Shown here piece by piece: positions 1 through 38,031 of a stretch of DNA of 38,031 nt. The notes beneath the pieces were generated by a model that did no database searches, was not told where the DNA came from, and saw only the letters and a program-made list of their open reading frames with translations. Source of the DNA: Acidobacteriota bacterium. GTDB lineage: Bacteria > Acidobacteriota > Terriglobia > Terriglobales > Acidobacteriaceae. Position 1 is the first letter of the stretch; every line of letters starts with the position of its first letter. The stretch is taken from assembly GCA_003225175.1 (NCBI GenBank), contig QIBA01000067.1, positions 1 to 38,031 on the forward strand. The letters are read 5' to 3'. A program made the position numbers and the translations under genes.

Positions 1-484
1 TAATCAGGTCAAGAGAAAGAACAACGCGGAGGAATCCTTTTTTTCGCAGTAGCACGCCCTCCATGCCTTCTAGCGACCCACTCTTGATGCGAACTCGATC
101 ACCGATCACGAGGTAGGGATGCGGTTCGCACTTTACCAACGGCAGAGAGGAACGGAGTGCTTCAATCTCTGGCTCGGGCAGTGGCACTGGCTTTCCCGCA
201 GCGCTCACCAGAGAGAGCACTCCGGGTACCTCAAGCACGCGCACTCGCTCAAGGGCACGTATCCGAACAAAGATGTAGCTGGGAAAGAGCGGCAGCTGCA
301 GGTCCATCCTGCAGCCGTTCTTCCAGAGGCGCTGAGTGCGATAGAGAGGCAGGAAGGACTCAATCTTTCTCAGCGCGAAGTGCTCAGCGATGGCTTTTTC
401 GTGGCGTGAAGTTGTATAAACCGCAAACCATCGGGGAAGAACTTCTGATTCTGCGTGGGCGGACAGGGGAATGATTGACATCAT
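1..484 (-). CDS. UpxY/RfaH-like transcription antiterminator (NusG family), partial
   Basis: The reading frame is open from an ATG at 484 to the window edge, giving 161 codons without a stop, so the C-terminus lies outside. The translation has a NusG N-terminal signature near residues 18-75 (RWFAVYTTSRHEK, then ESFLPLY and LPLFPSYIFVRI). It ends in a KOW-like stretch (VIGDRVRIKSGSLEGMEG). Family members bind RNA polymerase and stop early termination, usually in long capsule or exopolysaccharide operons; UpxY and RfaH act on specific leaders. The gene points away from the NRPS-PKS operon, so its own target may be the operon to the left. A second ATG at 481 is an equal start choice; no strong ribosome binding site is visible. 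General housekeeping NusG is less likely given the polysaccharide setting. Confidence 0.85.
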   Translation of the reverse strand, partial: MMSIIPLSAHAESEVLPRWFAVYTTSRHEKAIAEHFALRKIESFLPLYRTQRLWKNGCRMDLQLPLFPSYIFVRIRALERVRVLEVPGVLSLVSAAGKPVPLPEPEIEALRSSLPLVKCEPHPYLVIGDRVRIKSGSLEGMEGVLLRKKGFLRVVLSLDLI

Positions 485-933
485 CGGTTCGCTGACTCAG
501 CTTTGCAATTGCAGACAAAGCTTCGCTATCGTCACTTAGGACGTACCTTTTGAAACTGCGCGATTGATTGGCTTACCAAAGGACTTCGCCGAAAAAAAAT
601 TTTCGGTGCGGCGAGGGCCCAAGGTCGCCCCGGAATTGTTAAAGGACTTTTAACGGAGCGAGTGCTTGCTGGTTCTTTCTCGCAAGCTTGAAAAAATGTA
701 AGCTGCTGGAAGCGATGTGGCAAGCAAAAAATTAATTTTTAGAGCTAAATCGCTTGTTCGCTAGGGTATTCTGCCGGGGATAATGTCCAATCTGGGAATT
801 TGAGTTTGCACATCTTGTGGAGCACCACAGCGCTGGCGTTGGGCCGGTAATTATGACACAGCGTGTGCTTACTTCCGGCTGTCATTTCTTACGGCTTATT
901 GTGTTGTCTAAATATATAGAGAGTAGGACGATT
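485..933. promoter_or_regulatory. Divergent intergenic region with four successive inverted repeats
   Basis: About 450 bp lie between the antiterminator gene and the chosen start of the PAP2-Wzi gene. Four inverted repeats follow one another: CCGAAAA/TTTTCGG at 589-606, GTTAAA/TTTAAC at 638-654, GCTTGC/GCAAGC at 664-687, and AAGCGAT/ATCGCTT at 710-755, the last enclosing an A/T palindrome. A GATAAT at 779-784, with TTGTTC at 754-759, is a weak promoter candidate for the rightward gene because its 19-bp spacer is long. Such a chain of stems would suit a structured leader, but which transcript carries it is not shown. I see no gene in this stretch. Confidence 0.4.
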
Positions 934-3357
934 TTGTCGAAATTCCGCAGTGCTTTAGGACCTTTCATACTACGTTCCAAACATACTGTCGTTTTGGTTC
1001 TTCTTTTGACTCTGGGCGTGGCGCCGGAAGCATATTCGCAGAATCGGCAAAATCCGCCTGCTAAGAGCCCTTTGTCCAAGCCGAATGCCCACGCCAGCGT
1101 CGCAGGTGACGCAAAACGAGGATTTCAGGGCTTCCTATCCGACCAGAAGCGAATCTGGACCTGCCCAGCTCACCTGAAGATCTCCGATGCCGAGTGGCTA
1201 GTCCCAGCAGGGGGGATCTCGACTGGCTTGTTCGTAACCGACGCCACCACTTCACATGAGCTGACGCGACACAGTCACGTTCCAGCAAGCGCGACATTCT
1301 CCGACCTCGGACTGGGGCTTTTTCTTGGCGCCTCAAGTCTCATGTACCTCGGCGGAAGGCAGTTCAGCGACGAACACATGCGGGAAACGGGGCTGCTCTC
1401 AGCCCAGGCGGCCGCCGACACATTTGTGCTTACGGATGTACTTAAGTACGGCCTTCGGCGTGAGCGTCCAGATGTTGATCGCGGGCAAGGAAACTTCTTC
1501 CAGCCAGGTGGAACGTCGTTTCCCTCCGAGCATGCAAGCATTTCCTTCGCGATCGCCACGGTGATCGCCCACGAATATCCCGGCTGGTTCTCCCAGTTTG
1601 CCAGCTACGGCCTCGCAACCGCCGTCAGCGTGGCTCGGGTAACCGGGGACAAGCACTTTCCTTCAGACGTGTTTATCGGCGGCACGATGGGCTACCTCAT
1701 CGGGCGAAGCGTATACAGAAACCATCACGATCCCGCGGTCAACTACGGCACCTTCGAATCTGCGGAACTTCCAATTCCCGCTGAGCGCGTGAGTTCCACG
1801 TACATCGAACTCGACAGCTGGATCTATCCCGCGGTTGAGCGGCTCGCAGCCCTCAACATCGTTGATTCGACCTTCGCCGCCATCCGGCCGTGGACACGGA
1901 TGGCGGTTTACGCCATGATTTCGCGCGCGCAAGAACCGCCTGCAGGAAGTGAAGGCAGCCTCGTTCTAAGTGATTTGCGTTCAGAATTTCACCATGAGAA
2001 CGAGCTGCAGGGAGGGCAACAGAGTAAATCGCTCTTGATTGATCGGGTGTACACGCGTACGCAGTACATCTCCGGATCTCCGCTAAACGACGGGTTCCAT
2101 TTTGGGCAGACCATCGTTGATGACTTCGGACGCCCATTCGGCGATGGCTTGCAGCAAATAGTGGGATTTGAGACTTGTGCTGAATCCGGACGCTTCTCGT
2201 TTTTTGTACGCGGTGAGTACCAGCACGCTCCATCCCTTCCGGGATACAGCCCACCGGTCAATCAAACACTGGCGCAGATCGATCTGATTCCCGGTGAGTC
2301 GTTCAATGGTGTGCCCACGAAGAACGTATTCCGACTGCTGGACACTTACACATCCTTCAACTTGCTAAGCAATGAGATTTCTGTCGGCAAGCAGACCTAC
2401 TGGTGGGGACCGGACGACAGCACCGCGCTAATGCTCAGCAACAACGCCGCGCCCTTTTACGGAATCCGATTCAATCGCACTTTCCCGCTGTATATTCCAT
2501 TGTTTTCGAAGCTGTTCGGAACCATACGTTACGACAACTTCTTTGGACGCCTCTACGGAAACAAATACCCTGCCGATCCGTTCACGTTCGGGCAGAAAAT
2601 CGTGCTTGCACCCACGAAGAATCTTGAGATTGGATTCTCCCGCAGCTCGATTTTTGCGGGCAAAGGGCTGGAGCCTCTGACTGCGCATACTTTTTGGCAG
2701 ACGTTAACCAGCACTAGCAGCGGCACGAATGTAGGATTTAATCCACACGACACGCCGGGCACACGCCATGCGAATTTCGATATTCGCTACCGCCTGCCGT
2801 TCCTGCGCAACTGGGTCACTGCGTACATCGATTCCTTTGTTCATGACGACGTTTCGCCGGCCGATGCTCCCAACCGATCAGCAGTTATGCCCGGCATCTA
2901 CCTGAGCCACTTCCCCGGAATTCCTAAATTAGACCTGCACGTTGAAGGCGGGACTACCGATACCTTCCCGACGCAGGTGCTGGGCGGCAATTTTTATTAC
3001 TACGAGGGACTCTACAAAGACAGCTACACCATCAACCGCAACCTTCTTGGCTCATGGCTCGGACGCGAAGGAACCGGCGGTAAAACATGGGCAACTTACT
3101 GGCTTAATCCCGCCAGCAGCATCACCGCAGGATTTCGGATGGTGAAGGTCTCACAATTCTTCATCCCAGACGGGGAGACGCAGCAGGACGCCTACGCTGC
3201 CTTCAAATACCGTTGGCAGAACGGCCTCGACCTGCAAGTCATGATGCAGCACGAACGCTGGGTCGCTCCTCTATTGGCTTCCGGGCCTCAAAGCAATTTC
3301 ACCACGCAGCTTCAGCTTTCGTTCTGGCCCAAGGACTGGAGAGTCCAAAAACATTAG
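934..3357 (+). CDS. PAP2 phosphatase fused to Wzi-like capsule-assembly beta-barrel
   Basis: This 807-residue protein begins with a signal peptide: basic n-region, hydrophobic core VVLVLLLTLGVAP, cleavage near AYSQ. The PAP2 phosphatase signature follows in order: KYGLRRERP (about residues 171-179), PSEH (197-200, a PSGH variant) and R235-x5-H241-x3-D245. The remaining 500 or so residues resemble Wzi-type outer-membrane barrels, with many aromatic alternating strands and YWWGPDDS. PAP2 enzymes dephosphorylate lipid or polyprenyl phosphates in the periplasm; Wzi anchors capsule at the cell surface. I chose TTG 934 because GAGAGTAGGA sits just upstream and the signal peptide then starts the protein. 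Longer starts exist at GTG 817 and ATG 853. It is convergent with the LuxR-type gene. Confidence 0.83.
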   Translation: MSKFRSALGPFILRSKHTVVLVLLLTLGVAPEAYSQNRQNPPAKSPLSKPNAHASVAGDAKRGFQGFLSDQKRIWTCPAHLKISDAEWLVPAGGISTGLFVTDATTSHELTRHSHVPASATFSDLGLGLFLGASSLMYLGGRQFSDEHMRETGLLSAQAAADTFVLTDVLKYGLRRERPDVDRGQGNFFQPGGTSFPSEHASISFAIATVIAHEYPGWFSQFASYGLATAVSVARVTGDKHFPSDVFIGGTMGYLIGRSVYRNHHDPAVNYGTFESAELPIPAERVSSTYIELDSWIYPAVERLAALNIVDSTFAAIRPWTRMAVYAMISRAQEPPAGSEGSLVLSDLRSEFHHENELQGGQQSKSLLIDRVYTRTQYISGSPLNDGFHFGQTIVDDFGRPFGDGLQQIVGFETCAESGRFSFFVRGEYQHAPSLPGYSPPVNQTLAQIDLIPGESFNGVPTKNVFRLLDTYTSFNLLSNEISVGKQTYWWGPDDSTALMLSNNAAPFYGIRFNRTFPLYIPLFSKLFGTIRYDNFFGRLYGNKYPADPFTFGQKIVLAPTKNLEIGFSRSSIFAGKGLEPLTAHTFWQTLTSTSSGTNVGFNPHDTPGTRHANFDIRYRLPFLRNWVTAYIDSFVHDDVSPADAPNRSAVMPGIYLSHFPGIPKLDLHVEGGTTDTFPTQVLGGNFYYYEGLYKDSYTINRNLLGSWLGREGTGGKTWATYWLNPASSITAGFRMVKVSQFFIPDGETQQDAYAAFKYRWQNGLDLQVMMQHERWVAPLLASGPQSNFTTQLQLSFWPKDWRVQKH

Positions 3358-3400
3358 CCCCCGCTGTGCATTTTCGAGTGGCAGATGCGACAGAGAGTAA

Positions 3401-3424
3401 TGAGATTTTACTTGGGAGATCTCA
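3401..3424. terminator. Weak hairpin between convergent genes
   Basis: TGAGAT at 3401-3406 can pair with ATCTCA at 3419-3424 in the 83-bp gap between two convergent genes. The downstream sequence is only moderately T-rich (CTTCTTTAATTT). It could end the rightward transcript, but the stem is short and the call is tentative. Confidence 0.25.
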
Positions 3425-3440
3425 GCGCTTCTTTAATTTC

Positions 3441-4145
3441 CTAACTCAACCCCTGTTGCGAAAGCGTTGTACAAAGCAGAACCGCCAGCTCCACACGATT
3501 CGAAGCGCCCAGCTTTTCGAAGATCTTGAAAACGTAATTCTTCACTGTGTGCTGACTGATGCCAAGGCGCTCCGCCACTTCCCGATTTGTAAGTCCCTCC
3601 ACGATGCTCTCAGCCACCTCGCGCTCTCGCTTCGATAGTACTGACAAGCTTTCTTGCTCAACGCTCGCACTGTGCGTCGTATCTGAAAGAGCGGAGATTA
3701 CAAACTGCAATTCTTCGCTGTTTGCCCAAATCTGTCCCCGATGCACCGCCACGATGCAGCGGGGGAGCATCTCTACTGCTTTCGTCCGACAGAAGACTCC
3801 GGAAGCGCCCATGCGAAACGCTTGCACCACCATCTCCGGCTTACTCGAGTCCAGCAGGACCACGTCCTTCATCATCGGACACCCCGCTCGCAGCTGCTGA
3901 ACCAGGATCAATCCGCGACTGGCCTCGTCCTGCATCCGCGCACTGATAATCAGGACGTCGGGACTGGAGTGCGAAACCATTTGGATGATTTCGAGCGGAT
4001 CTGCACTGAATCCCAGGACGTCCAGCTCGGGATCGCGTGCGACTACATTTGCCAAAAGTTGGGCCGCCATGGCATTGCTCTCGGCAACGAATACACGTAT
4101 CCGTGCCAACGACCTGTCGCACCCTTTGTTTTCTCGAATAGTCAA
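3441..4145 (-). CDS. NarL/LuxR-type regulator with degenerate receiver domain
   Basis: The protein has 234 residues. Residues 16-135 follow the CheY-like receiver fold, and residues 170-225 form a LuxR-type helix-turn-helix (LSKREREVAESIVEGL, then GISQHTVKNYV). The phosphorylation pocket is broken. The usual acidic pair is AES at 21-23, and the position expected for the phospho-acceptor aspartate is Ser68 (DVLIISA). The distal lysine K122 is kept. It is therefore probably a DNA-binding regulator that works without phosphorylation, as other pseudo-receivers do. The start is TTG 4145, preceded by GCGGGGAT. Its closest visible relative is the receiver-only protein at 4709, which heads the acyl-sugar operon, so control of that operon is a reasonable guess. 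Confidence 0.88.
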   Translation of the reverse strand: MTIRENKGCDRSLARIRVFVAESNAMAAQLLANVVARDPELDVLGFSADPLEIIQMVSHSSPDVLIISARMQDEASRGLILVQQLRAGCPMMKDVVLLDSSKPEMVVQAFRMGASGVFCRTKAVEMLPRCIVAVHRGQIWANSEELQFVISALSDTTHSASVEQESLSVLSKREREVAESIVEGLTNREVAERLGISQHTVKNYVFKIFEKLGASNRVELAVLLCTTLSQQGLS

Positions 4146-4708
4146 TTGAATATCCCCGCAATTGGGAAAGTGGAAATTTTAATGTGGGTCGATACTGATG
4201 GGCCGGTGCGGGGGCTGTTTTGGGGGCTAACGAATCGTTTGTTTATCACCCCTCGTAATAGGAGTCAAGTTCAAAGCGTCAATGAAAGCAACTTTTGGCC
4301 AACCAGCACTAGAGAAGGTCGTCTCCCCCCCACCCTGCTCTGACGGCCAAAGCGCGAAGAAATGCCCAGGGCCGTCTGTCGGAGGGAAGGTCGGCATCTT
4401 GCGGAGATTCCGACACTTGCATAGATTCACTCTCCAGTTTGAACGGCCAGCAGTTCGTTTTGCCTGTTTTTCATTGTGTCAGGTCCGCCAGTGGGACTCA
4501 GGGGGCGAAGCTGTAACCAGAACGGATCGTCTAGAACGAACGGCTGACTGCATTTTTCCCTATTCTTCTGATTCTCATTCCCGGATTAGACCGATCCCAA
4601 TCACAACCAGCTCCGAGAGAGCTTTGATTGATAGCAATCTCCTGGGGCTTCGTCTTCCAGATTTAAATTAAGCGACCTCCGGCCTCCATTAACTTTTCGG
4701 GAGAAGAA
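4146..4708. promoter_or_regulatory. Divergent spacer upstream of the NRPS-PKS/amino-sugar operon
   Basis: The 563 bp separate the leftward LuxR-type gene from the first rightward gene of the large operon, so promoters for both should lie here. Two CAATTG palindromes at 4143-4148 and 4159-4164 overlap the regulator's start and might be an operator. I cannot pick out a convincing -35/-10 pair. The frame at 4282-4671 could be translated but shows no family resemblance and no ribosome binding site, so I regard it as non-coding. The ribosome binding site of the next gene (GGGAGAAGAA) ends at 4708. Confidence 0.35.
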
Positions 4709-5203
4709 ATGGTGCGACAGCCGCCTTTGACACGCATACGCGTATTGATTGCCGAGAGCGATGCCATGGCGGCCCAACTTCTGGCGAACGTAGTTGCATG
4801 CGACCCCGAGCTGGAGGTGCTGGGATTCAGTGCGAATCCTATAGAGATAATGGAAATAGCGCTTCGCTTGAGTCCGGATGTAATGATCATAAGCGCATGG
4901 ATAGAGGACGATGCCAATCGCGGATTGGCGATTCTCCAACACCTCAGAGGCGAGCGTCCCAAAATGAAAAGCGTGGCGTTGCTGGACTCGCGCAAGCCTG
5001 AGATGGTTGTCCAGGCGTTTCGCATGGGCGCCTCAGGGGTCTTCTGCCGGACAAAGGGAGTGGATATGCTTCCCCGCTGCATCGTGGCCGTGCACCAAGG
5101 GCAAGTCTGGGCGGATAGTGAGGAATTGAAGTTAGTGATCTCTGCTCTCGCGGACGCTACCCATACAGAACATTGGGAGCGCGCAAAGGCATTCGCGAAC
5201 TGA
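4709..5203 (+). CDS. Receiver-only paralogue of the adjacent LuxR-type regulator
   Basis: These 164 residues are closely similar to the first 155 of the protein encoded at 3441-4145: AESDAMAAQLLANVVA, FRMGASGVFCRTK, MLPRCIVAVH. The helix-turn-helix is absent; the protein ends soon after ALADATHTEHW. The phospho-acceptor position is again serine (Ser62, VMIISA), and the acidic pocket reads E16-S17-D18. A free-standing pseudo-receiver cannot bind DNA itself, so it may pair with and titrate the full-length regulator. Alternatively it is a duplicate that has lost its output domain. GGGAGAAG lies directly before the ATG. It is the first gene of the co-oriented block and lies 35 bp before the acyltransferase gene. 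Confidence 0.8.
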   Translation: MVRQPPLTRIRVLIAESDAMAAQLLANVVACDPELEVLGFSANPIEIMEIALRLSPDVMIISAWIEDDANRGLAILQHLRGERPKMKSVALLDSRKPEMVVQAFRMGASGVFCRTKGVDMLPRCIVAVHQGQVWADSEELKLVISALADATHTEHWERAKAFAN

Positions 5204-5238
5204 GGAACTGATGTAAAAGGAGAGTTTGGGATTAGCTC

Positions 5239-5979
5239 ATGGAAAAAAAAGGCGCAAACAAATTGGCCATTATTGAGACGGAAGAAATAGGGCCGGACAC
5301 TTCGATTGCTGAATTCGCAATCATACGTAAGGGTGCGAAACTTGGACGCGGCGTTATCGTCCATCCTTTTGTCGTAATCGAATCCGGCGTTTCCATCGGG
5401 GATGGTGTAGAGGTCTATCCGTTCTCGCACATCGGTAAAGAACCAAATGGGGCTGGTGCCGTTGCTCGCGAGCCTGTATTCGACCGGCACGTTGCAATCG
5501 GTGCTGGCTGCTGCATAGGACCCAATGCTGTGATTTATTGCGATGTGCGAATCGGTGAATCAACCTTGATCGGCGATGGAGCATCGGTCCGTGAGAAATC
5601 GTCCATTGGTTCAAAGTCCATCATCGGACGCCACGCAACAATCGGTTACGAATGCAGGATTGGGTCAAACACGAAAATCATGGATCATTCGGGCATTGCG
5701 GGGAAGTCTGTGGTTGGCGACCGCGTTTTCATCGCAAATGATGTCCAATCTGCGAATGACAACCTTATTGGCAGCAAAGGATGGAGAGACGACATCACCG
5801 GTCCGGTAATTGAGGACGACGTAATGATCGGGGAGGCCGCTGTGCTCCTGCCCGGCATCGTTGTTGAAAGAGGGGCCATCATCGGCTCGGGCGCGCTCAT
5901 CAACCATAATGTGAAGCCCGACAGCATGATGCTCACTATGCCCGCTAGAGCCGTTCCTCGCGAACTGCACAAGGAATAA
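5239..5979 (+). CDS. Left-handed beta-helix (hexapeptide-repeat) acyltransferase
   Basis: Nearly the whole 246-residue chain is built of [IV]-G-x-x hexapeptide repeats (IGDGVEVYPFSHIG, IGAGCCIGPNAVIY, IGESTLIGDGASV, IGSKSIIGRHATIG). It has a mid-chain loop around SANDNLIGSKGWRD and a C-terminal MPARAVPREL tail. Enzymes of this fold move acetyl or longer acyl groups from CoA or ACP to sugars; examples are LpxA, WlbB and QdtC. Since ACP-bound acyl groups and a 3-amino sugar are both expected from this operon, I infer that it could be the transferase joining the two. It could equally be a plain N- or O-acetyltransferase. Codons 2-4 contain an A8 run (5243-5250), a possible slippage site. The nearest AAGGAG (5217-5222) is rather far from the ATG. 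Confidence 0.78.
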   Translation: MEKKGANKLAIIETEEIGPDTSIAEFAIIRKGAKLGRGVIVHPFVVIESGVSIGDGVEVYPFSHIGKEPNGAGAVAREPVFDRHVAIGAGCCIGPNAVIYCDVRIGESTLIGDGASVREKSSIGSKSIIGRHATIGYECRIGSNTKIMDHSGIAGKSVVGDRVFIANDVQSANDNLIGSKGWRDDITGPVIEDDVMIGEAAVLLPGIVVERGAIIGSGALINHNVKPDSMMLTMPARAVPRELHKE

Positions 5980-6001
5980 CTCTCATTTTGCTTGGAACCA
6001 T

Positions 6002-6802
6002 ATGCTTGTTTGCAATCCACTCGGCATTAAAACGTTTCCGATTCTGGACGATCACTTTCCGTTCTTGAATGATGACTTTGCTTCTTTCGTGTCCCAAGAG
6101 TGCGTCGACATCTGGTCGGTGTCTCTAAACGACTTCAGGCATCAATTCGTCGCTTTTCATGATTTGCTTTCAGCCGAGGAGCGGACGAGATTGGCACAGT
6201 TTCTCTTTGCGCGGCATCGTGAGCGCTACGTCCTCGAACACGGCACTCGAAGAATTGTTCTCGCAGCTTATCTACGGGAGAAGCCCGCAACAATTGAGTT
6301 CTCTTATGGTCCGTTTGGCAAACCTGAGATCAAACATGCATCTGACCGATCAACGCCCTGCGCCCTTTCTTTCAGTAATGCAGGAACTGAGGACCTGGCC
6401 TTGATCGCGATAAAACCTGGCGCATCGGTGGGCATCGACGTTGAGCGCGTGCGTCAGCTTGCTGAGCTGAATGAAATTGCGGCTCGATGCTTCTCAAAAC
6501 GGGAGCGGCGATTGTTGGCAGATCTCGCATTCGAAAAACGAACCACTTACTTTTTTTTTCTTTGGACTGCAAAGGAAGCCGTACTCAAGGCAACCGGCGA
6601 AGGAATCACTCGCAATCTGGAGAATGTGGAAGTGATTATGGAATCCGACGATTGTGACTCCGCCCACGCAATTGACCGTTGCGATCCACACACCAAATGG
6701 CTAATTCAACGCTTTTTCCCCCGGCCCGGCTATATCGCATCGATTGCTCTGCGTGAGGGCTCTTACGCAGTTCGTCATCGCCAATTAGTGACGTCCCAGT
6801 AA
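6002..6802 (+). CDS. Sfp-type 4'-phosphopantetheinyl transferase
   Basis: This enzyme moves the phosphopantetheine arm of CoA onto the conserved serine of carrier proteins, and so would activate the NRPS, PKS and ACP encoded downstream. The 266-residue length and motifs fit the Sfp branch: GPFGKPEI (103-110), SFSNAG (123-128, in place of the usual NLSHS), GIDVE (144-148, Mg2+ site) and WTAKEAVLKATGEG (188-201). The histidine of the third block is missing, a common variation outside Bacillus. A run of nine T (6551-6559) encodes the three phenylalanines just before the WTAKEA motif, so slippage there would knock out the enzyme. It lies 22 bp after the acyltransferase gene and 53 bp before the NRPS. 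Confidence 0.9.
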   Translation: MLVCNPLGIKTFPILDDHFPFLNDDFASFVSQECVDIWSVSLNDFRHQFVAFHDLLSAEERTRLAQFLFARHRERYVLEHGTRRIVLAAYLREKPATIEFSYGPFGKPEIKHASDRSTPCALSFSNAGTEDLALIAIKPGASVGIDVERVRQLAELNEIAARCFSKRERRLLADLAFEKRTTYFFFLWTAKEAVLKATGEGITRNLENVEVIMESDDCDSAHAIDRCDPHTKWLIQRFFPRPGYIASIALREGSYAVRHRQLVTSQ

Positions 6803-6855
6803 TCTGTCCTCCACACTCCAAAGACAGCCACATCATTGAGGCAAGGCAAACAGCT

Positions 6856-9800
6856 GTGATAGCAAACCACACCGAAACCGGTGCAGCCGCCGATCGATAC
6901 CCTCTAACTCCGCTGCAGCAAGGCATGCTGTTTCACCACTTGGCAGAGCCTGGCTGTGGTACCGACATCGAGCAGATAGTATGCACGCTTCACGAGCAGT
7001 TAGATGCTGCTGCATTGCGGTCTGCCTGGGACAGGACGGTCGAGCGGCACGAGCAACTGCGCACGATCTTTGGCTTTGCCGACAACGGCGATCTTATTCA
7101 GATCGTGCAGTATCCTTCAACGGTTTCATGGCAAGAACTCGATTGGCGACACCTCCCCGTCGAAAATCAGCTACTGGAATTTGAGTCGTTTCTCGGGAGT
7201 GATCGCCGTTCCGAATTCAATTTGCACGAAGCTCCTCCGAATCGGCTTTGTCTAATACGTACAGCCGATGCAGAGTATCGGATGCTTTGGACCTTTCATC
7301 ATGCCCTACTCGACGGCAGGTCATTTCCCATTGTTCTGGGAGAAGTATTTGCGTTCTACGAATCGATCCGGAAGGGAAAGGCGTTAGTTCTGCCTTGGCC
7401 GCGCCGCTATAGGGACTACATCGATTGGCTGCGATCGCATAACTCTGCCCAGTCCGAATCGTACTGGCGTGCTGAATTAGCAGGCTTTACCGCGCCCAAT
7501 TCATTCGGCATCGATCAGTCCTCAGGCGAAGGAACACAAGACGGGGGTCTGTGGGGACAGCATCGCATCACCTTGGATGCGCTTGCATCTTCTGCCTTGA
7601 AGGAATTCGCTCAGAATCATGGGTGGACTCTCAACACCGTTGTGCAAGGTGCGTGGGCTTTGCTCTTGCACCGGTACAGCGGCGACGAAAGCGTAGCGTT
7701 CGGCGCGGTTCGTGCATGCCGCGCTTCAACGATTGATGGTGCCGAGAACATGGTTGGATTTTTCATCAATACGTTGCCGCTGCGAGTCAGAGTGAACTCG
7801 GAGACTCTTCTTGGGAACTGGCTTACAACATTGCGTGCCCAATGGCGCGAGTTGCGCGATCACGAGCACACTCCGTTGGTTCAAATTCACAAGTGGAGTG
7901 ACGTACCACATGACAAACCGATGTTCGACAGCATCGTGATGTTCGAAAACTACGAACTCAACGAACGCTTGCGAGAAAAGGGGGGGAGTTGGGCAACTCG
8001 AACGTTTCACTTGTACGAACAAACCGGATATCCGTTAACACTGACTGCATACGCAGGGTCCGAGTTGCAGTTACAAATTGGCTTCAACCACGCTCGATTT
8101 TCTGATGCTGCTATTCGACGAATGCTCGGGCACTTGAAGACGATCTTACTTTCCATGGAGGAGGCAGGACCAGACCAGCAGCTCAAGGCAGTTCGTTATC
8201 TCACCGATCGCGAAGAGAGTCAATGCATTGTCGAATGGAACGAAACGGCCGAGGAGCATCTCCAGGGGAGCACCCTGCACCAACAATTTGAAGCGCAGGT
8301 AAAAGCATCACCGGAGGCAGTAGCGGTTGTCTTCGGATCGCAAGAACTCACTTATCTTGAATTGAATGATCGCTCCAACCAGTTAGCACACTGGCTGCAA
8401 GAAGAGGGCATAGGGCCGGAGGATCTCGTCGGAGTATGCATTGAGCGCTCCCCGGAGCTGATCGTCGCGATGCTTGGCGTATTGAAAGCAGGAGCCGCTT
8501 ACGTGCCGCTGGACCCACAATTCCCGGCAGGTCGGTTGGCTCAGATCGTCTCGGATTCCGGAGTACAAATCATCCTTACTCAACGTAAGTTGACGACTCT
8601 GTTCTCGGCTTACTCAGCCCGACTGGTCCCGCTAGATACAGAGGAGTTGATGTCGCAACCCCGCGAACACTCCGTTAGCGAAGTGGATCCACACAATCTG
8701 GCATATGTGATCTTCACATCTGGTTCCACAGGCCGGCCGAAGGGCGTGCAAGTTGAGCATCGAGCTGTAATCAACTTTTTGTTTTCGATGAAGCGCCAGC
8801 CCGGAATCGAATCCAGCGACATATTACTGGCCGTGACGACGTTTTCCTTCGACATAGCGGCATTGGAGATTTTCTTGCCTCTCTTGAATGGCGCCCGCCT
8901 CGTAATCGCGGATCGAGAGTCGACGATGGATTGCCGCCGTTTAGGCAGACTAATTGAAGATAGCGGGGCAACCGTCATGCAAGCGACGCCAGCCACATGG
9001 AGAATGCTGATAGAACATGGCTGGGCGGGGCGCAAGGGGATGAAGATTCTCTGTGGCGGCGAAGCGCTCCCACCGGAGTTAGCCCGAGAGTTGCTACCTC
9101 GCTGCTCATCCCTCTGGAACATGTACGGGCCCACCGAAACCACAATTTGGTCAACCACCTGGCAAGTGACTTCAGCAACGAATCCTGTTCCTATCGGTAA
9201 GCCAATCGCAAATACGCAGACATACATCTTGGATCCCGATTTGAATCCTGTTCCGGTCGGCGTTTCGGGCGAGTTATTCATTGGGGGCACGGGTGTAGCG
9301 CGAGGTTACTGGCGGGCTCCGCAGCTCACAGCTGAGCGATTCCTACCGAATCGGTTCAGACCTGAGCACGGTGGACGCATGTACCGAACGGGTGACATTT
9401 GCCGCTGGCGCAGCGACGGCGCTCTTGAGTGTCTCGGGCGAAGTGATCAGCAGGTAAAAGTTCGGGGATTCCGGATCGAGTTAGCAGAAGTTGAAGCAGC
9501 TCTGGGCGACCATCCTCATGTTTCGCAGGCAGTGGTTGTAGTTCAAAAACGGGATGACGCTGAGAAGCGTTTAGTCGCTTACGTCGTCTCGCGGCCCGGA
9601 CAAATTCCGGCGGTGGAAGAACTGCGCAACTACTTGATGCAGCGGCTGCCGGATTACATGGTTCCGTCGGCGTACATGGCGCTCGATCATTTGCCGCAAA
9701 CCGCGAACGGCAAGGTAGATCGCAAAGCTCTCCCCGCTATCGATGAGATGCTATCTGAGCTGGATGCGGAATGCGCCCAACCCATTAGCGAAACAGAAAA

Positions 9801-10110
9801 GAAAATTGCGCGAGTTTGGTCGCAAGTACTGGGAACGAACAGAGTCGGGCGTAACAGCAACTTCTTCAATCTCGGTGGGGACTCTCTTTCCATCCTTCGC
9901 GTTCGCTACATGCTTGAACGAGAGTTTTCAAGGGAACTGGCTGTTGTCGAGCTATTCGGCCATCCGACGATCGAGTTACTGGCTAATTTTCTTCAAGCTG
10001 CGCATTGTGAATCCAGGTTGAAATTCCAAAGCAGAGAAAATGCAGATATCAGAAAAGGCTTGTTGCGACGGCGACTCTCTCTGAGAAATAGTCGGGTTCA
10101 TTCATCATGA
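6856..10110 (+). CDS. Non-ribosomal peptide synthetase module, C-A-PCP, glycine-type code
   Basis: The 1084 residues contain one complete elongation module. The condensation domain (about 12-440) starts YPLTPLQQGML and has the active motif HHALLDG at 148-154. The adenylation domain (about 470-965) shows TSGSTGRPKG (621-630), NMYGPTE (755-761), YRTGD (843-847) and NGKVDRKAL (951-959, Lys953). The carrier domain has FFNLGGDSLS with Ser1010. Aligning by eye to GrsA gives specificity residues D-I-L-Q-L-G-M-I-W-K, close to the published glycine code DILQLGLIWK. There is no epimerase, methyltransferase or thioesterase. The start is GTG 6856. The stop overlaps the PKS start by 4 bp (ATGA), so the product probably passes directly to that PKS. 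What the N-terminal C domain accepts is unknown. Confidence 0.95.
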   Translation: MIANHTETGAAADRYPLTPLQQGMLFHHLAEPGCGTDIEQIVCTLHEQLDAAALRSAWDRTVERHEQLRTIFGFADNGDLIQIVQYPSTVSWQELDWRHLPVENQLLEFESFLGSDRRSEFNLHEAPPNRLCLIRTADAEYRMLWTFHHALLDGRSFPIVLGEVFAFYESIRKGKALVLPWPRRYRDYIDWLRSHNSAQSESYWRAELAGFTAPNSFGIDQSSGEGTQDGGLWGQHRITLDALASSALKEFAQNHGWTLNTVVQGAWALLLHRYSGDESVAFGAVRACRASTIDGAENMVGFFINTLPLRVRVNSETLLGNWLTTLRAQWRELRDHEHTPLVQIHKWSDVPHDKPMFDSIVMFENYELNERLREKGGSWATRTFHLYEQTGYPLTLTAYAGSELQLQIGFNHARFSDAAIRRMLGHLKTILLSMEEAGPDQQLKAVRYLTDREESQCIVEWNETAEEHLQGSTLHQQFEAQVKASPEAVAVVFGSQELTYLELNDRSNQLAHWLQEEGIGPEDLVGVCIERSPELIVAMLGVLKAGAAYVPLDPQFPAGRLAQIVSDSGVQIILTQRKLTTLFSAYSARLVPLDTEELMSQPREHSVSEVDPHNLAYVIFTSGSTGRPKGVQVEHRAVINFLFSMKRQPGIESSDILLAVTTFSFDIAALEIFLPLLNGARLVIADRESTMDCRRLGRLIEDSGATVMQATPATWRMLIEHGWAGRKGMKILCGGEALPPELARELLPRCSSLWNMYGPTETTIWSTTWQVTSATNPVPIGKPIANTQTYILDPDLNPVPVGVSGELFIGGTGVARGYWRAPQLTAERFLPNRFRPEHGGRMYRTGDICRWRSDGALECLGRSDQQVKVRGFRIELAEVEAALGDHPHVSQAVVVVQKRDDAEKRLVAYVVSRPGQIPAVEELRNYLMQRLPDYMVPSAYMALDHLPQTANGKVDRKALPAIDEMLSELDAECAQPISETEKKIARVWSQVLGTNRVGRNSNFFNLGGDSLSILRVRYMLEREFSRELAVVELFGHPTIELLANFLQAAHCESRLKFQSRENADIRKGLLRRRLSLRNSRVHSS

Positions 10111-13100
10111 AGCAAGAACAACTCGATCACATTGCAATTGTTGGTCTGGCAGGGCGGTTCCCGGGTGCACCCGATCTGGAACAGTTCTGGCGCAATCTTC
10201 GCGACGGAGTAGAGTCCATTACCAGGTTGGACGACCGAGACCTCCTGGCATCGGGTGTGGATCCCAGCCTGCTCGCCACCGACCATTATGTAAAAGCAAG
10301 TCCAATTCTGGATGGAATCGAATACTTCGATGCTGAATTTTTCGGCTTCTCGCCACGAGAAGCAGAAGTAACGGATCCGCAGCATCGAGTCTTTCTGGAA
10401 TGTGCGTGGGAAGCACTGGAAAATGCGGGCTATGACCCCAATCAGTACGGTGGTCGAATCGGTGTTTTCGCCGGCGCCGGTCTTCATTCCTATTACCACG
10501 ACTACCTGGTCACAAATCAAAAATTAATCGAGACTTTGGGAGAACTCCCGCGCTTTCTTGCCGTTGAAAAGGATTTTCTTAGTACGCGGGTTTCCTATCG
10601 GCTGAACCTCAAGGGCCCTAGCATTTCGTTGCAGACTGCATGTTCGACCTCACTCGTTGCGGTGCATTTTGGCTGTCAAAGCCTGCTAAACGGCGAATCC
10701 GATATGGTCTTGGCTGGTGGCGTGTCTATCAAGCTTCCTCAGACCGCCGGGTATCTTTATCAAGAAGGAACGATCCTGTCGCCGGATGGTCACTGCCGTG
10801 CCTTTGATGCCGCAGCGGCTGGGACGATTTTCGGCAGTGGCGCGGGAATAGTCATATTGAAGCGCTTATCGGATGCTCTTTCTGATGGCGACACTATTCA
10901 CGCGGTAATCCGCGGGTCCTGCGTCAACAACGATGGATCGATTAAGGTGAGCTACACCGCTCCAAGCATTGATGGACAGGCCCGTGCGATTTCCGAAGCT
11001 CTGGCAATGGCAGACGTCGACGCGAGCGAGATCAGTTACGTCGAAGCCCACGGGAGTGGAACTTCTCTGGGCGACCCTATCGAAGTCGCCGCATTGACAA
11101 AGGCATTTCGGGAAACCACAGCCGAAATGGGATTTTGCGGAATTGGCTCAATTAAAACTAATGTCGGCCATCTTGATGCTGCAGCCGGAGTCGCCGGCTT
11201 GATCAAAACCGTCTTGTCCCTTGAGCATGGAAAGCTGCCGCCCAGCTTGCATTTCAAAGGACCAAATCCTTCGATCGATTTTTGTAACAGCCCGTTCTTT
11301 GTTCAGAGCACTTTATCGGATTGGAAGTCAAAGAATGGCCGGCGGATCGCGGGCATCAGTTCTTTTGGAATTGGCGGGACAAATGCGCATGTGATTGTTG
11401 AAGAGGCGCCAACTGTTCATTCAGACGCTGCGCCGAAAGCATGGGAAATCATTCCGATCTCGGCCAGAACTTATGAAGCTCTGGAAAAGGCGACTGATCG
11501 GCTCAATTCGCATCTCAGATCGCAATCCGAACTCGCCGTTTCAGATGTTGCATTCACTTTGCAGGAAGGGCGCCGTGCGTTCTCGCATAGGAGGGCCATT
11601 GTCGCGCCAAGTATTGAGCACGCTGTCGAGTTGCTCGAAAAGCGAACAGCGAAACGCGTTCACAGTTCAAGGGCAACTGAGAAAGCTCTTGAGACGGTAT
11701 TCATGTTCCCGGGGCAGGGCGCGCAACATGCGAACATGGGGCGAGAACTCTATGAGAACGAATCGACATTCCGGCAACACATCGATCAGTGTGCAGAGTA
11801 TCTGCTGCCAATCCTCGGCTTGGATTTGAGACGTGTCCTCTACTCGCATTCACTCGATGAGAATGCCGATGCACAACTGAAGCAGACCCGGATCACACAA
11901 CCTGCAGTCTTTACGGTCAGCTATGCGCTGGCACAGTTGTGGTTGTCTTGGGGAATCACTCCAAAAGCGATGATCGGTCATAGTCTTGGAGAGTACGTAG
12001 CGGCCACGCTTGCTGGCGTTTTCGAGCTCGAAGATTGCCTGGCGCTCGTGGCGGAGCGTGCTCGTCTGATGCAGCAACTTCCGCCGGGCAGCATGCTTGT
12101 CGTGCACAGGGCGGAGCATCATCTTCGGTCGCGATTGAACGGCGACATTTCCATTGCTGCAGTGAATGCTCCTGAAGTCACCGTGCTGTCCGGGCCAACG
12201 TCCGCAATCAAGGACCTAGCACAGTTGCTGGCCAAGGATGGGGTCGCGGTTCAGCCGCTAACTACCTCGCACGCTTTCCACTCTTCGATGATGGATCCGA
12301 TCATCGCGATGTTTCGAGCGGTCGCAGCTGCAGTTCCCAAACGAATACCGCGGATATCCATTGTGTCCACGGTGACAGCAGACTGGATGACGCCGGAACA
12401 AGCTACTGACGCGAATTATTGGGCGCAACAGATTCGAAGTAGTGTGCGTTTCAGCCCGGCGCTCTTGAAAGCGCTCGAGAACAGCGAGGGCAACTTGCTG
12501 GAGGTAGGACCCGGGAATTCACTGAGCACACTTGCCAAGCTTCACTTGAAATCCTCTCAGCAAAATAGAGTGTTCCACTCGCTGCCCCATGCCAAAGATG
12601 AGCGTTCCGAACTGGAAAACCTGCTGAGCACTGTTGGGGCGCTGTGGGTGTCAGGCGCGCCCGTAGACTGGAGGCGGTTGCGCAAGAATCGTGGACAGAG
12701 GGTACCACTTCCCACCTATCCATTCGAGCGTCAGCGGTTCTGGATTGAACCGGCGAGGCCACCAGCTCAAATTTTCATAACTACCGAAATTGTCGAGAAA
12801 GCACAGGATCTTCTCGCTCAAGCAAGCGCTAATACAAACGGCTGTCGAGAGCATAGTCAGCTTGCGAGGAATGAGACAGTGGACACGAAACCTGTGTCCA
12901 CGATCCTCAACATTTCATCAGAAATGTCCGTTGAGGAGACATTAACTAGTCTCTGGCAGGAGGCGCTCGGCGTTTCGCAGGTTGATGTGGACGATAATTT
13001 CTTCAATCTGGGCGGTCAGTCTCTATTGGCGCTGAGCCTCATAACCCAGATTGGACGCGCATTCGGCGCACGGTTTTCCCTGGCTTCTCTCGTTGGCGCC

Positions 13101-13499
13101 CCAACGATTCGCGAGTTCGCCCAGATTGTTGAGAAAGAACTCAGCTTGAAGAGTGCACACGCGAACGGTATCTCTCCTTCTTCGATTCAACAAGCGGTGC
13201 GCGCCTTCGTCCTCGAAAACTATCTAAGTGGCGGAGATAACGCCTGCGCGAACACAGATTCCCTGCTGGAGAACAACCTGATAGACGCAATGGACTTCCT
13301 CCATATTGCCATGTTCTTGGAAGAAACGTACGGAATCCGCATCAACAATGATGAGCTAATCGGAGCCAATATGGGATCGATCCACAACATTGCTTCGTAC
13401 GTGGCATATAAGTTGAGTGAACAACGAGGAAGAACAACGCGCTTAGGCCCCTCAGTGCTGCACACGGGCGAACATGCAGCACTTGAATCAGCTGGCTGA
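10107..13499 (+). CDS. Type I polyketide synthase, KS-AT-ACP plus degenerate second carrier domain
   Basis: The ketosynthase has Cys179 (TACSTS), His315 (EAHGSGT) and His355 (TNVGH). The acyltransferase has GHSLGEY with Ser626 and the malonyl-type motif HAFH at 722-725. The first carrier domain has DNFFNLGGQS with Ser972. After a linker, residues 1025-1105 form a second carrier-like domain (LLENNLIDAMDFL). Its phosphopantetheine serine is replaced by Ala1061 (codon GCA), so it should not carry an acyl chain. There is no ketoreductase, dehydratase or thioesterase. The expected chemistry is one malonyl extension of the NRPS-bound acyl group, leaving a beta-keto thioester on ACP1. The gene is translationally coupled to the NRPS and followed 20 bp later by a glycosyltransferase. 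Confidence 0.95.
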   Translation: MKQEQLDHIAIVGLAGRFPGAPDLEQFWRNLRDGVESITRLDDRDLLASGVDPSLLATDHYVKASPILDGIEYFDAEFFGFSPREAEVTDPQHRVFLECAWEALENAGYDPNQYGGRIGVFAGAGLHSYYHDYLVTNQKLIETLGELPRFLAVEKDFLSTRVSYRLNLKGPSISLQTACSTSLVAVHFGCQSLLNGESDMVLAGGVSIKLPQTAGYLYQEGTILSPDGHCRAFDAAAAGTIFGSGAGIVILKRLSDALSDGDTIHAVIRGSCVNNDGSIKVSYTAPSIDGQARAISEALAMADVDASEISYVEAHGSGTSLGDPIEVAALTKAFRETTAEMGFCGIGSIKTNVGHLDAAAGVAGLIKTVLSLEHGKLPPSLHFKGPNPSIDFCNSPFFVQSTLSDWKSKNGRRIAGISSFGIGGTNAHVIVEEAPTVHSDAAPKAWEIIPISARTYEALEKATDRLNSHLRSQSELAVSDVAFTLQEGRRAFSHRRAIVAPSIEHAVELLEKRTAKRVHSSRATEKALETVFMFPGQGAQHANMGRELYENESTFRQHIDQCAEYLLPILGLDLRRVLYSHSLDENADAQLKQTRITQPAVFTVSYALAQLWLSWGITPKAMIGHSLGEYVAATLAGVFELEDCLALVAERARLMQQLPPGSMLVVHRAEHHLRSRLNGDISIAAVNAPEVTVLSGPTSAIKDLAQLLAKDGVAVQPLTTSHAFHSSMMDPIIAMFRAVAAAVPKRIPRISIVSTVTADWMTPEQATDANYWAQQIRSSVRFSPALLKALENSEGNLLEVGPGNSLSTLAKLHLKSSQQNRVFHSLPHAKDERSELENLLSTVGALWVSGAPVDWRRLRKNRGQRVPLPTYPFERQRFWIEPARPPAQIFITTEIVEKAQDLLAQASANTNGCREHSQLARNETVDTKPVSTILNISSEMSVEETLTSLWQEALGVSQVDVDDNFFNLGGQSLLALSLITQIGRAFGARFSLASLVGAPTIREFAQIVEKELSLKSAHANGISPSSIQQAVRAFVLENYLSGGDNACANTDSLLENNLIDAMDFLHIAMFLEETYGIRINNDELIGANMGSIHNIASYVAYKLSEQRGRTTRLGPSVLHTGEHAALESAG

Positions 13500-13519
13500 T
13501 ACTGAGCGTAAATTCTGCC

Positions 13520-14698
13520 GTGAATTCTATGCAAAAGCCTTTGCTGACGTTTTTGATCGCGGGGTTCCAGCATGAGCGCTTCGTTCGAGAGGCGGTGGAA
13601 GCCGCGTTCGCACAAACGTATTCGCCTCTAGAGATCATCTTGTCTGACGATTGTTCTCAGGATGGAACCTTCGAGCTAATGCGTCAAGCTGCGGCAGCAT
13701 ATCGCGGTCCGCACCACATTGTGCTGAATCGAAACCCGATTCGGCGCTCGCTCGGGGGGCATCTCAACCAACTCATGGGGATGTCAACTGGGGAGTTCAT
13801 CGTCATCGCCGCGGCAGACGATGTTTCTGCGCCCGAAAGGACGTCGGCAATCTACGAAGCCTGGAACTGTGGTGGCCGCAAAGCTACTTCCATCCATTCG
13901 GCGTATGTCCAGATTGACGAGAATGGGAGAGAGATCGCAAACGCCTTCCCGGAACGGGCTAAACACCAGTCCGACGTTCCGCCGAGTCCCTCCGATTTTG
14001 TCCGTACACTACGACCCACTGTGTTCGGATGCACGCACGCCTTCTCGAAGAAGTTGTTCGATGTATTCGGAAACGTCCCCGAAGATCTGATTCATGAAGA
14101 CGACGTACTAGGGCTGCGCTCACTGCTGGCGGGAAGCATAACCTTCATTGATCGCCCCCTGGTCCGCTATCGCATTCACGGCAACAATGTCTATGCGGCC
14201 CAGAAACAATGCGATACCCGAGAGAACCTGAGCCAGCTCGCTGCGCAAGAAGCCAAAGATAGAAGAAACATTCACAATCGCAAAATCATGTACGTTGCAT
14301 TTCTGTCGGACCTGGTGAAAGCCCAACGATTGTCACTGATTGCCGACGAGGAATTCAAAGCAGCAAGTCTCGAGGCGCTTCAACGGCGCCGCTATTTTCA
14401 ATGGATTGAGGAGTACTTGGAGAGTGGCTTCGTTTCTAAGCTCCGGAAATTGAACCACCTCAGGCACGAGCGCTTGGAACCAGGGGATTATCGCATTCTC
14501 TTAGTCCGCCTCTTGCCTGTGCAGAGCCGCCTACGCGTTCGACTGGCACTGAACTATGTCGCGCGCATGCGGCGCTATGCCATGTCCGCCTTGCGTTTGC
14601 TTGGGCAGTTGCGAATTGGAGCGCGTCCCTTGCGCGAGCAGGAAAACTGGGGCGGTGTTCCACGCGTCTTTGTCGGCCGGTTCGCTCGTTCGAAATGA
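13520..14698 (+). CDS. Family 2 glycosyltransferase
   Basis: This 392-residue protein opens with the GT-A nucleotide-binding pattern of GT2 enzymes: LTFLIAGFQHERFV, then ILSDDCSQDGTFELM. It carries a DxD-like AAADDVSAPER near 97-107 and an acceptor-side HEDDVLGLR near 192-200. It has no clear membrane segment, although the C-terminal 60 residues are strongly basic, as in enzymes that sit on the inner leaflet. GT2 enzymes transfer a sugar from an NDP donor to a lipid-linked or protein acceptor; the donor here is probably the amino sugar made by the next two genes. The start is GTG 13520 or ATG 13529; no strong ribosome binding site decides between them. Confidence 0.87.
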   Translation: MNSMQKPLLTFLIAGFQHERFVREAVEAAFAQTYSPLEIILSDDCSQDGTFELMRQAAAAYRGPHHIVLNRNPIRRSLGGHLNQLMGMSTGEFIVIAAADDVSAPERTSAIYEAWNCGGRKATSIHSAYVQIDENGREIANAFPERAKHQSDVPPSPSDFVRTLRPTVFGCTHAFSKKLFDVFGNVPEDLIHEDDVLGLRSLLAGSITFIDRPLVRYRIHGNNVYAAQKQCDTRENLSQLAAQEAKDRRNIHNRKIMYVAFLSDLVKAQRLSLIADEEFKAASLEALQRRRYFQWIEEYLESGFVSKLRKLNHLRHERLEPGDYRILLVRLLPVQSRLRVRLALNYVARMRRYAMSALRLLGQLRIGARPLREQENWGGVPRVFVGRFARSK

Positions 14699-14725
14699 AC
14701 CCGTCACGTTAGCCTCCCTCACTGG

Positions 14726-15178
14726 ATGGAAACCATGAATAGTCAATTCTCTCTGCAGAATATCTCCGTGCAGGATTGCACGACAATTGATTTGGACCGA
14801 ATCACAGATCCGCGCGGCAACCTCACATTTCTTGAGAGCGGCCGTCACTTGCCGTTCGATATCAAGCGTGTGTTCTACCTTTACGATGTTCCGGGCGGGG
14901 CTGACCGGGCTGGACACGCGTTGAAAACCTGTCACCAGTTCCTGATTGCAATGTCAGGCAGCTTCGACGTCGTTGTTTTTGATGGAAAGAACAAACATCG
15001 TTTCCATCTCAACCGCTCGTACTACGGCGTGCACCTCCCGCCTATGATATGGCGTGAGATGGATAACTTCTCCTCAGGATCAGTGTGCCTTGTGCTCGCT
15101 TCGGAGTTCTACGACGAAAAAGACTATTACCGCAACTACCGCGACTTTCTTCGCGCCGTAACAGGTCTTGAAGCATGA
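14726..15178 (+). CDS. dTDP-6-deoxy-hexos-4-ulose 3,4-ketoisomerase (FdtA/QdtA/Tyl1a-like)
   Basis: The 150-residue single cupin domain matches the WxcM/FdtA family in length and pattern: [14 protein letters not shown] near 23-36, [18 protein letters not shown] near 49-66, [14 protein letters not shown] near 71-84, and [10 protein letters not shown] near 109-118. These enzymes shift the keto group of dTDP-4-keto-6-deoxyglucose from C4 to C3, so that a partner aminotransferase can place an amino group at C3. That partner gene follows with a 4-bp ATGA overlap, as in fdt, qdt and tyl clusters. I cannot tell from sequence whether the gluco (Qdt) or galacto (Fdt) isomer is made. The substrate must come from RmlA and RmlB, which are not in the window. 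Confidence 0.9.
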
Positions 15179-16302
15179 AAGTCCCGTTTCTCGATTTTTC
15201 CGGACCTTATGCCGAGCTGAAACCGGAGCTGGACGACGCATACTGCCGCGTCATGCAATCGGGATGGTACATCCTCGGCCGTGAAGTCGAAGCCTTCGAG
15301 CAGGAGTTCGCGTCTTACTGCGGCGTCAAACACTGTGTCGGCGTCGGAAATGGATTGGATGCATTGCACCTGGTGCTGCGTGCGATGGAGATTGGGTCAG
15401 GTGATGAGGTGATTGTTCCCTCCAACACCTATATAGCAACTTGGCTCGCTGTTTCTTATGCGGGTGCAATCCCCGTCCCAGTCGAGCCGGACCCAAGCAC
15501 GTGCAACATCGATCCCGCCAGAATAGAAGAGGCAATCACGAATCGAACGAAGGCGATTGTACCGGTCCATCTTTATGGCCAGCCTGCTGACATGGACCCG
15601 ATCCTGGAACTCGCGTCCAAATACTCACTTAAGATCATCGAGGATAATGCGCAAGCACAAGGCGCGAAATATAAGGGACGTCGCACCGGGGGCCTCGGCG
15701 ATGCTGCCGGCAACAGTTTTTATCCCGGCAAAAACTTAGGCGCCTTTGGCGATGCAGGTGCCATTACTACAAATGACGATGACATAGCCGATAGAGTACG
15801 CACTCTGCGCAATTACGGATCCAGGACTAAATACAGTAATGACTACAAGGGCTTCAATTCGCGCCTCGATGAATTTCAGGCAGCATTTTTGCGGGTGAAG
15901 CTCCGCAAATTAGACGAGTGGAATAACCGGCGACAGGCTGTCGCATTCCGCTACATCAAGGAATTTCAGAGTATTCCCGAACTGGTGTTACCTCACATTA
16001 GAGACTGGGCAGATCCAGTCTGGCACCTCTTTGTTGTACGCCACCTGGCTCGGAAAGAGCTTCAGAGACAGCTCACTACCGCCGGAATTGGAACGCTGAT
16101 TCATTACCCGATACCGCCGCATCAATCGCGCGCGTACGCAGATGATGCTACTACTCCCAAGTCTTTGCCGATTGCCGAATTTCTTTCCTCCTCCGTCTTA
16201 AGTCTTCCAATGGGCCCGCACCTCACAGACTCGCAAATGGAGGCTGTAATCTCCGCGGCCACGAAGGCGACTGCTATCTGTGCGCCAGAACTAGTGGCTT
16301 GA
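15175..16302 (+). CDS. DegT/DnrJ/EryC1/StrS sugar 3-aminotransferase (FdtB/QdtB-like)
   Basis: This 375-residue PLP enzyme is close in pattern to the 3-aminotransferases of Qui3N, Fuc3N and desosamine pathways. [21 protein letters not shown] lies near 77-97, IIEDNAQ holds Asp157 facing the pyridine nitrogen, and [15 protein letters not shown] holds Lys186 as the Schiff-base lysine. It would use glutamate to aminate C3 of the 3-keto sugar made by the preceding ketoisomerase, giving a dTDP-3-amino-3,6-dideoxyhexose. The gene is translationally coupled to the ketoisomerase gene and ends where the next gene begins. A 4-aminotransferase role is possible but less likely beside an FdtA-type partner. 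Confidence 0.93.
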
Positions 16303-16310
16303 ACCAGCGT

Positions 16311-18491
16311 ATGAGATCGTGGCTCCATCTCGCAGTACTCTTGTGCATTTGTTCTTATGCACAGGCCCAGCAACCCCTTGTTGCGATTCACGTCTCGGAG
16401 CTCACCGAGCGATTGGAAACCATTCCAGCGGGCGCGGCTACGCCCTCAGGAGCCAACACCACTGGTAAGGAATGGTGGACTCCATGGTGGCACTACTTCG
16501 TCATGCATGAATCCCTCGAGGAAGCGCTCCGCTCGGATGGAACGCCCTTCGTCGTGGTCACTGACTCCGACATCGCTTCAGGAGCTTTGATTACCGATAA
16601 GGGAGTGCCCAGGTATCCCATCGTCATCAGCCTTGCTGCGGAGGTAGTTAGCGATGATGAGATCACGCCATTGCTCAACTATCTCTCCTCCGGTGGTTTT
16701 CTCTTTGTGGGGTCATCTTCGTTTACGCGCAGACCTGATGGAAGCTCGCGCGGGGATTTTGCCCTGGCGAGCGCAATGGGCCTGCACACGATGAGTCCGC
16801 AACTTCAAAACTGGACAAAGAACACTACTCTCACCAAAGTTGTTGATCATCGGGTGGTAGAAAATATCCCCTTGGGTAAGCTCAGTTGGACCATGCCGTT
16901 GACGGACGATGATGTTTCCTGGGGTACATCCGTGGCACGAAAGGGCCCGCCAGGGCACGTGATTCAGCGGGAACACTTCGTTTGGAAAGTGAAAGCCGAC
17001 ACTGCGACGGTTCTTGCCATCACGTCCGATGGCCTTCCGTACATCAGCATCCAGAACTATGGTCGAGGATCCTTGATTTTTGACGCGGCGATGCAGCCTC
17101 TGATAGGAAACGGCGGCTGGGCTCCAGGAATGTACGCCTATGAGATTTTCCGAGGTGCGATCGAGTGGGCATTCGACTCCGCGAATCTTCCAATCATCAG
17201 AGTGAGTCCTTGGCCGTATCAGTACAACGCCGCGTACATGGTCAGGCATGACTTTGAAAATACGCCAAGCTCCATTCGCGCCATCGAGGAGTCCGCAAAA
17301 TTCGACAGTTCTTTCGCGGCTAAAGGGGAATACTACTTTTGTACGGGAACACTCCGGACAGAGATGGGTAATTCGCCGGAGACGATAGATAGCCTGCGAA
17401 GGGCCGTGCGCTTATACGGAGCCACCATTGGTTCTCACAATGGAGGTCTTCCAAATGTCGGGAACAGTGAACTCCAGACACGCGATCGCGATTATTGGCA
17501 TTGGGGACCTGACGAGCTAATAGATTTGCGAACGGCCGGATTTCAAGGTGGAGCAAACTATGCCGCTACTTCGCTAAGCAAGTCGCTCGATGACATCGCG
17601 GGTTGGATGCAAGGTATCCAAACTAATACTCGCACGTTTTCTGCACCCTATTTTAATTCGACGAGAGACGAGTCTTATCAGATCCTGGAGCAACTCCGGA
17701 TCGTCACCGCTGGGGAACAGAAGCTCACACCGTTCCCACATTGGACCGTTTCAACTCGAACGCCCGGCAGGAGATTCGCTTTCCTAACCCTACCCGTTAG
17801 TGATTGGTACGTCGGCTCGCAGGTGGCGCAGTCCATGGAGGTTGGCCACTCACAGTCCAGCATTCGAGCTTTGGTCGACCACTATTATCAGCTCGGAGCT
17901 CTGCTGAATCTCTATACCCACAGGCCTTCCAATGATGTGAATCCAGCGGAATATATACGTTTCACGTCGAGCAAGTCCAACATCTGGCCGGTGAACGCGT
18001 CCACACTCTTCGAGTGGTGGAAACGCCGATCAGGAGTGCGGATATTGCCCGATTTTTCAATTGCACGGAACACACTCACAGTGGCTACAACCATTAAAGG
18101 CGCAGTTGATCCGGACACTGCCGTCGAGCTTGTAATCCCGAACGGAATGAGCGCAAATGATGTGCACGTCAAACTCAACGGCGAGGCAGCTGGGGCCAAT
18201 GCGTACAGAATCTACGGGCGCGGGATCAAGATTCGTATTGGTTTGGCGGTTTCCAGGGTCGAGGTGAGTTATCCATTTGTGGCCGCCGTGCAACCACATG
18301 AGAGCTACCGGGCTGTCCGCCCGAATCGCCCACGCTTACTCAAAGGAGCAATCAACCTACTGAGTGCGATCTCAACCGGTCGCATTCTGAGGGCTGCTGG
18401 AATAATGGCTCTTCTTGCGCTTTTCGGCTTGTGGAGCTTTAGACGCACATGGTGGCGGACAAGCCATTGCCACACAACATACTCGGAATAA
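16311..18491 (+). CDS. Periplasmic NodB-like (polysaccharide deacetylase-like) protein with C-terminal membrane anchor
   Basis: The protein has about 726 residues. A signal peptide (RSWLHLAVLLCICSYAQA) leads into a 280-residue region that looks amidotransferase-like (PIVISLAAEVVSDDEITPLLNYLSSGGF, cut here to its core). A NodB-like region follows with RHDFE (Asp314) and GATIGSHNG (His376), which resemble the metal-binding D and H motifs of carbohydrate esterase family 4. Near the C-terminus there is one membrane helix (IMALLALFGLW) and a basic tail. I infer a metal-dependent deacetylase acting on the glycan in the periplasm, but the match is distant and activity may be lost. A TTG at 16299 overlaps the preceding stop; I prefer ATG 16311 because it begins the signal peptide. 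Confidence 0.68.
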   Translation: MRSWLHLAVLLCICSYAQAQQPLVAIHVSELTERLETIPAGAATPSGANTTGKEWWTPWWHYFVMHESLEEALRSDGTPFVVVTDSDIASGALITDKGVPRYPIVISLAAEVVSDDEITPLLNYLSSGGFLFVGSSSFTRRPDGSSRGDFALASAMGLHTMSPQLQNWTKNTTLTKVVDHRVVENIPLGKLSWTMPLTDDDVSWGTSVARKGPPGHVIQREHFVWKVKADTATVLAITSDGLPYISIQNYGRGSLIFDAAMQPLIGNGGWAPGMYAYEIFRGAIEWAFDSANLPIIRVSPWPYQYNAAYMVRHDFENTPSSIRAIEESAKFDSSFAAKGEYYFCTGTLRTEMGNSPETIDSLRRAVRLYGATIGSHNGGLPNVGNSELQTRDRDYWHWGPDELIDLRTAGFQGGANYAATSLSKSLDDIAGWMQGIQTNTRTFSAPYFNSTRDESYQILEQLRIVTAGEQKLTPFPHWTVSTRTPGRRFAFLTLPVSDWYVGSQVAQSMEVGHSQSSIRALVDHYYQLGALLNLYTHRPSNDVNPAEYIRFTSSKSNIWPVNASTLFEWWKRRSGVRILPDFSIARNTLTVATTIKGAVDPDTAVELVIPNGMSANDVHVKLNGEAAGANAYRIYGRGIKIRIGLAVSRVEVSYPFVAAVQPHESYRAVRPNRPRLLKGAINLLSAISTGRILRAAGIMALLALFGLWSFRRTWWRTSHCHTTYSE

Positions 18492-18526
18492 ATTCCCCGT
18501 AGGTCCAATCCAGGAAATAATCAAGA

Positions 18527-18553
18527 GTGAACCCGTTCGATGAACGCGTTCAC
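18527..18553. promoter_or_regulatory. 27-bp near-perfect palindrome before the ACP gene
   Basis: GTGAACCCGTTC at 18527-18538 and GAACGCGTTCAC at 18542-18553 pair at 11 of 12 positions around a 3-base centre. It sits 23 bp before the ACP start and just upstream of a consensus AGGAGG (18565-18570). It could be a dimeric-regulator site or an RNA hairpin that raises or limits expression of the downstream genes. Confidence 0.5.
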
Positions 18554-18575
18554 TTGCTTTGACTAGGAGGAAAAC

Positions 18576-18866
18576 ATGCAGGAAACACTGAATCAGGAAG
18601 TCGAATCGACGATCCGTACTTTCATTGACGTAAATGTCATCAACGGCGCCGCGTGGACATACAACAATGAGACACCACTCTTGGATGAATCGATCCTCGA
18701 TTCGCTAGGAGTCGTCGATCTTGTGGAATTTTTACAGAAGCGCTTCAGGATCCGAATCCAGCAAGAGGAAGTCACTCGGAAGAATTTCCGGTCAGTCTCC
18801 ACCATTGCTGCATTTGTCCGCGACAAAACAAGCCCCATGCATTCGTCCGTGTCCAACGGCAACTAA
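18576..18866 (+). CDS. Free-standing acyl carrier protein
   Basis: At 96 residues this is the usual size for an ACP. The phosphopantetheine site is LLDESILDSLGVVDL with Ser43, followed by the helix II/III pattern LVEFLQKRFRIRI and a last helix, STIAAFV. It belongs to the same type as the carrier-like C-terminus of the PKS (LLENNLIDAMDFL), but here the serine is kept. It has the strongest ribosome binding site in the operon (AGGAGG, 5 bases before ATG), which fits a carrier needed in excess. It could bring the starter to the NRPS, replace the dead PKS carrier, or present the finished acyl group to a sugar acyltransferase. These roles are inference. Confidence 0.88.
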   Translation: MQETLNQEVESTIRTFIDVNVINGAAWTYNNETPLLDESILDSLGVVDLVEFLQKRFRIRIQQEEVTRKNFRSVSTIAAFVRDKTSPMHSSVSNGN

Positions 18867-18900
18867 CGGCGATCTGCTACAGCGCCGGCAAGGAGTATCC

Positions 18901-19464
18901 ATGCGATTAATGAATTTCTATCAGCAGTGTCGAATCGCGAAGTACCGTCTGCTCTCTAACTGTGCGAATGTGGAAGGCAAGCCCACGATCCTGCAACCGG
19001 TCCACCTGGCAGGAAAAGGAACGATCCGCTTTAAAGGAAACGTAAAACTGGGTTGTTTTCCTTCAGCCTATTATCTTAGCGGCTACACCTACATCGAGGC
19101 CCGCACGGAGGAAGCTGTCATCGAGATTGGCGACGGCGTGTGGATGAATAACAACGTGGCAATCATCAGCAACGGCGCAGGCATCAAGATCGGTAACCGA
19201 TCCATGCTAGGAACCCACGTGGAAATCCTCGATTCCGATTTCCACGATTTGCATCCGGACCGTCGTGGTGAGCCAGGTAAGTGCGCCAATGTCGAGATTG
19301 GCGAAAACGTCATGATCGGACCAAACGTCAAGATCTTCAAAGGTGTTCGCATCGGGAACAACTGCATTATTGCAAATGGTGCCGTGATCCGTCGTTCGGT
19401 TCCAGACAACATGCTCGCTTACGGAAATCCGGCTCGCCAAGGTTTCGGGCTCCTGCAGGACTAG
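18901..19464 (+). CDS. MAT-type hexapeptide acetyltransferase
   Basis: The protein has 187 residues. The first 60 are not repeats; the rest is a left-handed beta-helix of the maltose/galactoside acetyltransferase type (IEIGDGVWMNNNVAI, IKIGNRSMLGTHV, IGENVMIGPNVKI, IGNNCIIANGAVI) ending in YGNPARQ. A DFHDLH segment near 115-120 may supply the catalytic histidine. These enzymes usually put acetyl from acetyl-CoA on a sugar hydroxyl. AAGGAGT at 18889-18895 precedes the ATG, so I chose this start over a longer frame reaching back into the ACP gene. It differs from the acyltransferase at 5239 and may be the O-acetylating partner of that enzyme. Confidence 0.86.
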   Translation: MRLMNFYQQCRIAKYRLLSNCANVEGKPTILQPVHLAGKGTIRFKGNVKLGCFPSAYYLSGYTYIEARTEEAVIEIGDGVWMNNNVAIISNGAGIKIGNRSMLGTHVEILDSDFHDLHPDRRGEPGKCANVEIGENVMIGPNVKIFKGVRIGNNCIIANGAVIRRSVPDNMLAYGNPARQGFGLLQD

Positions 19465-19479
19465 AACTCCTCTAAATCC

Positions 19480-21021
19480 ATGGCAACAGTGCAGGCGGTC
19501 GCTTCCATCCCTAAGACGGAAGCAGGACGGCAATCCTACGGTCGCATTCTGAAATCCTCTGCTCTCATCGGAGGATCGACCGCTGTCAACATGCTGTTCA
19601 CCCTCGTCAGGACCAAAGCAATGGCACTGCTTCTCGGTCCCTCGGGCATCGGACTACTGGGCGTTTATAGTTCGATCGCCGACTTAGTCCGTAGTATCGC
19701 AGGCCTAGGAATCAATACCAGCGGCGTCAGGCAAATTGCAGAAGCCGTGGGAACCGGCGAGGCCGAGCGTGTCTCCTGTACGGTAATCACGCTTCGCCGG
19801 GTCGCCTTCTATTCGGGTTCGATGGGAGCTCTGCTGCTCATTTTGTTTTCCCGCCCGATTTCCTGGGTGACGTTTCATGATTACCAACACATCGGAACCA
19901 TTGCCTCGCTTGGCATTGCTACCTTTCTTCTCGATATCTCTGATGCGCAGAGCGCTCTTGTTCAGGGAATGCGACGCATCACAGATCTCGCCAGGATCAA
20001 TGTCTTCGGCGGTCTTTTTGCTGCCGCCGTCAGCATTGCCGTCGTCTATATGTGGCGGGAGAGAGGTATCGTCCCATGCTTGATCGCTACTGCCCTCATA
20101 AGCATTGCTACATCCTGGTGGTACGCCCACAAAATTAAAATCGAATCCATTCGTATCAGTTGGGGAAAAGCATTTCGCGAAGCATCTGAGCTCGTGAAAC
20201 TTGGTTTCCTGGTGATGACAAATGGCCTGGCGACACTTGCTGCTGCATATGTGATTCGATTGTTCGTGTTGAGAACCTCCGGACTAAAGAGCGTTGGATA
20301 CTATCAAGCCGCGTGGGGTGTTTCTGCGGTGTGCATAAGCTTCATCCTGCAAGCAATGGGAAGCGATTATTATCCGAGATTAACGGCCGTCTCGAATAAT
20401 CGGAATGAGTGCAATCGTTTGATGAACGAACAAGTCGAAGTAGGAATGCTGATGGCCGCCCCAGCGATGCTGATCGGATTGAGTCTTGCACCGGTGGTGA
20501 TGACGCTTCTCTATTCGGCGCGTTTCGGCGGAGCCGTAGAAATCTTCCGTTGGTTCTCGATTGGTATGTTCCTCCGCGTTATCACCTGGCCCATTGGCTA
20601 CATCATTCTGGCAAAAGGCGAACGCAAAATATTCTTCTGCTCCGGCGTGCTCGCGAATTCGGTGTATTTGATCCTCGCATGGATAGGACTACGGACCCTC
20701 CATTTGACGGGTATTGGCGTTGCCTTTTTTGTCTTGCAGGTATTGCACAACCTGGCCATCTTCCTTGTGGCACGCCATCTCACTGGATTCACGTGGTCAG
20801 CTGCAAATGTGCGACTAGCAGCGATCATGCTGCCTTTACTCGGAATTGTTTTCGGAAGCTGGTATTTTTTATCTCCAATTCAGGTCGCGGTCTTAGGCAC
20901 TCTGATCGGAATTCCAGCTGCGTACTATTCCCTCAAGACACTTTGTGGATTGCTTCCCTCGGAGCAACTACTCAGACCCACAAAGAAGCTCGGTCTGCTT
21001 TTGGGTTTTTCGCCCAGATAA
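19480..21021 (+). CDS. Wzx-type flippase / O-antigen translocase (MOP superfamily)
   Basis: The 513 residues form about 12 membrane helices, for example SALIGGSTAVNMLFTLV, GALLLILFSRPISWV, VRLAAIMLPLLGIVFG and VAVLGTLIGIPAAYY. The N-terminal signature VRTKAMALLLGPSGIGLLG is typical of O-antigen translocases such as WzxE. The family moves undecaprenyl-pyrophosphate-linked repeat units across the inner membrane. It is the last gene of the co-oriented block, 15 bp after the acetyltransferase gene, and is the main evidence that the operon makes an envelope glycan rather than a soluble metabolite. No Wzy polymerase is visible nearby. Confidence 0.92.
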   Translation: MATVQAVASIPKTEAGRQSYGRILKSSALIGGSTAVNMLFTLVRTKAMALLLGPSGIGLLGVYSSIADLVRSIAGLGINTSGVRQIAEAVGTGEAERVSCTVITLRRVAFYSGSMGALLLILFSRPISWVTFHDYQHIGTIASLGIATFLLDISDAQSALVQGMRRITDLARINVFGGLFAAAVSIAVVYMWRERGIVPCLIATALISIATSWWYAHKIKIESIRISWGKAFREASELVKLGFLVMTNGLATLAAAYVIRLFVLRTSGLKSVGYYQAAWGVSAVCISFILQAMGSDYYPRLTAVSNNRNECNRLMNEQVEVGMLMAAPAMLIGLSLAPVVMTLLYSARFGGAVEIFRWFSIGMFLRVITWPIGYIILAKGERKIFFCSGVLANSVYLILAWIGLRTLHLTGIGVAFFVLQVLHNLAIFLVARHLTGFTWSAANVRLAAIMLPLLGIVFGSWYFLSPIQVAVLGTLIGIPAAYYSLKTLCGLLPSEQLLRPTKKLGLLLGFSPR

Positions 21022-21190
21022 AAACCCGATCCTCCCTCCTGCGGACTCACGCCACGAACTGAGCAAGAAGTCTGCCGAAAGCACTCGGCAAGTGCTGTCA
21101 CAAGACAGCCCGACTTTCCTCCCACCCCATTACTCGCCTACTCCCTCCCTGTTCTCTCCCTAATCCTTCCTTCCCTTTGCTTTTTCTGCC
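21003..21190 (+). terminator. Possible operon end: inverted repeats followed by a C/T-rich tract
   Basis: GGGTTTTT (21003-21010) can pair with AAAAACCC (21020-21027) across the wzx stop. Two overlapping hairpins follow: AGCACT/AGTGCT at 21080-21096, and GCTGTC/GACAGC at 21094-21109. They share GCT and so exclude each other. From 21110 to about 21180 the strand is almost purely C and T, with hardly any G. There is no classical T-tail, so a Rho-dependent stop is more likely than an intrinsic one. Confidence 0.4.
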
Positions 21191-21339
21191 TTGCGACCAA
21201 ACCTGCAGAAGCGCAGCCATTTTGATCGATTCACCCGCCGGGCAGCTCGGTCTGCCTGTTAACTTAATTGCTGCGTCAAATTAAGGTCGGTAAGAAGCCT
21301 CGGAAGTTGCAAAGTCGATAGGCGTCGCGAGGACTGATT
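21022..21339. other. Intergenic spacer between wzx and dehydrogenase genes
   Basis: The spacer holds the hairpins and pyrimidine-rich tract described for the possible terminator, then about 150 bp in which I see no gene. GCGAGGAC at 21327-21334 serves as a ribosome binding site for the next gene. A promoter for that gene should be here but cannot be placed with confidence. Confidence 0.5.
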
Positions 21340-22425
21340 TTGAAGAGATACAACATCGCTGTCATTGAAGGTGACGGAATCGGACATGAGGTCGTGCCTG
21401 AAGGGCTGCGCGTTTTGGAAGCAGCCGGCAGAAAGTTTGACTTCGGTTTTGTTTGGAAGCACTTCGATTGGAGTTGCGAGCGCTTTGTCAAGACCGGCCG
21501 GATGATGCCGGAGGACGGCCTCGATCAGCTGCGGAACTCTGATGCGATTTTTCTTGGAGCCGTGGGTTTTCCCAGTGTTCCCGACCACGTCTCCTTGTGG
21601 GGGCTGCTGATTCCCATACGGCGCGGCTTTCAGCAATATGTCAATTTGCGCCCCGCGAAGCTTCTTCAAGGCATCGAGTCTCCGGTTAAGAACTTCAAGC
21701 CTGGTGACATCGATTTCTGCGTCGTCCGGGAGAATAACGAAGGGGAGTACTCGCAAATCGGAGGACGCCTATATTCCGGAACGGAAGAGGAATTGGTGGT
21801 TCAGCAAACGGTCTTTACAAAGCGTGGATGCGACCGCGTAATCCGCTATGCATTCAACCTGGCACGGACGCGGAAGAAGCACGTGACCTCAGCGACCAAG
21901 TCGAACGGAATTGTTTTTACGATGCCATTTTGGGATGAGCGCTTCGCGGAGATTCGATCTGAGTTCCCCGATGTGGAGGCGGACCAATTTCACGTAGACA
22001 TCCTGTCGGCCCATTTTGTACAACGTCCAAATCGGTTCGATGTCGTAGTCGGATCAAACCTCTTCGGGGACATCCTCTCTGATCTCGGCGCGGCGGTTGT
22101 GGGCTCGATCGGCATTGCGCCTTCTGCAAACCTGAATCCGGAACGTGAATTTCCGTCGATGTTCGAACCCGTACATGGATCGGCTCCTGATATTGCCGGC
22201 AAGCGAATCGCGAATCCCATCGCCCAGATTTCCTCCGGAGCCATGATGCTCGAGCATCTCGGGGAAAGCGCTGCAGCGCAAGAGATCGAACGCGCTGTAG
22301 CAAAAGTGCTCGCTGAGCGCGGACCGAAGACTCCGGATCTTGGTGGGAACGCAACCACGACTGAAGTCGGGAAGACGATCGCGGCAGAGATCTCAGTTTT
22401 TCAGCGGACCGAAGTGATTCGTTAG
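21340..22425 (+). CDS. Tartrate/D-malate dehydrogenase-like enzyme (isocitrate/isopropylmalate dehydrogenase family)
   Basis: The 361-residue protein has the family start VIEGDGIGHEVVPEGLRVL and the metal-binding stretch VVGSNLFGDILSDLGAAVVGS, with FEPVHGSAPDIAGK before the NAD site. The segment SLWGLLIPIRRGFQQYVNLRPAK is shortened here to its key part, LWGLLIPIRRGFQQYVNLRP; it marks the tartrate dehydrogenase/D-malate dehydrogenase branch rather than LeuB. Such enzymes oxidise and decarboxylate (R)-malate or tartrate with NAD and Mn2+ or Mg2+ in the cytoplasm. The start is TTG 21340. It follows the sugar operon on the same strand but is separated by 318 bp and a likely terminator, so I treat it as an independent metabolic gene. 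Confidence 0.88.
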   Translation: MKRYNIAVIEGDGIGHEVVPEGLRVLEAAGRKFDFGFVWKHFDWSCERFVKTGRMMPEDGLDQLRNSDAIFLGAVGFPSVPDHVSLWGLLIPIRRGFQQYVNLRPAKLLQGIESPVKNFKPGDIDFCVVRENNEGEYSQIGGRLYSGTEEELVVQQTVFTKRGCDRVIRYAFNLARTRKKHVTSATKSNGIVFTMPFWDERFAEIRSEFPDVEADQFHVDILSAHFVQRPNRFDVVVGSNLFGDILSDLGAAVVGSIGIAPSANLNPEREFPSMFEPVHGSAPDIAGKRIANPIAQISSGAMMLEHLGESAAAQEIERAVAKVLAERGPKTPDLGGNATTTEVGKTIAAEISVFQRTEVIR

Positions 22426-22500
22426 CCCAAAGAACAGGAAATCCGGCCATCAGATTTCCCGAGCAGAAAAATTCAAATTACGGACAGAAGTATGACTATC

Positions 22501-22516
22501 CTCCTCCCATGAGGAG
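22501..22516. repeat. Short perfect hairpin between two genes
   Basis: CTCCTC (22501-22506) and GAGGAG (22511-22516) form a 6-bp stem with loop CCAT in the 183-bp gap before the permease gene. There is no T-tail. It could cover or mimic a ribosome binding site, but no role is shown. Confidence 0.3.
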
Positions 22517-22608
22517 AGTCTAACTCGCAGTCCCTCAAGGCGAGGGCGAGGAGTGCTTTCCGTCGTCTGCAAGGGGACGCTCTCAAAGTTAAAGTGGCGG
22601 GGGCATGA

Positions 22609-25173
22609 ATGCTGGCAGATTTGCGTGACGCGGTGCGGCAGCTGCGCAAGGCACCTGGATTTACGACGACAGCTCTGATCACACTGGCGCTAGGAATCGG
22701 AGCGACGACGGCGATCTTTACGCTGGTGCACCAGGTAATGCTGAAGTCGCTGCCGGTGACCAAGCCGGGTGAGCTGTGGCGGATCGGAGATAAAGATCGC
22801 TGCTGCAACTGGGGCGGCTATACCCAGGGTGACGAGGGAGACTTTGCCTTGTTCTCGTGGGAGGCGTACCAGCATTTTCGCGCGCACACGCCAGAGTTCG
22901 TCGACTTGGCAGCACTGCAGGCCGGCAATGCGCAGCTTGGCGTCCGCCGAGTGGGATCGCTGGCGCCCGTGGACACGCGTAATGGCGAGTATGTCTCTGG
23001 GAATTTCTTCAGGACCCTTGGCATCCAGCCCTGGATTGGCCGCGTGTTGACCGACGAGGATGATAAAGAGGGTGCGCCGCCGGTGGCGGTGATGAGCTAC
23101 CGCATATGGCACGACAAGTACGGATCTGATCGGTCTGTGGTCGGAGCCGGCTACCAGATTAATGGGCACCCGTTCACGGTGATTGGCGTGGCTCCGCCCG
23201 GATTTTTCGGAGCGAAGCTGGCCGGGTGGGGCATGCCGGATTTTTGGCTGCCAGTGACCACTAGGTTGTTGATCGATGGGCCGACGTCAGGGCTGAAGCG
23301 GCCACAGAACAACTTCCTGGATCTGCTGGGAAGAGTGCGTCCGGGGGTAGACCCCAAGTCGCTCGAGGCAAAGCTGAGGGTGGAATTCCATAACTGGCTG
23401 GCCAGCCACCTTCCCGATATGGAACCCGGCGAGAAGGCACTCTGGCAGCAGCAAACGCTGCATCTGGTTCCCGGCGGCGCTGGAGTGACCGCGCTTCGAA
23501 GCGAGTATCAGGATGGACTGAAGCTGCTGCTGATTGCTGCCGGATGTGTACTGCTGGTCGCGTGCGGGAATCTAGCGAATCTGATGCTGGCGCGCGGGTT
23601 GAAGGATCGCGCGCAAACCTCAATCCGAGTGGCGCTGGGCGCGTCGCGAGCGCGAATTGTGCGCAAATCGTTAGTCGAGTGCGTCATGCTCTCAGCGATC
23701 GGTGGGGTCCTGGGCATCGGCGTGGCGTACGCGGGAACAAGGTTGATGCTGCATCTGGCTTTCGCGAACGGCGGCCGCGATAACTTCGTACCCATCAGCG
23801 CGACTCCCTCGTTGCCTGTCTTGCTGTTTACGCTGGGCATATCCGTTCTGACGGGAATCGTTTTCGGGACAGCGCCGGCATGGGTGACTTCGCAGGCTGA
23901 TCCGGTCGAGGCGCTTCGCGGGGCAAACCGTTCGGTGGGAGGCGGCCGCTCGTGGGCGCAGAAGTCCCTGGTCATCGCGCAGGGCGCGATCTCCGTGGTG
24001 CTGCTGTCCGCGGCGGCTCTGCTCGGCCAGAGCCTGCGGAACCTGGAGCACCAGAACTTTGGATTCGAGATGCGGAGCCGGTACATCGCATGGATCAATC
24101 CCACTTTGGGAAATTACAAGCCCGAACAGATGGAACCGCTGTTTCGACACATAAACGATCGCGTGCGGCAGATTCCAGGGGTGCGGATGGTCACGGAGGC
24201 GCTCTATGCCCCGATGTCGGGCGATAGCTGGAACAATGGCGTTCACATCGAAGGCCGGCCTGAACCGCCGCCGAAGGAAGACACGAGCTCGGGCTTTGCC
24301 CGGGTCACACCGGACTTCTTTGAGACGATCGGCGCCAAAATTGTGCTGGGCCGTCCCATCACAGAAGAGGACACCGCGGCGACACGGAACATAGCCGTGA
24401 TCAATGAAGCCTTTGCCAAGAAGTTCTTCAAAGACCAGAACCCCATCGGGCAGCATTTCGGACCCGGCAAGATCAAGTATTCCGCGACCTACGAAATCGT
24501 TGGAGTCTCGCGGGACATCCGCTACATGACGTGGGGCTACAAAAAGCCCGTGGGCCCGATGTTCTGGGTGCCGGAGGCGCAGAGTGCGCAGTACGACGAT
24601 CCAGCGTACGCGAGTGGAGACAGCTGGTCGCACTACTTGAACAACATTGTGATCTGGACGCCGGGAGATCCGCCGGGAATGGAAGACCGCGTGCGCAAGG
24701 CGCTGGCGAGCGTCGATCCCAATTTTGTTCTCTACGGTGTTGATCCATATGAGCAGGTCGTTAGCGGTCAGTTCCAGCAGGAAAATATGATCGCGACATT
24801 GACCTCGCTCTTCGGTGTGCTTGGGTTGATCCTTGCTGCGGTTGGACTATATGGAGTGCTGGCGTACATGGTGGAACAGCGGACGAGCGAGATTGGTCTT
24901 CGCATGGCGCTGGGCGCGGATCGCGGGCAGGTCACAAGAATGGTGCTGCGCGGCGCCTTCATGCAGATCGGCATTGGGCTGGCAATTGGCATTCCCGCAG
25001 CGATTGGCGCCGGCAGGCTGATGACGACTCAGTTGTTCGGCGTTATGCCATGGGACCCGATCATGCTCGCACTGGCTGTGCTGACGCTCGGATTGGCCGC
25101 AGTGCTGGCGTCGGCAATCCCGGCGCGGCGTGCTGCAGGCGTGGAACCGATGGTGGCTCTGCGGAACGCGTAA
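22609..25173 (+). CDS. ADOP-type ABC transporter permease (MacB-like, duplicated FtsX domains)
   Basis: The 854 residues have the layout of the acidobacterial duplicated orphan permeases. There is an N-terminal DLRDAVRQLRKAPGFT lead and a membrane helix (about 18-40). A MacB periplasmic core (GNFFRTLGIQPWIGR, FTVIGVAPPGF) follows, then an FtsX helical block around 305-430 (LLLIAAGCVLLVACGNLANL). The helix-core-helix unit is then repeated and ends IPARRAAGVEPMVALRNA. Relatives move lipophilic or peptide substrates or drive mechanical work with a separate ATPase. No ATPase gene lies beside this one, which is normal for the type. Its strand and distance from neighbours suggest a single-gene unit. 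Confidence 0.93.
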   Translation: MLADLRDAVRQLRKAPGFTTTALITLALGIGATTAIFTLVHQVMLKSLPVTKPGELWRIGDKDRCCNWGGYTQGDEGDFALFSWEAYQHFRAHTPEFVDLAALQAGNAQLGVRRVGSLAPVDTRNGEYVSGNFFRTLGIQPWIGRVLTDEDDKEGAPPVAVMSYRIWHDKYGSDRSVVGAGYQINGHPFTVIGVAPPGFFGAKLAGWGMPDFWLPVTTRLLIDGPTSGLKRPQNNFLDLLGRVRPGVDPKSLEAKLRVEFHNWLASHLPDMEPGEKALWQQQTLHLVPGGAGVTALRSEYQDGLKLLLIAAGCVLLVACGNLANLMLARGLKDRAQTSIRVALGASRARIVRKSLVECVMLSAIGGVLGIGVAYAGTRLMLHLAFANGGRDNFVPISATPSLPVLLFTLGISVLTGIVFGTAPAWVTSQADPVEALRGANRSVGGGRSWAQKSLVIAQGAISVVLLSAAALLGQSLRNLEHQNFGFEMRSRYIAWINPTLGNYKPEQMEPLFRHINDRVRQIPGVRMVTEALYAPMSGDSWNNGVHIEGRPEPPPKEDTSSGFARVTPDFFETIGAKIVLGRPITEEDTAATRNIAVINEAFAKKFFKDQNPIGQHFGPGKIKYSATYEIVGVSRDIRYMTWGYKKPVGPMFWVPEAQSAQYDDPAYASGDSWSHYLNNIVIWTPGDPPGMEDRVRKALASVDPNFVLYGVDPYEQVVSGQFQQENMIATLTSLFGVLGLILAAVGLYGVLAYMVEQRTSEIGLRMALGADRGQVTRMVLRGAFMQIGIGLAIGIPAAIGAGRLMTTQLFGVMPWDPIMLALAVLTLGLAAVLASAIPARRAAGVEPMVALRNA

Positions 25174-25552
25174 TCGCTGATGCGCACATGGTTAGTTCGT
25201 TAGGCCTGGCCAAAATGGGACGGTCAACCAAGGACAGGGTGACAGTTTCTCTAGCAGTACAAAGCGACCAGTCGGGAGAGGCGGAACCTCTTCCAATCCG
25301 CGAATGTTTCATAGAACTCACTTGTGCCCCGGAACAGCGGGAAAGTTGGGGCAGCCCCTGCTTGGAACTGAAATGGGAATTACAAAAGGACGGGGCAGCC
25401 AGGGTCTGTATAAGTCGCCAGCTGGGACAACCTTCTCACCCTTGGTGATGAATGACAGCTTTTTCTCCAGCAACTTGAGTCAACGCAAGCTAACAGTTTG
25501 AGAGTACGTGAGTCTAACGCTCCTGACGCAGCCCCACAGCCCAGGTGCTCCC
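25174..25552. other. Intergenic region without a recognisable gene
   Basis: About 380 bp follow the permease gene. Short open frames cross it, but none has a family resemblance or ribosome binding site. Two similar GGGGCAGCC words occur at about 25352 and 25394. I cannot place a promoter for the next gene with confidence. Confidence 0.4.
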
Positions 25553-26698
25553 ATGAAAATCGCAACCCTTCTCTTTATTGTCCTGACAGCCACCTTTTCC
25601 TTCACACAGGAAACATCCGAACTGGCCACTCCTCCGAACGGCGACGAGGAGCGCGCGGAGGTCTCACAGTGGGTCGGCCCCGTCAAGATTTCCATTGAGT
25701 ACCACAGCCCGCACGTTCACAATCCCGCGGCCAACGATCGCACAGGACACATCTGGGGTGAGTTAGTGCATTACGGCTTTGTGGACGAAGGCTTTGGGCC
25801 GAGTCAGAGTACGCCGTGGCGCGCGGGTGCGAATGAGACTACGACCATCACGCTCTCGGAGGACGTAAAGGTTGATGGCAAGGATCTCAAGGCGGGCACG
25901 TACGCCCTTTTTCTCGACGTGGAAAAATCCGGTCCTTCGTTCTGGATACTTAACCGCCATCTGGGCTGGGGAAGCTTCCAGTACGACGCCAAAGACGACG
26001 TGCTTCGCGTTCCCACACAATTGGAAGATGCTCCCTTCACCGAATTTCTCACCTACGGCTTCGACGAGCGACATCCGGATTCAGCTGTCGCATTCCTGCA
26101 ATGGGAGAAGAAACGAATTCCGTTGAAGATCGAGGTGCCGAATGTGAACGAATTGTATATCGCCAAGATTCGTCAGCAGCTCGAGACGTGGCCGGGCTTC
26201 CGCTATGAAGACTGGCAGACCGCCGCGCAATTCTGCGCCGATCACAAGATCAACCTGCAGGAGGCATTGATCTGGGCCGAGAAGGCGATCTCGTCCCCCT
26301 TCCGCGGGGCCACCGTTGGCCATGAAGGCTTCTCCACGCTGCAGACCAAAGCAGCGGTGCTGGACGCGATGGGGCGCGAAGGCGATGCTGACAAAGTGAT
26401 GGAAAGAGCATTTACTTTGCCGGGTACTGAAGCTTTTGAGGTCTACGGCTATGGCGTGCGTCAGCTTCGCAGCGGCAAAAAAGATAAGGCGATGAAAATC
26501 TTTGCCTTCAACCAGCAGAAGCATCCAGACGACAAATTCTGGACGTCCCTGGGACTCGCGCGTGGCTACACCGCCGTAGGCGATAAGAGCAATGCGATCG
26601 CGAACTGGGAAATCGTCCTGCGCAATATACCAGCCAACTTGAAAGCCCAAACTTCCAATTACGAAGGCGCGCTGAAGAAACTCAAAGAAAGCAGTTAG
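25553..26698 (+). CDS. Secreted DUF2911 protein with C-terminal TPR-like region
   Basis: The 381-residue protein starts with a signal peptide (KIATLLFIVLTATFSFTQ). Residues 45-200 match the DUF2911 pattern: GPVKISIEYHSPHVHNP, IWGELVHYGF, PWRAGANETTTITLS, LKAGTYALFLD. The C-terminal 170 residues are helical pairs (EALIWAEKAI, AVLDAMGREGDADKVMERA, AIANWEIVLRNIPANLKA), as in TPR domains. The function is unknown; family members are exported proteins of Bacteroidota and Acidobacteriota. A GTG at 25508 would add 15 residues before the signal peptide, so I chose ATG 25553, with AGGTG a few bases upstream. Neighbouring genes give no clue to its role. Confidence 0.87.
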   Translation: MKIATLLFIVLTATFSFTQETSELATPPNGDEERAEVSQWVGPVKISIEYHSPHVHNPAANDRTGHIWGELVHYGFVDEGFGPSQSTPWRAGANETTTITLSEDVKVDGKDLKAGTYALFLDVEKSGPSFWILNRHLGWGSFQYDAKDDVLRVPTQLEDAPFTEFLTYGFDERHPDSAVAFLQWEKKRIPLKIEVPNVNELYIAKIRQQLETWPGFRYEDWQTAAQFCADHKINLQEALIWAEKAISSPFRGATVGHEGFSTLQTKAAVLDAMGREGDADKVMERAFTLPGTEAFEVYGYGVRQLRSGKKDKAMKIFAFNQQKHPDDKFWTSLGLARGYTAVGDKSNAIANWEIVLRNIPANLKAQTSNYEGALKKLKESS

Positions 26699-27106
26699 AA
26701 GTGCGAGCGATGCCGGGTGTCTCCAAGCTTCGAAGCCTGGCAGCCGCTAAGCCTCGAATCTGAACACAAAACCTCTGGTTCGTGTCAGCCCAGTGCCGGG
26801 TGGTCGAGTGCCGACAGCGCCCAATGCCTTAGAAGCTCGTTCACTCGCGAGACATGAAACTCATGGATGCGCACAAAATGCCAGCTCTGCGCCACCATGT
26901 AAAATTTCGCAATACGAAATCTCTGGAAGGTGGCACACCCTTTCTCCTGGGTCTGTTTTTTCCTTTGTGGGAATTCCAGGTAGATGCAGAGAACAGCGAC
27001 AGGAGTCGTTTTTCGCTTGGGTTCTTCGTCGGGAACACGCTCAGTTGAGTTGCGGAGGTGCCCTACTCTCGGCGATGTTCGGCCAGCGACGTGCGCAGTT
27101 TCCAGT
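26699..27106. other. Intergenic region without a recognisable gene
   Basis: The 400 bp contain open frames on both strands (for example 26785-27171 on the minus strand), but their translations look unstructured and resemble no family I know. The stretch abuts the receiver pseudogene and may be decayed coding sequence. Confidence 0.4.
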
Positions 27107-27514
27107 TCATTTGGAGTCATTTCCGGGAGCGACAGTGACTTCGGGCTGGGGGTCACCCAAGATCTTCTCAATGGCGCGAATCAACCACGGGAGAATCGCC
27201 CTTCGAAATCAGGTAGTCTGCTCCCTCACAGGCGTCTTTGGTTGACCAGTATTTTGTCGAGAGCATAATCAGAGGAACATCCGAACGCTGGTCCTTGATT
27301 TGTTTTGCAACAGCGCGGCAGTCGTAATTCGCTGTTGTAACATCCGCATCGATCAACACACAGTTTATGGGAAACGGGAGATCAGCTTCTGCGCGTCGTC
27401 GACATCTGTTGCGGTCAGAACGTTGTACTGCTCGGTCTCGAGCACCAGCTTCAAAGACGAAAGCCGCTGCTCGGGCTCAACCAGCAGAATCACCTTGTTC
27501 TTGCGGTTCGGCAT
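27107..27514 (-). pseudogene. Frameshifted receiver-domain (response regulator-like) gene
   Basis: Reading leftwards from ATG 27514, one frame gives KVILLVEPEQRLSSLKLVLE and ends at a TAA straight after LISRFP. The next frame continues the same fold: INCVLIDADVTTANYDCR (with the phospho-acceptor Asp) and VPLIMLSTKYWSTKDAC, then GADYLISKGDSPVV. A third frame supplies LIRAIEKILGDPQPE up to TGA at 27107. A missing C near 27370 and a second shift near 27185 together explain the breaks. The intact protein would be a single receiver of about 135 residues. Sequencing error is possible but would need two separate faults. Confidence 0.75.
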
Positions 27515-27777
27515 GTCCAAGTTTGATGCCACTATGATGCACAAAAGTGCGCAAGACCGGAGCTGCTAGCGAGCATCTCTCCTGGCTGACCTGGACCATC
27601 GACCCGCGAACAGAAAACCCGGTGACAGACAGGAATAATCTCGATCTACGGCCACATAGCAGATGCTCTCTTGCTCCCGAAAAAATCCTCAAGTCCCAAA
27701 AAAGCACGCAGGACGTGACCGGTAAGCTTCGCTGTCATCGTCGTGACTAAGATCGGCAATTGCCCAGGTACGGTCAG
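27515..27777. other. Spacer between pseudogene and PilZ gene
   Basis: I see no gene, clear promoter or terminator in these 263 bp. The pseudogene and the PilZ gene lie on the same strand, so promoter remnants for the pseudogene would be here. Confidence 0.35.
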
Positions 27778-28284
27778 TCAAGACATTGATGGTGTCCAAT
27801 CGGCAGGCGGGTCGGGCATGCCCCAGATGTCTTCAGGAGTTTCAAGTTCAATGCCAAAGTGAGACGCCTCGTAATCCGCAAACACAACTGCGGCAGCCGC
27901 AGATCTTCCAGTATTGTGCAGGTGCAAGGTAATGCGCTCTCCGAGTTTGAGAGAAGCAGCGATCCTGATCAGTGCGCCGTGCAGGTTCACCATGACGGTT
28001 TCGCCCGCATACGCGAATCTCTCACCTTGCACTTCGATAAGTATGTCGGCTGCCACGCGGGTGCTACGACGAGGCGTGGAAACCTTGGTTGGAATGGAGA
28101 GAATCATTTCGTGGCGCCCACGACAGTGTTGTTTAAAGCTACGGTTTAAAAGCAGCCTGGCCTCTTCTTCCGTGTTGCGTATGAAGGCATGCAAGCGGTG
28201 TTCGCAGAGCGAGCAGACGCCATAGACGTGTGCAGCGTCTTTGTGGGTGATGAGGAGCCTCGGGTGTGGAGCGCTTTGTAGCAT
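27778..28284 (-). CDS. PilZ-domain protein
   Basis: The 168-residue protein has an N-terminal part with paired cysteines and histidines (HVYGVCSLCEHRLHAF) that could bind a metal. A PilZ-like domain follows from about residue 70: PRRSTRVAADILIEV, ETVMVNLHGALIRIAASLKLG, HFGIELETPEDIWG. Canonical PilZ domains bind cyclic di-GMP through RxxxR and [DN]xSxxG. Here RSTR is present but NLHG replaces the second motif, so ligand binding is uncertain. A longer form from TTG 28314 is possible; ATG 28284 is used here. The gene has no obvious operon partner, and an interspersed repeat lies just upstream. Confidence 0.75.
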   Translation of the reverse strand: MLQSAPHPRLLITHKDAAHVYGVCSLCEHRLHAFIRNTEEEARLLLNRSFKQHCRGRHEMILSIPTKVSTPRRSTRVAADILIEVQGERFAYAGETVMVNLHGALIRIAASLKLGERITLHLHNTGRSAAAAVVFADYEASHFGIELETPEDIWGMPDPPADWTPSMS

Positions 28285-28401
28285 TTCTGGGCCGATCGAC
28301 GGGAGTGGAGCCAAACAATTGTGCCTGGAGCTATCGCAAATGCTACTTCAGCTGGGATATCGAAAGGGAGAGTACTGAAGTCACAAAAAAAAGGAAAGCC
28401 T

Positions 28402-28479
28402 GGGGAAAGGGAACGTTTTCTTGTTTCGGGAATGGAGCTTATCCGCAGACAACAAGTGATAACGTCCCGTCCTGGCCCC
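28402..28479 (+). repeat. Interspersed structured repeat, copy A
   Basis: First of three related elements (others at 32764-32840 and 33718-33788). Nested arms are GGGG/CCCC (28402-28405 with 28476-28479), CGGGA/TCCCG (28427-28431 with 28465-28469) and TTATC/GATAA (28439-28443 with 28458-28462). It lies in the 234-bp gap between two leftward genes. It shares CAGACAAC-AGTGATAAC with copy C and GAGCTTATCC with copy B. Confidence 0.7.
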
Positions 28480-28518
28480 GGGTTTTCTCCATTGATCGGC
28501 ACTCGCGATCGCGATCAT

Positions 28519-31500
28519 CTAAAAATCGATGTGCAGTCCCAGTTCGAGTACACGCGGCTGGTTCAGCTGTGTACCTAATACGCCGAAGGTCTGCGGAGAT
28601 TGCAGCGACAGCGTAGGGTCGGCGAACTGAACGTGATTGAAGACGTTGAACATTTGCAATGATAGTGTGCTGCTCACCCGCTCCGTCCATTGCAACTTGC
28701 GTGCGATGTCCAAATCGAGATTCCAGCGCGCCATGCCGCGCAGATTTCCGCTGAAGTTTCCATTAGTGACCTGGGTCAGCAGAATGGGAGCATAGGACTG
28801 GTACACGGCGGTCGGATTGGCGAAGAGGTTCAGGCCGGTTCCACCTTTGGCAGGATTGCCGCTCGTCGCGACGTTCGTAGCTGTGTCTCCGGTAACGCCG
28901 GAGTGCACGCTGTTACCGAAGGTATCGGGCGCCAGCGCTACCGCACTCGCCGTTGCCGAGGAAGTCTGACCGAATTCCTGGCTCGATCCCACACCCACTT
29001 TCAGCGGAAGGCCGCTGTACCACGCGAAGATTGGGCTGAACGACCAGTCACGAATCAGGTGATTGATAATCCCGGGATTCTTGCCGAAAGGCTCGGCGTA
29101 GGTGCCAAGAACGTTAAGCACGTACTTGCGGTCAAATGCTGAGGTGCCATAACCGTAATTGAGATTGTAGGAATTGGGCACGGTGCGATCGACGTCCTGG
29201 ATTCCGCCCGCCGTGTTGTCGAGTGAGTGTGAGTAGGTGAAGTTGGCATCGAGGGTAAGTCCCCGCCAATTGCGCTCATGCAGGGCGATGAAGCCGGCGT
29301 TGTAATTTGCGTGTCCCTCACTGGCCCAGAAAAACATGTTGCCGACCTGGTTGATCGCAGCCGTCGCAGGCCCCGTGATAAAGCTCGATTGAATGGCATT
29401 CCACAAGGTGAAGACCTGTTGAGCGGTGAAATTCGAGCTCGCCTTCGCAATCACACCTTGAGTGCAACTCGGCTTGCACAAACTGCTGCCCGCAAGTATC
29501 GATTCAAAGAACGCCTGATTTGGTATCGATGCGGCGGGTGTGCCTGCTCGTAGGGCGGTTCCCACCGCGTCGTAGGCCTGCGCGAAGCTCTGGCCGCCGG
29601 AGGTCATGAAGAATGGGGCCTGGTCAAGCTGAAGCGGCGAGTAAATTCCATGAGCGATGTGACCGATGTAGCCGATCTCGAGAACGCTGGTGTTTGAGAG
29701 CGCTCGCTGAATCGTCAAATCGAATTCATGGTTCCTGCCAGGCGCATACGTCGGATCCATCTGGAAGGTCTGCGGAATAAACTTCTGATTTGCATCCGCA
29801 ATCGCCGCCGTACCAGGAATCAGTGGAATCGTGCTCAGCGCAGTGATCGGAGGTGTCGCTACGCTGCTCCCATTCACGCCGATACGAAACGCAGTGGTCG
29901 GAGTGGTAGCAAGACTGCCGAGGCAGGAGCCTGTAGTGTCAGGTCCAAGACAAGTCAGTGTCTGCTGGAAGCCAACGCCCTGCAATCCATTGATCACCTT
30001 CTGCACGCCGTTCAGGCGATCGTAAAGCTGAGAATAGCCACCGCGGATGACGGTCTTGTTTTCGCCAAGAAGCCGGCCCAGGAATCCCTCTCCAAAATGA
30101 GGGCTCCACGCCGCGGCAACGCGCGGAGCAAAGTCCGCCCAGACTGCATCCCATGGATATTTGCGATGCAAACTCTTGATTGGCGCAAATCCGATTTCGG
30201 GATTGTAGATCTGGCCTTGCGGCGCCGCCTGGGCGCGTGCAGCAAGATAAGAGACAGGCGTAACGATGTTTCCGCCCTGAGTGAACACCATCATCGACTG
30301 TTTACCTGTGATCTCGAGCGGCGGTGTGTCGTAAGACCAGTTCAGACCGAAGTTGAGCGTCAGCGAAGGTTTGATGTGCCATGCATCGTTCAGATACAGG
30401 CTGTAATCGTCATAACGCACATCGTTGTTGGTTGGCGTCCCCAGAGAATTAGGTTGAAGCTGCGAGTCGCGCGTTCCCAGAACGTTCGCTGAGTCCACCA
30501 GGCCGAGAGAAGACGCATAGAGCGTCTTCCAGTTGGTGGTTTGACTCGAGGGCAGACAGTTTGTTGTCACGGTTGCCGAACAGGTTGGCGGCAAATTAGC
30601 GGCTGGAATCTGAATGCCCGTATTGGCAGTGATCTGATACACGGTCTGCGTCAGCGAGGAGACTTGACCATCGTTGCGGTTGAACTGCACCGCCGAACGC
30701 GCGGCGGATCCGCCAAACTGGAACAGATGATTGCCCGCGAGCCAGGAAACGTCGTCGCGGTAATCGTAGTTGTGGCCGTTCCACATACGCGTGCGGACGC
30801 TATTTGTGTCCACGTTCATCGGCACTAAAGCGGTGTTTTGCGCTTCGCCTCCGATCTGCAGCGCTGCCGCCACGCCCGCAACCTGAGGAGCTGCGCCCGC
30901 CGTATTCCACTGCCAGAAGTCGCGCAGGTAAGAGAAGTTGAATTGATTCGTGATGCTCGGCTTAAGTTGTCCGGTGAGGCCGGCAACGAAGTACCGTGGC
31001 TGCCGCGGAATCGAAGCCGCTGACCTGGGGTTTCCGCTCACGTCGCCGGTCAGCAATCCGCCGATATCGATTTGCTTATCCACCGCGGCGTCTTGTTCGA
31101 AGTATCGATAGCTGGTCATCACCTGCCAGTTCTTCGACAGATCATGATCGGCGCGAATAACTCCGAAATTTTCCTTAATAGGAAGGTTCGCCGCACCACT
31201 GAATCCCAGCGTATTCAGGCCGTCCGCGTTGGTATTCGACGTGTCATTGCCCGCCGGCAGCTTGCTCCATATCTGCGAAATAACCGGGCTGATTCCGAGT
31301 CCGAGCGGATCGCACTTTCCCGTTCCGGCACTCCCGCACTGCGTTGAGGTCGCCAGATTATAGGAAACGATGTTGCCGCTGGTATCGCGAAAACGCAGAA
31401 TGCCCTGACGCAGAGTCGGCGATGGCACCAGTTTCTGAATCTGCGTGATTTGCGAAAGTTTGCGTCCTTCGTAATTGGCGTAGAAGTAAGTCTTGTTCTC

Positions 31501-32412
31501 TCCAGGAATTCCGGGAACGTAGCCGCCGAAGCTCCCGCCATAGCGGTTGTCTTTACTCTGCGGCCGCCGCTGACTGCGGAAGTTACGGTCCCAAGTGTTG
31601 GCATTCAGCGCCGAGTTCTGGAAGTACTCGTAAGCCGAGCCGTGAAGAGTATTCGTGCCGCGTTTGGTCACCAGCAGCACCTGGCTTCCCGCCGAGCCGC
31701 TGAAACTGGCATTCGGATTGTTGGTCGAAACCCTGAATTCCTGGATGCTCTCGGCGGGCGTGGGAATCGGTCCTTCCGGACCGCCGCGGAAGTTGGTGTA
31801 GTAATCGGAATTGCCCGAGACGCCATTGGTAATGTTGCTGCCGTCGAGCAGGATGGTGTTCTGATCGCTCTGCGCTCCGGCGACCTGTCCGCCGAGCGAG
31901 CTGCCCTGATTGCCCTGCTGCAATGGTGCAGAGGCAGGCTGCAAGAGCAGTAAGCTGGAAACGCTGCGTTGCTGCGAAGGAAGCAGCAGCAAGGTGTTGC
32001 CGCCCAGAGTCTCACCTACGGTGGCGTCAAGCGTCTGCAAATCCGCGCCGCTGTTGCTTGTCACCTCGACGGTTTGGGAGGCCTGTCCGACGGCGAGCTC
32101 GAGATTAACCGTAAAGGACTTTCCAACTTCCACTGCGACGCTCGAAGCAGTCGACCTGAATCCCGCAGCGGTAGCCTTAACCGAATAGTTGCCGGGCGCC
32201 ACGCTGGCAAAATTGTACCGGCCAACTTCATTCGTAGTCGCCGAGCGGTCCTGTCCAGTCGCGTTATCGTGCAGGCTGACAGTTGCGGCCGGAATTACGG
32301 CGCCAGATGGATCGCTGATAATGCCGAAAACCGTACCTGTGTTTGCGTTTTGTGCGGAAGCGCTGATGACCAGCAAAAATAATAAGAAGAGAAGATTCTT
32401 GGCCCACTGCAT
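28519..32412 (-). CDS. Oar-like TonB-dependent outer-membrane receptor
   Basis: At 1297 residues this is a typical acidobacterial Oar-like receptor. A signal peptide (KNLLFLLFLLVISASAQ) is followed by a carboxypeptidase-regulatory domain (about 24-110: GTVFGIISDPSGAVIPAATV, APGNYSVKATAAGF). A plug region follows (VEVTSNSGADLQTLD, SIQEFRVSTNNPNASF, GSQVLLVTKRGTN). The rest is a long beta-barrel ending in LELGLHIDF with a terminal aromatic, as outer-membrane proteins require. Such receptors import large substrates, often glycans or peptides, using TonB energy. AGGGGAA sits just before the ATG. No substrate-handling genes lie next to it, so the ligand cannot be guessed. Confidence 0.94.
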   Translation of the reverse strand: MQWAKNLLFLLFLLVISASAQNANTGTVFGIISDPSGAVIPAATVSLHDNATGQDRSATTNEVGRYNFASVAPGNYSVKATAAGFRSTASSVAVEVGKSFTVNLELAVGQASQTVEVTSNSGADLQTLDATVGETLGGNTLLLLPSQQRSVSSLLLLQPASAPLQQGNQGSSLGGQVAGAQSDQNTILLDGSNITNGVSGNSDYYTNFRGGPEGPIPTPAESIQEFRVSTNNPNASFSGSAGSQVLLVTKRGTNTLHGSAYEYFQNSALNANTWDRNFRSQRRPQSKDNRYGGSFGGYVPGIPGENKTYFYANYEGRKLSQITQIQKLVPSPTLRQGILRFRDTSGNIVSYNLATSTQCGSAGTGKCDPLGLGISPVISQIWSKLPAGNDTSNTNADGLNTLGFSGAANLPIKENFGVIRADHDLSKNWQVMTSYRYFEQDAAVDKQIDIGGLLTGDVSGNPRSAASIPRQPRYFVAGLTGQLKPSITNQFNFSYLRDFWQWNTAGAAPQVAGVAAALQIGGEAQNTALVPMNVDTNSVRTRMWNGHNYDYRDDVSWLAGNHLFQFGGSAARSAVQFNRNDGQVSSLTQTVYQITANTGIQIPAANLPPTCSATVTTNCLPSSQTTNWKTLYASSLGLVDSANVLGTRDSQLQPNSLGTPTNNDVRYDDYSLYLNDAWHIKPSLTLNFGLNWSYDTPPLEITGKQSMMVFTQGGNIVTPVSYLAARAQAAPQGQIYNPEIGFAPIKSLHRKYPWDAVWADFAPRVAAAWSPHFGEGFLGRLLGENKTVIRGGYSQLYDRLNGVQKVINGLQGVGFQQTLTCLGPDTTGSCLGSLATTPTTAFRIGVNGSSVATPPITALSTIPLIPGTAAIADANQKFIPQTFQMDPTYAPGRNHEFDLTIQRALSNTSVLEIGYIGHIAHGIYSPLQLDQAPFFMTSGGQSFAQAYDAVGTALRAGTPAASIPNQAFFESILAGSSLCKPSCTQGVIAKASSNFTAQQVFTLWNAIQSSFITGPATAAINQVGNMFFWASEGHANYNAGFIALHERNWRGLTLDANFTYSHSLDNTAGGIQDVDRTVPNSYNLNYGYGTSAFDRKYVLNVLGTYAEPFGKNPGIINHLIRDWSFSPIFAWYSGLPLKVGVGSSQEFGQTSSATASAVALAPDTFGNSVHSGVTGDTATNVATSGNPAKGGTGLNLFANPTAVYQSYAPILLTQVTNGNFSGNLRGMARWNLDLDIARKLQWTERVSSTLSLQMFNVFNHVQFADPTLSLQSPQTFGVLGTQLNQPRVLELGLHIDF

Positions 32413-32604
32413 GGAAATTCCCCTACTATCTTTTACGTTTTGGAAGGATCGTGTTGAGAGCTAGGAACGCGATGTTACTGAGAGCTGAAGCTCGAAGTCA
32501 ATCCATGCCGGCCGCCCGCGCGGTGCAGCGTGAATCGCCCGGGTGGCGCACCCTTCGCTAGTTGAAGGGTCAGAACAGGTCGCAGGCGGGTTCTTTCCGT
32601 CGGG
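32413..32604. other. Upstream region of the Oar-like receptor gene
   Basis: Nearly 200 bp lie between the receptor start and the permease fragment. The receptor promoter should be here, reading leftwards, but I cannot identify its boxes. No gene is visible. Confidence 0.35.
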
Positions 32605-32751
32605 TCACTCATGCCGCAGCGCAACCATGGGATTCAACGAGGCGGCGCGGAGCGCCGGCCAGAAGCATGCCATTAGACCGGCTGTCACCAGAATGAGAAC
32701 CACCAGACTGAACGATAGTGGATCGAAGCGAGAGACTCGCCAGATAAACCC
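32605..32751 (-). pseudogene. C-terminal fragment of an ADOP/MacB-type permease
   Basis: Read leftwards, this stretch gives RFFRGFIWRVSRFDPL followed by a membrane helix (SLVVLILVTAGLMACF) and the family ending WPALRAASLNPMVALRHE, then TGA at 32605-32607. That is the last 45-50 residues of a permease like the one at 22609-25173, whose end reads ARRAAGVEPMVALRNA. No upstream remainder is present: the homology stops where repeat copy B begins. I interpret it as the stub of a deleted gene. Confidence 0.7.
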
Positions 32752-32763
32752 TCGGAAAAACCT

Positions 32764-32840
32764 GGGGAAAAGCGGAGCGTTTCCTGTTTTGGGAGCTGAG
32801 CTTATCCTCCGAAGACTGTGATAATCTCCCGTCTTTCCCC
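32764..32840 (+). repeat. Interspersed structured repeat, copy B
   Basis: Nested arms are GGGGAAA/TTTCCCC (32764-32770 with 32834-32840), GGGAG/CTCCC (32791-32795 with 32826-32830) and TTATC/GATAA (32802-32806 with 32820-32824). It shares CGTTTCCTGTTTTGGGAGC with copy C. It ends about 60 bp before the NmrA-like gene and begins at the broken edge of the permease fragment. Confidence 0.75.
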
Positions 32841-32899
32841 GGCTTTTGGGGTGTGAGATTGCCCCGCCGCTTCGAGTCTACCCAGCCGACAGGAGGAGC

Positions 32900-33649
32900 A
32901 TGAATCTACTCATACTCGGAGCTACTGGCGGAACGGGTCGAGCGCTGGTTAAACAGGCACTCGAACAGGAACACATGGTGACTGCCTTTGCACGCGATCC
33001 TTCCCAGGTATCGATCGCACACCCGAACCTGCGTGTCGTGGGTGACATTTTGGAGTACAACTCGGTGGAGAGTGCGATGAGGGGCCAGGATGCCGCACTA
33101 TCAGCCCTCGGTGTCGGGGTCAAGGCTATGCCCCTCATTGCCATTGTGATCTTTTGTCAGGTCATTGCCAGATTATTCCACCTGCTCGGGCCAGCAGGAT
33201 GGCTCGTCCGAATCGGCGTCCCATTCCTCGCCATTCTCATGCTTTTCAGACGTAAAACTACGCTGTCTGCAGGCACGAAGAATATCGTACGAGCGATGGA
33301 AAAGCTGGGCGTGAAGCGCTTCGTTTGTGAGTCTTCCCTTGGCATTGGCGACAGCAGAGGACAACTTGGATTTTTGTATAACTACCTGTTGATTCCTATC
33401 CTACTGAGGAACATTTTCGCAGACAAAGAAGTCCAGGAGAAGCTCATTAAGGAGAGCAATCTGGAGTGGGTAATCGTGCGACCTGGCGCACTTACAAATG
33501 GCCCACGCACCGGGATCTACCGTAGTGGATTCGACGCCTCTGAAAAGTCCATTCAGGCCAAAATATCGCGGGAGGATGTGGCGGACTTCATGTTGAAACA
33601 ATTAAACACGGACGTCTACTTGAGCAAAACACCTGGCGTTTCCTACTAA
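32900..33649 (+). CDS. NmrA-like NAD(P)-binding Rossmann protein
   Basis: The 249-residue protein starts NLLILGATGGTGRALVKQAL with the dinucleotide motif GATGGTG at 7-13, and continues as an atypical short-chain dehydrogenase (VVGDILEYNSVESAM, VKRFVCESSLGIGD, WVIVRPGALTNGP). Residues 75-115 hold an unusual hydrophobic insert (LIAIVIFCQVIARLF, then VRIGVPFLAILMLF) that may touch the membrane. Family members sense or reduce small molecules, but many are inactive. AGGAGGAG directly before ATG 32900 fixes the start. The gene is bracketed by two directly repeated intergenic elements (copies B and C), which could mean it was inserted or retained as a unit. Confidence 0.85.
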   Translation: MNLLILGATGGTGRALVKQALEQEHMVTAFARDPSQVSIAHPNLRVVGDILEYNSVESAMRGQDAALSALGVGVKAMPLIAIVIFCQVIARLFHLLGPAGWLVRIGVPFLAILMLFRRKTTLSAGTKNIVRAMEKLGVKRFVCESSLGIGDSRGQLGFLYNYLLIPILLRNIFADKEVQEKLIKESNLEWVIVRPGALTNGPRTGIYRSGFDASEKSIQAKISREDVADFMLKQLNTDVYLSKTPGVSY

Positions 33650-34059
33650 TAACTTTAGACCGGCTTACAGCACCGGTGAATAGCCCTCTCGCCAGCAAGC
33701 GAGCTCTGCCGCGAAACGGGGAGACGAAACGTTTCCTGTTTTGGGAGCCTACCGTCAGACAACGAGTGATAACTTCCCTTCTGTCCCCGTTTCCATAGCT
33801 TGGGCATCGGACAAAACAAAAGGCAGAACCGAAGCCACGCCTGAAGCCACGCCTGCGAAAATCAAGGCAGAGTGCGGCACTCGGCCCGACTCGGGGGCTC
33901 CTGGCAAACGCGCTGTTTGCGTTGCTGCCCGGAACCCAGCCCAGCAAAACTTCACCTGTCTGTGTAACCTTTCCACTCGCCGCGACTCAATTAGTCAGAG
34001 TCGTTGGACTAGCAGCCCGTAACATGCGCAAAACTCGATTACGAAGGGAGAGAACAAAA
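33650..34059. other. Intergenic region with repeat copy C and a 12-bp tandem duplication
   Basis: The spacer holds the interspersed repeat at 33718-33788 and a perfect duplication of GAAGCCACGCCT at 33831-33854. The sequence before the DUF4142 gene contains short G/C stems but no clear promoter. No gene is visible. Confidence 0.5.
33718..33788 (+). repeat. Interspersed structured repeat, copy C
   Basis: GGGG (33718-33721) pairs with CCCC (33785-33788), and GGGA (33743-33746) with TCCC (33775-33778). The innermost TTATC arm of copies A and B is lost, although GTGATAAC is kept. It begins 68 bp after the NmrA-like stop. Confidence 0.72.
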
Positions 34060-34599
34060 TTGAACATCAATAAGACTTGGTTTGCAGCGGTGTTTACATC
34101 CACAGTGCTATTGGGAGCGGGAACTCTCAAGGCCTACGCGCAGGCTCCTACCGATCCTCAAATTGTGGGGATCGTTCAAGCCGCGAACCAGATTGACATG
34201 GATCAGGCGAAGCTCGCCTTGAAAAAGACGAAGAATCCACAGGTAAAAGAATTCGCCAATCAGATGATTTCAGATCACACCAACCTGGAGAAGTCCGTGA
34301 ACGATCTCGCCAAGAAGTTGGGGGTTACTGCGGAAGCGAGCGACACGTCGAAACAACTGAAGCAGCAGGCTGCGGATGAGTCGAAGAAACTCAGGGGCTT
34401 GCGAGGCAAGGCCTTTGACAAGGAATATGCGTCTCACGAAGTCGCTTATCACCAGGCGGTGATCGACGCGGCAACCAAGACGCTGATTCCGAATGCCCAG
34501 AATGCCGAGCTGAAGTCGGCGCTCGAAGGTGCGGCTCCGCTGTTGCAGGGACACATGCAACATGCGCAGCAACTGCAGCAGTCATTGGGTGGCAGCTAA
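34060..34599 (+). CDS. Exported DUF4142 protein
   Basis: The 179-residue protein has a signal peptide (NINKTWFAAVFTSTVLLGAGTLKAYAQ, core VFTSTVLLGAG) and a four-helix DUF4142 domain: ANQIDMDQAKLALKKTKNPQ, VKEFANQMISDHTNLEKSVN, EYASHEVAYHQAVID, LLQGHMQHAQQLQQSL. The conserved EF-x-Q-M-x-x-D-H segment places it in the ferritin-like superfamily. No biochemical role is established; family members are often periplasmic stress proteins. AAGGGAG lies 8 bases before the TTG at 34060, which also begins the signal peptide. ATG 34024 is a longer alternative. It precedes the cupredoxin gene on the same strand by 76 bp, so the two may be co-transcribed. Confidence 0.87.
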   Translation: MNINKTWFAAVFTSTVLLGAGTLKAYAQAPTDPQIVGIVQAANQIDMDQAKLALKKTKNPQVKEFANQMISDHTNLEKSVNDLAKKLGVTAEASDTSKQLKQQAADESKKLRGLRGKAFDKEYASHEVAYHQAVIDAATKTLIPNAQNAELKSALEGAAPLLQGHMQHAQQLQQSLGGS

Positions 34600-34675
34600 A
34601 ATCCGGGCTTTGCCACATTGGCGAGCAGGAGTCGGCAATCAGCAGCATGACTAACGATCGCAATGCGCGCTTCGA

Positions 34676-35542
34676 GTGCATCAATTGAGCGCTTCACCCA
34701 CGGCACCGCCGCGACTGCAGGCTCGCGGATTTCTCCTGACGGTAGTGGCGGTAGCCGTTCTTTCTGCAGTGTCCCTTGGCGCCCAGTCTGCTCAGCCTGC
34801 CAGCAGCGCACAGCATACCGTCGTCATCAGGCAGATGCATTTTGATCCGCCACAAATGGCTGTCAATACTGGGGAGACAGTCGAGTGGAAAAACGAGGAC
34901 ATCTTTTCCCATACCGTTACTGCCGATGACGGAAGTTTCGATTCGGGACTCATCGCTCCCGGCGGCTCATGGCAGATGACCGCCAAAAACGGGGGAGCAA
35001 TTGCGTACCATTGCCGCCCGCATCCGAACATGATGGCGAAGTTGATGGTGGAAACAGCGGCGGAACAGGGCCCGCATGCTAATGCGGCCACCACCGGAGG
35101 TGAACGGAGCGCTACCACCCTCGAATTCTCGCCCCCGACGCAGCCCGAGCAGCTCCATCCGATTCTCGTAAACTTCACCGCGGCACTGCTGCCTTTAGCT
35201 TTTTTGAGCGACGTACTCGGCCGCATCTTCCGGCGTCAAAGCCTGCACAACGCGGCATGGTGGATGGTGCTGTACGCTGCGCTGCTTACTCCACTCACTG
35301 CTGCGGCAGGATGGTGGTGGAAGCATGCGCTGGGCTCCGCTTTGCCAGCGAACCTGATCACCGTGCACCAATGGCTGGGAACCTCGGCGGCCGTGCTGTT
35401 CGTTGTGCTCGCTCTCTGGCGCTGGAGTATTCACAAACGTGGGGTTTCCCCCAGCTTCGCATATCTCGCTTGTGCGCTGATCGCAGTCCTCGCGCTCATC
35501 TATCAGGGAAGCTTAGGGGGAAAGATGTTGTTCGGAAAGTGA
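34676..35542 (+). CDS. Cupredoxin domain fused to a DUF2231-like membrane domain
   Basis: A signal or anchor helix (about 18-38) precedes an amicyanin/plastocyanin-like domain. Its type 1 copper ligands are visible: His79 (FSHTVTADDG) and the C-x2-H-x2-M loop HCRPHPNM with Cys113, His116 and Met119. After a linker, residues 158-285 form four membrane helices with LHPILVNFTAALLPLAFLSD, which is typical of DUF2231 membrane proteins, and HQWLGTSAAVLFVVLALW. I infer a periplasm-facing copper electron carrier tied to a membrane module that may hold haem. The start is GTG 34676, without a strong ribosome binding site. The preceding gene is DUF4142. Confidence 0.83.
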   Translation: MHQLSASPTAPPRLQARGFLLTVVAVAVLSAVSLGAQSAQPASSAQHTVVIRQMHFDPPQMAVNTGETVEWKNEDIFSHTVTADDGSFDSGLIAPGGSWQMTAKNGGAIAYHCRPHPNMMAKLMVETAAEQGPHANAATTGGERSATTLEFSPPTQPEQLHPILVNFTAALLPLAFLSDVLGRIFRRQSLHNAAWWMVLYAALLTPLTAAAGWWWKHALGSALPANLITVHQWLGTSAAVLFVVLALWRWSIHKRGVSPSFAYLACALIAVLALIYQGSLGGKMLFGK

Positions 35543-35635
35543 TTTGGGGGAGAAAAGGGGGATCGAACCAAATAGCGTGTCAACTATTGATGGGGTTGGT
35601 TTGCGCAGGACCAGCGAACTGCGCTTCACTCTTAA

Positions 35636-36913
35636 TTATCTCTTTCCCACTTCCTCGAAGCGAGAATTGCTATGCCAGCCCAAATGAACGGGAACGAGGT
35701 CCGTCGCAAGGGCTTCCGCTTCTGGTACTCTCCGCGGATGAACGGTTATTTTGTAGTCCCCACCCTCCCACTTGTTCTCTGTGAGCCAGTAAAAGGTAAA
35801 GCAGATCTCGTCGCCTGCGGTCATGTCCTTGGTTGGCAAATCCACGATGTAGTCGCCAGGCTCGGTGTCTCGGGTATTCGTATCATGCGAGGTCGCCCAG
35901 CCATCAATACTCCAGTGCACTAACGCGGGCTTAAGCAGGCATAAGCGCAGGATCTTACCCTCAGGCATGGAAGAGATTTTGTTGTTGAAGCCCCAATCAA
36001 CGTGAGTCGCAGCCTTCTTCTGCGCCTGGTGCCGTTCGACTGGCTGAGCGGCGCGCGATCGGAGTTGGGTGGAGAGGTAGACACGGCTGGTGTCGAACGC
36101 TTTTCCGATTGAGTCCTTCAACAGGGCGATATCCGTGTGGCGTGGCGCGGTCGCGGCCAGCGCCTCATGTCCTCTGAATTGGCCGTCAATGAAATCCACG
36201 ACGTGGTTGTTTCCCGCCTCGTCTTCGCCGTCCACTTCGAGTTTCTCAAGGTGTTCATCGTTCAGCCGATCGAGCAGAGCTCCGACCGTGTGCAGGATGG
36301 CGTCCTTGGACAAGTAGTGAGATTTCGGAAGCACGCCGACCTCAATTCGGACGCGCCCTCCCGCCAGCTCTCGGAGGAAAGGAGCCAGCCCTTTCAGGCC
36401 GGACTCTAGATCGTCAAAGTATTCAGCAGCTTGCGGGGATGCGACTGTCAGGACGAACCGTCGCGGCTTGTGCAGTTTCTCCAGACGGGTCATCGCATCT
36501 TCGTTCAGAACTGGTAGGAAGACGAAACTAGTGTCCGCAGCCCAGTTGACGAGCCGGGCGAACGCAGCGTGGCTCACATGAGGCGACCGTTGGAACACGA
36601 CAATGTTCAATTCTGAGTCATAAAGAAAGGCGCAAGGCTCCGCCACGCTCTGGTGATCCGAGAGAGTGAGCCGATCAAGCGCGCCGGTCCGCGAATCACC
36701 GGTCGGCGGCAGATTTCGCATCCGGTGCCTCGAAACCAGTCCAACCGTCTGGCCGTTTCGAGCTTCTGCGTCTGACACGTCGAAGTAGAACGCGCCGTAA
36801 TCAACCCGGCGCTGATGCATGGGCGTGTCGAGGAGCTTTTGCAGCGCGGCCGAAAAATCGGCGCTCTTGAACGCTGAAGGGATGAAGAAATCGTAGCTGA
36901 GTTTTGTTGCCAT
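35636..36913 (-). CDS. Unrecognised protein with C-terminal glucoamylase-type beta module
   Basis: The protein has 425 residues. The N-terminal 280 (ATKLSYDFFIPSAFKSADF, then RRVDYGAFYFDVSDAE and EPCAFLYDSELNIVVFQR) belong to no family I can name with confidence; they resemble uncharacterised defence- or phage-associated proteins such as DUF6731. From about 315 a beta-rich module begins (ALVHWSIDGWATSHDTNTRD, PGDYIVDLPTKD, FTFYWLTENKWEGGDYKITV). It looks like the immunoglobulin-like module attached to bacterial GH15 glucoamylases. There is no signal peptide, so it should be cytoplasmic. ATG 36976 would add 21 residues; I chose ATG 36913, where conserved-looking sequence starts. Confidence 0.7.
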   Translation of the reverse strand: MATKLSYDFFIPSAFKSADFSAALQKLLDTPMHQRRVDYGAFYFDVSDAEARNGQTVGLVSRHRMRNLPPTGDSRTGALDRLTLSDHQSVAEPCAFLYDSELNIVVFQRSPHVSHAAFARLVNWAADTSFVFLPVLNEDAMTRLEKLHKPRRFVLTVASPQAAEYFDDLESGLKGLAPFLRELAGGRVRIEVGVLPKSHYLSKDAILHTVGALLDRLNDEHLEKLEVDGEDEAGNNHVVDFIDGQFRGHEALAATAPRHTDIALLKDSIGKAFDTSRVYLSTQLRSRAAQPVERHQAQKKAATHVDWGFNNKISSMPEGKILRLCLLKPALVHWSIDGWATSHDTNTRDTEPGDYIVDLPTKDMTAGDEICFTFYWLTENKWEGGDYKITVHPRRVPEAEALATDLVPVHLGWHSNSRFEEVGKR

Positions 36914-37290
36914 ACGCGCATGCTGACCCCTTTTGCATGAAATGACTAGCCCGTTAGGCGAGGGGTACCTAAACATGCACCGCCCGCAGCGGGAATCGTT
37001 CGCTTTCGAAGTGAACGAGGTCTAGGGAAGGGCACGACTTCAGTCGTGCCGTCACAGCGCAAGCCTTTTTTGTTTTGCGCTTTAGCGCCTGAGGTCTCGC
37101 GTTTCATTCTGAAACAAAAACCTTTACCTCAGCGGCTAAAGCCGAAGATAAAGATAATTCCCATAACGGCACGGCTGAAGCCGATGCCCTTCCCTGAACC
37201 GCAGGTCGAACGTCAAAAGCCGCTGCCCTTTCCTAAGCGTGCGCCACCCGGCCTTCGCAGCCTCGTGGCTCGGGTTACTCTTGGTGTTGT
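36914..37290. other. Intergenic region dominated by a palindromic element
   Basis: Apart from the upstream part of the leftward gene, this stretch holds the 170-bp structured repeat at 37025-37194. I see no gene. The remaining 95 bp to the broken NTF2-like gene are featureless. Confidence 0.5.
37025..37194. repeat. 170-bp REP/REPIN-like cloverleaf element
   Basis: Outer arms GGGAAGGGCA (37025-37034) and TGCCCTTCCC (37185-37194) are perfectly complementary. Inside lie GGCACGAC/GTCGTGCC (37031-37050), GCGCT/AGCGC (37077-37088), CTGAGGT (37089-37095) pairing with ACCTCAG (37126-37132), apical GTTTCA/TGAAAC (37101-37115), CGGCT/AGCCG (37133-37144) and CGGCT/AGCCG (37172-37183). The arms share CTTCAG, CTTTAG, CTAAAG and CTGAAG cores, as in families of extragenic palindromes. 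Confidence 0.75.
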
Positions 37291-37667
37291 TTAGCCGAAA
37301 GCCGATGGCCGAAAGCCGATAGCCGGTCTCTCCACCGCGCCATAATCCTTGAGCGGATACACCTCGAGCGATCCCGCTACCAGCCTTCGCTCCAGCTTGC
37401 CGCAGATGTTCTGCTTGATGGCTGCGATAAACGGCGCCTTACCCACCGACAGCCCCGTCTTGTCGTGATAGAACTCCAGGTCGTCTGACACCATCCCGCC
37501 AAGCTTCGCGAGATCGCAGTGGTTGTAGGCATCGAAGAGCTGGGTGTCGAGCGACTGCACCGCTTAAAGAGAGCGTCGGATTGCTCGTTCGACTGCGCCT
37601 GGGCAGTCGAGCCAAGAAGGACAGAGACTAAGAATAAGGAGATGTGCAGCGATCTTTTCGGATACAA
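37291..37667 (-). pseudogene. Frameshifted, 3'-truncated NTF2/SnoaL-like secreted protein gene
   Basis: From TTG 37667, preceded by GGAGGAGG, the frame gives a signal peptide (SLHISLFLVSVLLGSTAQAQ) and then SNEQSDALFK. A single missing base near 37563 throws it out of frame. The next frame continues smoothly: QSLDTQLFDAYNHCDLAKLG, SDDLEFYHDKTGLSVGK, then ICGKLERRLVAGSLEVYPLK, as in NTF2-like/DUF4440 proteins. The last residues (RPAIGFRPSAFG) come from two tandem 14-bp repeats at 37294-37321, so the normal C-terminal strands of the fold are missing. A frameshift plus a lost end make this a pseudogene. Confidence 0.75.
37294..37321. repeat. Tandem 14-bp repeat at the broken end of a gene
   Basis: GCCGAAAGCCGATG and GCCGAAAGCCGATA follow each other, then GCC. 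The repeat marks the point where the NTF2-like coding sequence stops resembling its family. Confidence 0.7.
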
Positions 37668-38031
37668 GTGAGCCTCCTCCGCAAGATGCGGGTTGCCGAA
37701 ATCTACGCATCTTGGGCTGAGGCAGTTCCCGCGGGGAAATTGGGGACGGCCTAAACTGCGTCATCTACGAAAAAATAATCGCGGAGGTCAGGAGCCTGTC
37801 GGAGTGAAGGATTCCCGAACCAGGAATCAACAACTTACAGACACAGCGCTCCTTGCAAGTTGTTGATTCTTCGTTTCAGAAAATCTATCTCCGACAGGCT
37901 CTCAGGCTGTCCCCATTTGGTCCTGAACGGGATACAAAACCCCGGCGTTGAGCGGGGCTCTCTCAATTGTTGTGTTTAATTGAAGCCCTCATCACAAGCC
38001 GCATAGAATCCGTGGTTCGTTCTGGTGGTGC
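37668..38031. other. Terminal intergenic region with a nested inverted repeat
   Basis: I see no gene in these 364 bp. They hold the inverted-repeat element at 37792-37901 and a stem CCCCG/CGGGG at 37940-37957 followed by CTCTCTC. The promoter of the broken NTF2-like gene would also be here. Confidence 0.45.
37792..37901. repeat. 110-bp element with two nested 13-bp perfect inverted repeats
   Basis: GAGCCTGTCGGAG (37792-37804) pairs with CTCCGACAGGCTC (37889-37901). GAATCAACAACTT (37824-37836) pairs with AAGTTGTTGATTC (37857-37869). The two 19-base spacers between outer and inner arms are equal in length. It resembles a small non-autonomous palindromic or MITE-like element; no coding frame is present. 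Confidence 0.7.

Follow-up and report, generated by a model that had tools for sequence, protein, structure and literature searches.

The closest described systems to the locus analyzed here are the FdtA-FdtB-FdtC and QdtA-QdtB-QdtC pathways to Fuc3NAc and Qui3NAc, with which it shares a ketoisomerase, a PLP aminotransferase, and a left-handed beta-helix (LbH) acyltransferase nearest to QdtC. In our locus, however, the acyltransferases are embedded with a nonribosomal peptide synthetase (NRPS), a polyketide synthase (PKS), and a free acyl carrier protein (ACP), and the FdtA motif is HAL, not HAH. Other 3-amino-sugar loci also combine a carrier with chain-building enzymes, namely the ACP/FabH/AMP-ligase modules found beside FdtA, to which VioM/VioS/VioR of P. 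syringae viosamine are presumably comparable; these are discrete type II enzymes without an NRPS, whereas ours are modular (C-A-PCP and KS-AT-ACP). Ordinary hybrid NRPS-PKS lines (e.g., G055:C82, G355:C1, and L199 of Nostoc) have KS domains 52 to 63% identical to ours, many with A-PCP upstream, but the present line consists of one NRPS and one PKS module, lacks a release domain, and shares its operon with sugar genes, a feature of 0/62 such loci. Exosortase-A-type exopolysaccharide loci, which we take to hold an ACP, an AMP-ligase, and hydrolases 1 and 2, likewise have a small ACP at an envelope locus; hydrolase-1/2-like genes, scoring under cut-off, occur in the C40 locus of the same genus, whereas the operon described here has neither hydrolase nor ligase. 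The placement of a small, antibiotic-style assembly line beside genes that make and export a nitrogen-bearing surface sugar suggests a custom decoration of that sugar as its product.

Organization of the operon

In the window (the whole 38,031-nucleotide stretch of acidobacterial DNA that was analyzed), a check of open reading frames (ORFs), gaps, and overlaps gave 12 co-directional genes on the plus strand between positions 4709 and 21021 (Table 1). Gaps range from 15 to 84 bp, and 4-bp overlaps occur at NRPS/PKS, FdtA/aminotransferase, and aminotransferase/730-aa gene. A sequence-only reading of this DNA had described such a run, with gaps below 90 bp and three overlapping junctions, and this holds, but its count of 13 genes does not. 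Of the gene content it listed, Pfam confirmed the PPTase, C-A-PCP, KS-AT-PP, GT2, FdtA, DegT, both hexapeptide proteins, and the flippase for polysaccharide, and the NCBIfam matches of the sugar-side proteins were mostly under the family cut-offs. The HexB start was set at ATG 18901, downstream of the ACP gene and behind AAGGAG, the ORF list having it at 18721. From the spacing, we infer that the operon is one transcript; neither promoter-like sites (5 versus 11.2 in shuffles) nor terminator-like sites (16 versus 18.1) were in excess.

Table 1. Features of the operon and its upstream neighbor
Feature	Position	Strand	Basis
PAP2 phosphatase + Wzi capsule-assembly barrel, 846 aa (upstream neighbor, outside operon)	817..3357	+	Pfam PF14052 343 bits, PF01569 64 bits
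Response-regulator receiver without HTH end, first operon gene	4709..5203	+	Response_reg 27.9 bits, under cut-off 30.2
HexA, LbH acyltransferase, QdtC-like	5239..5979	+	Hexapep 118.8 bits
Sfp-type phosphopantetheinyl transferase (PPTase)	6002..6802	+	ACPS 68.8 bits
NRPS module C-A-PCP, predicted glycine, basic C-terminal tail	6856..10110	+	Pfam domains, motifs
PKS module KS-AT(malonyl, predicted)-ACP, then putative pseudo-carrier domain	10107..13499	+	Pfam domains, motifs
PKS C-terminal predicted carrier-fold domain, Ala replaces phosphopantetheine Ser (IDAMDF)	13158..13496	+	Alignment, AlphaFold2, Foldseek
GT2 glycosyltransferase	13520..14698	+	Glycos_transf_2 59.4 bits
FdtA-type 3,4-ketoisomerase, HAL replaces HAH	14726..15178	+	PF05523 184 bits
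3-Amino-sugar PLP aminotransferase, FdtB/QdtB type	15175..16302	+	DegT 404 bits
730-aa protein: GATase-like + degenerate polysaccharide-deacetylase-like regions	16299..18491	+	Collinear match to L061:6929-8860
Free ACP, DSL Ser kept	18576..18866	+	AmcB 38.7, OlsHI-ACP 36.8, DltC 28.3 bits, all under NCBIfam cut-off
HexB, second LbH acyltransferase, WbbJ-like	18901..19464	+	Hexapep 47.2 bits (longer ORF from 18721); WbbJ 62.7 bits, under cut-off 243
Wzx-type flippase	19480..21021	+	Polysacc_synt_3 (PF13440) 61.8 bits; WzxE model 80.2 bits, under cut-off 325

Proposed route to a decorated surface sugar

We propose, in what we regard as an evenly balanced judgment, that the operon encodes both the synthesis of a custom acyl group and its attachment to a 3-amino-3,6-dideoxyhexose in a surface glycan. 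The proposal draws on the observed gene content, motifs, domain neighborhoods, and trees, from which the substrates, the order of the line, the transfer to the sugar, the glycan product, and a docking role are inferred. RmlB, encoded elsewhere in the genome (its profile match exceeds the cut-off), would supply dTDP-4-keto-6-deoxyglucose, which FdtA would convert to its 3-keto isomer for amination at C3 by the aminotransferase. With the carriers armed by the PPTase, the NRPS would load glycine, to which its C domain could join an upstream acyl group from some donor; apart from the carriers of the line itself, the operon encodes just the free ACP. The PKS would extend the chain by a single malonate unit, left unreduced, to an (acyl)amino-3-oxobutanoyl thioester. 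Since Pfam found no TE, R, or other release domain in the NRPS or PKS, an LbH acyltransferase (HexA or HexB) may itself release the chain by direct transfer to the amino group of the sugar. The GT2 would pass the acylated sugar to a polyprenyl-linked chain for flipping by Wzx, and the exported 730-aa protein may act on the glycan. A docking surface might be the role of the Ser-less carrier domain with which the PKS ends. More tentatively, and with somewhat less confidence than doubt, we suggest that the line, in which a single-module NRPS would feed a single-module PKS with a Ser-less docking platform, is a dedicated acyl supply for the 3-amino-sugar N-acyltransferase, by which a template-built amino-ketide would be written directly into a surface polysaccharide, and that, with the set on contig C40, the genus would decorate glycans by NRPS repeatedly.

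Sugar pathway and acyltransferases

The FdtA match far exceeds the PF05523 cut-off of 23, and solved structures 5tpu and FdtA (2pa7) were matched with 124 and 102 bits. The aminotransferase, encoded next to FdtA, matched 2oga (436 bits), which we take to be DesV, an antibiotic-sugar enzyme, and, over its full length (residues 1 to 360), QdtB (3frk, 430 bits). These matches uphold the 3-amino-6-deoxysugar pathway claimed earlier. The FdtA of the operon lacks the H-x-H pair, presumably the active-site residues His49/His51, a trait that the sequence-only reading had overlooked. The motif is HAH in 67 and HAL in 7 of the 118 FdtA stretches aligned from 80 loci, and the 7 form one clade with our FdtA (support 98/90) that spans five phyla. 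By alignment and tree, our FdtA is a member of a clade without the second active-site His, a loss that counts against the proposal.

The best solved LbH relative of HexA is QdtC (3fs8, E 2.2e-17; next, E 4.1e-13), and HexA relatives of 45% and 52% lie near FdtA in L123 and L171. A QdtC-like HexA is supported by these matches, and its acyl donor may be acetyl-CoA. HexA or HexB may be a plain acetyltransferase, since HexA-type and HexB-type proteins each occur in 21 of 80 FdtA loci without an NRPS. The same counts favor two separate products, with HexA acetylating the sugar (Fuc3NAc or Qui3NAc) and the NRPS-PKS making a co-regulated, unattached small molecule, e.g., tetramic-acid-like or lipoamino, as does the finding of sugar-side genes in 0/62 NRPS/PKS loci, most of them some 6 kb in length. 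We regard two products as unlikely, however: neither the NRPS nor the PKS has a domain to release such a molecule, the GT2, FdtA, and aminotransferase genes directly follow the PKS gene (gaps of 20 and 27 bp, then a 4-bp overlap), and the free ACP sits amid the sugar genes.

Glycosyltransferase, flippase, and the 730-aa protein

A 36% relative of the GT2 is encoded directly 3′ of FdtA in L101, and 36 to 39% relatives of Wzx, which the PF13440 match assigns to the MOP flippases, lie in FdtA loci L111, L142, and L152. A Pfam scan of 20 ORFs in the window revealed neither Wzy nor an initiating transferase; initiating transferases are present on contig C40.

The exported, deacetylase-like 730-aa protein, overlooked in the earlier reading, belongs to no Pfam or NCBIfam family and, by eye, has a signal peptide and a C-terminal anchor. 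Its collinear match (24%) carries Polysacc_deac_1. Of the CE4/NodB signature, the Asp is kept (HDFEN versus FDCEN) and the HxxxH metal motif is lost, HGDDH of the relatives being HNGGL here (by eye). Matches were found in 1/150 family genomes and 3/396 phylum genomes, two of the three partial and weak, and in none of the 12 genomes that harbor 12 of the FdtA loci, by a search without a positive control. An AlphaFold2 model made with no alignment was discarded (pLDDT 33, pTM 0.21).

The envelope direction suggested earlier gains support from Wzx, the GT2, this exported protein, and the upstream Wzi. It competes with a secreted glycosylated metabolite, in which the NRPS-PKS product would be the aglycone and the 3-amino sugar its sugar. 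The slightly higher score of the aminotransferase to 2oga than to QdtB is in favor of such a metabolite, as are the larger NRPS-PKS proteins in which relatives of the NRPS and PKS lie. Antibiotic sugars are normally handled by GT1-type enzymes, however, whereas a GT2 and an MOP/Wzx flippase act on polyprenyl-linked sugars; in addition, the GT2 and Wzx have their relatives in FdtA loci, and the 730-aa protein is related to one with a polysaccharide-deacetylase domain. We rate a glycosylated metabolite as improbable.

NRPS and PKS modules

All domains of the hybrid line (C, A, PCP, KS, AT, and ACP) have their motifs, with HHALLDG (C) and LGGDS (PCP) intact in the NRPS and the KS Cys/His/His, GHSLGEY and HAFH (AT), and LGGQS (ACP) in the PKS. 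The anchors of the A-domain code read D I L Q L G M I W, which suggests glycine, and the AT motif suggests malonate, both by general specificity codes; the glycine and malonate building blocks of the earlier reading are in agreement with this.

The C domain scored 331 bits against McyB, 306 against PvdL, and 224 against surfactin synthetase. Lipo-initiation through a starter C domain was rejected, the score to 7c1h, which we take to be such a domain, being 33 bits versus the 331 to McyB. In a tree, our C domain falls into a clade with 22 others (100/100), of which 8 are preceded by an E-like domain, and it appears to group with D-donor types. Pfam found no E domain, acyl-ligase, or starter in the operon to account for its donor. 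Its function may have changed, since it sits on a long branch (1.01).

The NRPS precedes the PKS and has a basic C-terminal tail like those of 8 NRPSs that end before a separate PKS ORF (the comparison being these 8). A-PCP lies directly upstream of the KS in 13 of the 19 PKS loci retrieved as relatives. In a tree of our KS and 28 others, 19 NRPS-fed, our KS falls outside a clade of three carrier-fed/no-A-upstream KSs plus that of L069 (90/91, below the tool's star). Neighborhood and tree lean toward a PCP-fed KS. The L069 KS, however, is 62% identical and lies downstream of a PKS carrier instead of an NRPS, so that KS similarity does not settle the NRPS/PKS order. The reverse order, in which the PKS makes acetoacetyl-ACP for the C domain to condense with glycine, putting N-acetoacetyl-glycyl, possibly a 3-hydroxy-3-methyl-5-oxoproline-like ring, on the sugar, would give the C domain an achiral donor, consistent with its clade, and recalls the oxoproline groups that occur on O-antigen amino sugars, but the KS evidence and the basic tail on the NRPS ahead of the PKS speak against it, and we hold it to be very improbable. 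A search of the open-licence PMC literature for such groups returned no paper with all terms, and the broader matches listed were unspecific.

The C-terminal domain of the PKS was modeled by AlphaFold2 as four helices (pLDDT 67), and its top Foldseek matches were PCP/ACP/DltC, one with E <0.001. By alignment and this model, the PKS is predicted to end in a second carrier-fold domain with the phosphopantetheine Ser changed to Ala, which the earlier reading had overlooked. The free ACP scored under the cut-offs of Pfam (15.2 versus 20.8) and of AmcB, its best NCBIfam model (cut-off 80); its DSL Ser is kept in the alignment.

Occurrence in other genomes

The sequence-only reading had named separation of the NRPS/PKS and sugar genes in most relatives as evidence against it, and in the sampled relatives they do lie apart: matches to C, KS, AT, or carrier were found in 0/7 and 0/80 FdtA loci, and sugar-side genes in 0/62 NRPS/PKS loci (mostly about 6 kb; a search without its own positive control). 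An orthologue of our NRPS/PKS pair, joined or apart, was not found. By sequence comparison, these 7 and 80 FdtA and 62 NRPS/PKS loci appear to hold no second copy of the arrangement. A genome-wide scan found no PKS relative, by a weak method that needs exact short peptides. The PKS matched 4/12 genomes of the 12 FdtA loci at 1e-60, the best with 55% and 54% in two Nostoc genomes, and 652 plasmid records, with identity <60% in all (8 of the 652 listed). NRPS and PKS relatives also occur inside larger NRPS-PKS proteins.

An ACP with FabH and/or an AMP-ligase occurs in 7/80 FdtA loci (L152, L133, L132, L147, L141, L115, and L188; checked with Pfam in L152 and L133), and in L152, from Acidovorax, the acyl module lies beside FdtA and the 36% Wzx. 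For the dedicated acyl group of the earlier interpretation, these loci provide a precedent; for the co-occurrence of NRPS/PKS and sugar genes, none was seen in the relatives sampled. The genus holds a second, distinct NRPS set with a PPTase in a polysaccharide locus (contig C40). Among the matches listed in the open-licence PMC literature, no title or abstract start concerned an NRPS/PKS acylating a glycan, an absence that carries little weight; the passage of PMC10059132 that mentions an NRPS concerns a plasmid siderophore gene.

If the proposal is true, the products of modular assembly lines would include substituents of glycans as well as soluble metabolites, and catalysis of NRPS/PKS chain release would be added to the functions of LbH acyltransferases. 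Genome mining that classes all NRPS-PKS genes as metabolite clusters would then read operons of this kind wrongly. The 7/80 FdtA loci show that acyl modules with a carrier protein turn up repeatedly next to 3-amino-sugar genes in distantly related bacteria, so the idea is testable in named isolates, e.g., Acidovorax sp. SRB_14.

Flanks and base composition

A chance neighborhood of genes was judged unlikely because of the three overlaps and the gaps of up to 84 bp. Base composition does not decide this question: the 12 operon genes have a GC of 0.49 to 0.56 and a GC3 of 0.52 to 0.64, and the flanking Wzi (0.55/0.63) and dehydrogenase (0.55/0.61) genes resemble them. The only clear difference is at the MacB gene beyond the flanks (0.61/0.73). 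The response-regulator gene at 4709-5203 is an inverted match to its neighbor at 3441-4145 (75% over 437 nt), in which the HTH end is present.

Operon structure and search for further copies

The window is the entire contig C67 of a draft genome of 5.73 Mb in 268 contigs that is 98.9% complete. Assigning gene identities by Pfam and NCBIfam, we found a run of genes on the forward strand with gaps of 15 to 84 bp and three 4-bp overlaps. The sequence-only reading had described this co-oriented operon correctly in its direction, close spacing and three overlaps, although the genes number twelve rather than the thirteen it had counted. It had further proposed that a surface sugar receives a dedicated acyl group made by the operon. 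Judged by the operon structure, the missing release domains, the envelope genes and the ACP modules that recur at other FdtA loci, this is the best reading, with about an even chance of being right; its chief weakness is that only one draft contig shows the arrangement.

No second copy of the arrangement was found in any genome or locus set compared. Within the six genomes of the genus, the PKS occurred in the own genome only (2540 bits; next match, 102), and among the long matches listed from 396 genomes of the phylum, the best other NRPS and PKS were 47% and 54% identical, respectively. FdtA was found at an E value of 1e-25 in 8 of 247 phylum genomes, own included, and the seven others had no NRPS or PKS domain match in the 13 to 20 kb fetched around it. 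From at least 542 relatives in a scan of named GTDB genomes, 80 FdtA loci (L numbers denote compared loci) were kept, many of which end at contig edges (the closest, L111, spans 3.3 kb). C, KS, AT or carrier matches were present in none of these 80 and an A-like match in five (L115, L133, L135, L152, and L171), and the operon-type neighbors were the aminotransferase in 71, GT2 in 25, HexA and HexB in 21 each, and Wzx in 11. Eight operon proteins were also compared at 1e-5 with 62 NRPS/PKS loci, which total 427 kb and for the most part span some 6 kb, and none of these loci gave a match.

The two response-regulator genes are divergent and form an inverted pair of copies with 75% likeness across 437 nt, and the one just before the rest of the operon is without its HTH end.

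Coordinates of features in the window and in compared loci
Feature	Location	Strand	Evidence
Twelve-gene run	window 4709-21021	+	Pfam, NCBIfam
Extra C-terminal domain of PKS	window 13158-13496	+	alignment, model, Foldseek
Response regulator, outside the run	window 3441-4145	-	
Response regulator, in the run	window 4709-5203	+	
846-aa protein	window 817-3357		
Second NRPS set (L207, L060, L208)	G000:C40:1-35000		
Tandem FdtA genes, example	L165:9606-10414		
Genes of congener G135	L103:3583-7428 and 13078-13974		by eye

Carrier-based acyl modules beside FdtA

The A-like matches near FdtA led to a recurring module of an ACP, an SDR, a metallo-hydrolase, FabH, an AMP-ligase, and a GNAT. With module queries taken from L152, L133, and L115, an ACP with FabH, a ligase, or both was found in 7 of the 80 FdtA loci (L115, L132, L133, L141, L147, L152, and L188), and in many cases the SDR, metallo-hydrolase, and GNAT genes accompany it. 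The members checked by Pfam were the SDR, FabH, and ligase of L152 and the hydrolase, FabH, and ligase of L133; the three module ACPs tested had no Pfam match and were named from their DS motif and length. L152 has the order GNAT, ACP, SDR, hydrolase-like gene, FabH, ligase, FdtA, FdtB, and Wzx, the last sharing 36% identity with the operon Wzx. Carrier-based acyl supply beside 3-amino-sugar genes is thus a recurrent design, with a modular NRPS-PKS occupying that slot in the window. HexA relatives (45% and 52%) also lie close to FdtA in L123 and L171, where no carrier module is present, so the transferase type alone is no proof of an unusual acyl group.

Sugar-side enzymes and an inherited FdtA variant

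In the structure library, the operon FdtA matched 5tpu and FdtA 2pa7, the aminotransferase matched 2oga and QdtB, and HexA matched QdtC; an RmlB above the curated cut-off is encoded on contig C44 of the own genome. The operon FdtA has GHALKT at the place of FHAHKK in FdtA, and the FdtA chains 2pak and 2pam in the library have N at one or the other His. Among 118 aligned FdtA stretches from the 80 loci, 67 had HAH at the active-site pair and 7 had HAL in its place (L111:781, L112:3807, L113:2283, L114:10001, L117:10001, L126:2425, and L138:4136), the four best-ranked loci (L111 to L114) all being HAL and the next two (L115 and L116) not. In the FdtA tree of 118 rows, the seven HAL sequences and our own formed a single clade (98/90), with that of L111 adjoining our own (99/93), and the HAL label clustered as tightly in none of 500 shuffles. 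The clade spans Pseudomonadota, Myxococcota, Acidobacteriota, Chloroflexota, and Cyanobacteriota, which argues that HAL is an inherited trait, not local decay, and that the sugar half of the operon has probably travelled.

Tandem FdtA genes occur at many loci from L153 to L190, mostly of Bacteroidota and Fibrobacter, often with HAF or HAY at the active-site pair in one copy and HAH in the other.

Domains and order of the NRPS-PKS line

Pfam gives C-A-PCP for the NRPS and KS-AT-ACP for the PKS, and shows no ketoreductase, dehydratase, thioesterase, or reductase in either. The NRPS contains HHALLDG, FTSGSTGRPKG, and LGGDS, and the PKS contains the KS Cys and two His, GHSLGEY, HAFH, and LGGQS. 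Read at its standard anchor positions, the A domain gives the code D I L Q L G M I W, which predicts glycine, and HAFH in the AT predicts malonyl.

An extra domain at the C terminus of the PKS has no carrier match by Pfam alone. It aligns with the free ACP of the operon and with four further ACPs encoded at other loci, with DA against DS in all of those. Its model (5 sequences) has four helices, a mean pLDDT of 67, and a pTM of 0.52, and the first Foldseek matches were carrier proteins (PCP, ACP, DltC), just one of them at E < 0.001. The domain has a carrier fold but cannot take up phosphopantetheine at the usual place.

We tentatively prefer the order glycyl-PCP to KS, because of the KS neighborhood, the KS tree, and the NRPS tails. 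The search for PKS relatives in the 396 phylum genomes gave 19 loci. In these, A-PCP stood directly before the KS in 13, a carrier without A was in reach of it in 3, and the other 3 had nothing in reach or lay at an edge. In a tree of our KS and 28 others, 19 of which were NRPS-fed, the three carrier-without-A rows and L069 formed a clade (90/91, not starred), and our own fell in the unresolved remainder, mostly NRPS-fed. The KS of L069 is 62% identical to our own, yet lies downstream of a PKS carrier, so KS similarity alone cannot decide the order. As for the tails, a comparison that covers only NRPSs preceding a PKS, 8 of the 13 (L070, L071, L072, L077, L079, L082, L085, and L087) had an NRPS that ended after a basic tail, followed by the PKS in an ORF of its own, 4 (L073, L075, L080, and L081) were fused, and L078 fell in neither count; our NRPS ends in SRENADIRKGLLRRRLSLRN plus seven residues.

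Our C domain scored 331 bits with McyB, 306 with PvdL, 224 with surfactin synthetase, and 33 with 7c1h, and in a tree with 32 others it grouped with 22 (100/100) on a long branch. Upstream of these 22 were an E-like domain in 8, as inferred from C-like stretches directly upstream, a carrier in 6, and nothing in reach in 8; no E domain was found in the operon by Pfam.

Envelope genes and a second NRPS set in the genus

The 730-aa protein of the operon belongs to no family among the Pfam and NCBIfam profiles. A distant collinear relative in genome G219 (24% identity, E value of 2e-6 in a two-sequence comparison) has Polysacc_deac_1 and a GH42M/ThuA-type region and is encoded near a GT2 synthase-like gene. 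By eye, the 730-aa protein keeps the first Asp motif, is without the second metal His, and has a signal peptide and a C-terminal anchor. Together with Wzx, GT2, and the upstream PAP2-Wzi gene, its predicted features point to the envelope. The product of this upstream gene, of 846 aa, combines a PAP2 phosphatase domain with a Wzi capsule-assembly barrel.

Contig C40 of the own genome carries a PPTase, A-PCP, a P450, C, and C-A-PCP, accompanied by two exosortase-A-type hydrolases, which score 104 to 105 bits and fall below their cut-offs. It also encodes a protein of 915 aa that matches HAD and a polytopic one that resembles a flippase by eye but has no Pfam match. Nearby are two initiating sugar transferases, glycosyltransferases, a polysaccharide deacetylase, and a heptose-kinase-like protein (below cut-off). 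This NRPS core occurs in three of the six genomes of the genus (congener loci L104 and L209), most neighboring genes are also in G135 and G108, and its NRPS is just 36% identical to that of the operon. Counting the operon, NRPS genes thus lie beside glycan genes twice in the genus, with differing make-up.

In the congener G135, we noted by eye a gene resembling Asn synthase, a free ACP with 42% likeness to that of the window, and a gene resembling an AMP-ligase (27% against the A domain), with an exosortase-like gene farther on.
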